A stretch of 64,000 nt of DNA, from positions 8,854,001 to 8,918,000 of the forward strand of contig NZ_CP060828.1 in NCBI RefSeq assembly GCF_014489635.1, written 5' to 3'. The position numbers and the translations under genes were made by a program. The notes under the pieces are model-generated. The model was given only the letters and a program-made list of their open reading frames with translations, did not search any database and was not told the origin of the DNA. Below, piece after piece: positions 1-64,000 of the stretch (positions within the stretch are counted from its first letter, which is position 1; the number at the start of each line of letters is the position of its first letter). This stretch comes from Streptomyces roseirectus (GTDB lineage: Bacteria; Actinomycetota; Actinomycetes; Streptomycetales; Streptomycetaceae).

Positions 1-518
1 CGCCGCAGCCGGCCGACGAACTGGCGGAGATCCGGCGCAACGTGCTGGTCATCGGGGCCGTCTCCATCGTCGTCGGCGGCGCGATGGTGCCCCTGTTCAC
101 CCACCTCTTCATCCCGACCGCGGTCGACCTGGGGGCCGCGACGGTGCTGCCGGCGATCCTCTACTCGCTGTACTGGCGGCGCTTCAACACCCGGGGACTG
201 CAGTGGACGGTCTACGGAGGGATGGCGGTCACCCTGGTCATGGTCGTCTTCTCCAACGGGGTGTCGGGCGATCCGACCACCGCCATGTTCCCCGACCTCG
301 ACTTCAAGCTCTTCGACATCGAGCCCGGACTGCTCTCGACGCCGATCGCCTTCCTGCTCGGCTACCTCGGCACCGTCAGCAGCGACGAGCGCGACGACGC
401 GGGCTTCGCCGAGTTGCAGGTCCGCGCCTTCACGGGCATCACCGTCCCCGCCCACGAGGACCCGCACGCGGACCTGCGGGACCTGGACGGCCCCCCGACC
501 CCCAGCGCGGCCCGCTGA
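1..518 (+). CDS. Sodium:solute symporter, C-terminal part (cut by window edge)
   Basis: The reading frame is open from the first bases of the window, so only the last ~170 residues are present. They contain hydrophobic segments typical of the last transmembrane helices of sodium/solute symporters (SSF family, ActP/PutP-like), with the sequence YSLYWRRFNTRG in a cytoplasmic loop and a polar tail that begins GTVSSDERDDAG. Such proteins import small organic acids or similar solutes with sodium at the cell membrane. The substrate cannot be read from this fragment. A strong hairpin follows the stop codon, so this gene probably ends its own transcript. Family placement is fairly sure; acetate as substrate is only a guess. 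Confidence 0.75.
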   Translation, partial: PQPADELAEIRRNVLVIGAVSIVVGGAMVPLFTHLFIPTAVDLGAATVLPAILYSLYWRRFNTRGLQWTVYGGMAVTLVMVVFSNGVSGDPTTAMFPDLDFKLFDIEPGLLSTPIAFLLGYLGTVSSDERDDAGFAELQVRAFTGITVPAHEDPHADLRDLDGPPTPSAAR

Positions 519-521
519 GAC

Positions 522-557
522 GCGGGGAGTCCGGCAGCCCGCCGCCGGACTCCCCGC
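522..557 (+). terminator. Hairpin terminator after symporter gene
   Basis: A perfect 14-bp inverted repeat (522-535 and 544-557, GCGGGGAGTCCGGC and its complement) with an 8-base loop starts three bases after the symporter stop. There is no T-run, which is usual for high-GC actinomycete terminators. Confidence 0.8.
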
Positions 558-572
558 ACTACCGTGGACCCC

Positions 573-1346
573 ATGGCCGAGTCCTCCGCGCGGGATTTCT
601 ACGACGATCTGGCCCACGACTACCACCTGATGTTCCAGGACTGGGACGCGAGCATGACCCGCCAGGCCGAGGCACTGGACGGACTCGTGCGCGCGTCCCT
701 CGGCACGGGCCCGCACACCGTCCTGGACTGCGCGTGCGGCATCGGCACCCAGGCCATCGGGCTGGCCCTCGCCGGGCACCGGGTCATCGGCGGCGACCTG
801 AGCCCGGTCGCCGCCACACGCGCCGCCACCGAGGCGGCGGCCCGGGGCACCCGGCTCCCGACGGCAGCGGCCGACATGCGCCAACTCCCTTTCAAGGAAC
901 GGTCGTTCGACGTCGTCCTCTGCACGGACAACTCACTCCCGCACCTCCTCACCGGGCCCGACCTCCGCACCGCACTCCTCGGCATGAGACGGGTGCTCCG
1001 CGACGACGGACTGCTGCTCATCACCGTCCGGCCCTACGCCGAGACACGCCGGACCAGACCCACCACGACACCCCTCCAGGTCTCGCAGACCCGCGACGGC
1101 CGAGTGATCACCTTCCAGCTGTGGCACTGGCACGAGGACGGCGAGCGCTATGACCTGGAACACGTCCAGCTCATCCCCGAGGCGCACACCTGGCAGGTAC
1201 GGGTCCGCCGCACCACCTACTGGGCGCTCACACCGCCGGAGCTGACGGCGTTCGTGACCGAAGCCGGCTTCACCGGCATCACCTGGCACACGCCGGCCGC
1301 CAGCGGCTACTACCAGCCCGTACTCACCGCACGGCGTGCGCCCTAG
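573..1346 (+). CDS. Class I SAM-dependent methyltransferase
   Basis: A 257-residue protein with the SAM-binding motif I LDCACGIGTQAIGLA near residue 50, the acidic end of strand 2 (GGDLSP) and the motif IV segment FDVVLCTDNSLPHL, all as in the Methyltransf_11/25 type fold. It should move a methyl group from S-adenosylmethionine to a small molecule, but the acceptor cannot be read from the sequence. ATG 573 is taken as start; an in-frame GTG lies nine bases upstream. Its stop codon overlaps the stop of the convergent response regulator in a shared CTAG. It sits outside the biosynthetic cluster by about 4 kb and there is no direct sign that it belongs to it. Confidence 0.8.
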   Translation: MAESSARDFYDDLAHDYHLMFQDWDASMTRQAEALDGLVRASLGTGPHTVLDCACGIGTQAIGLALAGHRVIGGDLSPVAATRAATEAAARGTRLPTAAADMRQLPFKERSFDVVLCTDNSLPHLLTGPDLRTALLGMRRVLRDDGLLLITVRPYAETRRTRPTTTPLQVSQTRDGRVITFQLWHWHEDGERYDLEHVQLIPEAHTWQVRVRRTTYWALTPPELTAFVTEAGFTGITWHTPAASGYYQPVLTARRAP

Positions 1347-2035
1347 GGGGTGACCAGCCCCGTCCGGTAGGCGATGACGACCAGTTGGGCGCGGTCGCGG
1401 GCGCCGAGTTTCACCATCGCGTGGCTGACGTGGGTGCGGGCGGTGGCCGGGCTCAGGCACAGCTCGGCGCCGATCTCGTCGTTGCTGAGGCCCTGGCCGA
1501 CGAGGGCCAGCACCTCGCGTTCGCGCTGGGTCAGGACGGCCAGTTGTTCCTCGCCGGCCCGCGCGGTGATCCGCTGCGCGGTGTACTGGGCGATCAGGCG
1601 CCGGGTGATGCGGGGGGCGAGGAGCGCGTCGCCGGCGGCGACGACCCGGATGGCGTGGAGGAGTTCGGCCGGTCCCGCGTCCTTGAGCATGAAGCCGCTC
1701 GCACCGGCCTGCAACGCCTCGAAGACGTACGCGTCGGTCTCGTAGGTCGTGAGGATCAGCACCCGCACCTGCTGGAGCCCCGGTGTCCGGACGATCTCGC
1801 CGGTCGCCCGGATCCCGTCGAGCTTCGGCATCCGGATGTCCATCAGCACGACGTCGGGACGGGTCGCACGGGCCCGCTCGACGGCCTCGGCACCGTCGGT
1901 GGCCTCGCCGACCACCTCGATGTCGTCCTCGACGTCGATCAGGACCTTGAAACCGGAGCGCACCAGACGCTCGTCGTCGGCGAGCAGGACTCTGATCGGG
2001 GAGGTGCCGGGCGAGGGGGTGCCTGCCGTGTTCAT
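1343..2035 (-). CDS. NarL/FixJ-type response regulator (orphan)
   Basis: A 230-residue two-domain regulator. The N-terminal receiver has the acidic pair (LLADDERLV), the phosphoacceptor Asp in VVLMDIRMP, the switch Thr in LILTTYE and the Lys in FMLKDA. The C-terminal LuxR-type helix-turn-helix starts LTQREREVLALVGQGLSN and ends with TARTHVSHAMVKLGARDR. All phosphorylation residues are present, so it should be activated by a histidine kinase, yet no kinase gene lies next to it. The upstream 224-bp region, shared with a divergent membrane protein gene, contains a 26-bp palindrome that is a candidate binding site for this protein. Targets are inferred only. Confidence 0.92.
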   Translation of the reverse strand: MNTAGTPSPGTSPIRVLLADDERLVRSGFKVLIDVEDDIEVVGEATDGAEAVERARATRPDVVLMDIRMPKLDGIRATGEIVRTPGLQQVRVLILTTYETDAYVFEALQAGASGFMLKDAGPAELLHAIRVVAAGDALLAPRITRRLIAQYTAQRITARAGEEQLAVLTQREREVLALVGQGLSNDEIGAELCLSPATARTHVSHAMVKLGARDRAQLVVIAYRTGLVTP

Positions 2036-2121
2036 GGCCCAGGATCATACTGCCGGGCAGGTGACGCCGACCGCCCGTCCCGTCCCGTCCGGCTACGACG
2101 CAGAGCGCGCTTCGACGCCGG

Positions 2122-2147
2122 CCCCGTACGCAGGACTGCGTACGGGG
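2122..2147. promoter_or_regulatory. 26-bp palindrome, candidate response-regulator operator
   Basis: Twelve-base arms CCCCGTACGCAG and CTGCGTACGGGG are perfectly complementary and separated by GA. It lies between the divergent response regulator (start 2035) and the gene at 2260. LuxR-type regulators bind inverted repeats of this size, so autoregulation or control of 2260-4712 is a reasonable inference. Confidence 0.6.
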
Positions 2148-2259
2148 GGCCGTCCGCCGTCGGAGGACGTCGCGGGGCGCCGGCGCGACGATTTCCCCGT
2201 GCGCCCGCCGACGGAAACGCGCACGTCCGTGACCACACCGACCCGAAGGGCGCTCTTCG

Positions 2260-2736
2260 ATGCGTAAAGCCATCGCCGGACTGGCGGCAGTGATCATGCT
2301 GGCGATCGTGGTCCAGTTCTTCCTGGCCGGCAGCGGGGCGTTCGACACCGCGCCCGTCGACGAGGCGTTCCGGCCGCACCGGGCGCTGGGCTACCTGATC
2401 GTCCTGCTCACGCTCGTGACCATGCTGGTCGCCGCGCTGGCCCGGGTGCCCGGCCGGCTCGTCGGCATGACCGGTCTGCTCGCCGGGCTGGGCATCGCCC
2501 AGCCCCTGATCGCGACCCTCGCCAACGCGTTCAGCGACACGGACGACTCCTCGACCGCCGGGCAGCTCGTCTTCGGCCTGCACGCGGTCAACGCGCTGGT
2601 CATGATGGCCGTGGCCGTCAGGATCCTGCGCGTGGCGCGCGACCTGTCGAACTCCCCGGCCCTCACCGCGCCGGTCACCGCCCCCACCACGCCGACCACC
2701 GCCGCCGACGAACCCGCCCCGGGACCGACTCCGTGA
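2260..2736 (+). CDS. Small four-helix membrane protein (DUF6220-like)
   Basis: A 158-residue protein with about four hydrophobic segments: residues 5-25, 45-65, 70-90 and 105-125. It has the conserved-looking stretch FRPHRALGYLIVLLTLVTM and a proline/threonine-rich tail. I recognise it as resembling the DUF6220 family; no function is known to me. Histidine residues in the second helix could suggest a redox or haem role, but that is speculation. Its stop codon overlaps the GTG start of the multicopper oxidase (GTGA), so the two are translated together and probably work at the same membrane. The palindrome at 2122 lies in its promoter region. Confidence 0.7.
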   Translation: MRKAIAGLAAVIMLAIVVQFFLAGSGAFDTAPVDEAFRPHRALGYLIVLLTLVTMLVAALARVPGRLVGMTGLLAGLGIAQPLIATLANAFSDTDDSSTAGQLVFGLHAVNALVMMAVAVRILRVARDLSNSPALTAPVTAPTTPTTAADEPAPGPTP

Positions 2737-4712
2737 CCACGGCGCGGCTGATCCTCCTGGACCACGCCGTCGCCCTGCTGGACGTCGTGGCGTGGTTCGG
2801 GACCGGCGTCGCGGCGGCCCTGCGGCGCCACCGGCTCGCCCGCGCACTGCTCCTCACCGCGCTCCTGGTCACGCTCGCCCGGATCGCCACCGTGTCCGTC
2901 CTGGCCGGGCGCGGCTGGTGGTTCGTGGCGGAGAAGGCGCTGCTGGGGCTCCCGCTGCTGGGCGTCGCGGCGGTGATCGCGGCGCTTGTGGCGGGGCCTC
3001 GGCTGTGGACGGCGAAAAATACGACCGGCGAGCGCCTTCCGGCGCGCTGCGTCGTCGTCCTCCTCACCCCCGCCTACGCCGCACTGGCCGGCCTCCTGGT
3101 GACCTTCCTCGCCGGCTACCCCCTCACCTGGTCGACGGCGCTGATGACGGTCGCCCTGGTGTCGGCCGGCGCCGCGCTGACCGCCCGGGTCCTGGCGCGC
3201 GAGGCGGACGGCGAGGAGGCGCGCGAGCCGACGGCACGTCATACCGCCGTCCCCCGACCCGCCGTCCCCCGGCGCAGGTTCGTCGGTCTCGCCGCCGGCG
3301 CCGGTGTCGTGGGCCTCGGCGGAACCGGCGTCGGCCTGTTGTTCCGGTCCGCCGACCCCGTCGTCACCGGAGGCGGCCCGGCTCACTCGTCCGGCGCCCG
3401 GCAGGCCCGTTCGGTGGCCGGTCTGCGCGGCCCCGCCGAACCGGCCCCCGGCGGTGCCCTGCGCCGGTACACGCTCACTGCGCGGAGGGCCACGGTACGG
3501 CTGGCGTCCGGCCGCGAGATCGACGCGTGGACGTACGACGGCCGGCTTCCGGGCCCGGCGCTCACCGCGACCGAGGGCGACCTGATCGAGGTGACGCTGC
3601 GCAACAGCGACATCCAGACCGGGGTCACGGCGCACTGGCACGGCTACGACGTGCCGTGCGGCGAGGACGGCGTCCCGGACCTGACCCAGCGTCCGGTGGA
3701 GCCCGGCGAGGAGTTCGTCTACCGGTTCCGCGCCGACCAGGTCGGCACGTACTGGTACCACACCCACGAGGCGTCGGACCCGGCGGTGCGCAAGGGGCTG
3801 TACGGGACGCTCGTCGTCACACCGCGGGAGGGTTCCGGCGCGCGGCGGCTCGACCTCACGCTGCCCGTGCACACGTTCGCCGGGACCGTGGCCGTCGGCG
3901 ACCGGGACGGGCGCACCACGCACACCGCCGCGCCCGGGACGGAGGTACGGCTGCGGCTGGTCAACACCGACTCCGACCCGCACCGGCTCGCGCTCACCGG
4001 AACCCGTTTCCGCCTCGCCGCCGTCGACGGCCGGGACCTCGAACAGCCCCAACAGGTCCGTGACGTCGCCCTGCGACTGGCCGCCGGCGGGCGCCACGAC
4101 CTGGAGTTCGTCATGCCGGACACGGCCGTCGCGCTGGTGCTCGACGACGACCCCGACACCGGCGTGCTGCTGCGCCCCGACGACGCCGAGGACGAGCCGG
4201 CGATCGAGGACACCTCCGACTGGCCCGAACTCGACCTCCTGCGGTACGGCACGCCCACCCGCGCCCCCTTCGACCCGGACGCCGCCGACCGGCACTTCAC
4301 CCTCGTCCTGGACCGCGCGCTCGCCATGGTCGACGGACGGCCGGCCTACGCGCAGACGGTCGACGGACGGGGGCACCCCTCGATCCCGGACCTGCTGGTC
4401 GCCGAAGGCGACGTCGTCCGGTTCACGGTCGTCAACCGGAGCCTGGAGACCCACCCCTGGCACCTGCACGGCCACCCCGTGCTGGTCCTGTCCAGGGACG
4501 GGCGGCGCGCGTCCGGCAGCCCGCTGTGGACGGACACGTTCGACGTGCGGCCGGGGGAGGTCTGGGAGGTGGCGTTCCGGGCCGACAACCCCGGGATGTG
4601 GATGAACCACTGCCACAACCTGCCCCACGCCGAGCAGGGCATGATGCTGCGCGTCGTCTACGACGGGTTCACCACGCCCTTCGGCGACGCGCACGCCGGC
4701 CACGGGGCGTGA
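2733..4712 (+). CDS. Membrane-anchored multicopper oxidase
   Basis: A 659-residue protein in two parts. Residues 1-160 hold about four transmembrane helices. Near residue 170 a second segment, RRRFVGLAAGAGVVGLGG, looks like a twin-arginine signal or anchor. Residues 230-655 form cupredoxin domains with all four copper-ligand motifs: HWHG (~300), HTH (~343), HPWHLHGH (~574) and HCHNLPHAEQGM (~625). It should take electrons from phenols, amines or metals and reduce oxygen to water outside the membrane. The GTG start overlaps the preceding stop. Its 3' end overlaps the convergent doxX-like gene by 44 bp. Because o-aminophenols are good substrates of such oxidases, a link to the neighbouring cluster is possible but unproven. 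Confidence 0.88.
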   Translation: MTTARLILLDHAVALLDVVAWFGTGVAAALRRHRLARALLLTALLVTLARIATVSVLAGRGWWFVAEKALLGLPLLGVAAVIAALVAGPRLWTAKNTTGERLPARCVVVLLTPAYAALAGLLVTFLAGYPLTWSTALMTVALVSAGAALTARVLAREADGEEAREPTARHTAVPRPAVPRRRFVGLAAGAGVVGLGGTGVGLLFRSADPVVTGGGPAHSSGARQARSVAGLRGPAEPAPGGALRRYTLTARRATVRLASGREIDAWTYDGRLPGPALTATEGDLIEVTLRNSDIQTGVTAHWHGYDVPCGEDGVPDLTQRPVEPGEEFVYRFRADQVGTYWYHTHEASDPAVRKGLYGTLVVTPREGSGARRLDLTLPVHTFAGTVAVGDRDGRTTHTAAPGTEVRLRLVNTDSDPHRLALTGTRFRLAAVDGRDLEQPQQVRDVALRLAAGGRHDLEFVMPDTAVALVLDDDPDTGVLLRPDDAEDEPAIEDTSDWPELDLLRYGTPTRAPFDPDAADRHFTLVLDRALAMVDGRPAYAQTVDGRGHPSIPDLLVAEGDVVRFTVVNRSLETHPWHLHGHPVLVLSRDGRRASGSPLWTDTFDVRPGEVWEVAFRADNPGMWMNHCHNLPHAEQGMMLRVVYDGFTTPFGDAHAGHGA

Positions 4713-5091
4713 GCAGCAGCGCGGCGGTGCGCTCCCGCCGTCCCCACGCGAGCACCGCGACGAGCGGGAGCAGGACCGCCGCCAGCAGCGAGGGCGTGCC
4801 GCCGACGAGGTTGGTGATCACCGCGCCGGTCATCAGACCCGTCAGTCCGAGCGCGGCGAGCCCCGCCAGCCGGGGCACGAGCAGACCGAGGGCGCCGGGG
4901 ATCTCGACGGTGCCGGCGAGGTACCTGAGCCAGTGGCCCGCCCCGATCCGGTCGAAGAACTCGACCATCTGCTCCGCGCCGGCGAGCTTCGCGGATCCGG
5001 CGGCGAGGTAGAACGGCACCAGGAGCGCCTGGATCACGAGCAGGGCGACGCGCACGGCCCGGCTCCCATCGGCAGGCGCCGTCCCGCTCAC
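4669..5091 (-). CDS. DoxX-family membrane protein
   Basis: A 140-residue protein with four predicted membrane segments and the DoxX-like pattern: a first helix ending FYLAAGSAKLAGAEQMVEFF, then LRYLAGTVEIPGALGLL. The GTG start overlaps the TGA of the upstream phzE-like gene (GTGA), so it is co-translated with it and is probably the last gene of that leftward transcript. DoxX proteins are small membrane proteins linked to thiol and quinone redox stress. In this setting it may protect against redox-active aminophenols, which is inference. The C-terminus is unusually Arg-rich (RGRRARRRRAW). It overlaps the convergent oxidase gene. Confidence 0.85.
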   Translation of the reverse strand: MSGTAPADGSRAVRVALLVIQALLVPFYLAAGSAKLAGAEQMVEFFDRIGAGHWLRYLAGTVEIPGALGLLVPRLAGLAALGLTGLMTGAVITNLVGGTPSLLAAVLLPLVAVLAWGRRERTAALLLTPRGRRARRRRAW

Positions 5092-7025
5092 GGCGTGCCC
5101 TCCCCGTCGCCGAGCAGCGGGACGAGCAGGTCACGCAGGATGCGCGGGCCGTGCTGGGTGAGGATCGACTCCGGATGGAACTGCACGGACCGCAGTCCCG
5201 GGGCGCGCAGGGCGTGCACCTCGCCGGAGCCGGGATCGCGACTGACCTCGACGGGCCCGCGCCGCCCCCACCGCCCGGTACCCGGGACGACGTCGTGCGC
5301 CGAGCGGGCGGCGTACGTGTTGTAGAACCCCACGAGCTCGGGGCGGTCGAACAGGCTGATCCGCCGCTGGACGCCCTGAGCGGGCACCGCGCGCCGGACG
5401 AGGTCGAACCCCAGCTCCAGGGCGAGTACTTGATGGCCCAGGCAGATGGACAGGAACGGCACGGAGCCGGCCAGCAGCTCACGGGTGAGCGCACGGAGCG
5501 CGGACATCCGGGGCTCGGCCGCATCACGCGGGTCCCCCGGACCCGGGCCGACCACGACGAGGTCGTACCCGGCCGACGGCAGCGGGCGGTCGAAGCGCGT
5601 GACCGTGGTCTTCAGACCGAGGGCGCACAACTGGTGGTCCAGCATCCCCGTGAACGTGTCCTCGTGGTCGACGACCAGGACCCGCCGCCCCTCCAGCGCC
5701 GGGTCGGGTCCGCCGCGGTCCGCGCCGGCGAGCCAGAACCGCGACAGCGTGGCGTTGCGGCCGTCCAGCGCCCGGCGCACCTGAGGGTCGGCGGCCCAGG
5801 ACGTGGACGCCGCCCCGGGGGCGGGCCGTCCGTCGCCGGGCGGTGCGAGGCCGAGCGCCGCGAGCATGCCCGCCGCCTTGGCCCGGGTCTCGGCGGCCTC
5901 GGAGCCGGGGTCGGAGTCGCGGACCAGGGTGGCGCCGACGCCCAGCCGGAGCCGGCCGTCGGCGTCGATCTCGGCGGTCCGGATCATGATCGCCGAGTCG
6001 AGGGCGCGCCCGCCCGCCGCGTCACGGCCGATGAGGGCGAGGACGCCGCCGTAGTGCCCGCGCCCGGTGGCCTCGTGGCGGGCGATGACCCGGAAGGCGT
6101 TCTCCAGCGGGGCGCCGGTGACGGTCGGCGCGAGCAGGGTCTCCCGCAGCACGTCGCGCACGTCGAGTCCGCTGTCGCCGGTCAGGACGTACTCGGAGTG
6201 GGTCAGGCGCGCCATCTCCTTGAGGAACGGGCCGTGCACCCGGCCGCCCGTGGCGCACATGCGGGCCATCATCTTCAGCTCCTCGTCCACGACCATGTAG
6301 AGCTCGTCGGCCTCTTTCGGATCGCTGAGGAACCTCAGCAGCCCGGCCCGGTCCGGGCCCGTCGGGGGGTGCCGGTAGGTCCCGCTGACGGGGTTCATGG
6401 AGATGGTGCCGCCGGCCATGCCGACGTGCCGCTCCGGGGAGGCCCCGATGAACGTGCCCGCGCCGGTGTGGAACAGGAACGTCCAGTGCGCTCCGCTCTC
6501 CCCGGTCAACAGCCGCCGGAACACGGCGAGTTCGGTGCGGACCGAGCAGTCGTCGAGACGCGCGGTGAAGGAACGCCGGATCACGAAGTTGGAGCCGGCG
6601 CCCTGCCCGATCTCCTCGCGCAGCACCCGCCGCACGGTCGTCGCGTACTCCTCGTCGCCGATGTCGAAGCCGGCCTCGCGCACCCGGACGTCCTGCTCGG
6701 GCAGCAGGGCCAGGGCCTCGTCGACGCCGATCGAGGTCTGCCCGGTGACGCGCAGGGCGAGCAGGGGCGCCCGGTCGTCGCGGCAGGCGAAGCCCCGTTC
6801 GGTGATCTGCCGGTAGGGGACCGCCACGAGCAGGTCGTGCCGGGCGCCGTCCACCGGCCCGTCGGGCAGGGGCAGTTCGGCGAGACCGGCCACGGCGTGG
6901 ACGTCGCCGGTCAGGATCTCCACGCGCGCGTCCGCCGCCGTGCCGGGCCGGTGGAGCAGGGCGAAGGCACGCCCGTCCGCACCGAGGCCGGCCGGTACAC
7001 CGCCGGTGCTGTCGGTGCTGTTCAT
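5088..7025 (-). CDS. phzE: 2-amino-2-deoxyisochorismate synthase, PhzE-like fusion
   Basis: A 645-residue fusion. Residues ~100-400 are the chorismate-binding synthase domain with PVSGTYRHP, DELYMVVDEELKMM, LAPTVTGAPLENA and GRGHYGG. Residues ~455-640 are a class I glutamine amidotransferase with the nucleophile Cys in SICLGHQVLALELG and the His/Glu pair in QFHPESI. PhzE-type enzymes turn chorismate and glutamine-derived ammonia into aminodeoxyisochorismate without releasing anthranilate. The phzD-like gene at 14616 makes this the preferred reading over an ordinary TrpEG anthranilate synthase. ATG 7025 follows a clear AGGGGAG ribosome site; a GTG at 7043 is less likely. It is divergent from the aspartate kinase across a promoter with a strong inverted repeat. 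Confidence 0.88.
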   Translation of the reverse strand: MNSTDSTGGVPAGLGADGRAFALLHRPGTAADARVEILTGDVHAVAGLAELPLPDGPVDGARHDLLVAVPYRQITERGFACRDDRAPLLALRVTGQTSIGVDEALALLPEQDVRVREAGFDIGDEEYATTVRRVLREEIGQGAGSNFVIRRSFTARLDDCSVRTELAVFRRLLTGESGAHWTFLFHTGAGTFIGASPERHVGMAGGTISMNPVSGTYRHPPTGPDRAGLLRFLSDPKEADELYMVVDEELKMMARMCATGGRVHGPFLKEMARLTHSEYVLTGDSGLDVRDVLRETLLAPTVTGAPLENAFRVIARHEATGRGHYGGVLALIGRDAAGGRALDSAIMIRTAEIDADGRLRLGVGATLVRDSDPGSEAAETRAKAAGMLAALGLAPPGDGRPAPGAASTSWAADPQVRRALDGRNATLSRFWLAGADRGGPDPALEGRRVLVVDHEDTFTGMLDHQLCALGLKTTVTRFDRPLPSAGYDLVVVGPGPGDPRDAAEPRMSALRALTRELLAGSVPFLSICLGHQVLALELGFDLVRRAVPAQGVQRRISLFDRPELVGFYNTYAARSAHDVVPGTGRWGRRGPVEVSRDPGSGEVHALRAPGLRSVQFHPESILTQHGPRILRDLLVPLLGDGEGTP

Positions 7026-7146
7026 GAGTGCTCCCCTTCGCACGAGACCGGATCACCTTTCGGATGGTGCGGCGGCGCCCGGCACCGGACATGACGTGAA
7101 GCCGCCACCGCTCACGCCCGGCGGCATGGCGTGAACCGCTGAATGC

Positions 7147-7174
7147 GGCCCACTACCCGGGTGAGTAGTGGGCC
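7147..7174. promoter_or_regulatory. Cluster operator 1: CCACTAC-N8-GTAGTGG in a 10-bp inverted repeat
   Basis: GGCCCACTAC (7147-7156) and GTAGTGGGCC (7165-7174) are perfect complements with an 8-base spacer. The site lies 60-87 bp upstream of the aspartate kinase start and about 120 bp upstream of phzE, so it can control both directions. A site of the same design occurs at 23555-23576 in front of the ParB-like regulator. Confidence 0.65.
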
Positions 7175-7233
7175 CCGGCACGACGGCCGCCCTACTGTCG
7201 AGCCCGATCCGACATGACGTGCGGCGAGGGGCG

Positions 7234-8520
7234 GTGACATCGGCTGTGGACGTACTGGTCCAGAAGTTCGGCGGTACCTCCCTCCAGACGCTCGACCGCG
7301 TCCGCCGCGCCGCCCTGCGCGTCTCGGCGGCGCGGCACGCCGGACGGGCGGTGGCCGTGGTGGTCTCGGCGCGCGGCAGCCGTACCGACGACCTGCTGCG
7401 GCTGGCCGCCGACGTCGGCGCCGCCGGCCCGTCCCGCGAACTGGACCAGCTCCTGGCCGTGGGCGAGTCCGAGTCGGCGGCGCTGATGGCCCTCGCCCTG
7501 GGCGGGCTGGGCGTGCCGGCGATCTCCCTGACCGGGCACCAGGCCGGGGTGCGCACCACCGACCGGCACGGCGACGCCCTCATCACCGGCATCGGCGCCG
7601 GCCGGGTGCGGTCGGCGCTGGCCGCCGGCCAGGTCGCCGTCGTCACCGGCTTCCAGGGCACGGCCCGCACCGGGGACGTCGCCACGCTCGGCCGCGGCGG
7701 CTCCGACACGACCGCGGTGGCCCTCGCGGCACGGCTGAACGCGTCGGTGTGCGAGATCTACACCGACGTCGACGGCGTCTTCAGCGCCGATCCGCGCGTC
7801 CTGCCCGCCGCCCGCCGCCTGCCGTGGATCGCCCCCGGCGTGATGGCCGAACTGGCTTTCGCGGGCGCCCGGGTGCTGCACACCCGCTGTATCGAACTGG
7901 CCGCCATGGAAGGGGTCGAGGTGCACGTCCGCAACGCGTCGACGCAGGCACCGGGCACGACCGTCGTCGACCGGCAGGACGCCGGACCGCTGGAGACCCG
8001 GCGGGCCGTCGTGGCGGTGAGCCACGACACCGACGTCGCCCGGGTGCTGGTGCACTGCCGGGGAGTCCGCCGGGACCTGGCTCCCGACGTCTTCGAGGTG
8101 CTGGCCGCCCAGGGGACGGTGGTGGACCTGGTCGCCCGGTCGGGGCCGCACGAGAGCGAGTTCCGCATGGGGTTCACCATCCGCCGCAGCCAGGCCGGAC
8201 CCGTCCGGGAGGCGCTGCACGAGCTGGCGGCCGGCTTCGGCGGCGGCGTGCACCTCGACGAGAGCGTCGGCAAGGTGTCGGTGGTCGGGATGGGCCTGCT
8301 CAGCCGGCCCGAGTACACCGCCCGGCTGATGTCCGCGCTGGCGGCGGCCGGGATCCCGACGAGCTGGATCTCCACCTCGCAGATGCGGCTGTCCGTGGTC
8401 GTGCCGCGCGAACGCGTCGTCGACGCCGTCGAGACCCTGCACCGCGCGTTCGGCCTCGACCGGCCCGCGCCGGCCGGCGTCCCCTCCGCGACGAACCCCG
8501 GTCGTTCCGCGACCGCCTGA
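7234..8520 (+). CDS. Aspartate kinase (cluster copy)
   Basis: A 428-residue aspartokinase. The N-terminal kinase motif is VQKFGGTS (residues ~8-15), followed by VVVSARGS, LGRGGSDTTAVALA and the YTDVDGVFSADPR segment; a C-terminal ACT-type regulatory part begins around residue 270. It phosphorylates aspartate, the first step to aspartate semialdehyde. The GriI-type enzyme next door is expected to use aspartate semialdehyde, so this copy probably boosts precursor supply and may be insensitive to lysine/threonine feedback (inference). GTG 7234 is chosen because GAGGGGC lies just upstream; longer in-frame starts exist from 7168. No aspartate semialdehyde dehydrogenase is present in the window, so the housekeeping enzyme must supply that step. 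Confidence 0.93.
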   Translation: MTSAVDVLVQKFGGTSLQTLDRVRRAALRVSAARHAGRAVAVVVSARGSRTDDLLRLAADVGAAGPSRELDQLLAVGESESAALMALALGGLGVPAISLTGHQAGVRTTDRHGDALITGIGAGRVRSALAAGQVAVVTGFQGTARTGDVATLGRGGSDTTAVALAARLNASVCEIYTDVDGVFSADPRVLPAARRLPWIAPGVMAELAFAGARVLHTRCIELAAMEGVEVHVRNASTQAPGTTVVDRQDAGPLETRRAVVAVSHDTDVARVLVHCRGVRRDLAPDVFEVLAAQGTVVDLVARSGPHESEFRMGFTIRRSQAGPVREALHELAAGFGGGVHLDESVGKVSVVGMGLLSRPEYTARLMSALAAAGIPTSWISTSQMRLSVVVPRERVVDAVETLHRAFGLDRPAPAGVPSATNPGRSATA

Positions 8521-8536
8521 GAGAGGCAGGACACCC

Positions 8537-9358
8537 GTGGCAGTACACAACGCGCCGTTCGCCCGGAGTCTGCGGCTGCGGCGCCTCTTCCGGCAGGGCG
8601 ACGGACGGCTGTTCGTCGTCCCCCTCGACCACTCCGTCACCGACGGCCCGCTGCGCCGGGGCGACCTGGACTCCCTGCTCGGCGAACTCGCCGGCACCGG
8701 CGTCGACGCCGTGGTGCTGCACAAGGGCAGCCTCCGCCACGTCAGCCCCGGCTGGTTCCGTGACATGTCGCTCGTCGTGCACCTGAGCGTGAGCACCCGG
8801 CACGCCCCCGACCCGGACGCGAAGTACCTGGTCGCGCGGGTGGACGAGGCGCTGCGGCTGGGCGCCGACGCGGTCAGCGTGCACGTCAACATGGGCTCGC
8901 CCCAGGAGGCCCGGCAGATCGCCGACCTGGCGGCCGTGGCGGGGGAGTGCGACCGCTGGAACGTCCCGCTGCTGGCCATGGTGTACGCCCGGGGACCGCA
9001 GATCACCGACTCCCGGGCCCCGGACCTCGTCGCCCACGCCGCCACGCTCGCCGCCGACCTGGGCGCCGACGTCGTCAAGACCGACTACGCGGGCACCCCC
9101 GAGGAGATGGCCGACGTGGTCCGGGCGTGCCCGATCCCGCTCGTCGTGGCCGGCGGCCCGCGCTCGGCCGACACCGCCGCCGTGCTGGCCCACGTCTCCG
9201 ACGCGCTGCGCGGCGGCGCGGCCGGTGTGGCGATGGGACGCAACGTCTTCCAGGCCGACCACCCCGGCTGGATGGCCGCCACCCTCGCCCGCCTGGTGCA
9301 CGAACCGTCGCACGTCCCGGACGCCGGCACCGGTGACCGGCTCGCCCTCACCCCCTGA
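8537..9358 (+). CDS. griI: GriI-like 2-amino-4,5-dihydroxy-6-one-heptanoate 7-phosphate synthase
   Basis: A 273-residue class I aldolase of the DhnA/GriI group. It has FVVPLDHSVTDGP at the start, VSVHVNMGS in the middle, the Schiff-base lysine in DVVKTDYAG (~residue 178) and the phosphate loop end VVAGGPR and GVAMGRNVFQ. In the grixazone pathway GriI joins aspartate semialdehyde with dihydroxyacetone phosphate to give a C7 phosphate that GriH cyclises to 3-amino-4-hydroxybenzoate. The next gene is the GriH homologue, which strongly supports this role. GTG start with an AGGCAGGA region upstream; it follows the aspartate kinase by 16 bp in the same operon. Confidence 0.9.
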   Translation: MAVHNAPFARSLRLRRLFRQGDGRLFVVPLDHSVTDGPLRRGDLDSLLGELAGTGVDAVVLHKGSLRHVSPGWFRDMSLVVHLSVSTRHAPDPDAKYLVARVDEALRLGADAVSVHVNMGSPQEARQIADLAAVAGECDRWNVPLLAMVYARGPQITDSRAPDLVAHAATLAADLGADVVKTDYAGTPEEMADVVRACPIPLVVAGGPRSADTAAVLAHVSDALRGGAAGVAMGRNVFQADHPGWMAATLARLVHEPSHVPDAGTGDRLALTP

Positions 9359-9394
9359 CCCCTTTTCCGCGCCCCTTGAGCCGAGGAGACACCT

Positions 9395-10498
9395 GTGAAG
9401 CTGTGCTGGCTGGACATCCGTGACGTCACCGGGCCCAAGGAGGCCATCGTCGAGGAGGCCGTCCACCAGCGGGTGGACGCCGTCGTCGCGGCCGATCCCG
9501 CCGACCTGGAGACGCTGCCCCCGACGGTGAAGAAGGTCCTGTTCCCGCGGGAGGGGCCGCTGCCGGACAAACTCGCCCCCGCCGACCTCGTCGTCGTCGA
9601 CCCGGCCCGGCACGGCGAACCCGCCGAACTGGCCCGGCGGCACCCCGAGGTCGAGTTCGGGCGGTTCGTGGAGATCACGGACGCCGACAGCCTCGAAGAC
9701 GCCTGCCGCTCCGCGCGCCACGACCGGTGGAGCCTGCTGTCCTTCCGCGACCCCACCAAGATCCCGCTGGAGATCGTGCTGGCCGCCGCCGCCGGCGCGA
9801 ACGGCAGCATCATCACGCGCGTGGCCGACGTCGAGGAGGCCCGCATCGTCTTCGGCGTCCTCGAACACGGCTCCGACGGCGTGCTGCTCGCCCCGCGCAC
9901 CGTCGGCGAGGCCACCGCCCTCAAGGCCGCGGCCCTGAGCGAACACGCCGACCTGGAACTCGTGGAGCTGGAGGTCACCGGGATCAGCCGGGCCGGCATG
10001 GGCGAGCGGGCCTGCGTCGACACCTGCACCAACTTCCGGCTCGACGAGGGCATCCTCGTCGGCTCCCACTCCACCGGCATGATCCTGTGCTGCAGCGAGA
10101 CCCACCCGCTCCCGTACATGCCGACCCGGCCGTTCCGGGTCAACGCCGGCGCGCTGCACTCGTACACGCTCTCCGCCGACCGGCGCACCAACTACCTCAG
10201 CGAACTGCGCTCCGGCGGCCGGGTCCTGGCCGTCGACGCGCAGGGCAGGTCCCGGCTCGTCACCGTGGGCCGCGTCAAGATCGAGACCCGGCCGCTGCTC
10301 GCGATCGACGCGGTCGCGCCCTCCGGCGTGCGGGTCAACCTCATCGTCCAGGACGACTGGCACGTACGTGTCCTCGGACCGGGCGGCACGGTCCTGAACG
10401 TCACCGAACTGACGGAGGGCACGAAGGTGCTCGGCTGCCTGCCGGTCGAACAGCGGCACGTCGGCTACCCGATCGACGAGTTCTGCATCGAGAAGTGA
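9395..10498 (+). CDS. griH: GriH-like 3-amino-4-hydroxybenzoate synthase (3-dehydroquinate synthase II family)
   Basis: A 367-residue protein of the archaeal-type 3-dehydroquinate synthase II family, as GriH. Visible hallmarks are KLCWLDIRD at the N-terminus, GSIITRVADVEEARIVFGVLEHGSDGVLL, then RACVDTC and the long GSHSTGMILCCSETHPLPYM loop, and EIKT-like FCIEK at the end. With GriI it makes 3-amino-4-hydroxybenzoic acid, an o-aminophenol, from the C7 amino sugar phosphate. It starts at GTG after GAGGAGACACCT. The paired genes are the signature of this shikimate-independent pathway, known from grixazone, platensimycin and cremeomycin clusters. Confidence 0.92.
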   Translation: MKLCWLDIRDVTGPKEAIVEEAVHQRVDAVVAADPADLETLPPTVKKVLFPREGPLPDKLAPADLVVVDPARHGEPAELARRHPEVEFGRFVEITDADSLEDACRSARHDRWSLLSFRDPTKIPLEIVLAAAAGANGSIITRVADVEEARIVFGVLEHGSDGVLLAPRTVGEATALKAAALSEHADLELVELEVTGISRAGMGERACVDTCTNFRLDEGILVGSHSTGMILCCSETHPLPYMPTRPFRVNAGALHSYTLSADRRTNYLSELRSGGRVLAVDAQGRSRLVTVGRVKIETRPLLAIDAVAPSGVRVNLIVQDDWHVRVLGPGGTVLNVTELTEGTKVLGCLPVEQRHVGYPIDEFCIEK

Positions 10499-10524
10499 CC
10501 GACGGCCGCGAGGGGGAGTGAGCG

Positions 10525-11286
10525 GTGAACGCACAGCCTGTGCTGGACTTCCACGTCCGCCTGGCACCCCGCCCGGGGGCCGCGCGGCGCCTGCTGGCGA
10601 CCCTGGACGCGTGCCGGCTGACCCGGGCGGTGGTCTGCGCGGGCGGCACCGTCGACCTCGACCGGCTCTCCCGCCAGCTCGTCGACGGCGGGCACGTGGA
10701 GAGCGACGCCGACAACGACGCGGTGCTGGACGCCTGCGCGGGCAGCGGCGGACGCCTGGTGCCGTTCTTCTTCGCCAACCCGCACCGCCCGCCCGAGGCA
10801 TACCGGGCCAGGGCCGCCGACTTCCGTGGCCTGGAGATCTCACCCGCCGTGCACGGCGTCGCCCTGACCGATCCGCGCGTGGCCGAACTCGTCGCCGCGG
10901 CAGCGGAGTTCGCGCACCCGGTGTACGTGGTGTGCCTGGCCCGCGACGGCGCGACCGTGGCCGACCTGGTCACCCTCGCCCGCCGGTTCCCTCAGGTGAG
11001 CCTGGTCCTCGGACACAGCGGCGTCGGCAACATCGACTTCCACGCGCTCACCCTGATCCGGGACCAGCCCAACATCCTGCTGGAGACCTCCGGCGGCTAC
11101 ACCCGCGTCGCCGAGGCGGCGGTGGACCGGCTCGGCGCCGGACGCGTCCTGTTCGGCTCCGAGTACCCCCTCCAGCACCCGGCCGTGGAACTGGCCAAGT
11201 TCCGGGTGCTGGACCTGCCGCCCGAGCAGTGGCGGCGGATCGCCTGGGACAACGCACACCGACTGCTGGGAGAGGAGAAGCGATGA
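10525..11286 (+). CDS. Amidohydrolase-family protein, candidate benzoxazole cyclase
   Basis: A 253-residue TIM-barrel protein of the amidohydrolase-2 (ACMSD-like) type. The first strand reads LDFHVRLA, so the usual metal-binding HxH is HxR; later strands give FAHPVYVVC, LVLGHSGVGN and LFGSEYPLQHP, where the usual Asp is in a Ser-Glu context. In A33853 biosynthesis the amidohydrolase BomN closes the oxazole ring of the benzoxazole. Finding such a gene between an o-aminophenol pathway and an adenylating ligase points to the same job here. The changed metal site suggests dehydrating cyclisation rather than hydrolysis, which is inference. GTG start after GAGGGGGAG; its stop overlaps the ligase start (ATGA). 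Confidence 0.78.
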   Translation: MNAQPVLDFHVRLAPRPGAARRLLATLDACRLTRAVVCAGGTVDLDRLSRQLVDGGHVESDADNDAVLDACAGSGGRLVPFFFANPHRPPEAYRARAADFRGLEISPAVHGVALTDPRVAELVAAAAEFAHPVYVVCLARDGATVADLVTLARRFPQVSLVLGHSGVGNIDFHALTLIRDQPNILLETSGGYTRVAEAAVDRLGAGRVLFGSEYPLQHPAVELAKFRVLDLPPEQWRRIAWDNAHRLLGEEKR

Positions 11287-12599
11287 CCGACCCACACATG
11301 AACCTGCCCCGGCTCGGCCAGTGGCACGGCCCCGAGGACCTGCTGCGCATCCAGGAGAAACAACTCCCGCGCACCGTGGCCCAGGCGGCCCGCTCACCCT
11401 TCTACCGCCGACGCCTGGAAGGCGGCGCCCTGCCCGCCACCGCCGCCGACCTCACCGGCCTGCCGCTGACGACGAAACAGGACCTGCGGGACCACTACCC
11501 CTTCGGGATGCTCGCCGTCCCGAAGGCACACCTGGCCACCTACCACGAGTCCAGCGGCACCGCCGGCCGCCCCACCCCCTCCTACTACACGGCCCAGGAC
11601 TGGACCGACCTCGCCGAGCGCTTCGCCCGCAAATGGATCGGCATCTCGGACGAGGACGTCTTCCTCGTGCGCACCCCCTACGCGCTGCTGCTGACCGGCC
11701 ATCTCGCGCACGCCGCCGCCCGGCTCAGCGGGGCCACCGTGGTACCGGGCGACAACCGGTCGCTCGCCATGCCGTACGCCCGCGTGGTGCGCACCCTGCA
11801 CGACCTGGGCGTCACACTCACCTGGTCGGTGCCCACCGAATGCCTCATCTGGGCCGCCGCCGCGACCGCCGCGGGCCACCGCCCGGACACCGACTTCCCC
11901 GCGCTGCGCGCCCTGTTCGTCGGCGGCGAACCCCTCACCCCCGCCCGCCGTCGCCGCATCAGCCGGCTGTGGGGCGTCCCGGTGATCGAGGAGTACGGCT
12001 CCACCGAGACCGGCAGCCTCGCCGGCGAGTGCCCCGCCGGCCGCATGCACCTGTGGGCGGACCGGGCCCTGTTCGAGGTGTACGACCCGCACACCGGCAA
12101 GGTCGCCCAGGAGGGCGAGGGGCGGCTCGTGGTCACCCCGCTGTTCCGTGAGGCGATGCCCCTGCTGCGCTACAACCTCGACGACGACGTGGTGGTCTCC
12201 TACGACGACTGCGACTGCGGCTGGCACCTGCCCACCGTCCAGGTGCTCGGCAGGGCGGCCTTCGGCCACCGCGTCGGCGCGGCCACGATCACCCAGCACC
12301 GGCTGGAGGACCTGGTCTTCTCCCTCCCGGAGTCCCACGGAGTGCTGTTCTGGCGCGCGAAAGCGGAACCCGCCCTCCTGCGCATCGAGATCGAGGTGGC
12401 CGAGGAACACCGCAGGGCCGCCGTGGCCGACCTGACGGCCGCCGTACGGTCCGCGTTCGGCGTCGACAGCGAGGTCACCGGCCTGCCCCCGGGCACGCTG
12501 ATCCCCCGCGAGGCGCTGACCGCCCTGCCCGACGTGGTCAAACCGCGCGGCCTGTTCGGGCCCGACGAGGACTGGGGCAAAGCGCTCCTCTACTACTGA
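11283..12599 (+). CDS. Phenylacetate-CoA-ligase-like adenylating enzyme
   Basis: A 438-residue ANL-superfamily enzyme of the short PaaK type. It shows the phosphate-binding loop YHESSGTAGRPTPSYYT (~residues 93-109), the A5 motif EEYGSTETGSLAGEC, and the hinge region EGRLVVTPLFREAMPLLRYN. A cysteine pair in DDCDCGWHLP recalls the zinc-like or structural site of some PaaK relatives. It should activate an aryl carboxylate with ATP, as the ligase BomJ does in A33853 benzoxazole assembly. Likely substrates are 3-amino-4-hydroxybenzoate or 3-hydroxyanthranilate made by this cluster. It is coupled to the amidohydrolase by an ATGA overlap and followed after one base by a monooxygenase gene. Confidence 0.85.
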   Translation: MTDPHMNLPRLGQWHGPEDLLRIQEKQLPRTVAQAARSPFYRRRLEGGALPATAADLTGLPLTTKQDLRDHYPFGMLAVPKAHLATYHESSGTAGRPTPSYYTAQDWTDLAERFARKWIGISDEDVFLVRTPYALLLTGHLAHAAARLSGATVVPGDNRSLAMPYARVVRTLHDLGVTLTWSVPTECLIWAAAATAAGHRPDTDFPALRALFVGGEPLTPARRRRISRLWGVPVIEEYGSTETGSLAGECPAGRMHLWADRALFEVYDPHTGKVAQEGEGRLVVTPLFREAMPLLRYNLDDDVVVSYDDCDCGWHLPTVQVLGRAAFGHRVGAATITQHRLEDLVFSLPESHGVLFWRAKAEPALLRIEIEVAEEHRRAAVADLTAAVRSAFGVDSEVTGLPPGTLIPREALTALPDVVKPRGLFGPDEDWGKALLYY

Positions 12600-12600
12600 G

Positions 12601-13809
12601 ATGGACGGCATGCCGCAGCTACGGGTGGCCGTCGCCGGAGCCGGGATCGCCGGCCTCACCCTCGCCCTCGCCCTGCACCGGGCGGGCATCGACTGCCACC
12701 TCTACGAACAGGCCGAGCACCTGACCGAAGTGGGGGCGGGCGTCCAGGTCACCCCCAACGCCGCCCGCCTGCTGCACCGGCTGGGACTGCGCGAGAGGCT
12801 GCGCGCCGTCGCCGTGACCCCCCGCGCGATCGAGATGCGCCGCTGGGACGACGGCGGCCTCCTGAAGCGCACCGAACTGGGCGACCTGTGCCACCGCCGC
12901 TTCGGCGCGCCCTACTACGCCGTGCACCGCGCCCACCTGCATGACGCCCTCCTCTCCCACGTCCCGCCCGAACACGTCCACCTCGGCGCCCGCCTCACCG
13001 CCGTGACCCAGAACACCGACGCGGCGCGGCTGCACCTGTCCGACGGGACGACGGTGACGGCGGACCTGGCCGTCGGCGCCGACGGCATCCGGTCGGTGAC
13101 CCGCCAGCACCTCGCCGCCGACCGGCCGCGCTACTCCGGGCAGACGATCTACCGGGGCCTGATCCCGGCCGCCCGGCTGCCCCACCTCACCGCCGACCCC
13201 CGGGTACGGCTGTGGTTCGGACCGGGCCGGCACTGCGTGTGCTACCCGGTCTCCGCGGGCCGCCAGGTCAGCTTCGGCGCGACCGTCCCCGCCTCCGACT
13301 GGGGGGAGGAGTCCTGGTCCGCGCCGGGCGACCGCGCCGCGCTCGCCGCCGCCTACCAGGGCTGGCATCCGGACGTCACCCGGCTGATCGGCGCGGCGGA
13401 CACCGTCAGCCGGTGGGCGCTGTACGACCGCGACAACCCGGGGCGGCTCAGCGCCGGACGGGTGGCCGTCATCGGGGACGCCGCGCACCCGATGCTGCCC
13501 TTCCAGGCCCAGGGCGCCAATCAGGCCGTCGAGGACGCCGTCGCCCTCGCGGCCTGCCTGGCCGGCGCGGGCCCCGGCGGCCTCGGCGCGGCCCTGCACC
13601 GCTACGAACGCGTCCGCCTGCCCCGCACCACCCGTATCCAGCGGCAGTCCCGCGCCAACGCGACCACCTTCCACCTCGCCGACGGCGCCGGACAGCGCCG
13701 CCGCGACGCCGCCGCACAGACCTCGCCCGGCCTGGAGGAACACGCGTGGCTGTTCGGCTACGACGCCGAACGGGCCGCCACGAGCAGCAGGAGCCGACGA
13801 TGGAACTGA
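12601..13809 (+). CDS. FAD-dependent aromatic monooxygenase (salicylate-hydroxylase type)
   Basis: A 402-residue group A flavoprotein monooxygenase. It has the Rossmann motif VAGAGIAGLTLALALHRAG (~8-26), the DG motif VGADGIRSVTR (~157) and the GD motif VAVIGDAAHPMLPF (~285). Closest in kind are salicylate and 3-hydroxybenzoate 6-hydroxylases. In related 3-amino-4-hydroxybenzoate clusters a flavin hydroxylase oxidises the ring, so a hydroxylation of either aminohydroxybenzoate or of the finished product is likely. ATG 12601 comes one base after the ligase stop; a second ATG lies at 12610. Its last 10 bases overlap the next gene, so the operon is tightly packed. Confidence 0.85.
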   Translation: MDGMPQLRVAVAGAGIAGLTLALALHRAGIDCHLYEQAEHLTEVGAGVQVTPNAARLLHRLGLRERLRAVAVTPRAIEMRRWDDGGLLKRTELGDLCHRRFGAPYYAVHRAHLHDALLSHVPPEHVHLGARLTAVTQNTDAARLHLSDGTTVTADLAVGADGIRSVTRQHLAADRPRYSGQTIYRGLIPAARLPHLTADPRVRLWFGPGRHCVCYPVSAGRQVSFGATVPASDWGEESWSAPGDRAALAAAYQGWHPDVTRLIGAADTVSRWALYDRDNPGRLSAGRVAVIGDAAHPMLPFQAQGANQAVEDAVALAACLAGAGPGGLGAALHRYERVRLPRTTRIQRQSRANATTFHLADGAGQRRRDAAAQTSPGLEEHAWLFGYDAERAATSSRSRRWN

Positions 13810-14585
13810 CCGGAATCGAATCCACGGTCGCCCTGGTCACCGGCGCGGCGCGCGGCATCGGCGCCGCCGTCACCGCCACCCTGGCCGGCGCCGGGGCTCA
13901 GGTCGCCGCCGTGGACCGCGACACCGGGACACTGGCGACCGCCGTGACCAAGCTGGAGGCCGAGGGGATGGCCGTGCGCGGCTACGCCGCTGACGTGTGC
14001 GACAGCACGGCGGTGGACGCGCTCGTGCGGCGCGTCGAGGACGAACTGGGGCCCATCGGCATCCTCGTCAACGCGGCCGGCGTGCTCCACACCGGCCGCG
14101 CGGTCGACCTGACGGACCGGCAGTGGAACGAGATCTTCGCCGTCAACGCCGGCGGCGTCTTCCACGTCTCCCGCGCGGTGGCCCGGCGCATGATCCGCCA
14201 CCGCCGGGGCGCCGTCGTGACCGTGGCGTCCAACGCCGCCGGCGTACCGCGCACGGAGATGTCCGCGTACGCCGCGTCCAAGGCGGCGTCGGCCCACTTC
14301 ACCCGCTGCCTGGGCCTGGAACTCGCCGGCCACGGCATCCGCTGCAACGTCGTCTCGCCCGGCTCCACGGACACGCCCATGCTGCGCGCGATGCTCGGCG
14401 CCGGCGCCGACCCGGCCCACGTCATCGAGGGCGCCCCGGACGCCTACAAGGTCGGCATCCCCCTGCGCAAGCTCGCCCGGCCCCAGGACGTCGCCGACGC
14501 CGTCGCCTACCTCGTCTCCGACCAGGCCGGCCACGTGACCATGCACGACCTCTACGTGGACGGCGGCGCCGCCCTGCACGTGTGA
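13800..14585 (+). CDS. EntA/DhbA-like 2,3-dihydro-3-hydroxyanthranilate dehydrogenase (SDR)
   Basis: A 261-residue classical short-chain dehydrogenase with the cofactor motif TGAARGIGAAV (~13-23), the NAAG-type motif LVNAAGVLHTGR, the catalytic Ser region VTVASNAAG and the YAASK active site (~155). It resembles 2,3-dihydro-2,3-dihydroxybenzoate dehydrogenase. Placed next to phzD and with phzE in the cluster, it should aromatise the PhzD product to 3-hydroxyanthranilic acid using NAD. That three-enzyme route is established for nataxazole/caboxamycin-type benzoxazole precursors. ATG 13800 lies inside the end of the monooxygenase gene after CAGCAGGAGCCGACG, which carries an AGGAG ribosome site. 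Confidence 0.85.
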   Translation: MELTGIESTVALVTGAARGIGAAVTATLAGAGAQVAAVDRDTGTLATAVTKLEAEGMAVRGYAADVCDSTAVDALVRRVEDELGPIGILVNAAGVLHTGRAVDLTDRQWNEIFAVNAGGVFHVSRAVARRMIRHRRGAVVTVASNAAGVPRTEMSAYAASKAASAHFTRCLGLELAGHGIRCNVVSPGSTDTPMLRAMLGAGADPAHVIEGAPDAYKVGIPLRKLARPQDVADAVAYLVSDQAGHVTMHDLYVDGGAALHV

Positions 14586-14615
14586 CGCCCGCCCGACCGC
14601 CAGGAGGCGACCACC

Positions 14616-15254
14616 ATGGCCATGACCCCCATCGCGCCCTACCGCATGCCCGGCCAGGACGACCTGCCGGCCCCGGCGCTGCCCTGGCGCCCGGCGCCGG
14701 ACCGCGCCGCCGTCCTCGTGCACGACATGCAGCGCTACTTCCTGCGCCCCTTCCCGGCCGGCCGCTCGCCGCTGACCGAACTCGTCACCAACGCAGCCGC
14801 CCTGCTCGCGACGGCCCGCAAGACCGGAGTCCCGGTGATCTACACGGCACAGCCGGGCGGGATGAGCCGACGGGACCGGGGACTGCTGCACGACCTCTGG
14901 GGGCCCGGCATGGGCAGCGAGGAGACCGACCGCGCCCTCGCCGACGAGGTCGCCCCCGAGCCGGGCGACACGGTGCTGACCAAGTGGCGCTACAGCGCGT
15001 TCTTCCGCAGCGACCTGGAGGAACGGCTACGAAGCCTCGGCCGCGACCAGCTCGTCGTCTGCGGCGTCTACGCCCACCTGGGCTGCCTGATCACCGCCTG
15101 CGACGCGTTCAGCCGCGACATCCAGCCGTTCCTCGTGGCGGACGCCCTCGCCGACCTCTCCCGGGACGACCACCTCATGGCGCTCCGCTACGCCGCCGAC
15201 CGCTGCGCCGTACCGCTGACCGCCGACGCCGTCCGCGCCGCGCTCACGGCCTGA
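14616..15254 (+). CDS. phzD: PhzD-like isochorismatase
   Basis: A 212-residue cysteine-hydrolase-fold isochorismatase very like PhzD. It has the opening AYRMP-type IAPYRMPGQDDLP, the catalytic Asp in VLVHDMQRYFLRPFP (~30), the Lys in LTKWRYSAFFRSDLEERL (~122) and the segment VVCGVYAHLGCLITACDAF (~145-163). It removes the pyruvyl ether of aminodeoxyisochorismate to give 2,3-dihydro-3-hydroxyanthranilate. With phzE and the SDR before it this completes 3-hydroxyanthranilate supply. PhzF, PhzA/B and PhzG are absent, so phenazine formation is not expected. It starts at ATG after a good AGGAGGCGACCACC site. Confidence 0.92.
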   Translation: MAMTPIAPYRMPGQDDLPAPALPWRPAPDRAAVLVHDMQRYFLRPFPAGRSPLTELVTNAAALLATARKTGVPVIYTAQPGGMSRRDRGLLHDLWGPGMGSEETDRALADEVAPEPGDTVLTKWRYSAFFRSDLEERLRSLGRDQLVVCGVYAHLGCLITACDAFSRDIQPFLVADALADLSRDDHLMALRYAADRCAVPLTADAVRAALTA

Positions 15255-15274
15255 ACCCCTTCGTGGAGGAACCC

Positions 15275-15976
15275 ATGCCCGAACGCACCCGTGTCGTCGT
15301 CATCGGCGGAACCTCGGGAATCGGACGCCACTTCGCCCGCTCGTGCGCCGCACACGGCGACGACGTGACCATCACCGGCCGCTCGACGGCACGGACCGAG
15401 AACGCCGCCCGCGAGATCGGCGGCCACACCCGCGGCCTCGCCCTGGAACTGGCCGACCCGGAGGGCATCGCCGCCGCGCTGGCCGGCGTAGGGCGCGTCG
15501 ACCGGCTGGTCCTCGCGGCGCTGGAACGGGACCACAACACGGTGCGCGCCTACCGGCCGGCCGACGCGATCCGGCTGCTGACGGTGAAGCTCACCGGCTA
15601 CACCGAGGTGCTGCACACCCTCGCCCCCCGCATGACCGACGACAGCGCCGCCGTCCTGATCGGCGGCCTCGCCAGCCACCGGCCCTACCCCGGCTCCACG
15701 TCCGTGACGACCGCCAACGGCGGCATCACCGCCCTGGTGCGGACCCTGGCCGTGGAACTCGCGCCGATCCGCGTCAACGCCCTGCACCCGAGCATCGTCG
15801 CCGACACCCCGTTCTGGAGCGACAAGCCCGCCGCCCGCGAGGCCGCCGCGCTGGGCGCGCGCACCGGGCGGCCGGTGACGATGGAGGACTGCGCGCACGC
15901 GATCCGGTTCCTGCTGGACAACCGGGCCGTCAACGGCGTCAACCTGAACCTCGACGGCGGCGAAGTCCTCATCTGA
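15275..15976 (+). CDS. Atypical SDR-fold protein lacking the catalytic Tyr and Lys
   Basis: A 233-residue short-chain dehydrogenase-fold protein. The cofactor motif is IGGTSGIGRHFARS (~10-23) and the end reads VNGVNLNLDGGEVLI, as usual. At the active site, where SDRs carry YxxxK, this protein reads GSTSVTTANGGITALVRTLA: the Tyr is Val and the Lys is Asn. The following VELAPIRVNALHP is normal. It therefore cannot use the standard Tyr-Lys mechanism and may act as a binding, isomerising or dehydrating enzyme; the reaction is unknown. It is in the cluster operon after phzD with GTGGAGGAACCC before ATG. Its end overlaps the convergent DUF6081-like gene by 8 bp. Confidence 0.8.
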   Translation: MPERTRVVVIGGTSGIGRHFARSCAAHGDDVTITGRSTARTENAAREIGGHTRGLALELADPEGIAAALAGVGRVDRLVLAALERDHNTVRAYRPADAIRLLTVKLTGYTEVLHTLAPRMTDDSAAVLIGGLASHRPYPGSTSVTTANGGITALVRTLAVELAPIRVNALHPSIVADTPFWSDKPAAREAAALGARTGRPVTMEDCAHAIRFLLDNRAVNGVNLNLDGGEVLI

Positions 15977-16697
15977 CCCCGGCCGTGACCCGCCACGGCC
16001 CCCACCAGCCGGTCGCGCCCTGCCCGTGCTCCCGCTCCGCGCGCGTGTAACGCGTGAGGTCGCGGGCGGAGAACAGGGCCATCCCGGCGTCGAAGCCCGC
16101 CACCGCCACCGGAAGCCGGGTGTCGTGGAGGAGCCGGCCGTCGACGTGGAACTCCGCCGACGGCGGCTCGGCCCGGTAGGTGATGGCGTACCGGTGCTCC
16201 TGCCCCGGCCGCGTCGGCACGTCCAGCACCACCCGGTGGAGGGAGCGCGCGTGCCCCTGGCCCGCCAGGCGTTCGACCACCGCGAACACGGTGTCGTTCG
16301 TCGCGGCCGCGTTGAGGACGACACCGGTCTCCAGGTCGAAGACGTTCACCGTGCCGTAGGCGTCGAGCAGGTCGTAGGGGACCTGGCCGTAGGTGCGCAC
16401 CCTCATCGAGGTCTCGAACGTCAGCCGCCCCGCCGCCGGCACGGCGAAACGCCGCACCGACCGGTACATCTGCTTGGCGTTGTTCTGCCGAGGATCCGTG
16501 TCGTGGAAGCGGGTGAACGGATCGACGGTCAGCTCCAGCCGCCCGTCCCCGGTACGCACCCGGGCGTTGCGGTCCCGGTACCGGTACAGCGTGCCGTCGG
16601 CCCCGGTGACCGACATGACCGTCCAGCGGGCGGGGTCGAGGCGCGCGCCGGTGAAGTCGTCGTACGTCCACACAGCGGTTTCGGGCAGCGACGTCAT
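15969..16697 (-). CDS. DUF6081-like protein, probable beta-sandwich fold
   Basis: A 242-residue soluble protein without signal peptide. It starts with VWTYDDFTGARLDPARW and has repeated aromatic and beta-strand-like segments (DGTLYRYRDRNARVRTGDGRLELTVDPF, cut here as separate strands, and FHVDGRLLHDTRLPV), which recall concanavalin-like sugar-binding folds. I recognise it as similar to DUF6081 proteins found in some actinomycete biosynthetic clusters; no activity is known to me. It is the only leftward gene inside the rightward operon, convergent with the SDR (8-bp overlap) and divergent from the second monooxygenase. ATG 16697 is used; ATG 16733 is an in-frame alternative. Confidence 0.6.
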   Translation of the reverse strand: MTSLPETAVWTYDDFTGARLDPARWTVMSVTGADGTLYRYRDRNARVRTGDGRLELTVDPFTRFHDTDPRQNNAKQMYRSVRRFAVPAAGRLTFETSMRVRTYGQVPYDLLDAYGTVNVFDLETGVVLNAAATNDTVFAVVERLAGQGHARSLHRVVLDVPTRPGQEHRYAITYRAEPPSAEFHVDGRLLHDTRLPVAVAGFDAGMALFSARDLTRYTRAEREHGQGATGWWGPWRVTAGVR

Positions 16698-16865
16698 GCC
16701 GCCACGATCGGTGCCGCCGCCGGCCACGGCCATCACCCGTTCACGCTCTTCGGCCCGGCACACGCGCCAAGCCGTCATTGGCCGCCGGATTCCCGTGAAT
16801 GGGCCATGCCCGGGGGAGGGCGCCGCTCCGAGACTGCGTACGGACCGACTCGGGGAGGGGACAAC

Positions 16866-18464
16866 GTGGATCAGGCACCGGTACTGGTCGTGGGCGCGGG
16901 CCCGGTCGGGATGACCGCCGCCCTGGCCCTGGCCCGCCAGGGCGTCGCCTGCGTGCTCGCCGAGCAGGGCGTCGAGACCTCCGCCCATCCCAGGCTGGAC
17001 TACGTCAACAGCCGCAGCATGGAGTTCTTCCGCCGGCTCGGCGTCGCCGACGACATCCGCCGCGCCGGTGTCGCCCCCGAGCACCGGGCCGACGTGATCT
17101 GGTCGACCGGCCTCGCCGGCGAGCCCCTCACCACCTGGCGACTCCCCTCGGTGACCGAGGAACGCCGGCGCATCGCGGAACACAACGACGGCACCCAGCC
17201 CGCCGAACCCGGCCAGCGCATCTCCCAGACCGAACTGGAACCGGTACTGCGCGCGCACTGCCGGCGCGAACCGCTGATCGACCTCCGCTGCGGCCTGCGC
17301 TTCGACACCCTCACCCAGGACGACGACGGCGTGACCAGCCACCTGACCGACGTGACGACCGGCGAACGGACGCGGCTGCGCTCCCGCTACGTGATCGGCT
17401 GCGACGGCGCGACGAGCCGGGTCCGCGAGGTCGTGGGCATCGGCGCGGAGGACTTCGACGTCCCCGGGCTGCCCGGCGCCTTCATGGTCCACTTCAAGAG
17501 CCGCGACCTCGCCGCCCTGCACCGCCACGGCCGTTTCTGGCACTACTTCGCCTTCCGCTACGTCCTCATCGCCCAGGACGAGACCGACACGTGGACGGCC
17601 CACGTCAACGGCGTGACGCCGGACGAGTTCGACACCCCGCCCACCGACCCGGCGGCCTTCCTGCGGGAGACGCTGCGCACCGACCTGACGATCGACAAGG
17701 TGCTGCTGACCTCGCGCTGGCGCCCCGGCTTCATGATCGCGGACCGGTACCGCGCCGGCCGGGTCCTGCTCGCCGGCGACTGCGCCCACCGCATGTTCCC
17801 GACCGGCGCCTACGGCATGAACACCGGCATCGGCGACGCCGTCGACGCCGCCTGGAAGACCGCCGCCCTCGTCCAGGGCTTCGGCGGCCCGGCCCTGCTG
17901 GACAGCTACCCGAGCGAACGCCGGCCGGTGGGCCTGCGCAACCTGCACACCTCCCACCGCCACCTCGGCGTGCACCTCACGGCGGGCGCCCTCCTGCGCG
18001 CGGGCGCCCCCCTGGACGCCGTGGCCGCCCACCTCGACGCCGAGCGGGGCGAGAACGAGTACCGGGGCGTCGAACTCGGCTACCGCTACCGCGACTCACC
18101 CGTCATCTGCCACGAGGACACCCCCGAACCCCACTGGAGCCCCGGCCGGTACACGCCGACGACCTGGCCCGGCGGCCGCCCGCCCGGCCTCCTCCTCGAC
18201 GACGGCACCCCGATCCTCGACCGCCTCGCCCCCTCCTTCACCCTGGTCGACTTCACCGGCGACGGCCGCGCCCACCCCCTCCTCGCCGAGGCGACCGCCC
18301 AGGGCCTGCCGCTCTCCCACACCGTGATCACCGACACCCACGCCCGCGAACTCTGGGAACGCGATCTGGTCCTCCTGCGCCCCGACCACCACGTCGCCTG
18401 GCGCGGCAACCGGCCCCACCCGGACCCGGCCGCGGTGATCCGGCGGATCCGGGGCGCCGGATGA
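16866..18464 (+). CDS. FAD-dependent aromatic hydroxylase (PheA/MhpA type)
   Basis: A 532-residue group A flavin monooxygenase of the phenol-hydroxylase/MhpA type. It has VVGAGPVGMTAALALARQG (~9-27), the NSRSMEFFRRLG motif (~50), the DG motif VIGCDGATSRVRE (~177) and the GD motif VLLAGDCAHRMFPTGAYGMN (~300), and a C-terminal thioredoxin-like extension as in this subfamily. It should hydroxylate an aromatic ring with NAD(P)H and oxygen. With the first monooxygenase, the cluster has two separate ring-oxidation steps. GTG 16866 follows GGGAGGGGACAAC. It begins a second rightward unit after the divergent DUF6081-like gene. Confidence 0.85.
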   Translation: MDQAPVLVVGAGPVGMTAALALARQGVACVLAEQGVETSAHPRLDYVNSRSMEFFRRLGVADDIRRAGVAPEHRADVIWSTGLAGEPLTTWRLPSVTEERRRIAEHNDGTQPAEPGQRISQTELEPVLRAHCRREPLIDLRCGLRFDTLTQDDDGVTSHLTDVTTGERTRLRSRYVIGCDGATSRVREVVGIGAEDFDVPGLPGAFMVHFKSRDLAALHRHGRFWHYFAFRYVLIAQDETDTWTAHVNGVTPDEFDTPPTDPAAFLRETLRTDLTIDKVLLTSRWRPGFMIADRYRAGRVLLAGDCAHRMFPTGAYGMNTGIGDAVDAAWKTAALVQGFGGPALLDSYPSERRPVGLRNLHTSHRHLGVHLTAGALLRAGAPLDAVAAHLDAERGENEYRGVELGYRYRDSPVICHEDTPEPHWSPGRYTPTTWPGGRPPGLLLDDGTPILDRLAPSFTLVDFTGDGRAHPLLAEATAQGLPLSHTVITDTHARELWERDLVLLRPDHHVAWRGNRPHPDPAAVIRRIRGAG

Positions 18465-18532
18465 GGCGACGGCGGTTCACCCGGCACCGTCACTCCTCCA
18501 CCGGGCGGTGCCGACCCTCGACAGGAGCACAC

Positions 18533-19744
18533 ATGCAGCCATCAGGCGTGACAACGGACGTCGTCCACGGCGGGCCGTGGGAGGGCAGGCCCGCGGCGCA
18601 GCAGCCGGAGTGGCGCGACCACGCCGCCTACCACGAGTCCTGCCGGACGCTGGAGTCGGCCGCGCCCCTGGTGCCGGCCGAGGAGATCCGCCACCTGCGC
18701 CGCTCACTGGCGGAACTGCTCGCGACCGGGGCGCTCCTGCTCCAGCTGGGCGACTGCGCGGAGAGCCTGTACGAGTGCACCCCGCACCACACGGCCCACA
18801 AACTCCAGGTCGTCGACCGGCTGGGGAACCGGCTCAGCGAACTGACCGGCCGGCGCGTCCTGCGCGTGGGCCGCATGGGCGGACAGTTCGCCAAACCCAG
18901 GTCGCGGCCGACCGAGCAGCACGGCACGCAGGTCATCCCCGCGTTCCGGGGACACATGATCAACTCCGAACTCGCCACGCCGCACACCCGGCAGCCCGAC
19001 CCCCGGCGCATGGTGTGGGCCTACGAGGCCAGCGCCGCCGTCCAGCGGGCGATGCGCGCACACCGGCGCGGAGACCGCGACGGGCCCTGGTCGAGCCACG
19101 AGGCCCTGGTCGTCGACTACGAGTCCCGGCTCGTACGCCGCGACCCGGACACGGACGAGCTGTACCTCACCTCGACCCACCTGCCCTGGGCGGGGGAGCG
19201 CACCCGCCGCCCCGAACAGGCACAGGTCGCCCTGCTCTCCGCCGTCGCCAACCCGGTCGGCTGCAAGCTCGGGCCGAACGCGACGGCCGACGACGTCGTG
19301 CGCGTGTGCGCGGCGCTCGACCCGCGCCGTGAGCCCGGCCGCCTCGTCCTGATCCCGAGGATGGGCCACCACCGGATCCGGCAGACCCTGCCGCCCCTCG
19401 TCCGCGCGGTCGCGAACGCCGGACACCCCGTGGTGTGGCTGAGCGACCCCATGCACGGCAACACGGTGACGACCGGCCTCGGCCTCAAGACCCGCCACCT
19501 CACCGACGTCATCACCGAGGCCCTGCGGTTCCGCGACATCCTCGACGGACTGCGCCAGCACGCCGCCGGACTGCACCTGGAGGTCGCGGCCGACGACGTG
19601 ACGGAATGCGTCGGCGCGGGGGTGGAGAACGAGGACGGGCTGCACCGGCATTACACCACGCTGTGCGATCCCCGGCTCAACGCCGGGCAGGCCACCGAAC
19701 TCATCGAGGCGTGGACCAAGGGGACGGCGGCGGTGCGTTCCTGA
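18533..19744 (+). CDS. Class II 3-deoxy-7-phosphoheptulonate (DAHP) synthase
   Basis: A 403-residue class II (plant-type, PhzC-like) DAHP synthase. Hallmarks are PEWRDHAAY, LLLQLGDCAESL with the metal-binding Cys, VGRMGGQFAKPRS, VNPVGCKLGPNAT-like ANPVGCKLGPNA, and the metal ligands in VWLSDPMHGNT and CVGAGVE. It condenses phosphoenolpyruvate and erythrose 4-phosphate, the first shikimate step. It is somewhat shorter than housekeeping class II enzymes, which often carry extra regulatory helices, so reduced feedback control is plausible. It should raise chorismate flow for the PhzE-like enzyme. ATG 18533 follows ACAGGAGCACAC. Confidence 0.92.
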   Translation: MQPSGVTTDVVHGGPWEGRPAAQQPEWRDHAAYHESCRTLESAAPLVPAEEIRHLRRSLAELLATGALLLQLGDCAESLYECTPHHTAHKLQVVDRLGNRLSELTGRRVLRVGRMGGQFAKPRSRPTEQHGTQVIPAFRGHMINSELATPHTRQPDPRRMVWAYEASAAVQRAMRAHRRGDRDGPWSSHEALVVDYESRLVRRDPDTDELYLTSTHLPWAGERTRRPEQAQVALLSAVANPVGCKLGPNATADDVVRVCAALDPRREPGRLVLIPRMGHHRIRQTLPPLVRAVANAGHPVVWLSDPMHGNTVTTGLGLKTRHLTDVITEALRFRDILDGLRQHAAGLHLEVAADDVTECVGAGVENEDGLHRHYTTLCDPRLNAGQATELIEAWTKGTAAVRS

Positions 19745-19754
19745 TGAGGCGACC

Positions 19755-20753
19755 ATGACGGACGCGATACCCCTGACGCACCCGAGTGGCGGCGAGCGTG
19801 AACTGGCCGCCGTCGCCGAGGTGTTCTTCGCCGGCCAGGGCCCGCAGGGACAGGCCCTGGAGGCGGAACTGGCCCACCGCTTCGGCGCCGGCGCCGCGTT
19901 CGCCGTGCACAGCCCCGGTGACGCGCTCCACCTGGCACTGCGCGGGCTCGGCGTCGGGCCGGGCGACGAGGTGATCGTCGCCGACTACGCCCTCCCCGCA
20001 CCCGCCCACGCGGTGCGCCGCGCCGGCGCCGTACCCGTCCTCGCCGACGTCCGCGCCGACACCGGCACCGTGGATCCCTGGGCGGTCGCGGACCTGATCG
20101 GCCCCCGGACGGCCGGCGTGATCGCGGTGGACACCGCCGGCCTGCCCGCCGACTACACCGAGCTCGAGTGGATCACCGACCGCCACGGCCTGTTCCTCGT
20201 CGAGGACGCCACCTGCGCGGCGGGCGCGAGCTACAAGGGCCGCAGCGCGGGCGCCCTCGCACCGGTGGCCTGCCTGTCCGGGGCCCCGAACGGCGAGGGC
20301 GGTGAAGGCGCCGTTCTCCTCACCCGCGACCCGGCCTTCGCCACCGCACGGACCCGGTCCGGGACCGGCCGCACACTGTCCGACCGTGCCGCCGCGATCC
20401 TGCGCATCCACCTGGCCCGCACAGCCGAACTGCTCCAGCGCCGCCACGCCGTCGCCGCCCGCTACACCGACCTCCTCACCGGCGACGGCCGCCTCGCCCC
20501 GCCGCACGTCCCGCAGAACCGCACCCACGCCTGGCACTCCTACCTCGTGACCCTGCACCCCGGCGTGGACCGCACAGCCGTTGTCGCCGGCCTGCGCGCC
20601 CAGGGCATCGGCTGCGGCCCCGGCCCACAGGCGGCACACCTCCCCACCTCGGCGGCCCTCGCCCGGCACACCCTGGCCCTCCCCATGCACGCCGAACTCA
20701 CCCTGAGTCAGATCGAACGGGTCACGGAGGCCCTATTGGCGCTCATTTCTTAA
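19755..20753 (+). CDS. DegT/DnrJ-family protein without the PLP lysine
   Basis: A 332-residue protein with the DegT/DnrJ/EryC1/StrS fold: HPSGGERELAAVAEVFFAGQ, VIVADYALPAPAHAV, the pyrimidine-contact region LVEDATCAAGASYKGR and the C-terminal PQNRTHAWHSYLVTL. Family enzymes then have a segment like SFHPTKNLTTGEGG whose Lys binds pyridoxal phosphate. Here it reads LSGAPNGEGGEGAVLL, with no Lys, and the next loop is about 15 residues shorter than usual. It is therefore unlikely to be a normal aminotransferase. It may bind PMP or a substrate without transamination, or be inactive. It lies 10 bp after the DAHP synthase and before the KAS III-like gene. Confidence 0.8.
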   Translation: MTDAIPLTHPSGGERELAAVAEVFFAGQGPQGQALEAELAHRFGAGAAFAVHSPGDALHLALRGLGVGPGDEVIVADYALPAPAHAVRRAGAVPVLADVRADTGTVDPWAVADLIGPRTAGVIAVDTAGLPADYTELEWITDRHGLFLVEDATCAAGASYKGRSAGALAPVACLSGAPNGEGGEGAVLLTRDPAFATARTRSGTGRTLSDRAAAILRIHLARTAELLQRRHAVAARYTDLLTGDGRLAPPHVPQNRTHAWHSYLVTLHPGVDRTAVVAGLRAQGIGCGPGPQAAHLPTSAALARHTLALPMHAELTLSQIERVTEALLALIS

Positions 20754-20794
20754 ATTCCGTAGGAATCATCGGGAATCGTTTATGGAGGAGCACG

Positions 20795-21799
20795 GTGAAA
20801 CAAAAGCTGAAAGTACTCGAAGGGGCGCCCTACGCACGGATCATGGGCGTCGGCGCGTACCGCCCGCGCCGGATCGTCGACAACGAGGAGGCGTGCCGGC
20901 TCATCGACTCCTCGGACGACTGGGTGCGCTCCCGCACGGGGATCGTCACCCGGCGCTGGGCGGACCCGGACGAGACCCTGGGGGTGATGGCGGAGCAGGC
21001 CGCCCTCAAGGCCGTCGCATCCGCGGGCCTCGGCCCGGCGGACATCACCTGCGTCATCGCCGCCACCTTCACCCACCTCAAACAGACGCCGGCGATCGCG
21101 ACGGAGATCGCCCACCGGATCGACGCCGAGGGCGCCGCCGCCTTCGACGTGTCGGCGGGCTGCGCCGGCTTCGTCCACGGCGTCGTCCTCGCGGCCGACT
21201 CCGTCCGTGGCCGGGGCGGACACGTGCTGGTCGTCGGTGTGGAGCGGATGACGGACCTGCTGAACCTCCGCGACCGGTCCACCGCGTGCATCTTCGGGGA
21301 CGGCGCCGGCGCGGTGGTGATCGGGCCCGCCGAGACCCCGGGCATCGGCCCGGCGGTGTGGGGCGCGGACGGCTCCCAGGCGGACGCGATCGAGCAGAGC
21401 GTGCCGTGGGACGCGCTCAGGGACGGGGCGGGGGAGCACGACTTCCCCCACCTGCGGCAGGAGGGCCAGCGGGTCTTCCGCTGGGCCGCCTACGAGATGG
21501 CGGAGGTCGCCCAGCGGGCCCTGGACGCCGCGGGTGTGACGGCGTCCGACGTCGACGTCTTCGTTCCGCACCAGGCGAACGTCCGCATCATCGACACGAT
21601 CGCCCGGCGCGTCGGCCTGCCGGAGAGCACCGTCGTCGCCAAGGACATCGTGACGGCCGGCAACACCTCGGGCGCCTCCGTCCCCCTGGCCCTGGACGCG
21701 GTGCTCTCCTCGGGGCAGGCCCGCAGCGGGGACCTCGCGCTGCTCGTGGGCTACGGGGCGGGCCTGTGCTACGCGGCGACCGTCGCCGTCCTGCCGTAA
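20795..21799 (+). CDS. KAS III-like ketosynthase, candidate aryl ester/amide-forming enzyme
   Basis: A 334-residue FabH-fold enzyme with an intact Cys-His-Asn triad: Cys in FDVSAGCAGFVHG (~125), His in VFVPHQANVRI (~253) and Asn in VTAGNTSGASVPLAL (~285). No acyl carrier protein or polyketide genes are nearby. In A33853 assembly the KAS III-like BomK works with ligase BomJ and amidohydrolase BomN to join two aminophenol acids, and this cluster has all three types. The best inference is transfer of the activated aryl group to the hydroxyl or amino group of the second unit. GTG start after GGAGGAGCACG. It is the last rightward gene of the cluster. Confidence 0.85.
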   Translation: MKQKLKVLEGAPYARIMGVGAYRPRRIVDNEEACRLIDSSDDWVRSRTGIVTRRWADPDETLGVMAEQAALKAVASAGLGPADITCVIAATFTHLKQTPAIATEIAHRIDAEGAAAFDVSAGCAGFVHGVVLAADSVRGRGGHVLVVGVERMTDLLNLRDRSTACIFGDGAGAVVIGPAETPGIGPAVWGADGSQADAIEQSVPWDALRDGAGEHDFPHLRQEGQRVFRWAAYEMAEVAQRALDAAGVTASDVDVFVPHQANVRIIDTIARRVGLPESTVVAKDIVTAGNTSGASVPLALDAVLSSGQARSGDLALLVGYGAGLCYAATVAVLP

Positions 21800-21835
21800 C
21801 CGGCGCACAGTCCGGCGGGGGAGGGGACGGGGACG

Positions 21836-22414
21836 TCACCTCTCCGACGCGGCGCCGGACTCCCCGCCCTGCCGCCCCAGTGGGAAGCCGACCCCGCGCA
21901 CGGTCACGACCCACCCCGGCGAGCCGAGTGTGCCGCGGATGTTGCCGATGTGCGTGTCGATCGTCCGGCGTGACCACGCGTCCCCCCACACCTCCCGCAT
22001 GATCCGCTTGCGCGGGACCACGGTGTCGGGCCGCGCGGCGAGCAGGTGCACGAGGTCGAACTCCTCGCGCGTCAGGCCGACGGGACGGCCGTCCGGCGTG
22101 ACCCGGCGCGCGGACACGTCGACGCGCGCCACCGGCTCACGGAGACCGTAGGGCTTGACGACATAGTCGTCCGCCCCGGCCTGCGGACCGGGCACCCGGT
22201 CCGGCTCGCTGCCGCGTGCGGTGACGGCGATGACGGGGACGGCGCTGCCGGCGCGGATACGCCGGCAGACCCCGAGACCGTCGAGATCGGGCAGGTCGAG
22301 GTCCATGAGGACCAGGTCGGCACGCTCGTACGCGTCCAGGGCGGCCCTGCCCGTGGCGACCCGCTGCGCCGCGTACCCCTGCCGCCCAGGTCCCTCACCA
22401 GCGAGCCCGCTCAC
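21836..22414 (-). CDS. OmpR/PhoB-type regulator with truncated, altered receiver
   Basis: A 192-residue regulator. The DNA-binding winged helix (~105-185) looks intact: LTREEFDLVHLLAARP, RIMREVW and TIDTHIGNIRGTLG. The receiver lacks strand 1 and its acidic pair; translation from the GTG that overlaps the ParB-like stop (GTGA) gives MSGLAGEGPGRQGYAAQRV directly. The Asp in VLMDLDLPD, the Thr in VIAVTARG and Lys in VVKPYG remain. An overlapping frame reads LVRDLGG just before, as in full-length relatives, which hints at a one- or two-base frameshift. Several positions usually Leu are Pro (SEPDRV, VPGP, REPVA). It may bind DNA without phosphorylation or be decaying. Cluster control is likely from position. 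Confidence 0.75.
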   Translation of the reverse strand: MSGLAGEGPGRQGYAAQRVATGRAALDAYERADLVLMDLDLPDLDGLGVCRRIRAGSAVPVIAVTARGSEPDRVPGPQAGADDYVVKPYGLREPVARVDVSARRVTPDGRPVGLTREEFDLVHLLAARPDTVVPRKRIMREVWGDAWSRRTIDTHIGNIRGTLGSPGWVVTVRGVGFPLGRQGGESGAASER

Positions 22415-23448
22415 GCCACTCCGTGGCCGGATTTCGCCGTCGCCCGCTGTTCGAGCTCCCGGGCGAACTCCAGCCACGCCCCGGCGCACGACCGGGCCAG
22501 CTCGGCGACCGAGTCCCGCCAGTGCGGCGGCACGGCGTCGATCAGCTCGCACCACTCGACCGGCTCGATCGCGTGGCCGTCGACCCACCGGACGAAGGCC
22601 CGGCCGTTCTCCGCGTACCGCACCGCGGGGTCCCTGCTCAGACTGCTCAGCACCGAACGCCAGTCCGCGCCCGGGGCGTTGTCCGCCGCGCGCCGTGGTG
22701 ACGTCGCCGGGCCGCCGGACGGCGGGGCCGGCTCCCGGGCGGCCGCGCGGCGCGCGCCCGGCACCGGGTCCCGGCCGGCGCGCAGGCGCTCGCGCACGTC
22801 CCGGGCCGTTCCCGTCGAGACGCCGGCCTCGCGGGCGATGGCCCGCAGCGGGGCATCGGGATTCCTGGCGATGACCTCGCTCGCCCGTACCCTCCCCGAC
22901 GTGCCGTCCACCGGACGGACCCGTCCGTCCCGGCCCACCCGGCCGCCCTCCGCCGCGGCCGGGACGCCGAAGCGGCGTCGGATCGCTCCCACCGTCGTGT
23001 GGGACAGCCCGGCCCTGACCGCGACGGTCCGGTCCGACCAGCGCGGGTAGGCCGCCAGGATCCGGCGGGCCGCGGCCTCGCGATCCGCCAGCGACAGCGG
23101 CAGCCCGTGCCGGAGGTTGGCGTCGACGGCCCGCAGGAACGCCTCGCTGTCGTCCCCCTCGAAGAACGTGACCGCGATGGACTCCTCGCCCCGGCACCGC
23201 GCGGCCCGCACCCGGTGCATGCCGTCGATCACCCGCATCGTGCTCCGCTGCACGAGGATCGGCGGAAGGTCCCGCGCCATCGCCAGCAGCTCCACGTGCT
23301 CGGGATTCTCCCCGGTCAGCCGAGGTGAATCGGCGGGCCGCAGCGAGGAAATCGGAACCCGTGCGGGAGCCGCCCTTCGCGCCGCGAATTCACTTTCGGC
23401 TTCGGCGGAGTCGTTCGCTAATTTCAGGGTTCCTGGATCGCTCCCCAT
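22411..23448 (-). CDS. ParB/StrR-like pathway regulator with a TTA codon
   Basis: A 345-residue protein with a ParB/Spo0J N-terminal domain: VPISSLRPADSPR (~35), PPILVQRSTMRVIDGMHRVRAARCRG (seen as two adjacent motifs, with the ParB-like IDGMHR box), DANLRHGLPLSLADREAAA, then helix-turn-helix WSDRTVAVRAGLSHTTVGAIRRRFG (~140-165) and a second HTH-like stretch REAGVSTGTARDVRERL (~205). StrR/NovG-type antibiotic regulators have this make-up. Leu 10 is encoded by TTA (23419-23421), so expression should depend on bldA tRNA. ATG 23448 after GGTGA is preferred over ATG 23469. An operator of the cluster type lies ~107-128 bp upstream. It probably switches on the 5-22 kb cluster together with the coupled downstream regulator. 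Confidence 0.82.
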   Translation of the reverse strand: MGSDPGTLKLANDSAEAESEFAARRAAPARVPISSLRPADSPRLTGENPEHVELLAMARDLPPILVQRSTMRVIDGMHRVRAARCRGEESIAVTFFEGDDSEAFLRAVDANLRHGLPLSLADREAAARRILAAYPRWSDRTVAVRAGLSHTTVGAIRRRFGVPAAAEGGRVGRDGRVRPVDGTSGRVRASEVIARNPDAPLRAIAREAGVSTGTARDVRERLRAGRDPVPGARRAAAREPAPPSGGPATSPRRAADNAPGADWRSVLSSLSRDPAVRYAENGRAFVRWVDGHAIEPVEWCELIDAVPPHWRDSVAELARSCAGAWLEFARELEQRATAKSGHGVA

Positions 23449-23547
23449 CGACCATTCACCTTCCAACATCAGAAAGCGATATTCCTTTCCTCCGCATCAT
23501 CGCCATCCAGCCAGTACGGGAGCAACACCGTCAAGCCTCCAAGGCGG

Positions 23548-23576
23548 GTAGTGACCACTGCTCGATCGAGTAGTGG
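23548..23576. promoter_or_regulatory. Cluster operator 2: CCACTGC-N8-GTAGTGG plus extra half-site
   Basis: CCACTGC (23555-23561), spacer TCGATCGA and GTAGTGG (23570-23576) repeat the design of the 7150-7171 site with the same 8-base spacing. A further GTAGTG half-site sits at 23548. Position fits autoregulation of the ParB-like gene (start 23448); the divergent esterase gene could also be affected. Another half-site GTAGTGG occurs at 23731-23737. Confidence 0.65.
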
Positions 23577-23586
23577 ACAACCGGAT

Positions 23587-23685
23587 GGATGCGACTCATT
23601 CGCGCGATCCCTTGACGGCAGTGGGTCGGGACGCTTCCATGGGGGACGTTTGAGCAACCGGCCGACCCAGATGAGTCGGACTCAT
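23587..23685. promoter_or_regulatory. Two copies of an ATGCGACTCAT-type palindromic motif
   Basis: ATGCGACTCAT occurs at 23589-23599, and ATGAGTCGGACTCAT, a perfect 7+1+7 palindrome with the same ATGAGTCG half, at 23671-23685. Identical ATGCGACTCAT cores occur at 33077-33087 and 33167-33177. The sites sit 60-160 bp before the secreted esterase, suggesting a shared regulator of the lectin-tagged enzymes. Confidence 0.55.
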
Positions 23686-23746
23686 TCGAGCTTCACGCGC
23701 AGCCCCTGTGTACGGCGAACCCCCCACAACGTAGTGGAGTGGCGTG

Positions 23747-25108
23747 ATGATGAAGTACAGATCCTTACTCCGGTCCGCCCTGGCCGCGGCCCTGCTGGTC
23801 GTGGTGGCGGGCGGCACGGCGCACGGCAGTGCCGGCGCGGCCCCGCAGCGAGCGTCCACCGAGCGCGTCGCGGCGAGCCCGGGGTGCGGCAGCGCCCCGA
23901 CGCTGGCCAGCGGGAACCACACGATCCAGAGCGGCGGCAAGAGCCGCAGTTTCATCCTCAAGGTCCCGGACAACTACGACCGCAACCACCCCTACCGCCT
24001 CGCGTTCGGCTTCCACTGGTGGGGCGGCACCGCGGGCGACGTCGCCTCCGGCGGCAGCGACGGGGCCGCCTGGGCCTACTACGGCATGCAGTCCCAGGCG
24101 AACAACAGCACGATCTTCGTCGCACCCCAGGGCATCGGCAACGGCTGGGCCAACAGCGGCGGCGAGGACGTGACCTTCACCGACACCATGCTCGCGCTGC
24201 TCGGCCGCGGCCTGTGCGTCGACACCTCGCAGGTGTTTTCCGTCGGATTCAGCTACGGCGGCGCCATGAGCTACGCGCTTGCCTGCGCCCGCCCGGCCGC
24301 CTTCCGCGCGGTCGCGGCCATCGCCGCGCCGGGACCGATCAGCGGGTGCAGCGGCGGCACGGAACCCGTGGCGTACATGGGCATCCACGGCATCTCGGAC
24401 AGCATCCAGAACGGGCGCGCGCTGCGGGACCGGTTCGTCCGCAACAACGGCTGCACCCCGCAGAACCCGCCCGAGCCCGCCCGGGGCAGCCTGACCCACA
24501 CGCTCACCACCTACTCCGGGTGCCGGGCCGACCGTCCGGTCGTCTGGGCCGCGTTCGACGGCGGCCACCAGCAGGGCCCCGTGGACGGGTGCGCCGGCTG
24601 CGAGAGCGGCGCCCGGAGCTGGGTCAAGCCGGAAGTGTGGCGCTTCTTCACCCAGTTCGGCTCCACCACGCCCACCCCGACGGTCCCCGAACCCGGGGTC
24701 GCCTACGGGCTGACGGCCGTGCACAGCGGCAAGTCGCTCGACATCGAGGGCGCGTCCACCGCGGCCGGCGCGGCGCTCATCCAGTGGACCGCGCACGCCG
24801 GGCTCAACCAGCGGTTCGACTTCGTCCCGTCCGGCGACGGCTACTACCGCGTCCGGGCACGGCACAGCGGCCAGGTGCTCCAGGTGGCGGGATCGGCCGG
24901 CGGCGCGGCCGTCACCCAACAGCCCGACACGAACGCCGCCGGCCAGCAGTGGCGGGTGGTCGACCAGGGCGGCGGCACGATCAGCCTGGTCAACCGGCAG
25001 AGCGGCCTGGCAATGGACGTCGGCGCATCGACCGCCGACGGCGCCCGCGTCTCCCAGCAGGCCGCGAACGGCGCCGCCGGCCAGCGGTTCCAGCTCCAGC
25101 GCGGCTGA
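23747..25108 (+). CDS. Secreted feruloyl-esterase/PHB-depolymerase-like enzyme with ricin-type domain
   Basis: A 453-residue secreted enzyme. Residues 1-~33 are a signal peptide (RSLLRSALAAALLVVVAGG). Residues ~45-305 are an alpha/beta-hydrolase of the PHB depolymerase/LpqC type with the nucleophile Ser in VFSVGFSYGGAMSY, a Cys-rich surface and a likely catalytic His in FDGGHQQGPVDG. After the linker TPTPTVPEPG, residues ~320-453 form a ricin-type beta-trefoil (SGKSLDIEG, ARHSGQVLQVAG, NRQSGLAMDV, QRFQLQRG). Such enzymes release ferulic acid from plant cell-wall sugars. ATG 23747 is preferred (GGAG seven bases before); GTG 23744 is possible. The trefoil is clearly related to that of the GH95 protein downstream. 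Confidence 0.85.
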   Translation: MMKYRSLLRSALAAALLVVVAGGTAHGSAGAAPQRASTERVAASPGCGSAPTLASGNHTIQSGGKSRSFILKVPDNYDRNHPYRLAFGFHWWGGTAGDVASGGSDGAAWAYYGMQSQANNSTIFVAPQGIGNGWANSGGEDVTFTDTMLALLGRGLCVDTSQVFSVGFSYGGAMSYALACARPAAFRAVAAIAAPGPISGCSGGTEPVAYMGIHGISDSIQNGRALRDRFVRNNGCTPQNPPEPARGSLTHTLTTYSGCRADRPVVWAAFDGGHQQGPVDGCAGCESGARSWVKPEVWRFFTQFGSTTPTPTVPEPGVAYGLTAVHSGKSLDIEGASTAAGAALIQWTAHAGLNQRFDFVPSGDGYYRVRARHSGQVLQVAGSAGGAAVTQQPDTNAAGQQWRVVDQGGGTISLVNRQSGLAMDVGASTADGARVSQQAANGAAGQRFQLQRG

Positions 25109-25447
25109 CCGCCCGAACGGAACCAGCAGCCCCGTAACGGCACGGCGGACGGCGGGAACCCCCGGCCCCGAGGCGACGACGGCCACCCGGCGAACGTGCA
25201 CCGGCAGGCCACCCACGCGCGCACGGACGGCGCGATGCGGACCTCCCTCGGGCCGGCGGCGCCCGCGTCACCCACGCGCGCACCCCCGCCGTCCGCCGTC
25301 CGCCATCACCACGCGGGGCGCACCGACCGGTACACGTGGCGCCCCTGGTGCCACGCCCCACGGCACGCCGGACGCGGCTGCTCCGGCGGAGCGAACCAGC
25401 GACGGGCACCGCGGTGATCCGTGGGTGCCGAGGAGGGTGAGACCCAG
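25109..25447. other. Intergenic region without a supported gene
   Basis: About 340 bases between the esterase and GH95 genes. No gene could be supported on either strand. It contains a 15-bp direct repeat CACCCACGCGCGCAC at 25210-25224 and 25269-25283. The GH95 ribosome site GAGGAGGGTGAG is at its right end. No clear terminator after the esterase was seen, so read-through is possible. Confidence 0.5.
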
Positions 25448-28300
25448 ATGCCCGATCTGACGCGACGGCAGGCGATGAGACTGGGCGTGGCCGGCGCCGT
25501 GCTCGGCCAGACCGGGTGGACGGCGTCCGCCCGCGCCGACGCGAGCCCGCCGCAGGAGGTGCGCGCGGCGGGCGACCTGGCGCTCTGGTACGACAAGGCG
25601 GCCGGCTCGGAGTGGCTGCGCGCACTGCCGGTCGGCAACGGCCGCCTCGGCGCGATGGTGTTCGGCAACACCGACACGGAACGGCTCCAGCTCAACGAGG
25701 ACACGCTCTGGGCCGGCGGCCCCCACAACTATGACAACCCCCGGGGCGCCGCCTCCCTCGGCCGGATCCGGCAGCTGGTCTTCGCCGACCAGTGGGCGCA
25801 GGCGCAGGACCTGATCAACCAGACGATGCTCGGCAACCCCGCCGCCCAGCTCGCCTACCAGCCCGTCGGCGACCTCCGGCTCACCCTCCCGGGCGGCACG
25901 GTCTCCGGGTACGAGCGCTGGCTCGACCTCACCACCGCCACGACCGTCGTCACCTACACCGCGAACAACGTGCGGTACCGGCGCGAGGTGTTCGCCAGCG
26001 CGCCGGACCAGGTGATCGTCATGAGGCTGACCGCCCAGACCCCCGGCTCGGTCACCTTCACGGCCGGCTTCACCAGCCCGCAGCGCACCTCGGTCTCCAG
26101 CCCCGACGGCACGACGATCGCCCTGGACGGCGTCTCCGGCGACATGCGGGGCATCGCGGGCAGCGTCCGCTTCCTCGCGCTGGCCAAGGCGGTCGCCGAG
26201 GGCGGCACCGTCACCAGCTCCGGCGGCACCCTGCGGGTCACGGGCGCGAACAGCGTGACGCTGCTGGTGTCGATCGGCACCAGCTACGTCGACTACCGGA
26301 CCGTCAACGGCGACTATCAGGGCATCGCCCGAACCCACCTGAACGCCGCCCAGGGCGTCGGCTACGACACCCTCCTCGCCCGCCATGTGGCCGACTACCA
26401 GGCGCTGTTCGGCCGGGTCGCCCTCGACGTCGGCCGCACCCCGGCGGCCGACCAGCCGACGGACGTCCGCATCGCCCGCCACAACACGGTCGACGACCCC
26501 CAGTTCTCGGCGCTGCTGTTCCAGTACGGCCGTTACCTGCTGATCTCGTCGTCGCGCCCCGGCACCCAGCCGGCGAACCTCCAGGGCATCTGGAACGACC
26601 AGATGACCCCGTCCTGGGACTCGAAGTACACGATCAACGCGAACCTGCCGATGAACTACTGGCCCGCCGACACGACCAACCTCGCCGAGTGCCTGGCACC
26701 CGTGTTCGCGCTGATCGACGACCTCACGGCCACCGGCGCCCGCACCGCGCAGGCGCAGTACGGCGCCCGTGGCTGGGTCACACACCACAACACCGACGGC
26801 TGGCGGGGCACCTCGGTCGTCGACGGCGCGGTGTGGGGCATGTGGCAGACCGGCGGCGCCTGGCTGGCCACCCTGATCTGGGACCACTACCGGTTCACCG
26901 GCGACGTCGAGTTCCTGCGGCGCAACTACCCGGCGATGAAGGGCGCGGCCCAGTTCTTCCTCGACACCCTGGTGCCCCACCCCACCCTGGGCCACCTGGT
27001 CACCAACCCGTCGAACTCGCCGGAACTGCCCCACCACCAGGACGTGAGCGTGTGCGCGGGCCCGACGATGGACATGCAGATCCTGCGGTCCCTGTTCGAC
27101 GGGTGCGCGTCCGCGAGTGAGGTGCTGGGGACCGACGGCGCGTTCCGCGACCAGGTCCGCGCGGCCCGGCAGCGGCTGGCCCCGATGAGGATCGGTTCAC
27201 GCGGCAACATCCAGGAGTGGCTGCACGACTGGGTGGAGCTCGAACGCAACCACCGGCACATCTCCCACCTGTACGGACTGCACCCCGGCAACGAGATCAC
27301 CCGGCGCGGCACGCCCCAGATGTTCGAGGCCGCCCGCCGCACCCTGGAACTGCGCGGCGACGCCGGCACCGGCTGGTCCCTCGCCTGGAAGATCAACTAC
27401 TGGGCGCGCATGGAGGAGGGCACGCGCGCCCACAAACTCCTGCGCGACCTCGTCACCACGGACCGCCTCGCGCCCAACATGTTCGACCTGCACCCGCCGT
27501 TCCAGATCGACGGCAACTTCGGCGCCACCTCGGGCATCGCGGAGATGCTGCTGCACAGCCACAACGGCGAACTGCACGTACTGCCCGCGCTCCCGCCCGC
27601 CTGGCCGGCGGGGAGCGTCAAGGGGCTGCGCGGACGCGGCGGCCACACGGTCGGCGCGGTCTGGCAGGGCGGCCGGCTCACCGAACTGACCGTCACCCCC
27701 GACCGCACCGGCACCCTCCGCATCCGCAGCCGCATGTTCACCGGCACCTACGAACTGCGCGACACGACGAGCGGCGACCAAGTACGGCCGACGAAGCCCG
27801 AGGCCGACCTGATCGAGTTCACCGCCCAGGCCGGACACACCTACCGCGCCACCGGCCAGGGCCCCGGCCCGCTCGTCGAACCCGGCGTGTACTACCGGCT
27901 CGTCGCCCAGCACAGCGGAAAGCACGCCGACATCAGCGGCGTCTCCACCTCCGCGGGCGCGCTCCTGCACCAGTGGTCGCCCACCTCAGGACTGAACCAG
28001 CAGTTCGACTTCCTCGACTCCGGCGACGGCCACTACCGCGTCCGCGCCCGCCACAGCGGCCTCGTCCTCCAAGCGGCGGGCTCCGCCACCGGCGCCGACA
28101 TCACCCAGCAGCCCGACACCGGCGCCGCGAACCAGCAATGGCGGCTGATCGACCAGGGAAACGGCGTGGTCAGCCTCATCAACCGGCAGAGCGGCCTTGC
28201 CATGGACGTGTGGAACGCCTCCACCGCCGACGGCGCCCGCATCTCCCAGTGGACCCCCGGCACCGCCTCCAACCAGCGGTTCCTGCTGCAACGCGGATAA
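25448..28300 (+). CDS. Secreted GH95-type glycoside hydrolase with ricin-type domain
   Basis: A 950-residue enzyme. The N-terminus TRRQAMRLGVAGAVLGQTG is a twin-arginine signal. The N-terminal domain begins LALWYDKAAGSEWLRALPVG, followed by GNGRLGAMVFG and LNEDTLWAGGPHNYDNP, all typical of GH95 alpha-L-fucosidases. The (alpha/alpha)6 barrel has LQGIWNDQMTPSWDSKYTIN, NLPMNYWPADTTNL, HHNTDGWRG and LVTNPSNSPE. Residues ~815-950 are a ricin-type beta-trefoil close to that of the esterase. It should trim fucose or related alpha-linked sugars (some members act on galactose) from plant glycans outside the cell. ATG 25448 is used. It converges on the ThuA-type gene with a shared strong terminator. 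Confidence 0.9.
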   Translation: MPDLTRRQAMRLGVAGAVLGQTGWTASARADASPPQEVRAAGDLALWYDKAAGSEWLRALPVGNGRLGAMVFGNTDTERLQLNEDTLWAGGPHNYDNPRGAASLGRIRQLVFADQWAQAQDLINQTMLGNPAAQLAYQPVGDLRLTLPGGTVSGYERWLDLTTATTVVTYTANNVRYRREVFASAPDQVIVMRLTAQTPGSVTFTAGFTSPQRTSVSSPDGTTIALDGVSGDMRGIAGSVRFLALAKAVAEGGTVTSSGGTLRVTGANSVTLLVSIGTSYVDYRTVNGDYQGIARTHLNAAQGVGYDTLLARHVADYQALFGRVALDVGRTPAADQPTDVRIARHNTVDDPQFSALLFQYGRYLLISSSRPGTQPANLQGIWNDQMTPSWDSKYTINANLPMNYWPADTTNLAECLAPVFALIDDLTATGARTAQAQYGARGWVTHHNTDGWRGTSVVDGAVWGMWQTGGAWLATLIWDHYRFTGDVEFLRRNYPAMKGAAQFFLDTLVPHPTLGHLVTNPSNSPELPHHQDVSVCAGPTMDMQILRSLFDGCASASEVLGTDGAFRDQVRAARQRLAPMRIGSRGNIQEWLHDWVELERNHRHISHLYGLHPGNEITRRGTPQMFEAARRTLELRGDAGTGWSLAWKINYWARMEEGTRAHKLLRDLVTTDRLAPNMFDLHPPFQIDGNFGATSGIAEMLLHSHNGELHVLPALPPAWPAGSVKGLRGRGGHTVGAVWQGGRLTELTVTPDRTGTLRIRSRMFTGTYELRDTTSGDQVRPTKPEADLIEFTAQAGHTYRATGQGPGPLVEPGVYYRLVAQHSGKHADISGVSTSAGALLHQWSPTSGLNQQFDFLDSGDGHYRVRARHSGLVLQAAGSATGADITQQPDTGAANQQWRLIDQGNGVVSLINRQSGLAMDVWNASTADGARISQWTPGTASNQRFLLQRG

Positions 28301-28319
28301 CGCGGATAACGCGGACAGT

Positions 28320-28359
28320 GCCGCCGCCCCGGTCCCGAGCGCGGGACCGGGGCGGCGGC
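28320..28359. terminator. Bidirectional terminator hairpin
   Basis: A 17-bp perfect stem (28320-28336 with 28343-28359) and a 6-base loop, followed on the plus strand by GGTTTG. It sits between the convergent GH95 and ThuA-type genes and can end both transcripts. Confidence 0.88.
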
Positions 28360-28365
28360 GGTTTG

Positions 28366-30048
28366 TCAGGCGGGAAGCGTCCAGCGTTGGTTGGCGCCGC
28401 CGTGGCAGCTCCAGAGGATGAGCTGGGTGCCGTCGGCGGTGCCGGCTCCGCTGGCGTCCAGGCACTTGTTCGCCCGGGGGTTCACGAGGGAGCCGCCGGT
28501 GCCGGTGGTCCAGTTCTGTCCGGCGCCGCCGTCGCAGGGCGACAGCCGGACGGGGGAGCTGTCGGTGGTGCCGGTGGCGGTCATGCACTGGCCGAGGGCG
28601 CGCCAGGTGGTGCCGTCCCGGGTCCAGCGCTGGTTGGTGCCGTTGTTGCAGGTCCACAGCCGGATCGGCGTGCCGCCGGCGTCGACGCACTTGCCGCCGG
28701 CGCCCACGATGGGGCCGGGGGTGGGGGTGGTGGTGCCCAGCTCCCGGATCCGGATGTTGCGGAAGGACACCTCGTCGCCGTCGCCGTGGTTCTGGATGCC
28801 GATGTGCCCGGAGGCCAGGGAGCGCGCGGGGTCGGTGTTGGTGAAGTCGTTGATCTTGACGCCGTTCAGGAACACCTGCACGCGTTCGCCCTCCACCAGC
28901 GCCTCGAAGGTGTTCCACTCGTCCGGAGGGTTGAGCGCGGCGTCACGGGCGGCGGTGTCCGGCGCCTTGAAGCCGTAGATCGCGCCGGTGGTGCGGTCCG
29001 GGGTGTCCGTGGCGTCGATCTGGATCTCGTGCCCCTGGGCGAGCGCCGCGTTCGGATCGGAGCCGGGCGGGAAGCCGAGGACCACCCCGGAGTTGGCGTC
29101 CCCGGTCATCCGCCAGTCCAGCTTCAGCGAGTAGGAGCGGAACTCCTTGGCGCTGTACCAGAGCATGCCGAGCCCGCTGTACGCGATCAGGGTGCCGTCG
29201 CTGTTGGTGAACCCGCCCGGACCGGCCTGCGACCAGCCGGTGGTGGCGCCGTTGTAGAGGGGCGTGTACCCGTTCTCCGGACGGCAGTCCGCGTCGGCCC
29301 GGCCCGCCGTGTACCGGATGCCGCCGAGCACCATCGACCGGACGCCCGGCTCGCTGTAGCTCGCCTGGGTGTGGCCGCTGCCGGTGTAGAAGGAACGGCC
29401 GCCCTGGACCGTCTTGCACCAGGTGTGCGGATGGTCGGCCCCCATCCTGCCGCCGGAGTACGTCGACTCGTCCAGAGTGGCCAGCACCCGGGCACTCGAC
29501 CGCGCGTTGGTCCGGAAGTCGTACCACTCGTCGGTGCGCACCCAGGACGGCCCGAGGTGCTGGGTGGCCGGGTGCGCCCGGTTCTCGACCCGGACGGTGG
29601 CCTGCTGGACGGCCGGGTGCGAGGCGAAGTACGCGCCGACCAACTCGCCGTAGAACGGCCAGTCGTACTCGGTGTCGGCGGCCGAGTGGACGCCGACGTA
29701 CCCGCCGCCGCCCCGGACGTAGGACTCGAACGCGCTCTGCTGGGCGGCGTTCAGCACATCTCCGGTGGTGTTGAGGAACACCACCGTCTCGTACTGGGCC
29801 AGGTTCGCGGTGGTGAACTGCGCCGAGTCCTCCGTCGCGGTCACCGTGAAGGAGTTCGCCGCCCCCAGTTCCCGGATCATCCGGATGCCGGCCGGGATGG
29901 AGTCGTGCCGGAAACCGGCGGTCTTGGAGAACACCAGGACGTCGTAGGGCGCGTCGGCTCCGCTGGCCGGCGGGCCGGCGCCGAACGCGACGACGGCGAG
30001 TGCGGCGACGGCGGCGCCGAGCAGGCGCCGGGTGAACGAGCGTTTCAT
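28366..30048 (-). CDS. Secreted ThuA + DUF1080 + ricin-type protein
   Basis: A 560-residue secreted protein with signal peptide (RRLLGAAVAALAVVAFGAG). Residues ~35-245 are a ThuA domain (glutamine-amidotransferase-like): DVLVFSKTAGFRHDSI, GGGGYVGVHSAADTEYDWPF, RGRVWYTGSGH-like GRSFYTGSGHT. Residues ~255-430 are a DUF1080/3-keto-disaccharide hydrolase domain (GYTPLYNGATTGW, SLKLDWRMTGDANSGVVL, WNTFEALVEGERVQVFLNG). Residues ~440-560 are a QxW-type ricin lectin. DUF1080 proteins are linked to cleavage of 3-keto-glycosides, so it fits with the sugar dehydrogenase encoded 12 bp upstream: one oxidises, the other cleaves (inference). It is in one leftward operon with that gene. Confidence 0.85.
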   Translation of the reverse strand: MKRSFTRRLLGAAVAALAVVAFGAGPPASGADAPYDVLVFSKTAGFRHDSIPAGIRMIRELGAANSFTVTATEDSAQFTTANLAQYETVVFLNTTGDVLNAAQQSAFESYVRGGGGYVGVHSAADTEYDWPFYGELVGAYFASHPAVQQATVRVENRAHPATQHLGPSWVRTDEWYDFRTNARSSARVLATLDESTYSGGRMGADHPHTWCKTVQGGRSFYTGSGHTQASYSEPGVRSMVLGGIRYTAGRADADCRPENGYTPLYNGATTGWSQAGPGGFTNSDGTLIAYSGLGMLWYSAKEFRSYSLKLDWRMTGDANSGVVLGFPPGSDPNAALAQGHEIQIDATDTPDRTTGAIYGFKAPDTAARDAALNPPDEWNTFEALVEGERVQVFLNGVKINDFTNTDPARSLASGHIGIQNHGDGDEVSFRNIRIRELGTTTPTPGPIVGAGGKCVDAGGTPIRLWTCNNGTNQRWTRDGTTWRALGQCMTATGTTDSSPVRLSPCDGGAGQNWTTGTGGSLVNPRANKCLDASGAGTADGTQLILWSCHGGANQRWTLPA

Positions 30049-30060
30049 CTCTGCGGCCTC

Positions 30061-32865
30061 CTAGGACAGCGTCCACTTCTGGTTGGTACCGCCGTTGCAG
30101 CTCCAGATGATCAGACGGGTGCCGTCGGCGGAGGCGGCGCCCTCGGCGTCCAGGCATTTGGCGCCGCCGCGGATGGTGCCGTCGCCCTGCACGGACCAGT
30201 TCTGCGCGGCGGAGCCGTTGCAGGTCTCCAGCTGGACCCGGGTGCCGTCGGCCGTGCCGCCGCCGGCGGTCGCCATGCACTTGTCCAGCGCCCGCAGCGT
30301 GCTCCCGCTGACCGTCCACTTCTGGTTGGCGCCGCCGTCGCAGGTCCACAGCCGGATCGTCGTGCCGTCGGCGACGTCGACGCACTTGCCGCCGATCCCG
30401 GTGAGCTGCTTGCCGCCGCCGCTCGCCGGTGCGCCGAACGTGAACGCGTCGACGTCGAACAGGAAGCCGCTGCCGCCGGAGAACGTCAGATACAGCGTCA
30501 CGGTGCCGGACGGGACGTTCGTGAGCGCGGTGGAGACCTCCGTGAAGGTGTCCCACCCGCCGGTCACCGGCACGGCGACCGAGCCGATCACGGGTCCGGT
30601 CGGCGAACCGGTCCGCACGGACAGCGTGCCGCCCGCGCCGCCGGACGACACCCGCGCGCTGAACCGGGTTTCCCCGCCGAGCGCGTAGGTCTGGAACGCG
30701 ATCCAGTCGCCGTTGTGGATGTCGCCGACGGTCCGCCCGCCCTCGGCGGCGGCCTTGTCGAACAGGGCCGTGCCCGACTGGGAGGTGCGGTGCTCGGCCT
30801 GCCGGTGACGGGGTTGCAGGGTGTGCTGCGTGTGCGTGGTCAGCGCCGGCTGACCGCCCCCGCCGAGGTCGGTGTACTCGGCGTCGAACACCGCGAACAG
30901 GTTCGCCGCCGTGTCGTGCTCGCCGTCCGCGGGGATCGCCAGGGTTCCCGAGCACCCGGTGCGCGAGGTGATCTGGTGGCCGTGGTCGTCGTGGCCCAGG
31001 ATGTAGGTCAGCTTCACCCGGGCGCAGTCGATCGTGCCGTCCTCCGGGTCGGACACGGTGATCGTGTACGGCACGGTGTCACCGAAGGCGAACAGGGCGC
31101 CGTGGGGCGGGGTGTTGAGGGTGACCGTGGGGGCGGTGTTGCCGACCGTGACCGTCACGGTGGCGGTCGCGGTGCGGCCGGCCGGGTCGGTCACCGTGAG
31201 CGTGGCGGTGTAGCGGCCGTTGGCCGTGTAGGTGTGGCTCGGGTCGGCCGAGGAGGACGTGGCGCCGTCGCCGAAGTCCCAGCGGTAGGTGAGCGCGCCG
31301 CCCTCCGGGTCCGAGGAGCCGGACGAGGAGAAGCCGACCGTCAGCGGCGCGAGCCCGGAGGTACGGTCCGCGCCGGCCCGCGCGGTCGGCGCCCGGTTGC
31401 CGACCGGGTTGTACTCGATGCGGTACAGCGCGGACTCCGCGTTGCCGCTGCCCCAGCCGGTCCCGTAGTCCAGCACGTACAGGGCGCCGTCCGGGCCGAA
31501 CGCGGTGTCCATGATCTGGGTGCCGCGCCACGGGAAGTCGTTGATCTGCCCGGCCGACCCGTCGGCGTTGACGTCGGCCACCTTCAGCCAGCGCCTGCCG
31601 AACTCGGAGAGGAACACGTGCCCGTCCAGCGCGGCGGGGAACTTGACCGTCGACGGGTTCGCCGCGTCGTAGCGGTACACCACACCGCCCATGGGCGACT
31701 CGGACCCGCAACCGAACGGCGCGAACGAGCAGTTGTCGTAGTTGATCCACGCCGGACGGGCGGCGGGCAACTGGGTCAGCCCGGTGTTGCGGGGCGAGTT
31801 GTTGACCGGCGCGGCGCAGTTGAACCGGCCCCCGGACGGCCCGGACGGGAACGTGTAGTCGACGTACGTCTCCGCCGTGGTGTTCTTGCCCATGCAGTAG
31901 GGCCAGCCGTAGTTCCCGGCCGAGGCGATCCGGTTGAACTCCACCTGCCCGGCGGGGCCGCGGCTGTCGCTGGCCGTGCCCGCGTCCGGCCCGTAGTCGC
32001 CCAGGTAGAGGACGCCGGTGGCCTTGTCCACGCCGAACCGGAACGGGTTGCGCAGGCCCATCGCGTAGATCTCCGGCCGGGTCTTGGCGGTCCCCGGCGG
32101 GAACAGGTTGCCCGCCGGGATCGCGTACGTCCCGTCGGCGTTCACCTTGATGCGCAGCACCTTGCCGCGCAGGTCGTTGGTGTTGGCGGCGCTGCGCTGC
32201 GAGTCGTAGGCCGGGTTGCGGTTCGCGCGCTCGTCGAGGGGCGCGTAGCCGTCCGAGGCGAACGGGTTCGTGTCGTCGCCCGTGGACAGATAGAGGTTGC
32301 CGGCCGCGTCGAAGTCGATGTCCCCGCCGACGTGACAGCAGATGCCACGGCTGGTCGGCACGTCCAGCACCGTCACCTGGCTGGCCGTGTTCAGCGTGAA
32401 GTCGGCGCGCAGGGTGAACCGGGACAGCCGGTTCACGCCGTTCCACGCGGAGAAGTCGGTTCCGTTGTCCGGTGCGTCACCGCCCGGGGTGGACAGCGGG
32501 GGCGCGTAGTACAGGTAGATGAACCGGTTGGTGGCGAACCCCGGGTCCACCGCGACGCCTTGCAGGCCCTCCTCGTCGTGCGTGTAGACCGGCAGGGTGC
32601 CGATCACACTGGTGACCCCGTCGGCGGTGGTGCGGCGCAGCGCCCCGCCCCGCGCGGTGTGCAGCACCGAGCGGTCCGGCAGCACGGCCAGCGACATCGG
32701 TTCGCCGACCTCTCCGACGCCCCGGGCCAGCTCGACCTGCTGGAAGTCCACGGGGTTCACCGCGTGCGCCGACGCGGGCGAGGGGGCGACGAACGCCGGT
32801 ACGACGAGGGTCGCGGCGATCAGCACGGCCACCGCGATCAGTCTTCTCACGATCAGTCTTTTCAT
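30061..32865 (-). CDS. Secreted PQQ-type sugar dehydrogenase with PKD, CBM6-like and ricin-type domains
   Basis: A 934-residue secreted protein. The signal peptide is MKRLIVRRLIAVAVLIAATL. Residues ~40-455 are a soluble glucose/sorbosone dehydrogenase beta-propeller (HDEEGLQGVAVDPGF, GGDIDFDAAGNLYLSTGDDT, LRGKVLRIKVNADG, AMGLRNPFRFGVDK, FGPDGALYVLDYGTGWG). Next comes a PKD domain (YRWDFGDGATSSS), a CBM6-like segment (GDWIAFQTYALGG, FDVDAFTFG) and a QxW ricin lectin (CDGGANQKW, CNGGTNQKW). It should oxidise a polymer-bound or released sugar. ATG 32865 after GAGCCGAGGTC is chosen over ATG 32976, because it begins the signal peptide. A CebR-type operator lies ~100 bp upstream. It starts the operon with the ThuA-type gene. 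Confidence 0.87.
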   Translation of the reverse strand: MKRLIVRRLIAVAVLIAATLVVPAFVAPSPASAHAVNPVDFQQVELARGVGEVGEPMSLAVLPDRSVLHTARGGALRRTTADGVTSVIGTLPVYTHDEEGLQGVAVDPGFATNRFIYLYYAPPLSTPGGDAPDNGTDFSAWNGVNRLSRFTLRADFTLNTASQVTVLDVPTSRGICCHVGGDIDFDAAGNLYLSTGDDTNPFASDGYAPLDERANRNPAYDSQRSAANTNDLRGKVLRIKVNADGTYAIPAGNLFPPGTAKTRPEIYAMGLRNPFRFGVDKATGVLYLGDYGPDAGTASDSRGPAGQVEFNRIASAGNYGWPYCMGKNTTAETYVDYTFPSGPSGGRFNCAAPVNNSPRNTGLTQLPAARPAWINYDNCSFAPFGCGSESPMGGVVYRYDAANPSTVKFPAALDGHVFLSEFGRRWLKVADVNADGSAGQINDFPWRGTQIMDTAFGPDGALYVLDYGTGWGSGNAESALYRIEYNPVGNRAPTARAGADRTSGLAPLTVGFSSSGSSDPEGGALTYRWDFGDGATSSSADPSHTYTANGRYTATLTVTDPAGRTATATVTVTVGNTAPTVTLNTPPHGALFAFGDTVPYTITVSDPEDGTIDCARVKLTYILGHDDHGHQITSRTGCSGTLAIPADGEHDTAANLFAVFDAEYTDLGGGGQPALTTHTQHTLQPRHRQAEHRTSQSGTALFDKAAAEGGRTVGDIHNGDWIAFQTYALGGETRFSARVSSGGAGGTLSVRTGSPTGPVIGSVAVPVTGGWDTFTEVSTALTNVPSGTVTLYLTFSGGSGFLFDVDAFTFGAPASGGGKQLTGIGGKCVDVADGTTIRLWTCDGGANQKWTVSGSTLRALDKCMATAGGGTADGTRVQLETCNGSAAQNWSVQGDGTIRGGAKCLDAEGAASADGTRLIIWSCNGGTNQKWTLS

Positions 32866-32961
32866 GACCTCGGCTCCGTCATGAGTGTGGGGTGGTGGGG
32901 CTGGTTCAGGGCTGGTTCGCGCCGCTGCTGGTGCGTGGGACAACCCCACGCACACCTCTCC

Positions 32962-32975
32962 TGGGAGCGCTCCCA
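32962..32975. promoter_or_regulatory. CebR-type operator TGGGAGCGCTCCCA
   Basis: A perfect 14-bp palindrome identical to the known binding site of CebR, the LacI-family cellobiose repressor of Streptomyces. It lies 97-110 bp before the sugar dehydrogenase start. No cebR gene is in the window, so control from elsewhere in the genome by cello-oligosaccharides is inferred. Confidence 0.75.
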
Positions 32976-33074
32976 TCGACCGTTCGTCGTCCTCGACAGC
33001 CCGGTGCGGCAGAAGAAGGAGGTCGTTGCGTGGTGCCTGCCGTCGTCACCGCGGCCAGGTGACGTGTTCGGCAT

Positions 33075-33178
33075 GTATGCGACTCATACGACGCGGCTCA
33101 ATGCGCCAAATCCTTATCGTAGCCTGATTTGATCGAGGTCAGTCAAGAGTGGTGACGGCTTGATGTATGCGACTCATC
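33075..33178. promoter_or_regulatory. Two further ATGCGACTCAT palindromic motifs
   Basis: GTATGCGACTCATAC (33075-33089; perfect GTATG/CATAC arms) and GTATGCGACTCATC (33165-33178). They lie upstream of the sugar dehydrogenase operon; the second overlaps the stop codon of the DUF5937-like regulator. The core is identical to the site at 23589 before the esterase. Confidence 0.55.
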
Positions 33179-34187
33179 TGTGGATCTCGGGCGGAGCTGT
33201 ACGATTTTTCGGCGCGTCGGCACGCAGCAGCGCGGCCCCGAGCGGGGTGAGGGTGTGGAGCACGGACTCGGCGTGCCGGCGGCTGACGAGGAGACCGGCG
33301 TCGCGCAGCGCGGCGGAATGCCGGCTCGCGGACGGCGCCGAGACCCCTGCCGCGCGGGCGAGTTCACCGGTGGTGGCGCCCAGGGCCGCCGAGCGCAGGA
33401 CGGCGGCACGGGTACGGCCGAGCAGCGCCGCCAGCGGTGCGCCGGAGCCGAAGTCCCCCGGGAGCTTGGCGGGTTCGTGGTGGAGCGCGTACAGCAGGAC
33501 GGGTTCCAGGGCGCTGTCGCCGTAGCTGACCGGACTTCCCCAGCAGAAGTACGACGGGATCAGTTGCAGGCCACGGCCGTCGAGAGGGAAGTCGCGGTCC
33601 TCGGGATAGGCCGTGCGCAGGACGGGACGGCGCCACTCGAACGTGGGCCCCAGGTTCTGGAGGACGCCCTCGGCTCCGTGGTCGAGCACGGCACGCGCAC
33701 GCACGGACCGCTCCGCGTCGATGCGAGCCTGGACGCGGTCGCCGTACGGGGCGATGGCGAGGTCGTAGTAGGCGCGTATCGCCTGGACGAGTTCTGCGCG
33801 CAGGTCCGTATCGGCCAGGCGGGGTGCCCATGCCGGGGCGCCGCCGGCGCGGTCCAGCATGTCCACCTCGTCCAGGATCCGCTGTCTCGGCGTGGCCAGG
33901 ATCGCCTCCAGCCCGGCGTCGAGACCCTGGGCCGCCTCCGGCGGGGTGAGGAAGTCGGGGAAATAGGTCGCGCGGGGGACCAGCGGCAATAAGAGCGCGC
34001 GCAACGTGCGCCCGAACCCCGCGGAGTGCAGCCGGGAGCGGACGGCGCGATGCCAGTCGGCGTACGCCCAGCGTCCCCGGCGGGACTGGAGCCGGTACAG
34101 GCTCGCGCAGATCTCCCACAACGGGTGCGGGGCGGACGCGATACGGGTCCGCACCAAGTCGGCATCGGTGAAGTGAATACGGAGCAT
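33174..34187 (-). CDS. Winged-helix regulator of the ArsR/DUF5937 type, with a TTA codon
   Basis: A 337-residue protein. The N-terminal ~200 residues, starting LRIHFTDADLVRTRIASAP, match the pattern of DUF5937 regulators. The C-terminal ArsR-like helix-turn-helix is ALGATTGELARAAGVSAPSA followed by SRHSAALRDAGLLVSRR (~270-310). It probably senses a small molecule with its large N-terminal part and represses DNA through the C-terminal part. A Leu codon at 33990-33992 is TTA, which would tie it to bldA and development. It is next to the lectin-enzyme block, so it is a candidate for binding the ATGCGACTCAT sites, but this is only positional inference. ATG 34187 is the only good start seen. Confidence 0.8.
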   Translation of the reverse strand: MLRIHFTDADLVRTRIASAPHPLWEICASLYRLQSRRGRWAYADWHRAVRSRLHSAGFGRTLRALLLPLVPRATYFPDFLTPPEAAQGLDAGLEAILATPRQRILDEVDMLDRAGGAPAWAPRLADTDLRAELVQAIRAYYDLAIAPYGDRVQARIDAERSVRARAVLDHGAEGVLQNLGPTFEWRRPVLRTAYPEDRDFPLDGRGLQLIPSYFCWGSPVSYGDSALEPVLLYALHHEPAKLPGDFGSGAPLAALLGRTRAAVLRSAALGATTGELARAAGVSAPSASRHSAALRDAGLLVSRRHAESVLHTLTPLGAALLRADAPKNRTAPPEIHR

Positions 34188-34456
34188 TTGATTCCCCCTG
34201 TACGGCCTGGGTTTTTTCGCTGGAACAAAAAAGCCTGGTCGACCATGTTCGCGTCAGCGATGCTCATGCTCGACGCGGTGTGAGGAGCGCAGATCCCGTC
34301 GTATACCGGACAGTTCGCCCCGCCGCGCCGACCCTACACGCAACTCGAACCGGGGGAGATTTCCATGCGCGATCGCGTAGCCGCGATGTCCGAAACCGTG
34401 GCGGAGTAGCGAACTGACCGGCATGCCCTCCCGGAAAACCCGACCGAAGGAACGCC

Positions 34457-35890
34457 GTGTTCAGAACGAGAACAAGACCCCAGGCGGACGCGTCACCGAC
34501 CCCATCGAGCCGGCGGCGTCCGGTCACCGCGCTGAGAGCTTGGACGGTGGGGCTCGTCGTCGCCCTGACGACGATCCTCGCCGCGACACCCGCGACGGCC
34601 GCACCGTCCACCCCGGACTTCGGGCCGACCATCGACGCCTACGCCGCCAACGACCCCCAGGACACCTGCGATCCGACCGTCAAACCGGGCACCCTCGGTC
34701 TCCGGAACCTGCTCAACGAGGCATACGGCACCCACACGTCCTACTTCACCCGCGCCTGCGACGACGGCGGCCCGAGCGAGCACAAAGAAGGCCGCGCGCT
34801 GGACTACATGCTCAACTACAACAACTCCGGCGATCGCGCCGTCGCCGACGACATCCTCACCTGGCTGCTGAAGACCGACAAGTACGGCAACAAGCACGCC
34901 AACGCCCGCCGACTCGGCATCATGTACCTGATCTGGAACGACCGGATCTGGTCGTCGAGCCGAGCCGACGAAGGCTGGCGGGAGTACAGCGGCGAAAGTT
35001 CGCACCGGGACCACATCCACTTCAGCCTCAGCTGGGCCGGCGCCAGCCAGCAGACAAGCTGGTGGCAGTGGGAGGACCCCGGAAGAACCACCCACAGCGT
35101 GACAGGCGACTCGTTCACCGACCTCCTGGCGACGAAGCCCGACGGCACGATGTGGCTCTACTCCAACAACTTCCTGCGCGACGACGGCATCCCCTACGCC
35201 AGCAACCGCCAGATCGGCCACGGCTGGAACATCTACGACCGCACCATCCCGGCGGACGTGACGGGTGACGGCTTCACGGACCTCCTGGCGTTGAAGCCGG
35301 ACGGCACGATGTGGCTGTATGCCAACAACTTCGTGCGGGACGATGGTGTGCCGTACGGCAGTGGTCGTCAGATCGGTCACGGCTGGAACATCTACGACCG
35401 GATCATCGCGGCGGATGCGACGGGTGACGGCTTTACGGACCTGGTCGCTCTGAAGCCGGACGGCACGATGTGGCTCTACGCCAACAACTTTGTCCGTGAT
35501 GACGGTGTTCCGTATGGGAGTGGTCGTCAGATCGGCCGTGGCTGGAACATTTTCGACCGCATTATCGCGGCGGATGCGACGGGCGATGGGTTTACGGATC
35601 TGGTGGCGTTGAAGCCGGACGGCACGATGTGGTTGTACTCCAACAATTTCGTGCGTGACGACGGGATTCCCTACGGGAGTAACCGTCAGATCGGCCATGG
35701 TTGGAACATTTTCGACCGCATTATCGCGGCGGATGCGACGGGTGACGGCTTTACGGACCTGGTCGCCCTGAAGCCGGACGGAACGATGTGGCTCTACTCC
35801 AACAACTTCGTCCGTGACGACGGCATCCCCTACGGCAGCAACCGTCAGATCGGTCACGGCTGGAACATCTTCGAGCGCATCGACGCCTGA
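34457..35890 (+). CDS. Secreted M15-like peptidase with five 53-residue repeats
   Basis: A 477-residue secreted protein. The signal region is residues ~25-50 (WTVGLVVALTTILAATPATA). Residues ~60-205 carry SEHKEGRALD, an exact SxHxxGxAxD zinc site, and HRDHIHFS at the expected second site, as in VanY/M15-type D,D- or L,D-peptidases. Residues ~214-477 are five tandem repeats of 53 residues of the FG-GAP/tachylectin-like pattern (DGFTDLVALKPDGTMWLY, VRDDGIPYGSNRQIGHGWN). It probably cuts peptidoglycan peptides while the propeller-like repeats bind a surface. GTG 34457 with GAAGGAACG upstream. The repeats are nearly identical in DNA to those of the next gene. Confidence 0.83.
   Translation: MFRTRTRPQADASPTPSSRRRPVTALRAWTVGLVVALTTILAATPATAAPSTPDFGPTIDAYAANDPQDTCDPTVKPGTLGLRNLLNEAYGTHTSYFTRACDDGGPSEHKEGRALDYMLNYNNSGDRAVADDILTWLLKTDKYGNKHANARRLGIMYLIWNDRIWSSSRADEGWREYSGESSHRDHIHFSLSWAGASQQTSWWQWEDPGRTTHSVTGDSFTDLLATKPDGTMWLYSNNFLRDDGIPYASNRQIGHGWNIYDRTIPADVTGDGFTDLLALKPDGTMWLYANNFVRDDGVPYGSGRQIGHGWNIYDRIIAADATGDGFTDLVALKPDGTMWLYANNFVRDDGVPYGSGRQIGRGWNIFDRIIAADATGDGFTDLVALKPDGTMWLYSNNFVRDDGIPYGSNRQIGHGWNIFDRIIAADATGDGFTDLVALKPDGTMWLYSNNFVRDDGIPYGSNRQIGHGWNIFERIDA
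35098..35887 (+). repeat. Five tandem 159-bp coding repeats (copy set 1)
   Basis: Repeat starts fall near 35098, 35257, 35416, 35575 and 35734. Each encodes 53 residues ending GHGWNIYDRIIAAD. Units differ mainly at third codon positions and in a few residues (Ala/Ser in LYANN/LYSNN; Gly/Asn in GSGR/GSNR). T-ending codons are more common here than in flanking genes. Confidence 0.9.
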
Positions 35891-35921
35891 CGCCGCCCTC
35901 CTCACGACTGCTGGAGCAACC

Positions 35922-37313
35922 GTGCGACCTTTCCGCGTCCCGCCACTGGCCGGACTCCTCGCGACCTTACTTCTCACGGCATCGGCCCTGTTGACCTTCT
36001 CCGCCCCGGCGCAGGCCGCCGACACCGTCCCCTGTGACCCCAACGGCACCACCGCCGCCGACGCCGCCATGGCCGACCAGCTCAACAGCCGGCTGACCGG
36101 CAGCATGCGCGGCCAGATGAACGCCTACCGCGTCTCCTGCGCCCGGGTCGTCATCGCGACCGTCAAGAGCCGTGACATGCCGGTCCGCGCCGCCCAGATC
36201 GCCGTGACCACCACCATCGTCGAGTCCACCATCCGCAACCTCACCTACGGCGACCGCGACAGCGTCGGGCTCTTCCAACAGAGACCCAGCCAGGGATGGG
36301 GGACCGTCGAGCAGATCCTCAACCCCGTCTACGCGACCAACCGGTTCCTCGGCAAGATGCTCCAATTCGACTGGCGCAACGACCCGATCGGACAGATCTG
36401 CCAGCAAGTCCAAGTCTCCGCTTACCCCACGCGGTATGACGACGCGACCCCGGACGGCGTCGCCATCGCGAACGCCGTATGGTCGATGGCCAGCCCCGAA
36501 CCCGAAACCCCCGGCTACAGCGTGACGGGTGACTCGTTCACCGATCTGGTGGCGACGAAGTCCGACGGCACGATGTGGCTCTACGCCAACAACTTCGTCC
36601 GTGACGACGGCATTCCCTATGGGAGCAACCGTCAGATCGGCCGTGGCTGGAACATCTACGACCGCACTGTCGCGGCGGACGCGACCGGTGACGGCTTCAC
36701 GGACCTCCTGGCGTTGAAGCCGGACGGCACGATGTGGTTGTACTCCAACAATTTCGTCCGTGATGACGGGATTCCGTACGGGAGCGGCCGTCAGATTGGC
36801 CATGGCTGGAACGTCTACGACCGGATCATCGCGGCGGATGCGACAGGCGACGGCTTTACGGATCTGGTCGCTCTGAAGCCGGACGGCACGATGTGGCTGT
36901 ATGCCAACAACTTCGTGCGGGACGACGGGATTCCGTACGGGAGTGGTCGTCAGATCGGCCACGGTTGGAACATCTACGACCGCATCATCGCGGCGGACGC
37001 GACGGGCGATGGGTTCACGGATCTGGTCGCCCTGAAGCCGGACGGCACGATGTGGCTCTACTCCAACAATTTCGTCCGTGACGACGGCATCCCCTACGGG
37101 AGCAACCGCCAGATCGGCCACGGTTGGAACATCTACGACCGCATCATCGCGGCGGACGCGACCGGCGACGGGTTCACCGACCTGGCTGCCCTGAAGCCGG
37201 ACGGCACGATGTGGTTGTACTCCAACAACTTCGTGCGTGACGACGGTGTGCCCTACGGCAGCAGCCGTCAGATCGGTCACGGCTGGAACATCTTCGACCG
37301 CATCATCGCCTGA
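35922..37313 (+). CDS. Secreted lysozyme-like protein with five 53-residue repeats
   Basis: A 463-residue secreted protein with signal peptide LAGLLATLLLTASALLTFSA. Residues ~70-190 resemble a lysozyme/transglycosylase-like domain: the Glu in TTTIVESTIRNL, SVGLFQQRPSQGWGT and YATNRFLGKML. Residues ~200-463 are five repeats of the same 53-residue unit as the upstream gene. Both probably attack peptidoglycan, one the glycan and one the peptide. GTG 35922 follows CTGGAGCAACC. The 16th codon is TTA (35967-35969), in the signal peptide, so bldA control is expected. It is 31 bp after the first gene and ends at a terminator shared with znuB. Confidence 0.8.
   Translation: MRPFRVPPLAGLLATLLLTASALLTFSAPAQAADTVPCDPNGTTAADAAMADQLNSRLTGSMRGQMNAYRVSCARVVIATVKSRDMPVRAAQIAVTTTIVESTIRNLTYGDRDSVGLFQQRPSQGWGTVEQILNPVYATNRFLGKMLQFDWRNDPIGQICQQVQVSAYPTRYDDATPDGVAIANAVWSMASPEPETPGYSVTGDSFTDLVATKSDGTMWLYANNFVRDDGIPYGSNRQIGRGWNIYDRTVAADATGDGFTDLLALKPDGTMWLYSNNFVRDDGIPYGSGRQIGHGWNVYDRIIAADATGDGFTDLVALKPDGTMWLYANNFVRDDGIPYGSGRQIGHGWNIYDRIIAADATGDGFTDLVALKPDGTMWLYSNNFVRDDGIPYGSNRQIGHGWNIYDRIIAADATGDGFTDLAALKPDGTMWLYSNNFVRDDGVPYGSSRQIGHGWNIFDRIIA
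36523..37311 (+). repeat. Five tandem 159-bp coding repeats (copy set 2)
   Basis: Repeat starts fall near 36523, 36682, 36841, 37000 and 37159, in step with codons. Sequence is close to set 1, including the first, slightly divergent unit (GDSFTDL) in both sets, which points to duplication of the whole array between the two genes. Confidence 0.9.
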
Positions 37314-37315
37314 CG

Positions 37316-38242
37316 TCACCCCAGGGTGCCGACCGCGCTCGCAGCGGTCGGCACCTTTCTCAGGCGGGCCGGGGGAACCGCTGTGCGGGTTGCCCAGCGG
37401 CGGGTGCGGTAGGTGCCGGCGAGGCGGGAGAGGGCGTAGATGGCGAACGAGATGGTGGTGACGTAGGGGCTGATGGGGATGGAGCTGCCCAGGGCCAGGA
37501 GGATGCCGCCCTCGATGGAGACCACGGCGAACACCACGCTGAGCAGCGGCAGCAGGACCGGCGAGGCGGTGACGCGGGCGGCGGCCGCGGCGGGGGTGAC
37601 GACGAGGGTGAGGACCAGCAGCGCGCCGACGACCTGAACCGACAGCGCCACCGCGAGCCCGAGGACGAGCATGAAGGCGAGCGACAGCCCCCGGACCGGC
37701 ACACCGCGGGCCGCGGCGACGTCCGGATCGGCGCTGGCGAACGTCAACGGCCGCCACATCACCACCAGCGCGACGAGGACGACCGCGGACGTGCCGAGCA
37801 GCCAGGCCATCTGCGGGGTGTCGACGGCGACGATCTGACCGGTCAGCAGACCGAACTTGTTCGCCGCCCGGCCCTTGTAGAGGGCGAGGAAGAGCACACC
37901 GAGGCCCAGGCCGAACGGCATGAGGATGCCGATCGCCGAGTTGCGGTCCCGGGCCCGCGCCCCGAGGACACCGATCGCGCCGGCCGCGAGCAGCGAGCCC
38001 ACGATCGAGCCCGCCACGATGTTCGTGCCCAGGAGCAGCGCGGCCGAGGCGCCGGCGAAGGACAGCTCGCTGATGCCGTGCACCGCGAAGGGCAGGTCGC
38101 GCATGATGACGAAGACGCCGGCCAGGCCGCCGATCAGGCCGAGCGCGGCACCGGCGATCAGGGAGTTGCGGACCAGGGCAAGGAGTTCGCCGTAGTTGTC
38201 GAAGGCGAAGATCTGGTGCCAGACGCCGTCGGCGAACGTCAT
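37316..38242 (-). CDS. znuB: Zinc ABC transporter permease
   Basis: A 308-residue ABC-3 family metal permease with about eight to nine hydrophobic helices: LAGVFVIMRDLPFAVHGISE near the start, FAGASAALLLGTNIVAGS, and VVGALLVLTLVVTPAAAA. It moves Zn2+ (or Mn2+) across the membrane with the ATPase and binding protein encoded just upstream. Its ATG overlaps the ATPase stop (ATGA). The last codons (ASAVGTLG) lie inside the terminator hairpin that also serves the convergent repeat gene. A zur gene and a Zur box upstream of the operon argue for zinc as substrate. Confidence 0.9.
   Translation of the reverse strand: MTFADGVWHQIFAFDNYGELLALVRNSLIAGAALGLIGGLAGVFVIMRDLPFAVHGISELSFAGASAALLLGTNIVAGSIVGSLLAAGAIGVLGARARDRNSAIGILMPFGLGLGVLFLALYKGRAANKFGLLTGQIVAVDTPQMAWLLGTSAVVLVALVVMWRPLTFASADPDVAAARGVPVRGLSLAFMLVLGLAVALSVQVVGALLVLTLVVTPAAAAARVTASPVLLPLLSVVFAVVSIEGGILLALGSSIPISPYVTTISFAIYALSRLAGTYRTRRWATRTAVPPARLRKVPTAASAVGTLG
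37325..37355. terminator. Bidirectional terminator overlapping the znuB 3' end
   Basis: A 12-bp stem GGTGCCGACCGC / GCGGTCGGCACC with a 7-base loop, followed by TTTCT on the plus strand. It begins 12 bases after the repeat-protein stop and lies within the last codons of znuB. Confidence 0.8.
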
Positions 38243-39183
38243 GGGCGTACTCCTTCCCGCTCGTCGGCGTGGTGGGGCGGGCCGGCCGGTTCGTCGGGCA
38301 CGCCGACGACCACCACCCGGCCGCGCACGCGCACGACGTCGATCTGGGTGCCGTAGAGGTGGGACAGCGACTCGGAGTTGAGCACGTCGCCCGGGGTCCC
38401 GACGCGGTGACCGCCCGGCGCCAGGTACAGCACCCGGTCGACGAGGTCGAGCACGGGGTTGATCTCGTGGGTGACGAAGACGACCGCCGTGCCGTGGGCG
38501 CGGCGCGCGTCGATCAGTTCGGTGACGGCCCGCTGGTGATGCAGGTCGAGGGAGACCAGCGGTTCGTCGCAGAGCAGGACGCGGGGATCGGTGGCCAACG
38601 CCTGGCCGATGCGCACGCGTTGACGCTCACCGCCGGACAGCATGCCGAGCGGGACGTCCGCGTAGGCCGAGGCGCCGACCTCCGCCAGGATCTCGTCCAC
38701 CCAGCGGCGGACGGCGGCCGTGCGCAGCCGGGGTCCGAAGCGGTGCCCGTCGATGCCGAAGCGGACCAGGTCACGGGCGCGCAGCAGCGCCTGCGCGGAC
38801 AGCTCCGCCTGCTGGGGGACGTACCCGAGGTGCCGGGCGGCCTCGCGCGGGGCGCGGCCGAGGACGGTCAGCGTTCCGGCGGACAGGGGCTGGCGGCCCA
38901 GCAGGGCGCGGACCAGGCTGCTCTTGCCCGATCCGTTCGGCCCGAGCACGGCCAGGAACTCGCCCGGCCGCACGTCGAGTTCGAGGTCCTGCCAGACCGT
39001 GCGCGCGCCGTAGGACAGGGCCGCGCCGCGCAGACTGATCACCGGGGCGGAGCCGGGGCGCTCGACCTCTTCCTGAGGTGCCTGAGGCACGGAGCCCTGA
39101 GGTGCCTGGGGCACGGAACCCTGACGGGCCTGGGGCACGGAACGGCGGGCCCGGGGCGCGGAGGCCATGGCCGGGGGCCTCAC
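38239..39183 (-). CDS. znuC: Zinc ABC transporter ATP-binding protein
   Basis: A 314-residue ABC ATPase with Walker A GPNGSGKSS (~80), Q-loop YVPQQAE, signature LSGGERQRVRIGQAL and Walker B LLCDEPLVSLD, then the switch His in VVFVTHEIN. The first ~45 residues before VISLRGAALSYG are an unusual extension with repeated SVPQA units; the true start could be the internal ATG (MASAPRARR). It powers the znuB permease. The GTG start overlaps the znuA stop (GTGA), so the three genes are translationally coupled. Confidence 0.9.
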   Translation of the reverse strand: MRPPAMASAPRARRSVPQARQGSVPQAPQGSVPQAPQEEVERPGSAPVISLRGAALSYGARTVWQDLELDVRPGEFLAVLGPNGSGKSSLVRALLGRQPLSAGTLTVLGRAPREAARHLGYVPQQAELSAQALLRARDLVRFGIDGHRFGPRLRTAAVRRWVDEILAEVGASAYADVPLGMLSGGERQRVRIGQALATDPRVLLCDEPLVSLDLHHQRAVTELIDARRAHGTAVVFVTHEINPVLDLVDRVLYLAPGGHRVGTPGDVLNSESLSHLYGTQIDVVRVRGRVVVVGVPDEPAGPPHHADEREGVRP

Positions 39184-40118
39184 TTGTCCAGCGCGCTCGC
39201 GAGCGCGTCGACGTTGTCGGTCATCCAGGTCAGGTAGTCCTTGCCGGCGGGCAGGGTCTCGGTGACGGGCACGACGGGGATGCCCGCCGCCTTGGCCGCG
39301 TCCTCGGTCTTCTCGGTCTGCGGTCCGGAGGTCTGCGCGTTGTAGACCAGAGCCTTGACCTGCTTGCCGCTGTAGAGCGCCAGGGTCTCCTGAAGGATCT
39401 TCGGGGAGACGTCGTCGCCCTCCTCGATCGCCTCGCTGAACTCCCCGGGCGTCTTGTTCACCAGACCGCTCGCCTCGGTCATGTAGAGCGGCACGGGTTC
39501 GGTGATCCCGATGGCCTCGCCGGCGTGCTTCTTCTTGATGTCCGCCTCCTTCGCCTCCAGCGCGGCGAGCTTTCCCTTGAAGGCCGCGGCGTTCTTGGTG
39601 AAGACGGTGGCGTCCGCCGAGTCGGCCTTGCCCAGCGCCGAGGCGATCCGGTCGGCGATCTTGGCGACGGCGGGGAAGTCGTACCAGACGTGCTCGTTCA
39701 GCTCGCCGCCCTTGGGCGCGGTGTGGCCGGAGACCTTGACGGCGTCGATGACCTCGGCGGAGGAGTTGCCGCCGCTCTTGAGCATGCGGCCCACGAAGTC
39801 GTCGTAGCCGCCGCCGTTCTCGATGACGACCTTCGCCTTCGACAGGGACAGCTGGTTCTGGGTGTTGGCCTCGTAGGAGTGCGGGTCCTGGTCGGGGTTG
39901 CTCATGATCGACGTGATGTCGATCTTGTCGCCGCCTATCCGCCCGGCGATGTCGCCGTAGACGTTGGTGGAGGCGACGACCTCGACCTTCGGTGAGGAGG
40001 CGGCGCCCTGCGCGGTGTGCGCGCTGTTGTCGGAGCCGGACGAGTTGCCGCAGCCCGTCAGGAGGGCCAGGGAAGCGCCGGCGAGCAGCGCCAGGCGCCG
40101 GGACGGGGACGAGGGCAT
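39180..40118 (-). CDS. znuA: Zinc-binding lipoprotein of ABC transporter
   Basis: A 312-residue lipoprotein: signal with lipobox LLTGC at ~20, then VEVVASTNVYGDIAGRIGGD and the first metal His in NPDQDPHSYEAN, the second in LNEHVWYDFPAV. The third site, usually His, reads GEAIGITEPVPLYMTEASGL; the last is near VYNAQTSGPQT, so the ligand set resembles the actinobacterial ZnuA branch rather than E. coli ZnuA. It captures zinc outside the membrane. ATG 40118 follows GGAGGAAAACCC, better than the upstream in-frame start at 40163. A Zur box lies ~50-65 bp upstream. Confidence 0.9.
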   Translation of the reverse strand: MPSSPSRRLALLAGASLALLTGCGNSSGSDNSAHTAQGAASSPKVEVVASTNVYGDIAGRIGGDKIDITSIMSNPDQDPHSYEANTQNQLSLSKAKVVIENGGGYDDFVGRMLKSGGNSSAEVIDAVKVSGHTAPKGGELNEHVWYDFPAVAKIADRIASALGKADSADATVFTKNAAAFKGKLAALEAKEADIKKKHAGEAIGITEPVPLYMTEASGLVNKTPGEFSEAIEEGDDVSPKILQETLALYSGKQVKALVYNAQTSGPQTEKTEDAAKAAGIPVVPVTETLPAGKDYLTWMTDNVDALASALDK

Positions 40119-40169
40119 GGGTTTTCCTCCACGACAGGTCGCAACGGGGTGTGTGACCCTCACGCTAGA

Positions 40170-40184
40170 TGAAAACGAATGTCA
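40170..40184. promoter_or_regulatory. Zur box before znuA
   Basis: TGAAAACGAATGTCA matches the actinobacterial Zur site pattern TGAAAATGATTTTCA in most positions and is 52-66 bp upstream of znuA. It predicts repression of znuACB by zinc-loaded Zur. Confidence 0.7.
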
Positions 40185-40239
40185 CAACCGTGGCTGAATC
40201 CGATTGATGTGAAAACCCTTGCCAAGGCTTGACGCCCCG

Positions 40240-40677
40240 CTAAGCGTGCGACGCCCGCCCCTGCGGCCGGCAGCGGTCGCAGATCCCCGTCAGCTCCACG
40301 GTGTGCTCCAGCTCGGCGAAACCGGTGGCCGCGGCGACGTCGTCGGCCCAGCGCTCGACGGCCTCCGCCTCCACCGCCAGGCTGAGGCCGCAGTCGCGGC
40401 AGACGAGATAGTGCCGGTGCCCGTCCGCGGGCCGGGGCCGGTACAGGCGCTCCCCGGTCCGCTCCCGCACGACGTCCACGTGCCCGTCCCGCTCCAGCAT
40501 CCGCAGGGTCCGGTACACCGTGGTCAGCCCCACCGTGGCCCCGGCGGCGGTCAGTGCCGCGTGCAACTCCCGCGCGGAGACGAAGCCGTGGCGGCCGTGC
40601 AGCGCCTGGAGGACGGCGGCCCGCTGCCGGGTCGACCGCCAGTCCGGCGGGCGCTCGCTCGTCGGCACACCGTGCAT
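40240..40677 (-). CDS. zur: Fur-family zinc uptake regulator
   Basis: A 145-residue Fur-family protein. The winged helix reads TRQRAAVLQALHGRHGFVSA then VGLTTVYRTLRMLERDG. Metal sites are visible as GHRHYLVCRDCGLSL (regulatory His and first structural Cys pair), the HTVELTGICDRC second Cys pair and the C-terminal His. With zinc bound it should repress znuACB. ATG 40677 is chosen because GAGGCAGGTGTC precedes it; GTG 40698 has no clear ribosome site. It lies 122 bp upstream of znuA and is transcribed in the same direction. Confidence 0.9.
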   Translation of the reverse strand: MHGVPTSERPPDWRSTRQRAAVLQALHGRHGFVSARELHAALTAAGATVGLTTVYRTLRMLERDGHVDVVRERTGERLYRPRPADGHRHYLVCRDCGLSLAVEAEAVERWADDVAAATGFAELEHTVELTGICDRCRPQGRASHA

Positions 40678-40719
40678 GACACCTGCCTCTCGCGTCACTG
40701 GGGGGACGTCACAGGCTAA

Positions 40720-41170
40720 TTGAACATGAATTCCATGACTACTGGCGTCCGCGCAGCGAGAGGCCGCCGGAGCGGTTCACGACATCGTCCGGGACGGAAC
40801 GCCGTACGTACGGACCCGGCCGTCCCGCCGGGCGACCGCCACCCAACTCCCGCGCCGGACGGAGCTGTTGCCGCGGACGTTCGGCGGTGGAGTACCACAG
40901 CGCCACGGTCCCGTCCGCAGCCACGGCCGGCGATCAGCCGCCCGGTTCGCGGACGGTCGTCCGGCCGTCGGCGCGCCGCCACAGGGCGTAACCCGTCGGG
41001 CCCGGTTGCCACCAAGTGGCGTGCGGCGGGGGCGAGTTCGACGCTGAGTGCGCCACCGGGCAGTTCCAGGCGGCCGATCACCGCGCCCATCGCCGCGTCG
41101 AGGACCGTCACGGTGATGCCGGCCTCGCCGACTCGTTCTCGATGACCGCGATCCTCAGGCCGCGGTTCAT
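40720..41170 (-). pseudogene. Remnant of a WD40/quinoprotein-like gene
   Basis: No intact gene fits here. On the minus strand, three different frames give fragments in the right order: LRIAVIENESA near 41150, then TVLDAAMGAVIGRLELPGG and HLVATGPDGLR near 41000-41110, then ADGTVALWYSTAERPRQQLR near 40870-40920. Together they read like the end of a beta-propeller (WD40) protein broken by at least two frameshifts. The N-terminal part is missing. I treat it as a decayed fragment; the functional family is uncertain. Confidence 0.45.
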
Positions 41171-41184
41171 GCGGTGAGGGGGAG

Positions 41185-42024
41185 TCAGACGTCGCGCCAG
41201 CGGGCGTTGGCGCAGGAGAAGACGCCGAAGGCGATGAGGCCGGTGGCGATCAGGGCCAGGAGCCAGGGGCCCGCCGGGGTGTCGGCGAAGGTCCGCAGGG
41301 TGTTGTCGACGCCCTTGGCTCTGCCGGGCCGGTGTTCGACGGACGCGGTGATCGCGAAGCCGCCCGCGGTGGCGAAGACGATGCCGCGGGCGGTGCCGCC
41401 GAACACGCCGAAGGCGGAGACGACGTGCCGCGTCCGGCGGGACATCTCCGCCGTCCTGAGGTGCTTCTCGAACCTGCGCCGCAGCGCCCGGACGGCGATC
41501 CACAGGCCCGCGGCGGTCACCGCGGCACCGGCGGTGCCGACGATCCACTGCCCGCCGGGCCAGTCCAGCGCCTTCGCCGTGACGTCCTGGGAGCGCCGGT
41601 CGGAACTGCCGCCGCCGCTGCCCTCGTCCCCGGCCGCGTAGGAGAGCACGGAGTACGCGACGAAGCCGTAGAACAGGCAACGGCCCGCGGCCGTCGCCCT
41701 CTTGCCCGGCTTGTTCCCGTCGGGGCCGGCCTGCCCGAAGGCGGCCTCCGACAGCCGCCACAGGGCCATCCCGGCCAGGGCGGCCCCGAGCAGCCACAAC
41801 AGCGCCGTCCCGAAGGGCTTCTCGGCGATCTCGGCGACCGCGCCGCCCCGGTCGGCCTGGCCGCTCCCGCCGGAGAAGGCGATCCGCAGGGAGAGGACGC
41901 CGATCAGCGCGTAGAGGACTCCGCGGGCGACGAAACCCGCGCGGGCCGCCGCCGCGACCGCCTTGCTGTTCGCCGCGCGACGGGCCTGCCGCTGCCCGCG
42001 CGCCGTTGCCGATCCGGTAGCCAT
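41185..42024 (-). CDS. DUF1206-type membrane protein
   Basis: A 279-residue protein with six hydrophobic segments arranged as three similar pairs, each starting with a pattern like ARAGFVARGVLYALIGVLSL, GRCLFYGFVAYSVLSY and GGTARGIVFATAGGFAI. That three-fold pattern is the hallmark of DUF1206 membrane proteins. The function is not known. It stands alone, divergent from the Rieske protein gene, with a short shared promoter region (42025-42173). Confidence 0.85.
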   Translation of the reverse strand: MATGSATARGQRQARRAANSKAVAAAARAGFVARGVLYALIGVLSLRIAFSGGSGQADRGGAVAEIAEKPFGTALLWLLGAALAGMALWRLSEAAFGQAGPDGNKPGKRATAAGRCLFYGFVAYSVLSYAAGDEGSGGGSSDRRSQDVTAKALDWPGGQWIVGTAGAAVTAAGLWIAVRALRRRFEKHLRTAEMSRRTRHVVSAFGVFGGTARGIVFATAGGFAITASVEHRPGRAKGVDNTLRTFADTPAGPWLLALIATGLIAFGVFSCANARWRDV

Positions 42025-42173
42025 GCTCCACCGGATGCCCTCTCAGGGCGAAGCCATCCCAGGCCGTGGCCCGCCGTTCCCGGGGCAGGCCGCGCTGCCG
42101 GCGTTCCGCACGGCACCGCGTCGAGCCGGTACGCGAGACGTTTGCCGCAGGCCGGGCGGGAGAACCGGGAGCC

Positions 42174-43088
42174 ATGACAACCGCCCTCAAGTCATCCTCA
42201 CCGACCGCCCGCCGCGTCGCGCCCCGGCTGTGGAGCCAGTGCCTCGGCGCACTGGAGCGGGTGGAGAACGCCGAAGCGCTCGACCGTGTCGCGGCGCCCC
42301 TGCGGAAGGCCGTACGCGCCCTGCCCCTCGGCCCGCTCCGCGACGTGCTCCACGGCCGCCGGCTCGGCCATCCGCTCCACCCGGTCCTGGTGCAGGTCCC
42401 GATGGGCGCCTGGCTGTCGTCCGTCGTCCTGGACTTCGTGCCCGGCGCGGGACGGCCCGCCCGGGTGCTCGTGGGCGTGGGCACGCTGACGGCGCTCCCC
42501 GCCGCGCTGGCCGGCTGGACGGACTGGGCGCAGCAGGGCGAGCGGGAGATGCGTACCGGCCTGGTGCACGCGGCGGCCAACGTCGGCGCCGTGACGCTGT
42601 TCGGCGCGTCGTTCGCGGTGCGCGGACGCCGCCCGGTGGCCGGCCGTTGCCTCGGCGCGGGCGGTCTGGCCTGTGCCGGCGTCGGCGGCTTCATCGGCGG
42701 CCACCTCGCCTACCGGCAGGGCGCGGGTGCCAACAAGGCCGCGTCCGTCGTCCACCTGGTCGAGCCCGGCTGGCACCCGGTCGGCCCGGTGGCCCGCCTC
42801 ACGCCCGGAAAGCCCGAACACCGCATGCTCGGCGAGGTGCCCCTGCTCGTGGTGCGCGGCGAGGACGGCACCGTCCACGCGCTCGCCGACCGGTGCAGCC
42901 ACCTCTCCGGATCGCTGTCCTCGGGCGACGTCCACGACGGCTGCGTGACCTGTCCCTGGCACGGCAGCGAGTTCCGGCTGTCCGACGGCGCCGTGGTGCG
43001 CGGGCCCGCGACCGCGCCACAGCCGCGCTTCGAGACCCGGATCGAACCGGACGGCGTCCTCGCCGTCCGGCTGCCGGGGGCGGGGTGA
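42174..43088 (+). CDS. Membrane Rieske 2Fe-2S protein (DUF2231 + Rieske)
   Basis: A 304-residue protein. Residues ~55-185 form a four-helix DUF2231-type membrane part (RRLGHPLHPVLVQVPMGAW, ALAGWTDWAQQGE). Residues ~200-304 are a Rieske domain with ligands in ADRCSHLSGSL and VTCPWHGSEFRLSDGAV. It likely carries electrons at the membrane, but the partner is unknown. ATG 42174 starts the recognisable protein; in-frame starts upstream give an Arg-rich non-conserved lead. The next 220 bases to 43308 hold no supported gene. Confidence 0.85.
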   Translation: MTTALKSSSPTARRVAPRLWSQCLGALERVENAEALDRVAAPLRKAVRALPLGPLRDVLHGRRLGHPLHPVLVQVPMGAWLSSVVLDFVPGAGRPARVLVGVGTLTALPAALAGWTDWAQQGEREMRTGLVHAAANVGAVTLFGASFAVRGRRPVAGRCLGAGGLACAGVGGFIGGHLAYRQGAGANKAASVVHLVEPGWHPVGPVARLTPGKPEHRMLGEVPLLVVRGEDGTVHALADRCSHLSGSLSSGDVHDGCVTCPWHGSEFRLSDGAVVRGPATAPQPRFETRIEPDGVLAVRLPGAG

Positions 43089-43308
43089 GCCGGAGAGGGC
43101 TTCGAGGGAGCCGGTTGGTCGTCGACCTGCGCACATTCCCCCGGCGGGCTCGTGGCCCTGCCGGGTGAGGAGCGGTGCGAACGCCTACATCCGCCACATC
43201 CTGCGCGGACAGCAGGACCGCGTACTCCCGCCCGGTGGGGCTGGCCCCACTACGGACTGTCGGGTGTACCGGTTCGTGTCACGGCGTCGGCGTTCCTAGC
43301 GTTCTCGC

Positions 43309-44529
43309 ATGACGAAAACGCTGCGACCGCACTCTCCGCCCCGGTTACTGGATGTCGACGCGCTGCGAGGGTTCGCGTTGTTCGGGATCCTTGTCGTGAA
43401 CCTTCCGTTCTTCGCGTCGGGTTACCCGTTCCACCTTGTCGCGGATCCGGCGCACGGGTCGTGGCTGGACGACACCGTGGAGTTCGGGGTCCGGCTGCTG
43501 TTCGAGATGAAGTTCTACCTGCTGTTCTCGTTCCTGTTCGGGTACAGCTTCACCTTGCAACTGGCCTCCGCGGAAAGAGCGGGCGCGAACTTCAGCGCGC
43601 GGTTCGTCCGCCGGCTCGGTGGGCTGTTCGTGCTCGGTGGTCTGCACGCGGTGCTGCTGTTCCACGGCGACATCCTGGCCACGTACGCGCTGCTGGGCCT
43701 CGTGCTGCTCGCCGTGCACCGGATCCGGCCGAGGACCGCGCTCATCTCTGCGGGGGTGATCTTCGGGGTCATGGCGACCGCGATAGCCGTGGCCGCGCTG
43801 TCCGGCGTCGAGCTGGTCACCGACCAGGGCGCCGCGCTCGCCGACGGCCGCGCGTCGACCGACGCGCTCGACGGCGGCCTGGGTTCGGTGATCGGCGAGC
43901 ATGTGCGCTCGTTGCCGACGATGGCCGGCAGCCTCGCCGTGCAGGGGCCCCTCGCGCTGGCCGCGTTCTTCGTCGGACTGGCCGCGGGGCGACGGGAGTT
44001 GCTGGCGGACGGGATCGGCAGGCACGGCGTCGCGCTGCGCAGGCTGGAGTGGGTCGGGTACCCGGTCGGGCTCGCCGGCGCGCTGGTGTTCGCGATCGGC
44101 GGCGGCACCGTGGGGCTGGCCGGGGTGGCGGTCACCATCCTGACCGCGCCCCTGCTGACCGGCGCCTATGTGGCGACCCTGCTGCGGGTGTTCGCCACCC
44201 CGCGCGGCGGCCGGCTGGCACGGGTGCTCGCGCCGGCCGGGCGGATGGCGCTGTCGAACTATCTCGGTCAGTCCTTGCTGGGGGTGCTGATCTTCACCGG
44301 CGCAGGACTCGGGCTGACCGGGGACACGCCGCCGGCGCTCGTGCCGGTCGTCGCCGTCGGGATCTTCGCGGCCCAGCTGGAGCTGAGCCGGCGCTGGCTC
44401 GCGCGGTACCGGTACGGGCCGGTCGAATGGGTGCTGCGGGCCGTCACGAACGCGGAGCTTCCCCGGATGCGACGCCGCGCGCCGGAAACGGCGCTGTCCT
44501 CTCCGCCGGGGGAGCCTCGGCATCCATAG
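43309..44529 (+). CDS. DUF418 (YeiB-like) membrane protein
   Basis: A 406-residue integral membrane protein with about ten helices. It opens with RLLDVDALRGFALFGILVVN, the YeiB/DUF418 hallmark related to acyltransferase-3 folds, then FYLLFSFLFGYSFTLQL and FVRRLGGLFVLGGLHAVLLF. The C-terminal DUF418 part has AGRMALSNYLGQSLLGVLIF and YRYGPVEWVLRAVT. A role in membrane or cell-wall acyl transfer is possible but unproven for the family. It stands alone; the next gene is a pseudogene 47 bp downstream. Confidence 0.87.
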   Translation: MTKTLRPHSPPRLLDVDALRGFALFGILVVNLPFFASGYPFHLVADPAHGSWLDDTVEFGVRLLFEMKFYLLFSFLFGYSFTLQLASAERAGANFSARFVRRLGGLFVLGGLHAVLLFHGDILATYALLGLVLLAVHRIRPRTALISAGVIFGVMATAIAVAALSGVELVTDQGAALADGRASTDALDGGLGSVIGEHVRSLPTMAGSLAVQGPLALAAFFVGLAAGRRELLADGIGRHGVALRRLEWVGYPVGLAGALVFAIGGGTVGLAGVAVTILTAPLLTGAYVATLLRVFATPRGGRLARVLAPAGRMALSNYLGQSLLGVLIFTGAGLGLTGDTPPALVPVVAVGIFAAQLELSRRWLARYRYGPVEWVLRAVTNAELPRMRRRAPETALSSPPGEPRHP

Positions 44530-44576
44530 GGGGACAGCCCTCAGCAAGGCGCAACCTGAACAGAGAAAGGGCATGA

Positions 44577-45364
44577 GTGGAGAAGGCACCGGCGAAGCAG
44601 AGGCCGACCGATCCGCTCCAGCGGCAGGTGGACGCGATCCACGACACCGGGGCCGTCGGTGTGCACGCCGAGGTGACGTCACCGTCCGCACGGCACCGCG
44701 CGTCCGCGGGGACGGCCGCGGTGAACGCCACGAGGCCGATGCCGCAGGACGGCAGGTTCCGGATCGGCAGTGCCACCAAGACCTTCACCGCCACGGTCGT
44801 GCTGCAACTCGTCGGCGAGGGACGGATGTCCCTGGAGGACACCGTCGAACGGTGGCTGCCGGCGTGGTCCGGGGCAACGGCAACGACGGCGGCCGGGTCA
44901 CCGTGCGGGAGCTGGGGCGGCTGGCGATGCGGCACCCTCCCGAGTTCTCCCCGCCGGGCGCCGGCTGGTCGTGCTCCAACACCAACTACGTCCTCGCCGC
45001 GATGATCGTCCACAAGGTCACGGGACGGAGCTGGGCACGCGAGACGCGCGACCGGATCATCCGCCCCCTGGGCCTGAGGCACACCAGCACACCCGGCGTC
45101 TCCGCGTCCGTCCCGCTCCCGCACGCCCAGAGCTACGCCGCGTTCGGCACCGACACCGGCACCGACGTCACAGAACTCGACGCGATGACGACCACCGTTG
45201 CCGTACCCGAACTGGGCGTGAAGTACGGACACGGAACCCGAACCGCCACCGTGTACGTCGCCAGCGACCCCGGCCGACACACCCAGCGAGCCATGACCAC
45301 ACTCGTGGGCCGGGAACTGTGCCGAGCAGCCGTAGGACCGCCTACGCCTCCCTGGCGAGGCTGA
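44577..45364 (+). pseudogene. Broken serine hydrolase (beta-lactamase/D-Ala carboxypeptidase family)
   Basis: Two frames are needed. The first (44577 to ~44860) gives FRIGSATKTFTATVVLQLV with the SxxK catalytic Ser-Lys and SLEDTVERWLP. From ~44860 the match continues in another frame: GNGNDGGRVTVREL, GWSCSNTNYVLAAMIV with the YxN-type motif, and IIRPLGLRHTSTPG. One missing G in CCGGCGTGG explains the shift. Segments normally present between VREL and HPPEF and near the C-terminal HxG are also missing. It ends overlapping the convergent LysE remnant. It cannot make a working enzyme. Confidence 0.8.
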
Positions 45365-45866
45365 CGCAGAAGAGGCACAGGGCGAGTCCGGCACTCGCGT
45401 CGAACGCCCTGCGGACCGGCCGTCGTTCGAGCCAGAACCTCAGAGATCCGACGAGACCCACGACCAGCAGCAACCAGAGCGTGCCGAGGAACGGCACGGT
45501 CCAGGCGTGGGCCAGCCAGGCGGTCCACGGCGCGTCCTGGCCGACGAACTGAGGAAGCAACGAGAGGTAGAAGACCAGGATCTTCGGGTTGGTCGCGTTG
45601 CAGAGGAAGCCCCGGCGGTAGGCGATCCACGGCGATGGCCGTGATACCTCGTGCGCGCCGATGTCCGCGTAGTGCCCGCGAACCGCGCTGCGCAGGGATG
45701 CGAAGGCCAGCCATGCCAAATAGGCGACGCCGGCCCACTTGACGGCGAGGAACAGTGGCTGGACGCGGACGACCACGCTCGCCACTCCGGCCGTCACCAG
45801 CAGTCCTTGCAGAACCGCGGCCGAACTCACACCGAGCGTGGTGGCCGCGCCGTACCTCCGCCCGCG
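45342..45866 (-). pseudogene. N-terminally truncated LysE-family exporter
   Basis: The reading frame gives LysE/RhtB-type sequence from RGRRYGAATTLGVSSAAVLQ onward through LFLAVKWAGVAYLAWLAFAS and GFLCNATNPKILVFYLSLLP to the normal C-terminus. The first ~40 residues with the start helix and TPGPD motif are missing. Instead the frame runs into the terminator of the next gene. An internal GTG (45830) would give 162 residues without helix 1. The breakpoint next to a terminator suggests a deletion or rearrangement. Confidence 0.75.
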
Positions 45867-45883
45867 GCACCCAGATCCACACG

Positions 45884-45917
45884 CGGACGCCCGCTTCTCG
45901 AAAGGAGCGGGCGTCCG
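45884..45917 (-). terminator. Terminator after NlpC/P60 gene
   Basis: CGGACGCCCGC and GCGGGCGTCCG form a perfect 11-bp stem with a 12-base loop, 34 bp after the NlpC/P60 stop on the minus strand. Confidence 0.8.
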
Positions 45918-45950
45918 GGTGTCGTTACGTCACCGTGCGGAGGGCACCGG

Positions 45951-48257
45951 TCAGGCCCGGGTCTCCGGGTCCAGGGCCGGGGGCCTGGTGCAGTCGATGA
46001 CTCGGTCCAGCCAGGCCGGGCCCTTGAGGTAGATGTTGCTGATCCATGCCTTGTAGTCCGGCAGGTAGGACCAGACGTCGTTCGTGATGCCTTCCGCCGT
46101 CACGGACTGGGCGTGCTTCTGGCAGCCGATCCTGACCGGGGTGGGGCCGTTGAAGGTGTTCTTCACGTCCGACGTGGTGTTGGGGTGGGAGTGGGTGTTC
46201 ACGCCCGTGCCCCACGTGCTGAACATGCCGTCGGCGCCCGCGCTGGTGCCGCCGCCCGTGCCGGTGTCGGGGTCGAGGGCCGGGGGCCGGGTGCAGTCCA
46301 TGACGCCGTCCAGCCAGGCCGCGCCCTTGAGGTAGATGTTGCTGATCCAGGCGCTGTAGTCGGGGAGGTAGGACCAGACGTCGTTGGTGATGCCTTCCGC
46401 CGTCACGGACTGGGCGTGCTTCTGGCAGCCGATCTTCACCGGGGTGGGGCCGCTGAAGGTGTTCTTGACGTCCGAGGTGGTGTTGGGGTGGGCGTGGGTG
46501 TTCACGTCGGTGCCCCAGGTGCTGTTGGAGCCGGTCGAGGTGCCGCCGCCGCAGTCCGGCACGCCGTCCAGCCAGGCCGCGCCCTTGACGAAGATGTTGC
46601 TCACCCAGCCGCCGACGTCGGGCAGGTGCGACCAGGCGTCGTTGGTGATGCCCTCGGCCGTCACCGACTCGGCGTGCTTCTGGCAGTCGATGTGGATCGC
46701 GGTCGGCGCGGAGAACGTGGTGACCAGCGAGCCCGAACGCGACGGCGTGGAGCGGACGTTCACACTGGTGCCCCAGGTGGAGTGCTCCCCGGAGCCCGTG
46801 GCACCGCCGCAGTCGGGCACCCCGTCCAGCCAGTAGCCGCCCTTGACGTAGATGTTGCTGATCCAGCCGCCCAGGTCGGGCAGGTGGGACCAGACGTCGT
46901 TGGTGATGCCCTCGGCGGTGACCGACTCGGCGTGCTTCTGGCAGTCGATGTTGACGGCCGTCGGACCGGGGAAGGTGGTGACCACCGAGCCCGAACGGGC
47001 CGGTGCGGAGCGGACGTTGATCCCGGTGCCCCACGTCACGTGGTTGCCGGAGCCCATGCCGCCCATGAACCGCAGCCCGCCCGCGTAGTCGGTCATGTCA
47101 TGGCTGTTGAGGTCCGAGACCATCACGTGGGTGTCGGACTCGCGCGCCTCGACGATCTTCCCCGCACCGAGGTAGATGGCGACGTGGTGCACGGACCGCC
47201 GGCCGAAGAACACGAGGTCACCGGGGCTGAGCGCCGAGGTGTCGGTGCCCAGCCGCTGCCCCGGCAGGCTGAAGATGCCGGCGGCCGTGGTGTTGCCCAT
47301 GACGTCGTAGCCGACCGCCTGCGACCACGCCCACCGCACCAGACCCGAACAGTCGAAGCCCTTGCGGTACGGATCGTTCTTGCTGCGCACGGGGTCCGAC
47401 TGGTCGACGAAGCCGTACGAGGCCCCGGGTGAGCCGCCGTGACCGCCGCCCCAGCTGTACCAGGTGCCCGCCGCGACCTGCGAACAGGCGGCGTCGATCG
47501 CCCGGTTCGCGGCCGGGGAGACCGCCGTGCCGTGCGCCGCGCAGCCCCACGTGTTCGGCCCGTCCGGCGCGCCGTACTGCCACGGCCAGTAGATGTGCCC
47601 CATCTCGCAGGGGATGTAGGCGTTCCGTGACAGGTCGACGGGGTAGCGGCACTGCGTGTCGAGGTGGTCGAGGAAGCCGTCCGGATAGGCCCACTGGTGC
47701 CACTCGCCGTGGGTTATCCCGTACGACAGGTTCTTCGCGTACTGGTCCCAGATGATGTCGGCGACGGGGGAGTTGTAGGTGAGCCATTCGCTCAGGCTCC
47801 ACGGCCCGTCCGCCCGGACGTGCAGCACGAGCGCGCTGTCCGTGCGCTCGATCCAGAACACGATGGTGCGGCCCGCGCCCTCGGAGTGGCCCGGCAGTGA
47901 CACCAGCCGGAACCCGGTGGTGTAGACGTCGGTGGCCTGGACCGGGTTCGAGGTGCCCAGGTACGTGAGCATGCACTTCGCGCCGGGCTTGATCGGGCCC
48001 TTGCAGTCGGTGTCGAAGGGGAAGTACTGGGCGAACCGCCACTCGGCCATCGCGGCGACCTGCCAAGCCGCGGGTTCGGCGGAGCCCTTGTCGACGGAGG
48101 CGAGGGTGTACGTGAGTTCGTGCGCGTCGTCCGCGCGGGCGGGACTGCTGCCGGTGAACAGCAGGGTGCCGACGGCCATGATGAGGCCGGCGGCGAGGGC
48201 CAGGGCACGCTGCCACATGGGCGGGCTGCCCGGCGCCCGTGAGACCTGTTCGGTCAT
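45951..48257 (-). CDS. Secreted NlpC/P60 hydrolase with four C-terminal SH3-like repeats
   Basis: A 768-residue secreted protein with signal peptide (ALALAAGLIMAVGTLLFTGS). Residues ~45-240 are an unassigned domain with several Cys. Residues ~255-400 are NlpC/P60 with catalytic Cys in GFDCSGLVRWAW, His in SVHHVAIYLG and a mature loop ARESDTHVM. Residues ~405-765 hold four ~80-residue repeats of the form WGTGINVRSAP, IDCQKHAESVTAEGITNDVW, LPDLGGWISNIYVKG. They resemble SH3b wall-binding modules; copies 1-2 (VRS) and 3-4 (NTHSHPNTTSDV) form two sub-types. It should cut peptidoglycan stems at gamma-Glu-meso-DAP bonds. A promoter-like sequence lies ~75-100 bp upstream. Confidence 0.88.
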   Translation of the reverse strand: MTEQVSRAPGSPPMWQRALALAAGLIMAVGTLLFTGSSPARADDAHELTYTLASVDKGSAEPAAWQVAAMAEWRFAQYFPFDTDCKGPIKPGAKCMLTYLGTSNPVQATDVYTTGFRLVSLPGHSEGAGRTIVFWIERTDSALVLHVRADGPWSLSEWLTYNSPVADIIWDQYAKNLSYGITHGEWHQWAYPDGFLDHLDTQCRYPVDLSRNAYIPCEMGHIYWPWQYGAPDGPNTWGCAAHGTAVSPAANRAIDAACSQVAAGTWYSWGGGHGGSPGASYGFVDQSDPVRSKNDPYRKGFDCSGLVRWAWSQAVGYDVMGNTTAAGIFSLPGQRLGTDTSALSPGDLVFFGRRSVHHVAIYLGAGKIVEARESDTHVMVSDLNSHDMTDYAGGLRFMGGMGSGNHVTWGTGINVRSAPARSGSVVTTFPGPTAVNIDCQKHAESVTAEGITNDVWSHLPDLGGWISNIYVKGGYWLDGVPDCGGATGSGEHSTWGTSVNVRSTPSRSGSLVTTFSAPTAIHIDCQKHAESVTAEGITNDAWSHLPDVGGWVSNIFVKGAAWLDGVPDCGGGTSTGSNSTWGTDVNTHAHPNTTSDVKNTFSGPTPVKIGCQKHAQSVTAEGITNDVWSYLPDYSAWISNIYLKGAAWLDGVMDCTRPPALDPDTGTGGGTSAGADGMFSTWGTGVNTHSHPNTTSDVKNTFNGPTPVRIGCQKHAQSVTAEGITNDVWSYLPDYKAWISNIYLKGPAWLDRVIDCTRPPALDPETRA

Positions 48258-48332
48258 GTCACTCCTTGGTCAAGGGATGCGCGCGCCGGTGGCGGAATAT
48301 CGACCCCCGATTGACCGGAAACGCGCGCACGG

Positions 48333-48359
48333 ATCATAACGTTGTCGGCTCACGGTCAA
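48333..48359 (-). promoter_or_regulatory. Candidate housekeeping promoter for NlpC/P60 gene
   Basis: On the minus strand TTGACC (48354-48359) and TATGAT (48333-48338) are separated by 15 bases and lie ~80-100 bp before the start codon. The match to the consensus is good; the spacing is slightly short. Confidence 0.45.
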
Positions 48360-48398
48360 AGTGAACGCTGGGTGAGGTCTCCTGACAGGCGGGATAAA

Positions 48399-49015
48399 TC
48401 ACCCGAGGAGTGTCAAATCGCCCTGTTTTCCTGACGGTTCATCCGGCGGCGAAGCACGCCAGACGGGGGTGGTGCACGAGCCGGACGCCCCCGCCCCCAC
48501 CCCCGTCACCGGCCTCAGCGCGCGGGTCAGGCCGATGACGCCGTGCTTGGAGGCATGGTGGGCGGCACGCTCGGGCAGCCCGACGAGCCCGCCCAGCGAC
48601 GAACAGTTGACGATCGCCCCGCTGCCCTGCTCCCGTATCTGCCGCAGCTCGTGCTTCGTCGCCGCCCAGACACCGCGCAGGTTGACGCCGTTGACCCGGT
48701 CGAAGGAGTCCGCGCTCTCGTCGGCCGCGTCGGACGGCGGCACCTGGATGCCGGCGTTGCCGAACGCCATGTCCAGCCGGCCGAACTCCGTCACCGCGCG
48801 CCGCACCGCCGCCTCCACCTGCCGCTCGTCCGTGACATCGCAGGCGACGCCGATCTCCTCGGCCGCCTCGCGGACGGCGTCCTCGTCACGGTCGACGAGC
48901 ACGACGGCGGCGCCGGAGCCGGCGAACGCACGGGCGCCGGCCAGACCCATGCCGGAGGCGGCACCGGTGACCAGGGCGACCTGCCCGGAGTACGCGGCCG
49001 ACGGCCCTCGCTCAT
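48399..49015 (-). pseudogene. Decayed short-chain dehydrogenase
   Basis: The start ATG (49015) overlaps the stop of the quinol monooxygenase gene (ATGA), as in an operon, but it reads MSEGRRPRTPG in the wrong frame. The SDR frame begins two bases off with GQVALVTGAASGMGLAGARA and goes on through VACDVTDERQVEAAV, FGNAGIQVP and ASKHGVIGLTRAL, then loses similarity. So there is a frameshift within the first ~10 codons and the C-terminal third is lost. The Tyr of the active site is His (HHASKHG). It is a pseudogene of the levanase operon. Confidence 0.75.
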
Positions 49016-49305
49016 GCCGTCGGATCGAGGAACGTCAGGACGGAGGCGTCCTCCTCGATGAGTGGGGCGAGGGTGGTGTTGAACGGGGGGCCGTAGGGGG
49101 CCTGGAGGTGGGTCTGGAAGGCGGCCTCGTCGCGGTAGACCTCGAAGATCCAGTAGGCGCGGGGGTTGGTTGCCTTGGTGTAGACGTCGAAGGTGAGGTT
49201 GCCGGGTTCCTCGCGGACCTTGCGGGCGTAGTCGCCGATGAGGCGGGCGACCTCGTCCTGGGCGCCTTCGCGGGCGGTGAACTCGGCGAGGAGTGTCTTC
49301 GTCAC
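49012..49305 (-). CDS. ABM-family putative quinol monooxygenase
   Basis: A 97-residue protein of the antibiotic-biosynthesis-monooxygenase (ABM) fold, YgiN-like: LLAEFTAREGAQDEVARLIG, EPGNLTFDVYTKATNP and FWIFEVYRDEAAF-like YWIFEVYRDEAAFQTHL. Such dimeric ferredoxin-like proteins oxidise quinols or act on small aromatics, or protect against them. The GTG start overlaps the levanase stop (GTGA), so it is co-translated with a polysaccharide hydrolase, an unexpected partner. The downstream SDR is broken. Role in sugar metabolism is unclear. Confidence 0.85.
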   Translation of the reverse strand: MTKTLLAEFTAREGAQDEVARLIGDYARKVREEPGNLTFDVYTKATNPRAYWIFEVYRDEAAFQTHLQAPYGPPFNTTLAPLIEEDASVLTFLDPTA

Positions 49306-51842
49306 GGTGCGGTGTCCTTGTCGTGGGTGGGGGCGAGGTGCCAGACGGTGGCCCGGTCCAGGTGCGCCGAACCGTTCTCGGCGAAGACCTGGACCCCGTG
49401 GCTGTCGGGGTCGGGGAAGATCTGGTCGGTGATGACGGCCTCGCCGCTGCCACCGAAGACCTCGACGGACGACCAGTCGACCAGGATCCGCAGCGTGACC
49501 GTGCCGTTCACCGGTTTCAGCGGCGCGGTCTGGACGCCGGGAAAGCTGCCGTCGAAGTCCACGGCGCCGGAGCGGGTGCGGTCGACGTACAGCTCCTGCG
49601 CCGCGGTGTCGTAGCCGATGACGGTCTCCTCACCCAGGGAACCCGGGGAGCCCGTGCGCACCTTGATCCCGAACCGTTCGGCGTCCCTGAGGGAGAAGGT
49701 GGCCTCGATGTCGAGCGCCTTGCCCTCGGCACCGGGCCCGGCCAGCGCCCGCGACGTGTTCGTCACGGTGCCGGGGGCCGCGGTGACCGGGGAGGGCAGG
49801 CGCAGGGACTTCACGCCGTCCACCGGTTCGCTGGTCAGCCGGACACGGCCGTCGACGGTCCGCAGGGCCATCTGCCGGGGAACGCTCTGCGCACCCCGCC
49901 AGGGCGAGGTGGGGGTCGCGCCGGCGTAGTCCCAGTTGCTCATCCAGCCGATCATGTACCGCTTGCCGTCCGGGGCGTTCTCCCAGGAGACGGCCGCGTA
50001 GTAGTCCTTGCCGTGGTCGGCCCAGCCGGCGCGCTCCAGGACGGAACGGGCGGGGGCGTCGGCTTCGGTGAACCGGTCGGCGAGGACGTGACCCCAGCCG
50101 CCGGTGTTCAGGTCGACGAGCTGGATCCGCGCCTGCCTGCCGAGGTAGGGCCGGGTGTCGAAGGAGGCCCAGTCCAGCGCCTCGCTGCCGGAACCGGTGG
50201 CCGTGCGCACGACCTGGCCGTCGACGACCAGATTGACGGCCGTCTCCTGCGCGCCGGGCCGGGCCCGGACGTCGGACAGCGCGATCTGGTCGGCGTTGAG
50301 GTGACCCCAGCTCCCGGTGTTGTCGTCGACGACCCTGATCCGCGCCTTCCTGCCGGCGAGGTCACGGACGTCCCAGGAGGCCGGCTCCAGGGCCTCGGCG
50401 TTCTTGCCGGTGGCGCTGCGCACGACCTGGCCGTCGACGAGGAGTTCGAGCGCGGTGGGGTGCGCGGAGCCGGAGGGGTGGTCGCCGCCGCCGACGAGGA
50501 AGTTGACGTACGCCTTGTCGAGGGTGAACTCGGGCGAGGTGAGGGTCCCGGTGGCGGCGTCCCCGGCGCGGAAGGTGTTGACCAGGCCGCCGCCCTGGAA
50601 GCCGGTGACCTGCTGCTGGCCGGGCAGGGTGCCGCCGGCCGGCGCCGACCCGAACGCGTCGCCGGTCGCCGTCCAGTCGCCGTAGGTGCCGCCGTCGAAG
50701 TCGGCGAGGATCCGGCCGGGCCGGTGCGGGTGCCGGCCGCCGCCGACCTTGAAGTTCAGGTAGGGGCTGCGCACGGTGAACGGCGGCGAGGTGAGCGTGC
50801 CGGTGGCGGCGTCCCCGGAGTGGAAGCTGTTGGCGAGGCCCCGGCCGTCGAAGCCGGTGACGGTCTGCTGCCCGTCGAGCGTCCCGGCCGCCGGCCCCGG
50901 GCCGAACGCGGTCCCCGTGGCCGTCCACGCACCGAAGTCACCGCCCTCGAAGTCCTGGACGACGGTCCCGGCGGGCGGGGTGTAGATGCCGTCGTCGGCG
51001 GCGGTGAACGTCCTGCCGTCGAAGTCGCCGACGAAGTACTGGGCCGCCGAACCGCCCGCGATGCCACCGGGGTTGAGGTTGACGACCAGGACCCACTTGA
51101 CGTTGTCCGGGTTCCCGTCGACGGCGAGCGGGAACAGGTCGGGGCACTCCCACACCCCGCCCGTCGCGCCGGCCGGGCCGAACTCGCTGAGCTGCGTCCA
51201 GTCCTTGAGATTCTTGGAGGTGTAGAACCGCACCTTGTGCTCGGCGGACAGCGAGACCGTCATCAGCCAGCTCCGGGTCGGCGCGTACCACTGGACCTTG
51301 GGGTCGCGGAAGTCCTTCGAGCCGATGTCGAGGACGGGATTGCCCGGGTACTTGGTCCAGGTCCGGCCCCGGTCGGTGCTGTAGGCGAGGGCCTGGGACT
51401 GGACGCCGGTGGTTTTGTCGTGGCGCGTGTAGACCGCGACCATGGGCGGGTTCTCGGCGGTGCCGAGACCGGAGGTGTTGTGCTCGTCGACGACGGCGCC
51501 GCCGGAGAAGACCATCTCCTTGTCGTCGTGCGACAGGGCGAGCGGCAGCTCCTGCCAGTGGACGAGGTCCGTGCTCACCGCGTGGCCCCAGGACATGTCG
51601 CCCCACACGTCGCCGCTCGGGTTGTACTGGTAGAAGAGGTGGTACTCGCCCTGGTAGTACACGAGGCCGTTGGGGTCGTTCATCCAGTTCTGCCGCGGCG
51701 TGAAGTGGAACTGGGGCCGGTAGGTCTCCGCGTACGGCGCGGTAGCGGCCGCCGCGGACTGCGGGGCGAGCAGCGCGCAGACGGCCGCCGCCGAGGCGAC
51801 CGTCCGTATACGGGCACGCCGGGAAACACGTCCAGAGCTCAT
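49302..51842 (-). CDS. Secreted GH32 levanase/inulinase with nested inserted domains
   Basis: An 846-residue secreted enzyme. After the signal peptide (TVASAAAVCALLAPQSAAA) the GH32 propeller shows the nucleophile Asp in WMNDPNGL (~56), FRDPKV (~183) and the acid/base Glu in WECPDLFPL (~229). Between residues ~294 and ~600 the propeller is interrupted by a large insert with two copies of one domain, one nested in the other. Catalytic sequence resumes with KRYMIGWMSNWDYAG and the C-terminal beta-sandwich. It should hydrolyse levan, inulin or sucrose to fructose. ATG 51842 after AGGAGTCGCC is chosen over 51929. Two LacI-type operators lie ~105-135 bp upstream. Confidence 0.9.
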   Translation of the reverse strand: MSSGRVSRRARIRTVASAAAVCALLAPQSAAAATAPYAETYRPQFHFTPRQNWMNDPNGLVYYQGEYHLFYQYNPSGDVWGDMSWGHAVSTDLVHWQELPLALSHDDKEMVFSGGAVVDEHNTSGLGTAENPPMVAVYTRHDKTTGVQSQALAYSTDRGRTWTKYPGNPVLDIGSKDFRDPKVQWYAPTRSWLMTVSLSAEHKVRFYTSKNLKDWTQLSEFGPAGATGGVWECPDLFPLAVDGNPDNVKWVLVVNLNPGGIAGGSAAQYFVGDFDGRTFTAADDGIYTPPAGTVVQDFEGGDFGAWTATGTAFGPGPAAGTLDGQQTVTGFDGRGLANSFHSGDAATGTLTSPPFTVRSPYLNFKVGGGRHPHRPGRILADFDGGTYGDWTATGDAFGSAPAGGTLPGQQQVTGFQGGGLVNTFRAGDAATGTLTSPEFTLDKAYVNFLVGGGDHPSGSAHPTALELLVDGQVVRSATGKNAEALEPASWDVRDLAGRKARIRVVDDNTGSWGHLNADQIALSDVRARPGAQETAVNLVVDGQVVRTATGSGSEALDWASFDTRPYLGRQARIQLVDLNTGGWGHVLADRFTEADAPARSVLERAGWADHGKDYYAAVSWENAPDGKRYMIGWMSNWDYAGATPTSPWRGAQSVPRQMALRTVDGRVRLTSEPVDGVKSLRLPSPVTAAPGTVTNTSRALAGPGAEGKALDIEATFSLRDAERFGIKVRTGSPGSLGEETVIGYDTAAQELYVDRTRSGAVDFDGSFPGVQTAPLKPVNGTVTLRILVDWSSVEVFGGSGEAVITDQIFPDPDSHGVQVFAENGSAHLDRATVWHLAPTHDKDTAP

Positions 51843-51947
51843 GGCGACTCCTGTGCTGCGGGCTCCGGGCAGCGCGGCCTGCGGCGGGCGGCCCGACGAT
51901 GTGACGCCCCGGCCCACGATGTCGTCCACACCGCCGGCCGGAGAACA

Positions 51948-51977
51948 TGTCAGCGATGACTTGTGTCAACGCTGACA
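51948..51977. promoter_or_regulatory. Paired LacI-type operators, levanase promoter
   Basis: TGTCAGCGATGACT (51948-51961) and TGTCAACGCTGACA (51964-51977), two 14-bp near-palindromes with a central CG, separated by two bases (16 bp centre to centre). The same arrangement recurs at 53145-53174. The LacI-family gene at 56247 is the likely regulator. The pair lies between the levanase and the fructokinase stop. Confidence 0.8.
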
Positions 51978-52045
51978 TCGAGTGGCCCGATGATGGACGC
52001 CGGCCGGCGGGCGAGTCAACGGTCCGGACGGGATTCGCCCGGCGG

Positions 52046-53008
52046 TCAGGTGTGATCGGCCGCCGCGAGCGGCGTCACCTGCTCGCGCCACGGCGGGTTC
52101 GGGCCGGCGACCGAGCAGGTCAGGGCCGCCACCCGCGCCGCGAACCGGCAGGCTTCCGCGACCTCGTCGAGGCGCAGAGCGGTGAGCCGGCCGCCGAGAA
52201 GCCCACGGGCGCCGAGGTGGTGCAACAGCCCGGCGGTGAACGAGTCACCCGCGCCCACCGTGTCGACGACCCGCGTCGCCACCGCAGGCACCGCCACCCG
52301 CTCGCCGTCCAGCGAGGCCAGAGCACCACCGGCGCCGCGCGTGAGCACGACCAGCCGCACCCCCGCCGCGTGCCACACGTCGCACGCCTCCTCCGGCGCG
52401 GTGCCCGGCAGGAGGAGGTTCAGGTCGTCCTCGCTGAGGCGCAGGACGTCGGCGAGGGAGCACCAGTGGGCCAGCCGGGCGCGGTAGACGTCCGCACGCA
52501 CCAGCAGGGGCCGGACGTTGGGGTCGATGCTGACGGTGGCCGCCGCCGAGGCCCGCCCCAGGAACTCCTCCACCGCCGCCGCGCCGGGCTCCCTGACCAG
52601 GGCCAGCGAGCCGGTGTGCAGGCACGATGTGCCGGACAGGTCGACTCCCGCCAGCTCGCGCGCGGTCCACTGCCAGTCGGCCGTGTTCTGCGCGTGGAAG
52701 GAGAACGCCGCCTGCCCCTGGGCGTCCAGTTCGGCCACCGCCAGCGTGCTGGGCTCGGCGGCCTCGACGGCGTCCGAGAGGTCGACGCCGGACGCCTCCA
52801 GGCGGGCGCGGAACAGGCGGCCGAAGACGTCGCCGGACAGGCGTGCGAGGAAGCGGGAGCGGGTGCCGAGGCGGGCCAGGGCCACCGCCGTGTTCGCCGG
52901 TCCGCCGCCCGGCAGGACCCGCAGGGCGAGTTCGTGCGCGGCGCTCGCGGGCTCGGTGAAGGCGTCGGCGACGCACTCTCCCAGAACGGTGATCTGGCGC
53001 GGGCTCAT
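52046..53008 (-). CDS. PfkB-family carbohydrate kinase, probable fructokinase
   Basis: A 320-residue ribokinase/PfkB kinase. The N-terminal motif is LRVLPGGGPANTAVALARLG (~30-49) and the ATP-site motif with catalytic Asp is VVDTVGAGDSFTAGLLHHLG (~250). HTGSLAL and SIDPNVRPLL are also typical of fructokinases. Next to a levanase and a sugar importer, it should phosphorylate the imported fructose. ATG 53008 is used; the upstream in-frame lead to 53140 does not look like protein. It is divergent from the ABC transporter, and the shared region holds paired LacI-type operators. Confidence 0.9.
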   Translation of the reverse strand: MSPRQITVLGECVADAFTEPASAAHELALRVLPGGGPANTAVALARLGTRSRFLARLSGDVFGRLFRARLEASGVDLSDAVEAAEPSTLAVAELDAQGQAAFSFHAQNTADWQWTARELAGVDLSGTSCLHTGSLALVREPGAAAVEEFLGRASAAATVSIDPNVRPLLVRADVYRARLAHWCSLADVLRLSEDDLNLLLPGTAPEEACDVWHAAGVRLVVLTRGAGGALASLDGERVAVPAVATRVVDTVGAGDSFTAGLLHHLGARGLLGGRLTALRLDEVAEACRFAARVAALTCSVAGPNPPWREQVTPLAAADHT

Positions 53009-53144
53009 GGGCAGCTCTTCTCTCGGAGCGGTACGGAAGGACCGGACGCGGCGCGGTCGGCGGCAGCGGGGGCGTTGCCGATTTGTGACGGGCGCAAGGC
53101 ATTGACGTTGCCGGGAGACGGAGTCCATCATCCTCGCCATGCGG

Positions 53145-53174
53145 TGTCAACGATGACATAAGTCAGCGCTGACA
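53145..53174. promoter_or_regulatory. Paired LacI-type operators, kinase/transporter promoter
   Basis: TGTCAACGATGACA (53145-53158) and AGTCAGCGCTGACA (53161-53174), with the same two-base gap as the 51948 pair. Placed between the divergent kinase (start 53008) and the transporter (start 53233), they can control both. Confidence 0.82.
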
Positions 53175-53232
53175 CCGGGGGTGGCCTGCCCGCACCCTGC
53201 CCTGTGCCGCCCGCTATCCACAGGAGTCGTTC

Positions 53233-54249
53233 ATGTCTCGCAGCACGCGTCCGTCCTCCTCCCTCCTCAGGGCCGCCGCCGTCACGGGCGTCGCGGCCCT
53301 GACCCTGACCGCCTGCGGCTCCGGCTCCGGAACGGGCTCGTCCAGCGCCGGTTCGGGCGAGATCAAGGTCGGCCTGATCACCAAGACCGACACCAACCCG
53401 TTCTTCGTGAAGATGAAGGAGGGCGCCGAGAAGGCCGCGCAGTCCGAAGGCGTCCAACTCATGACCGCCGCCGGCAAGTTCGACGGCGACAACGCCGGCC
53501 AGATCACCGCCGTCGAGAACATGGTCGCCGCCGGGGTGAAGGGCATCCTGATCACCCCCAGCGACTCCAAGGCCATCGTGCCCGCGCTCGCCAAGGCCAA
53601 GGCCAAGGGCGTCCTGGTGATCGCCCTCGACACCCCGACCGAGCCGCAGAACGCCGTCGACGCCCTCTTCGCCACCGACAACGTCAAGGCCGGACAGCTG
53701 ATCGGCGAGTACGCCAAGGCCGCCATGACCGGCAAGGCCGCGAAGATCGCCACCCTCGACCTCGCGCCGGGCGTCTCCGTCGGCGTCCAGCGGCACGACG
53801 GCTTCCTGAAGGGCTTCGGCGCCACCGACAAGGACGTCGTCTGCGCCCAGGACACCGGCGGCGACCAGGCCAAGGGCCAGACCGCCATGGAGAACTGCCT
53901 CCAGAAGGAGCCCGGCATCAACGTCGTCTACACCATCAACGAACCGGCCGCGCTCGGCGCCTACACCGCGCTCAAGGCCAAGGGCCGGGAGAAGGACGTA
54001 CTGATCGTCTCCGTCGACGGCGGCTGCACCGGCACCCAGGCGGTCAAGGACGGCAAGATCGCCGCGACCTCCCAGCAGTACCCGCTGAAGATGGCCACCG
54101 AGGGCGTCAAGGCGGTCGTGACGGACGCCAAGGGCGGCAAGAAGTCCGGCGGGTACATCGACACCGGCGTCACCCTGATCACCGACAAGGCGCAGACCGG
54201 CGTCACCTCCAAGGACACGGCGTTCGGCCTGGAGAACTGCTGGGGCTGA
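53233..54249 (+). CDS. frcB: Sugar ABC transporter substrate-binding lipoprotein (fructose type)
   Basis: A 338-residue periplasmic-binding-protein-1 lipoprotein with lipobox LTLTACGSG (~25), then IKVGLITKTDTNPFFVKMKE, GVKGILITPSDSKAIVPAL and LVIALDTPTEPQN, as in FrcB/RbsB-type sugar binders. It catches the sugar released by the levanase and delivers it to the permease. Family members bind fructose, ribose or related sugars; fructose is inferred from the levanase and kinase. ATG 53233 follows CCACAGGAGTCGTTC. A hairpin after the stop should lower expression of the permease relative to this gene. Confidence 0.9.
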   Translation: MSRSTRPSSSLLRAAAVTGVAALTLTACGSGSGTGSSSAGSGEIKVGLITKTDTNPFFVKMKEGAEKAAQSEGVQLMTAAGKFDGDNAGQITAVENMVAAGVKGILITPSDSKAIVPALAKAKAKGVLVIALDTPTEPQNAVDALFATDNVKAGQLIGEYAKAAMTGKAAKIATLDLAPGVSVGVQRHDGFLKGFGATDKDVVCAQDTGGDQAKGQTAMENCLQKEPGINVVYTINEPAALGAYTALKAKGREKDVLIVSVDGGCTGTQAVKDGKIAATSQQYPLKMATEGVKAVVTDAKGGKKSGGYIDTGVTLITDKAQTGVTSKDTAFGLENCWG

Positions 54250-54255
54250 GCCCAC

Positions 54256-54283
54256 CCGCCGTCCCCGCTCAAGGGGACGGCGG
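54256..54283 (+). terminator. Intra-operon attenuator hairpin
   Basis: CCGCCGTCCCC and GGGGACGGCGG form an 11-bp perfect stem with the loop GCTCAA between the binding-protein and permease genes. Such hairpins protect the upstream mRNA and give more binding protein than permease. Confidence 0.7.
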
Positions 54284-54332
54284 CCCCTCGCCCCTGCCGG
54301 TACGGAACTCTGTCTCCCGACAAGGACTTCGC

Positions 54333-55346
54333 ATGACCGCCACGTCCACACCACCCTCGCCCCCGGCACCGTACGCCGACCTCAAGGCGCCGACCACGGC
54401 CCGCCGACTGCTCACCCAGCCGACCACCGGCCCCCTCGCCGCCCTGCTGCTGGCCTGCGTCTACTTCTCCTTCTCCACCGACCAGTTCCTCACCGGTGGG
54501 AACTTCTCGCTGATCGTGCAGCAGGTCATGGTGGTCGGCGTCCTCGCCATCGGGCAGACCCTGATCATCCTCACCGCCGGCATCGACCTGTCGTGCGGCG
54601 CCGTGATGGCGTTCGGCAGCATCGTGATCGCCAAGACGGCCGCACAGGGCTCGCTGTCCCCGCTGCTCGCGATCGCGCTGGGCCTGGTGGTCTGCGGCGG
54701 CTTCGGCCTCCTCAACGGCCTGCTGGTGCAGAAGATCCCGCTGCCGCCGTTCATCGTGACCCTCGGCATGCTCAACGTGGCGTTCGCCCTGACCCACATC
54801 TACTCCGAGGAACAGACGGTCACCAACCTGCCCGGACCGCTGACCGCCCTCGGCGAGACCTTCCCGCTCGGCCGCACCGACATCACCTACGGCTCCCTGG
54901 TCACCATCGCCCTGTTCCTCCTCGTCGCCTACGCGCTGAGCAACACCGGCTGGGGCCGCCACGTCTACGCCCTCGGCAACAGCCCGGAAGCGGCCCGGCT
55001 CAACGGCATCCGCACCTCCCGCCTCACCATCGGCATCTACACCGTCGCCGGACTGCTCTACGGCATCGCCGCCCTCCTCCTCATCTCCCGCACCGGGGTC
55101 GGCGACCCGCAGGCCGGCCAGACCGACAACCTCGACAGCATCACCGCCGTGGTCCTCGGCGGGACCAGCCTCTTCGGCGGCCGGGGCTCGGTCGTCGGCA
55201 CGTTCATCGGCGTCCTCATCGTCGGCGTCTTCCGCAACGGGCTCCAGCTGATGGGCGTCGCCTCCATCTACCAGACGCTGATCACCGGGGTCCTGGTGAT
55301 CCTCGCGGTGACCGTCGACCAGATCTCCCGGAAGAAGGCCCGATGA
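54333..55346 (+). CDS. frcC: Sugar ABC transporter permease
   Basis: A 337-residue RbsC/FrcC-type permease with about nine hydrophobic helices and the family motifs VVGVLAIGQTLIILTAGIDL, GLLNGLLVQKIPLPPFIVTL, GRHVYALGNSPEAARLNGI and ITAVVLGGTSLFGGRGSVVG. The EAA-like loop that contacts the ATPase is EAARLNGI. ATG 54333 is the start after CAAGGACTTCGC. It overlaps the ATPase gene by ATGA. Confidence 0.92.
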   Translation: MTATSTPPSPPAPYADLKAPTTARRLLTQPTTGPLAALLLACVYFSFSTDQFLTGGNFSLIVQQVMVVGVLAIGQTLIILTAGIDLSCGAVMAFGSIVIAKTAAQGSLSPLLAIALGLVVCGGFGLLNGLLVQKIPLPPFIVTLGMLNVAFALTHIYSEEQTVTNLPGPLTALGETFPLGRTDITYGSLVTIALFLLVAYALSNTGWGRHVYALGNSPEAARLNGIRTSRLTIGIYTVAGLLYGIAALLLISRTGVGDPQAGQTDNLDSITAVVLGGTSLFGGRGSVVGTFIGVLIVGVFRNGLQLMGVASIYQTLITGVLVILAVTVDQISRKKAR

Positions 55347-56173
55347 GCACCACGCCCACCCCCGTGCTCCAGGCCCGCGGCCTCGTCAAGCGCTACGGCC
55401 AGGTCACCGCCATCGACGGCGCCGACTTCGACCTGCTGCCCGGCGAGGTCCTGGCCGTCATCGGCGACAACGGCGCCGGCAAGACCAGCCTCATCAAGGC
55501 CCTCACCGGCGCACTCACCCCCGACGCCGGCGAGATCCGGCTCAACGGCGAGGTCATCCAGTTCTCCGGCCCGCAGAGCGCCCGCGCCCACGGCATCGAG
55601 ACCGTCTACCAGGACCTCGCCGTCGCGGCCTCCATGGACATCGCCTCGAACATGTTCCTCGGCCGGGAACTGCGCCGCCCCGGCGTCCTCGGCAGCGTCT
55701 TCCGCATGCTCGACAAGAAACGGATGCGGCAGGAGGCCGCCGAGCACATGGCCGACCTGAAGATCGGGCTGCGCTCGCTGACCCAGTCGGTCGAGACCCT
55801 GTCCGGCGGACAGCGCCAGGCCGTGGCGGTCGCCCGCTCCGTCGCCTGGGCGAGCAGCGTCGTCGTCATGGACGAACCCACCGCCGCCCTCGGCGTCAAG
55901 GAGTCGGGACAGGTCCTCGACCTCATCCGGCGGGTCCGCGACAAGGGCATGCCGGTCGTCCTGATCAGCCACAACATGCCGCACGTCTTCGAGATCGCCG
56001 ACCGCGTCCACGTCCACCGCCTCGGCCGGCGGGCCGCCGTCCTCAAGCCCGCCGACCACTCGATGGCCGAGGTCGTCGCCATCATGACCGGCGCACTCAC
56101 CGTCGACGCCGCCGGAGGTACCGTCGTCGCGGACTCCGAGGCCGCCAGGGCCGCGGGGGTCCAGGCCACCTGA
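55343..56173 (+). CDS. frcA: Sugar ABC transporter ATP-binding protein (single NBD)
   Basis: A 276-residue ABC ATPase with Walker A GDNGAGKTS (~42), signature LSGGQRQAVAVARS and Walker B VVVMDEPTAALGV. Unlike RbsA it has one nucleotide-binding domain only, as FrcA of rhizobia. The switch His is in VVLISHNMPHVF. It drives the frcC permease. ATG overlaps the permease stop. A 73-bp gap separates it from the LacI regulator, which is probably in the same transcript. Confidence 0.92.
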   Translation: MSTTPTPVLQARGLVKRYGQVTAIDGADFDLLPGEVLAVIGDNGAGKTSLIKALTGALTPDAGEIRLNGEVIQFSGPQSARAHGIETVYQDLAVAASMDIASNMFLGRELRRPGVLGSVFRMLDKKRMRQEAAEHMADLKIGLRSLTQSVETLSGGQRQAVAVARSVAWASSVVVMDEPTAALGVKESGQVLDLIRRVRDKGMPVVLISHNMPHVFEIADRVHVHRLGRRAAVLKPADHSMAEVVAIMTGALTVDAAGGTVVADSEAARAAGVQAT

Positions 56174-56246
56174 CACCACCTTCGGCACGTCCGCGTTCCG
56201 GCCGAGGCCGAGGCCGGAACCGACGAGCAAGGAGACCGTTTCCTCC

Positions 56247-57278
56247 ATGGCAGCGAACCGCCGCCCCACCCTGGCCGACGTCGCCCGCGAGGTGGGCGTC
56301 AGCGCCAAGACCGTCTCCCGCGTCCTCAACGAGGACGGGCCCGCCTCCGCGCGGACCCGGGAACAGGTACTCGCCGCCGTGGCCCGGCTGGGCTTCCAAC
56401 CGAACCTCATGGCGCGCAACATCCGCGTCGGCGGACCCGACACCACCGTCGGACTCGTCATCCCCGACCTCGGCAACCCCTTCTTCGGCGCCGTCGCCCG
56501 AGGCATCGAGGACACGGTCGGGGTGCGCGGCCTGACCCTCCTCATGGGCTCATCGGCCGACGACCCCGACCGCGAACGCGCCCTGACGGACAAGTTCCTC
56601 GCCCGCCGGATCAGCATCCTCATGGTCGTGCCGTCCGTCGGCGCGAGCCACGCCCACCTCAAGTCCCACCGCGACGCCGGACTGCCCGTCGTCTTCCTCG
56701 ACCGGCCCGGCGCGGGACTGACCGCCGACAGCGTCGTCAGCACCAACCGCACGGGCGCGCACGACGGCGTCGCCCACCTCGTCGCCCACGGACACCGGCG
56801 CATCGCCTTCGTCGGCGACCTGCCGACCCGCCTCTACACCCGCCGCGAGCGGCTGGCCGGCTACCGCGAGGCCCTGCGCGAGGCCGGCCTCCCGGACGAC
56901 CCCGCCCTGATCACCAACGCCCACGACCAGCACGGCGCCTCGGCGGCCACCGCCCGGCTGCTGGAGCGGGCCGACCCGCCCACGGCCCTCTTCGCCGGCA
57001 ACAACATCGCCGCGCTCGGCATCGTCACCGAACTCGCCCGCAGCAGACGTAAGGACGTCGCCGTCGTCGCCTTCGACGACGTGCCCCTCGCCGAAGCCCT
57101 CGAACCCGCCCTCACCGTCGTCGCCCAGAACCCCGAGGAGATCGGCAGAGCCGCCGCGGCCACCGCCCTCGCCCGCCTCGACGGCGACCGCTCCCGCGCC
57201 CGCACCGTCACCGTCCCCACCCGGTTGATCAGCCGGGGGTCGGGGGAACAGCGGCTCGCCGCACGGCACGGGGCATGA
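56247..57278 (+). CDS. LacI-family regulator of levan/fructose genes
   Basis: A 343-residue LacI-type repressor. The N-terminal helix-turn-helix reads PTLADVAREVGVSAKTVSRV and the hinge region FQPNLMARNIR. The sensor domain has VGLVIPDLGNPFFGAVARGI, VVFLDRPGAG and VAVVAFDDVPLAEAL. It sits directly after the sugar transporter and is the natural candidate to bind the two operator pairs at 51948 and 53145, releasing them when fructose or its phosphate is present. The C-terminal 50 bp overlap the convergent broken regulator gene. Confidence 0.92.
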   Translation: MAANRRPTLADVAREVGVSAKTVSRVLNEDGPASARTREQVLAAVARLGFQPNLMARNIRVGGPDTTVGLVIPDLGNPFFGAVARGIEDTVGVRGLTLLMGSSADDPDRERALTDKFLARRISILMVVPSVGASHAHLKSHRDAGLPVVFLDRPGAGLTADSVVSTNRTGAHDGVAHLVAHGHRRIAFVGDLPTRLYTRRERLAGYREALREAGLPDDPALITNAHDQHGASAATARLLERADPPTALFAGNNIAALGIVTELARSRRKDVAVVAFDDVPLAEALEPALTVVAQNPEEIGRAAAATALARLDGDRSRARTVTVPTRLISRGSGEQRLAARHGA

Positions 57279-57994
57279 CGTCCCCTGATCCCGGGCCCTC
57301 GGCGGCGCTCAGGTCCTGGGCCCCGATGACGGACAGCAGCTCCAACCGCTCGGCCCCCGGGCTCCCCGGCGGCGCGGTGAACCACAGCAGGCGCTGGCGG
57401 CCGTCCTCGCTGAGCAGGTTGTGGCAGTCGAGTGCGATGACGCCGAGCGTGGGGTGGACGATCCTCTTGTGGTCCGTGCGGCGCACCGCGACGTCGTGGG
57501 TGTCCCAGAGGGCCGCGAACTCCGGGCTGCGGCGGCGCAGCACGGCGACCGTCCTCGTGACCTCCGGGTCCCGGCCGCGCCGGGCGGCCACTGCCTGGAG
57601 GTCGGCCACGAACACCCGGGAGTGGTGCGGGTGGTCCTCGGACGGGTACCTCTCGCGCGGGGACCGGCCGAGCAGGTTTCGGGCCAGGTCGTTCTCCACC
57701 AGCGTCTCGTGCAGGTCGGTGATGACCCGTGCCGGGGTGTCGGGCAGCCGGTCCAGGAGCCCGAACAGCGCGGGCGAGGGCGGCCAGGGTCTGGGCCGAG
57801 GGCTGCACGCCGTGCTTCCTGCTGCCGTGCTCCAGCTCGGTGTAGTAGTCGGCCGACAGCCCCGCCAACTGGGCGACCTCCTCGCGGCGCAGCCCGGGAA
57901 CACGCCGGCGCGGACCCTGGGGGAGACCGACGTCGGCGGGGCGGATGCGGTCGCGCCGAGTCCTGAGGAAGGCGCCGAGTGCTCGAAGGTCCAC
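57229..57994 (-). pseudogene. XRE/MmyB-type regulator broken by an internal deletion
   Basis: The first part (from GTG 57994) gives LGAFLRTRRDRI, VPGLRREEVAQLAGLSADYY, TELEHGSRKHGVQPSAQTLA and LARA, the usual helix-turn-helix. The rest of the protein, beginning SPALFGLLDRLPDTPARVI and running through RYPSEDHPHH to the normal C-terminal MmyB-like ligand domain, is in another frame. Relatives have about 30-40 residues between these parts. The junction at ~57760-57775 shares the bases CTCGCCCGCGCTG, so a deletion between short repeats explains both the loss and the frameshift. Confidence 0.8.
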
Positions 57995-58138
57995 CCCTCC
58001 ATGGTCGCGCGCACGCCGGGCCGTATCCAGGGGTGGGCAGCCCCTGGGTAGACACAGCCCTGGCTGGGGGCGGGCGACCGGACGATCGTCGAGGACGCAA
58101 CAAGCACGACCTGATCGCATCCACCACAGGAGTCAGCC

Positions 58139-58818
58139 ATGCCCACCTTCGGAACCGAAGCCCCGGACCGTGTCGCGATCGTCACCGGCGGCTCGCGCGG
58201 CATCGGCCGCCGAACCGTCGCCCGGCTGGCCGCCGACGCCGGCGTCCGGGCGATCGCGGTGCGCGCCGACGTCGCCGACGAACACGCCGTCGCGGCGCTG
58301 TTCGACACGGCCGAGGCGGAGTTCGGCGGTGTCGACGTCGTCGTCCACGCGGCCGGGCGGGTGCACACGGCGCCGATCGCCGAGCTGGACCTCGCCGTCC
58401 TGGACGAGCTGCACCGCACCAACATCCGGGGCACCTTCGTCGTCGTCCAGCAGGCCGCCCGCCGGGTGCGCCCCGGCGGTGCGATCGTGACGTTCTCCAC
58501 GTCCGTGGTCGGGCTGGCCTTCCCGGACTACGCGCGTACTCCGCGAGCAAGGGCGCGGTCGAGGCGCTGACGCCGATCCTGGCCCGGGAGCTGCGGGGCC
58601 GGGACGTCACCGCCAACGCCGTCGCACCCGGCCCCACGGCCACCGACCTCTTCCTGGCCGGCAAGGACGAGGAGACCATCGCCCGTCTGGCCGCCCAGCC
58701 CCCGCTGGAACGCCTCGGCACCCCCTCCGACATCGCCGAGGTCGTCGCGTTCCTGGCGTCCCCGGCCGGCCACTGGATCAACGGACAGGTCGTCCGCGCC
58801 AACGGCGGGATCGTCTGA
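58139..58818 (+). pseudogene. Short-chain dehydrogenase with frameshift and internal deletion
   Basis: ATG 58139 starts a normal SDR (VAIVTGGSRGIGRRTVARLA), but about 25 residues between RLAAD and GVRAIAVRADVADE, covering the cofactor-selecting strand, are missing. At ~58532 the frame breaks after VVGLAFPDYA; the match continues one base off with YSASKGAVEALTPILAREL and the full C-terminus to GQVVRANGGIV. A single missing G in GACTACGCGCG would account for the shift. If the frameshift were a sequencing error, the in-frame deletion would still remain. Confidence 0.75.
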
Positions 58819-58872
58819 GCCGATGAGTTCCCGGGAGTCGGACGGTCTACCTGTCGACGAAGGGAGCGCACC

Positions 58873-59478
58873 ATGCGCAAGGTCATCATCTGTACGTTTC
58901 TGACGCTGGACGGCGTGATGCAGGCGCCGGGCGGTCCGGACGAGGACACGCGGAGCGGCTTCGAGCACGGCGGCTGGCAGAAGCCGGTGAGCGACGACGA
59001 GGTCGGCGCGGCCATCGCCGGCTGGTACGAGGACTCCGACGCGATGCTGCTCGGCCGCAGGACGTACGAGATCTTCGCGTCGTACTGGCCGACCGCCGAC
59101 CCCGGCAACCCGTTCACCGACCGGATGAACGGCATGCGCAAGTACGTGGCGTCCAGGACCCTCACGTCCGTCGACTGGCAGAACTCCGCGCTGCTGGAAG
59201 GGGACGTCGTCGACGCGGTGCGCGCGCTGAAGGCGTCCGACGGCGGCGACCTCAACGTCGTCGGCAGCGGCGACCTCGCCCAGACCCTCATGCGGCACGA
59301 CCTCGTCGACGAGTACCGCCTGACCGTCCACCCGGTGATCATCGGCACGGGCAAACGCCTCTTCGCCGACGGAGCGATCCCCACCGGCCTTGAGCCGGTC
59401 AGCGTCTCGACGACGAAGGGCGGCACCGTCGTCGGCGTCTACCGCCCGAACGGCAAGCCCGGCTACGGCAGTTACTAG
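58873..59478 (+). CDS. Dihydrofolate-reductase-family protein (RibD C-terminal type)
   Basis: A 201-residue protein of the RibD/DHFR superfamily seen often in actinomycetes (YyaP/YwjB-like). It opens VIICTFLTLDGVMQAPGGPD and has MLLGRRTYEIFASYWP (~58-73), LNVVGSGDLAQTLMRHDLVD and YRLTVHPVIIGTGKRLF. It should reduce a pterin, deazaflavin-like or other small substrate with NADPH, but true DHFR activity is not implied. ATG 58873 follows CGAAGGGAGCGCACC. It stands alone downstream of the broken SDR. Confidence 0.88.
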   Translation: MRKVIICTFLTLDGVMQAPGGPDEDTRSGFEHGGWQKPVSDDEVGAAIAGWYEDSDAMLLGRRTYEIFASYWPTADPGNPFTDRMNGMRKYVASRTLTSVDWQNSALLEGDVVDAVRALKASDGGDLNVVGSGDLAQTLMRHDLVDEYRLTVHPVIIGTGKRLFADGAIPTGLEPVSVSTTKGGTVVGVYRPNGKPGYGSY

Positions 59479-59541
59479 GCGCGGGGTCGCGCGCGGTAAA
59501 CCCGGCGACGCCGGCGACCGGGCCCGGGATACTGGGCGCCC

Positions 59542-60288
59542 ATGAACGAGGTCAAGGTCGTCGTCGCCCACTCCGAGCGGGCGACGCTGCGTGTCGGTGA
59601 CGTGTTCCTGAAGGTGGACGCCGATCAGGCGCGGATCGACGTCGAGTTCGAGGCGATGTCCCTCGCGCCGGTGCCGACCGCGGAGGTGCTGTGGCGCAAG
59701 CCGTCCGTACTCGCGACCGCCGCGCTCCCGGGCACGACGCTCGGGCGTCTCGGCGGGCCGGTGACCGGTTCGCCGGCGGCATGGGCCGCGGCGGGCGCCG
59801 CCATCCGCAAGCTGCACGACGCACCGCTGCCGCCGTGGCCCGGCCGGGCCGGCCGCAGCATCGACGCGCTGACGACGGAACTCGACGACGCGTGCGAGTC
59901 CCTGGTGACCAACGGCCTCCTGCCCGCCGACCTGGTCACCCGCAACCGCCGGATCGCCGAGGCCGCGCTGCGACCGTGGACCCCGGCGTTCACGCACGGC
60001 GACCTCCAGATCGCGCACGTCTTCCTCGACGGCGACGAGGTCACCGGCATCATCGACTGGTCCGAGGCGGGCCAGGGGGACGCCCTGTACGACCTCGCCA
60101 CCTTCTCCCTCGGCCACGAGGAGCACCTTGACGACCTCCTCGCCGGCTACGGCACCGACGTCGACCTCGACGTGATCCACGCGTGGTCGTCGCTGCGCAG
60201 CCTGCTGGCGGTACGCCCGCTGATCGAGCAGGGCTTCGACCCCTTCGCACCGGGCTGCGAGGTCGACGTGCTGAGATCCCGGATGTGA
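59542..60288 (+). CDS. Aminoglycoside-phosphotransferase-family kinase
   Basis: A 248-residue APH-fold protein. The catalytic loop is FTHGDLQIAHVFLDGDEVTG (~150-169), where the usual Asn after HGD is His, followed by the DFG-like metal site IIDWSEAGQGDALYDLA. The N-terminal lobe is short (GDVFLKVDADQARIDVE supplies the Lys). Substrate is unknown; many relatives are not resistance enzymes. ATG 59542 is used. There is no sign that it belongs to the biosynthetic cluster, 36 kb away. Confidence 0.82.
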   Translation: MNEVKVVVAHSERATLRVGDVFLKVDADQARIDVEFEAMSLAPVPTAEVLWRKPSVLATAALPGTTLGRLGGPVTGSPAAWAAAGAAIRKLHDAPLPPWPGRAGRSIDALTTELDDACESLVTNGLLPADLVTRNRRIAEAALRPWTPAFTHGDLQIAHVFLDGDEVTGIIDWSEAGQGDALYDLATFSLGHEEHLDDLLAGYGTDVDLDVIHAWSSLRSLLAVRPLIEQGFDPFAPGCEVDVLRSRM

Positions 60289-60309
60289 CCGAGCGCGGAA
60301 CCGGCCCGC

Positions 60310-60741
60310 CTACCCCTCGTCGGTCTCCTGGTCGGCGGCTTCGTTGGCGCGGTCGATCTCGGCCATGTGCTCCTCCGCCCAGGTCCGCAGCCCCGCGAGG
60401 GCGGCTTCCAGGGACAGGCCGAGGCCGGTGAGCCGGTAGAAGACGCGTGGCGGCACGGTGGGTTCGACCCGGCGTGACACGAGCCCGTCGCGGGTCAGGC
60501 CGCGCAGTGTCACGGACAGCATCTTCTGGGAGACGCCGGGCATCCGGCGTCTCAGTTCCGCGAAGCGCACCTCGTCCGGTGCGGCGTCGGCGAGTGTCTT
60601 GACGGCCATGGACGTCCACTTCGTGCCGATGCGGTCCAGCAACTGCCGCGTCGGGCAATGGGGGTCGAACAGGTCGCCGCGCACCCCGCGACCGGCGGCG
60701 CGGGCTCCTTGGCCGGCGGCGCGGGCTTCTCGGGCGGTCAC
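60310..60741 (-). CDS. HxlR-family transcriptional regulator
   Basis: A 143-residue winged-helix regulator of the HxlR type: CPTRQLLDRIGTKWTSMAVK at ~30, FAELRRRMPGVSQKMLSVTL and LVSRRVEPTVPPRVFYRLT. The conserved N-terminal Cys, used for redox or electrophile sensing in some relatives, is present. GTG 60741 is the start. It is divergent from an alpha/beta-hydrolase gene, and the 100-bp region between them carries three GGTNACC elements, so it probably represses that gene and itself. Confidence 0.88.
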   Translation of the reverse strand: MTAREARAAGQGARAAGRGVRGDLFDPHCPTRQLLDRIGTKWTSMAVKTLADAAPDEVRFAELRRRMPGVSQKMLSVTLRGLTRDGLVSRRVEPTVPPRVFYRLTGLGLSLEAALAGLRTWAEEHMAEIDRANEAADQETDEG

Positions 60742-60790
60742 CTGTGGCTCACCACCTTCCCTGAAAGTGCCGTCTAGGAAGCGGCGGGAC

Positions 60791-60825
60791 GGTTACCTAT
60801 CGTTTGCTGGTCACCAATGGTAACC
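60791..60825. promoter_or_regulatory. Three GGTNACC elements, candidate HxlR operator
   Basis: GGTTACC (60791-60797), GGTCACC (60809-60815) and GGTAACC (60819-60825). The first and third are exact inverted repeats. They lie in the short divergent promoter between the HxlR gene and the hydrolase. Confidence 0.55.
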
Positions 60826-60841
60826 ATCTGAAGGAGCCGCC

Positions 60842-61708
60842 ATGCCCGTCACCACCGCGCACCCGCACCACCTCCGCCGGATCAGGGCGAACGGCGTCCA
60901 CCTCAACGTCGCGATCGCCGGGGACGGCCCCGCGGTCCTCCTGCTGCACGGCTTCCCGCACACCTGGCAGCTCTGGAGCGGCATCATGGGCCGGCTCGCC
61001 GGGCGGTACCGGGTCATCGCCCCGGACCTGAGAGGCTGCGGCGCCAGCGAACGTGCCACCGAGGGGTACGACGCGGGCACTCTCGCCGCCGACGCCGCGG
61101 CGCTGCTCGACGCGCTCGGCGAGCCCTCGGCGGCGGTGGTCGGTATCGACGCGGGTGTCGCCCCCGCCGTCCTGCTCGCGCTGCGCCGGCCCGGCCTCGT
61201 CCGGCGCCTGGTCGTGATGGAGGCGCTGCTCGGCCGGCTGCCCGGAGCGGAGGACGCCGTCGCGGGCGGTACCCCGTGGTGGTTCGGGTTCCATGCCGTC
61301 CCCGGCCTCGCCGAGACCGTCCTGGCCGGCAACGAGGCCCCGTATGTCGACTGGTTCCTCGATTCGGGGACGCTCGGGCGGGGAGTGCCCGACGACATCC
61401 GTGCCGCCTTCGTCCACGCGTACACCGGGAGCGAGGCCCTGCGCTGCGCGTTCTCCTTCTACCGGGCCCTGCCCACCAGCGCGCGGCAGATCCAGGACGC
61501 CGTCGCGACGGCCCGGCTGACCATGCCCACCATGGCCGTCGGCGCGCACCCCGTCGGCACCGGGCTCGCACACCAACTCGGTCCCCTCACCGACGACTTG
61601 GTCGGACACCAGCTCCAGGACTGCGGCCACATCATCCCCCTCGACCGCCCCGACGCGTTGCTCGCGCTCCTCACTCCTTTCCTCGCCGCAGATCCAGATG
61701 TCCCCTGA
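60842..61708 (+). CDS. Alpha/beta-hydrolase (epoxide-hydrolase/dehalogenase type)
   Basis: A 288-residue alpha/beta-hydrolase with the oxyanion segment VLLLHGFPHTWQLW (~32-45), VIAPDLRGCGASERAT and a nucleophile elbow AVVGIDAGVAPAV where the nucleophile is Asp, as in epoxide hydrolases and haloalkane dehalogenases. The catalytic His is in LQDCGHIIPLDRPD. The substrate is unknown. ATG 60842 follows TGAAGGAGCCGCC. It is probably controlled by the divergent HxlR-type regulator. Confidence 0.87.
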   Translation: MPVTTAHPHHLRRIRANGVHLNVAIAGDGPAVLLLHGFPHTWQLWSGIMGRLAGRYRVIAPDLRGCGASERATEGYDAGTLAADAAALLDALGEPSAAVVGIDAGVAPAVLLALRRPGLVRRLVVMEALLGRLPGAEDAVAGGTPWWFGFHAVPGLAETVLAGNEAPYVDWFLDSGTLGRGVPDDIRAAFVHAYTGSEALRCAFSFYRALPTSARQIQDAVATARLTMPTMAVGAHPVGTGLAHQLGPLTDDLVGHQLQDCGHIIPLDRPDALLALLTPFLAADPDVP

Positions 61709-61834
61709 CGACCACCAGGTGTCCGCCCTCGGCGCGCCGGTGCGCCCGGATCGAGCCCATGATGAATGAGTGCCGTGGTGCTCACCGTCCGTGAGGTCTG
61801 TGCGGCTGCTCGTACCGCTCCGAAGGGATCCGCC

Positions 61835-63271
61835 ATGACCGCTGCCGTGCCCGAGGCCCCGACCGCACCAGGGGTGCGGTCCTGGTGGGGGATCCCGTAT
61901 GCCACCGCAGAGCGGTACCGCCGTCCCGTGGTAGCGGACTTCGATGCGGACCGCCCTTACGACCGGAAGGGTGTCGTCTCCGTCCAGCCCGACAGCGGGG
62001 ACTGGCTGGAGGCGGACAGTGGGATGGGGGAGGACTGCCTCAACCTGAATGTGTGGGCTCCCGAGGAGCCGGCCGGGGAAGCTCTGCCGGTGGCCGTCTA
62101 CATCCATGGCGGCGGTTTCGAGTACGGCGCCAACACGCAGATCACGTCGAACGCCTCCGGCCTCGCCGCGACGGGGCGTGTGGTGGGTGTGTCGATCAAC
62201 TACCGGCTCGGCGCCTTGGGCGCGGTGTCGCTGTCGCAGTACGGCGGCGCGCTCGCCGAGGCCAGCAACCTGTGCCTGCAGGACGTCATCGCCGCGCTGG
62301 CCTGGATCAAGCGGAACATCGCCCACTTCGGCGGCGACCCCGACGACGTCACCGTCTACGGCCACAGCGCCGGCGCCTTCTCCACCTTCGGGCTGCTCGG
62401 CGCACCGGCGGCCAACGGCCTGTACCGGCGCCTGGCCGGATTCTCCGGAGGACCTTCGCGCATCCAGCCCGCCTGGTGGGCGGAGGAGCACGCGCACCGG
62501 TTCGTCACCGAACTCGGCGTCGCGGACACCCCCGAGAAGCTCCTCGGTCTCGACACGGCCGCGCTGGTGGCAGCCCTGCACAAGGTCACCCCGACCGACA
62601 TCGGCGTCCGCGGCGGCATGCTGGGCACGAGCATCGGCGTCGTCCTGGACGCCGGACAGCCCGGCGCGGTGCTGCGCGCCCACCCCATGGACGTCCTGGC
62701 CTCCGGCACGCACCGGGACGTCGACATCCTGCTCAGCGCGGGCAGCGACGAGATGGGCTGGTGGGTGGCCAACGACCTCGACCGCTTCGACCCGCACACC
62801 GTCGAGGCCGTCACCGACGAGATCGCCGGCTGGCGCATCCCCCGCACCCGCGCCCGGAAGATCGTCGACGCCTACGACCGGGACGGCCGCACCCCGGCCG
62901 AGGTCCGCGCCGCGTACCTGACGGACTACGCCTTCGCCGTGCCCGCCGCCCGGAGCGCTTTGGCCCACGCCGCCGCGGGCGGCAACGCCCACCTCCTCCT
63001 GATCGGCCCGGCGCAGGGCGCGCCCGCCGTGCACGGCACCGAGATGTACGCCCTCGTCGGCCAGGAGCGGCCCGGCCGCAGCGCCGAACAGGCCGAGCGC
63101 GACACCCGGATCCGCGACATCGTGCTCGACTTCGCCACCGGCGCACGGACCCGGCTGTGGCCCGCCGTCATCGACCGCCCCGACGCGGAAGGCGTCGGCG
63201 ACCTCCCCCTCGACGCCGGCGCGCACTACCGGGCCGTCCTCGACCGGTACGAGGGCATCGCCCGCCCCTGA
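61835..63271 (+). CDS. Type B carboxylesterase
   Basis: A 478-residue carboxylesterase of the COesterase family. It shows RSWWGIPYATAERYRRP near the N-terminus, EDCLNLNVWAP, the oxyanion hole VYIHGGGFEYGAN and the nucleophile Ser in VTVYGHSAGAFSTFGLLGAP. The catalytic acid and His are expected near DEMGWW and VHGTEMY. No signal peptide, so it should act in the cell on small esters. ATG 61835 is chosen; ATG 61766 in frame would add 23 residues. The following dehydrogenase gene begins 27 bp after its stop, likely one operon. Confidence 0.87.
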   Translation: MTAAVPEAPTAPGVRSWWGIPYATAERYRRPVVADFDADRPYDRKGVVSVQPDSGDWLEADSGMGEDCLNLNVWAPEEPAGEALPVAVYIHGGGFEYGANTQITSNASGLAATGRVVGVSINYRLGALGAVSLSQYGGALAEASNLCLQDVIAALAWIKRNIAHFGGDPDDVTVYGHSAGAFSTFGLLGAPAANGLYRRLAGFSGGPSRIQPAWWAEEHAHRFVTELGVADTPEKLLGLDTAALVAALHKVTPTDIGVRGGMLGTSIGVVLDAGQPGAVLRAHPMDVLASGTHRDVDILLSAGSDEMGWWVANDLDRFDPHTVEAVTDEIAGWRIPRTRARKIVDAYDRDGRTPAEVRAAYLTDYAFAVPAARSALAHAAAGGNAHLLLIGPAQGAPAVHGTEMYALVGQERPGRSAEQAERDTRIRDIVLDFATGARTRLWPAVIDRPDAEGVGDLPLDAGAHYRAVLDRYEGIARP

Positions 63272-63297
63272 CCGCCGACGAAGACAAGGAGCTGGAC

Positions 63298-64000
63298 ATG
63301 AGCCACCCCACAGCAGCGACGACCATGCGGGCCGTCGTCATCACCCGCCCCGGCGGCCTCGACGCCCTGGAGATCAAGGACGTGCCGGTACCGGCACGCA
63401 AACCCGGCTGGGTGCGGATTCGGGTGAAGGCGTTCGGCGTCAACGAATCCGAAGTCACCACCCGCAAGGGCGAGTCGGACGCCGAGGTCACCTACCCGCG
63501 CGTGCCCGGCATCGAGGGCGTCGGCGTGGTCGACGAGGCCGACGAGGACAGCGGGCTGCGGCCGGGCCGGCAGGTGGCGACCATGATGGGCGGCATGGGC
63601 CGCTCCTTCGACGGCGCCTACGCCCAGTACGTCACCGTCCCGGCCGGGCAGGTCATCCCGTTCGACACCGGCCTGCCCTGGGATGTGGTCGGCGCCCTGC
63701 CGGAGATGTTCCAGACCGCGTACGGGTCCCTCGTCACCGGTCTCGACCTGCGGGCGGGGCAGACGCTGCTGATCCGTGGCGGCACCTCCACGGTCGGCCT
63801 GACCGCGGCCACCGTCGCGAAGGACCTCGGTGTCACCGTGCTGTCCACCACCCGGCGCCCGGACCGGGCCGGGGACCTGCGGGCCGTGGGCGTCGACCAC
63901 CCCCTCGTCGACGACGGCGCCCTCGCCGACCAGGTGCGCGAACTGGTGCCCGGCGGTGTCGACGCCGCGCTGGAGCTGGTGGGCTGCTCGGTCCTCGCCG
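63298..64000 (+). CDS. Quinone-oxidoreductase-like medium-chain dehydrogenase (cut by window edge)
   Basis: The first ~234 residues of a zinc-independent MDR enzyme: MRAVVITRPGGLDALEIKDV, FGVNESEVTTRKGES, PGIEGVGVVDEAD and the NADPH-binding region LLIRGGTSTVGLTAATVAKD. No catalytic zinc Cys/His pattern is seen. It should reduce quinones or enones with NADPH. ATG 63298 follows AAGGAGCTGGAC. The 3' end lies outside the window. Confidence 0.87.
   Translation, partial: MSHPTAATTMRAVVITRPGGLDALEIKDVPVPARKPGWVRIRVKAFGVNESEVTTRKGESDAEVTYPRVPGIEGVGVVDEADEDSGLRPGRQVATMMGGMGRSFDGAYAQYVTVPAGQVIPFDTGLPWDVVGALPEMFQTAYGSLVTGLDLRAGQTLLIRGGTSTVGLTAATVAKDLGVTVLSTTRRPDRAGDLRAVGVDHPLVDDGALADQVRELVPGGVDAALELVGCSVLA

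Follow-up and report, generated by a model that had tools for sequence, protein, structure and literature searches.

The window, a 64,000-nucleotide stretch of the Streptomyces roseirectus genome, was found to contain a cluster that holds the gene sets for both o-aminophenol routes, to 3-hydroxyanthranilate (3-HAA) and to 3-amino-4-hydroxybenzoate (3,4-AHBA), together with both feeders (Table 1). The genes from aspartate kinase through PhzD lie on the same strand with tight spacing or overlaps, as expected of one putative operon, and PhzE is encoded on the opposite strand, divergent from this run. The original prediction had placed GriI/GriH homologues, PhzD and an EntA-like SDR in one operon; profile and structure matches confirmed these genes, and their spacing is in keeping with such an operon. 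The divergent PhzE of the 3-HAA route and the two feeders, aspartate kinase and class II DAHP synthase, were likewise confirmed, and where one or two flavin monooxygenases had been expected, two were found.

Table 1. Genes of the cluster, with positions in the window, strand and supporting matches.
Feature	Position	Strand	Match or remark
DoxX-like membrane protein beside PhzE	4669..5091	-	Pfam DoxX_2; also in L002, L004-L007
PhzE-type 2-amino-2-deoxyisochorismate synthase, 3-HAA route	5088..7043	-	PDB 3r74, 616 bits, residues 24-640
Aspartate kinase with ACT domain, aspartate semialdehyde feeder	7168..8520	+	Pfam AA_kinase, ACT_9
GriI-type aldolase, 3,4-AHBA route	8537..9358	+	Pfam DeoC; NCBIfam BagB/FevI, 380 bits
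GriH-type 3,4-AHBA synthase	9395..10498	+	Pfam DHQS; NCBIfam BagC/FevH, 615 bits
253-aa amidohydrolase, proposed benzoxazole cyclase	10525..11286	+	Amidohydro_2
NatL2/BomJ-type aryl-acid adenylating ester ligase	11283..12599	+	NatL2 6siw, 622 bits
FAD monooxygenase 1	12601..13809	+	Nearest solved: tropone 2-monooxygenase, then decarboxylative hydroxylases
DhbA/EntA-type SDR, proposed 2,3-dihydro-3-hydroxyanthranilate dehydrogenase	13800..14585	+	TIGR04316, 345 bits (cut-off 300)
PhzD-type isochorismatase	14616..15254	+	PDB 3r77, 256 bits
Second SDR	15275..15976	+	Pfam adh_short_C2
DUF6081 protein	15969..16673	-	Pfam DUF6081
FAD monooxygenase 2, RebC-like aromatic ring hydroxylase	about 16866..18464	+	Pfam FAD_binding_3, Rng_hyd_C; RebC, 228 bits
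Class II DAHP synthase, chorismate feeder	18548..19744	+	Pfam DAHP_synth_2, over cut-off
DegT/DnrJ-like protein	19755..20753	+	PLP lysine missing
FabH-type KAS III, accessory	20795..21799	+	FabH/ZhuH type
OmpR-type response regulator	21836..22414	-	Pfam Response_reg, Trans_reg_C
Putative HTH regulator	22411..23469	-	HTH_23, under its cut-off

Aspartate kinase scored 394 bits against NCBIfam NF005154 (cut-off 376); its true start is possibly 7246 instead of 7168. The ranges in which the Pfam domains of the second SDR and of FAD monooxygenase 2 were identified began at 15281 and 16872. The scores of the GriI-type aldolase and the GriH-type synthase fall under the cut-offs of the BagB/FevI (500) and BagC/FevH (750) models, and the GriH-type synthase exceeds that of the subfamily model NF002625 (567 bits against 375). 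The DAHP synthase reached 385 bits with TIGR01358, under the cut-off of 615. Judged by its sequence, the DegT/DnrJ-like protein is probably a pseudoenzyme with an accessory role. The second SDR is kept in L002-L008, L022, L026 and L077, and the HTH regulator, which we take from its motif to be StrR-like, has homologues beside related clusters in L026, L080 and L081.

The core of the cluster was syntenic in all seven related loci found (L002-L008), and thus the arrangement is not due to chance. Of the 18 amidohydrolase loci examined, 12 carry both routes (the window, L002-L008, G074, G248, G310 and G314), so that joint use of 3-HAA and 3,4-AHBA is likely. The predicted use of both units is supported to this extent, but not the BomN/BomK-type assembly proposed for them. 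Four more divergent dual clusters, in Streptomyces, have gene orders different from that of the window lineage. Each of the 12 dual clusters has two flavin monooxygenases; G314 had no DAHP synthase in the stretches examined, though it carries both routes. Across a sample of 396 genomes from the phylum, the amidohydrolase was detected in the window's own genome only (E up to 1e-25). None of 200 bootstrap trees of PhzE placed the dual copies together on one side of a branch, although well-supported branches require just one change. Four copies in the PhzE and PhzD trees had been labelled 'phz' in advance; for those in G168 and the second G310 locus, where the stretches examined contain neither PhzF nor PhzA/B, the label is tentative.

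Other loci carry the amidohydrolase with GriI/GriH and without in-cluster PhzE or PhzD (G362, G039 and G168). L023 and L024 were ruled out as 3,4-AHBA-only clusters by PhzE and PhzD about 15 kb upstream. In clusters that we term split (G047, G105 and G050), the SDR is kept and neither PhzE nor PhzD lies in the cluster; this absence says little for G050, which is represented by a 9.9-kb draft-assembly contig. In G047 and G105, PhzE and PhzD sit in a separate phenazine locus elsewhere in the genome, which is phenazine-type by Pfam in G047 and in G105 has PhzF and PhzA/B genes 94-96% identical. This locus could supply DHHA to the split clusters, or their SDR may have another role. PhzD elsewhere in G047, G105 and G050 was dropped as evidence, as the gene occurs in 193 of 392 Streptomyces genomes.

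The ligase had been predicted to be of BomJ type, and this was borne out through NatL2, to which it is 65% identical, as against 31% to ClxA; by sequence, it is of the NatL2/BomJ aryl-ester type, with the Bom side judged through NatL2. It retains E235, Y236 and T239 of NatL2, the acceptor residues T128, T135 and W178, the carboxylate-binding R156 and all four Zn ligands, as well as the trans K418. It scored 570 bits against the BagE/FevW model, under the cut-off of 800, and is the only ligase among the called genes from 4669 to 23469. The identity to NatL2 and the shared acceptor residues, including the carboxylate-binding Arg, would also fit a homodimeric 3-HAA benzoxazole of the A33853/UK-1 type, in which 3,4-AHBA goes elsewhere in the molecule. 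We regard this as highly improbable: no NatAM-type amidohydrolase is present among the cluster genes, and ligase position 180 is Asn in 7/7 3-HAA-only rows, including NatL2, but in 0/14 dual or split rows covering the position. This contrast sets the dual ligases apart from those that dimerise 3-HAA; Asn180 is also found in G337, which has neither route in its stretch. Residue 235 is Glu in all 15 dual or split rows, the latter without in-cluster PhzD, and in all four bagremycin-like rows, for which 3,4-AHBA is the expected donor; the AHBA-only G362, G039 and G168 have Asp there, as do G337 and G284. Residue 235 was rejected as proof of donor choice because the bagremycin-like and split-cluster ligases also have Glu. 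The ligase tree (33 rows; truncated L006 left out) had 13 of 30 inner branches starred and gave no branching order among dual, 3-HAA and AHBA ligases.

Amidohydrolases of the NatAM/BomN type have two domains and about 494 residues. The 253-aa enzyme of the window had been equated with BomN, and this assignment is now corrected on the basis of Nat-type proxies: comparison with NatAM-type proteins of 3-HAA-only clusters gave a blastp E >1 and an hhalign probability of 0.3%. A NatAM-type enzyme was found in place of the short amidohydrolase in all six 3-HAA-only clusters; one scores 929 bits against 6sj0, and the five others are 58-86% identical to that one. The short amidohydrolase adjoins GriH in 18/18 loci and is therefore probably of the closoxazole (ClxD) type, a likeness to clx/pfx drawn from their published description. 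Homology to ClxD/PfxB is suggested by 41-47% identity of the window enzyme to its homologues in L029 and L030, which have a closoxazole-like two-ligase layout.

Metal-dependent amidohydrolase_2 enzymes carry HxH on strand 1, His on strand 5 and Asp on strand 8. Sequence alignment revealed HxR, Val for His and Glu for Asp in the window enzyme; the first two changes occur in 15/15 amidohydrolases of the lineage, whereas the distant relatives L029 and L030 retain both HxH and the strand-5 His. With two usual metal ligands missing, it is not certain that the enzyme acts as a cyclase; it may close the ring without a metal, or else it may do something different. The AlphaFold model (pLDDT 90.4) was closest among solved folds to the uncharacterised 3cjp, followed by structures among which ACMSD-group decarboxylases and hydrolases are numerous; no NatAM was listed, and such absence carries no weight.

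The lost ligands and the ACMSD-group folds would also suit an amidohydrolase that does not cyclise or is another enzyme, with an ester, amide, phenoxazinone or quinone of both aminophenols as the product. A multicopper oxidase gene syntenic in L002, L004, L005 and L007 points the same way, as does the occurrence of bagremycin-like ligase relatives with GriI/GriH and without such an amidohydrolase. We nevertheless consider a non-benzoxazole product unlikely, as the enzyme is well conserved (H10, N85-R88, H164 and E213 are among the invariant residues in 15 aligned sequences), is found with GriH throughout, and keeps HxH and the strand-5 His in the closoxazole-like L029 and L030.

The KAS III did not prove to be of the predicted BomK type. 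It is a FabH paralogue, and against the KAS III proteins from six 3-HAA-only clusters, taken as NatS/BomK proxies, it gave partial matches at 24-30% identity. No copy adjoins the cluster in L003 or L008, and none was found in the stretches of G047, G074, G105, G248, G310 and G314, which ruled it out as a core enzyme. The A33853-type assembly that had been envisaged, with BomN- and BomK-type enzymes, was thus not upheld; measured against Nat-type proxies, the amidohydrolase and KAS III fall away from the Bom/Nat enzymes, and the ligase does not.

The clusters without PhzE/PhzD (G362, G039, G168 and the split G047 and G105) suggest that this amidohydrolase family may need no acid other than 3,4-AHBA. 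Together with the tracking of the amidohydrolase with GriH, they raise the alternative that the core is a homodimeric 3,4-AHBA benzoxazole of the closoxazole type, with 3-HAA as a third unit or attached or used later. This appears quite unlikely to us. The window cluster has a single ligase, whereas closoxazole clusters, in the published excerpts, have two, the second of which adds the third unit (PMC12118335); moreover, the ligase is far nearer to NatL2 than to ClxA and has Glu235, in contrast to Asp in G362, G039 and G168.

Support for a benzoxazole comes from the ligase type and the closoxazole-like GriH-amidohydrolase-ligase arrangement (clx being compared by description). We put the chance that 3-HAA and 3,4-AHBA are combined by this cluster into a mixed benzoxazole at a little above even. 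Homology suggests that chorismate is taken to 3-HAA by DAHP synthase, PhzE, PhzD and the DhbA-type SDR, and that aspartate kinase, GriI and GriH make 3,4-AHBA out of aspartate semialdehyde and DHAP. The ligase would adenylate one acid, most likely 3-HAA, and attack by the 4-hydroxyl of 3,4-AHBA would give an aryl ester. The short amidohydrolase would then enable attack on the ester carbonyl by the amine of 3,4-AHBA, closing the ring with loss of water. The predicted product is 2-(2-amino-3-hydroxyphenyl)benzoxazole-5-carboxylic acid (C14H10N2O4, calculated [M+H]+ 271.071); the reverse coupling order would yield a benzoxazole-4-carboxylate. Mass alone is insufficient to tell the mixed dimer from either homodimer, since all three are isobaric. 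The two flavin monooxygenases may hydroxylate or oxidatively decarboxylate the product, and the KAS III and DegT protein would be accessory. A bolder proposal, which we advance tentatively and consider rather doubtful, is that a metal-independent condensing amidohydrolase, with Arg replacing a zinc ligand, closes the 3-HAA/3,4-AHBA ester, that a NatL2-type ligase and a ClxD-like cyclase define a heterodimeric benzoxazole class, and that the 3-HAA genes were recruited more than once in actinomycetes. If true, a conserved two-acid cluster that pairs the ligase of one branch with an unlike cyclase would offer a direct way to unsymmetrical benzoxazoles, and would test whether a condensing amidohydrolase requires its metal.

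Among known systems, bag/fev share the GriI/GriH homologues and a ligase matching, under cut-off, the BagE/FevW model. Four bag-like loci, defined by GriI/GriH, such a ligase and a shared gene of about 496 aa, presumably an aromatic ammonia-lyase, stood in for the bag/fev sequences; they had no such amidohydrolase and no PhzE/PhzD in the stretches examined, and their ligase acceptor pocket differs from that of the window ligase. In the accessible parts of the published accounts, benzoxazole pathways build on a single type of o-aminophenol acid, either 3-HAA or 3,4-AHBA (PMC12118335, PMC12519233, PMC7204872, PMC5481532, PMC9864271), and no product built from both was found among the open-access PMC papers searched. 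The microechmycin cluster (mich), as excerpted, is for a benzoxazole and carries 3-HAA genes along with BomJ/BomN homologues; unlike the window, it uses 3-HAA only and has the BomN homologue (PMC9864271). The nat/bom/cbx clusters, in the sections available, share the PhzE-PhzD-SDR-DAHP synthase set and the NatL2/BomJ-type ligase (PMC7204872, PMC5481532). In contrast to them, the genes called here include no NatAM-type amidohydrolase, no ACP and only one ligase, the KAS III belongs to another subfamily, and GriI/GriH and aspartate kinase are added. The clx (Clostridium cavendishii) and pfx (Pyxidicoccus fallax) clusters, as partially described, resemble the window in GriI/GriH-type genes, a non-NatAM amidohydrolase and PaaK-type ligases (PMC12118335, PMC12519233). 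The window differs in having one ligase, of NatL2 and not ClxA type, instead of two PaaK-type ligases, in adding the 3-HAA genes and two flavin monooxygenases, and in the altered metal ligands of its amidohydrolase, ClxD being known here by description alone; it shares the closoxazole-type trait of GriI/GriH genes with a short amidohydrolase beside GriH.

The S. roseirectus genome, a single contig of 9.95 Mb in which the window occupies positions 8,854,001-8,918,000, was found to contain a coherent cluster, the members of which are listed in the table below. PhzE and PhzD scored 616 and 256 bits, respectively, against the solved phenazine enzymes, and the DhbA-type SDR scored above the curated DhbA cut-off. 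The original prediction of two precursor routes, to 3-HAA (PhzE/PhzD) and to 3,4-AHBA (GriI/GriH), each with its own feeder, was borne out, with every assignment made by homology. The closest match of monooxygenase 1 was tropone 2-monooxygenase (318 bits), followed by decarboxylative vanillate hydroxylase and 6-hydroxynicotinate monooxygenase (232-233 bits), and that of monooxygenase 2 was RebC (228 bits).

Features of the cluster and of related loci (window coordinates unless a fetched stretch, L, is named)
Feature	Position	Strand	Remark
NarL-type response regulator, DUF6220 protein, multicopper oxidase	1343-4712		
Coherent cluster	4669-23469		
Aspartate kinase (AK), GriI, GriH, short amidohydrolase, ligase, flavin monooxygenase 1, DhbA-type SDR, PhzD, second SDR		+	in this order
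Flavin monooxygenase 2, class II DAHP synthase, DegT-like gene, KAS III		+	after second SDR
DUF6081 gene, two regulators, PhzE, DoxX-like gene		-	
Amidohydrolase	10525-11286	+	253 aa, proposed cyclase
Ligase	11283-12599	+	NatL2-type
Monooxygenase 1	12601-13809	+	
Monooxygenase 2	16866-18464	+	
DegT/DnrJ-type aminotransferase homologue	19755-20753	+	
KAS III	20795-21799	+	second FabH, at cluster edge
Putative regulator	22411-23469		
Fused monooxygenase 1 and DhbA-like SDR (G314)	L027:11247-13208		653 aa
Vanadium-chloroperoxidase-like gene	L022:1840-3282		DUF6851 and VCPO_2nd by Pfam
Vanadium-chloroperoxidase-like gene	L026:1750-3192		by length and position
Sodium:solute symporter gene	L003:16813-18486		
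Sodium:solute symporter gene	L022:5118-6851		

Searching genome contigs with the amidohydrolase as query revealed seven relatives: S. carminius, S. malachitofuscus, S. toyocaensis, S. speibonae, Streptomyces sp. NK08204, Streptomyces sp. NK15101 and Phytohabitans suffuscus. All seven shared the order PhzE, AK, GriI, GriH, amidohydrolase, ligase, monooxygenase 1, SDR, PhzD, SDR2, DUF6081, monooxygenase 2, and their syntenic genes were approximately 70-93% identical to those of the window, with some genes fragmentary in the draft locus L006 and certain genes cut at locus ends. The genes for the NarL-type response regulator, the DUF6220 protein and the multicopper oxidase were syntenic beside the cluster in L002, L004, L005 and L007, and L006 shared part of this arrangement. 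Among 392 Streptomyces genomes, the amidohydrolase was present in 12 (E <= 1e-40), including the window's own genome and G356, a repeat of the S. carminius locus (L002). We compared 18 distinct loci (the window, the seven relatives, G039, G047, G050, G074, G105, G168, G248, G310, G314 and G362), and the amidohydrolase adjoined GriH in every one of them. This conservation is established here together with the gene content, the family assignments and the motif-residue change.

PhzE and PhzD were both found in-cluster in 12 of the 18 loci (the window, L002-L008, G074, G248, G310 and G314), hereafter dual clusters, all of which also carried homologues of both monooxygenases (41-86% identity). In G074 and G248, PhzE/PhzD formed a separate group approximately 15 kb upstream with an SDR, a DAHP synthase and a monooxygenase 2 homologue. 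The SDR of G314, 58% identical to that of the window, was fused to monooxygenase 1 in a single reading frame, hinting that the two enzymes act together; no DAHP synthase was found for G314 within the stretches fetched. The PhzE tree placed the G074/G248 copies with PhzE of other, non-dual loci (93/97, slightly under the strict mark) and the window-type copies in a clade of their own. In none of 200 bootstrap trees did the dual clusters make up a single side of a branch, but the well-supported branches force only one change, so the tree suggests that the 3-HAA genes may have been recruited repeatedly.

PhzE/PhzD were not found in the clusters of G362, G039 and G168, nor in those of the split loci G047, G105 and G050 (the last represented by a 9.9-kb draft-genome contig), which carried AK-GriI-GriH-amidohydrolase-ligase-monooxygenase 1-SDR. 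In G047 and G105, PhzE-PhzD-DAHP synthase lay 0.7-1 Mb from the cluster with PhzF and PhzA/B, identified by Pfam in G047 and by 94-96% identical genes in G105. Because PhzD occurred in 193 of the 392 genomes, these distant genes are weak evidence of supply in trans. A vanadium-chloroperoxidase-like gene adjoined the split clusters, which may therefore yield halogenated products. Additionally, a sodium:solute symporter gene preceded monooxygenase 2 in four clusters lacking KAS III (L003, L022 and, as similar-sized genes, L008 and L026) and was not found among the called genes of the window.

The cluster KAS III was 58% identical to the nearest other FabH of the host genome, and the alignment showed it to carry the Cys-His-Asn triad. 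Its cluster-type homologue lay beside the cluster in five of the seven relatives and was not found beside those of L003 and L008. In two relatives, the 57-60% copies adjoined genes that we take, from their sequence starts, to be fabD, acpP and fabF. Possible roles of the cluster KAS III are acyl transfer and, as a resistant copy of FabH, self-resistance. The neighboring DegT-like protein, without the PLP lysine in all four proteins aligned (window, L004, L005 and L007), is a putative conserved pseudoenzyme. The putative regulator, which we take to be StrR-like, was retained beside the cluster in relatives (L080 and L081, 78-80%; L026, 62%).

From these comparisons we infer the coupling partners, their direction, the cyclization and the order of tailoring. 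The ligase would most likely join 3-HAA and 3,4-AHBA as an ester, which the amidohydrolase would close on the 3,4-AHBA amine. We favor this mixed ester followed by ring closure since the ring enzyme tracks GriH, the ligase is NatL2-like and the cluster encodes the routes to both precursors, and we lean towards a mixed benzoxazole of the two acids as the product. This mixed dimer and the two homodimers share the formula C14H10N2O4 (calculated [M+H]+ 271.071), so that mass alone would not tell them apart. No product built from both acids was found in the open-access (PMC) literature.

The ligase was found in 24 of the 392 genomes (E <= 1e-70), 12 of them without this amidohydrolase: six 3-HAA-only loci (G211, G131, G225, G066, G231 and G027), four bag-like loci with GriI/GriH (G257, G382, G082 and G352) and two others (G337 and G284). 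The window ligase scored 622 bits against NatL2, 602 bits against AjiA1 and 171 bits against 9s3l. The last, deposited simply as phenylacetate-CoA ligase, is taken as ClxA because its residues at the sites equivalent to NatL2 E235 and T243, Tyr and Asn, are those reported for ClxA in PMC12519233. Upon alignment with NatL2, with residue roles from PMC7204872 and PMC12519233, we found that the window ligase retained Glu, Tyr and Thr at the donor site and two Thr, Trp and Arg at the acceptor site, along with the four zinc ligands and the Lys that acts in trans. Residue 235 was ruled out as a donor indicator: it was Asp in the three AHBA-only amidohydrolase clusters, G337 and G284, and Glu in 15/15 dual or split rows and in the four bag-like rows; as the split rows have Glu despite lacking in-cluster PhzD, and the bag-like rows share it, it is silent on the donor. 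The pocket is compatible with, rather than proof of, a 3-HAA donor and an altered acceptor. Compared with NatL2, the window ligase carried the changes A211G, A212G, N180V and T243S; two 3-HAA-only loci, G211 and G131, have Gly at positions 211 and 212 as well. Asn180 was present in G337, which has neither route in its stretch, and in all seven 3-HAA-only rows, including NatL2, versus none of the 14 dual or split rows that span this position, at which L006 is truncated.
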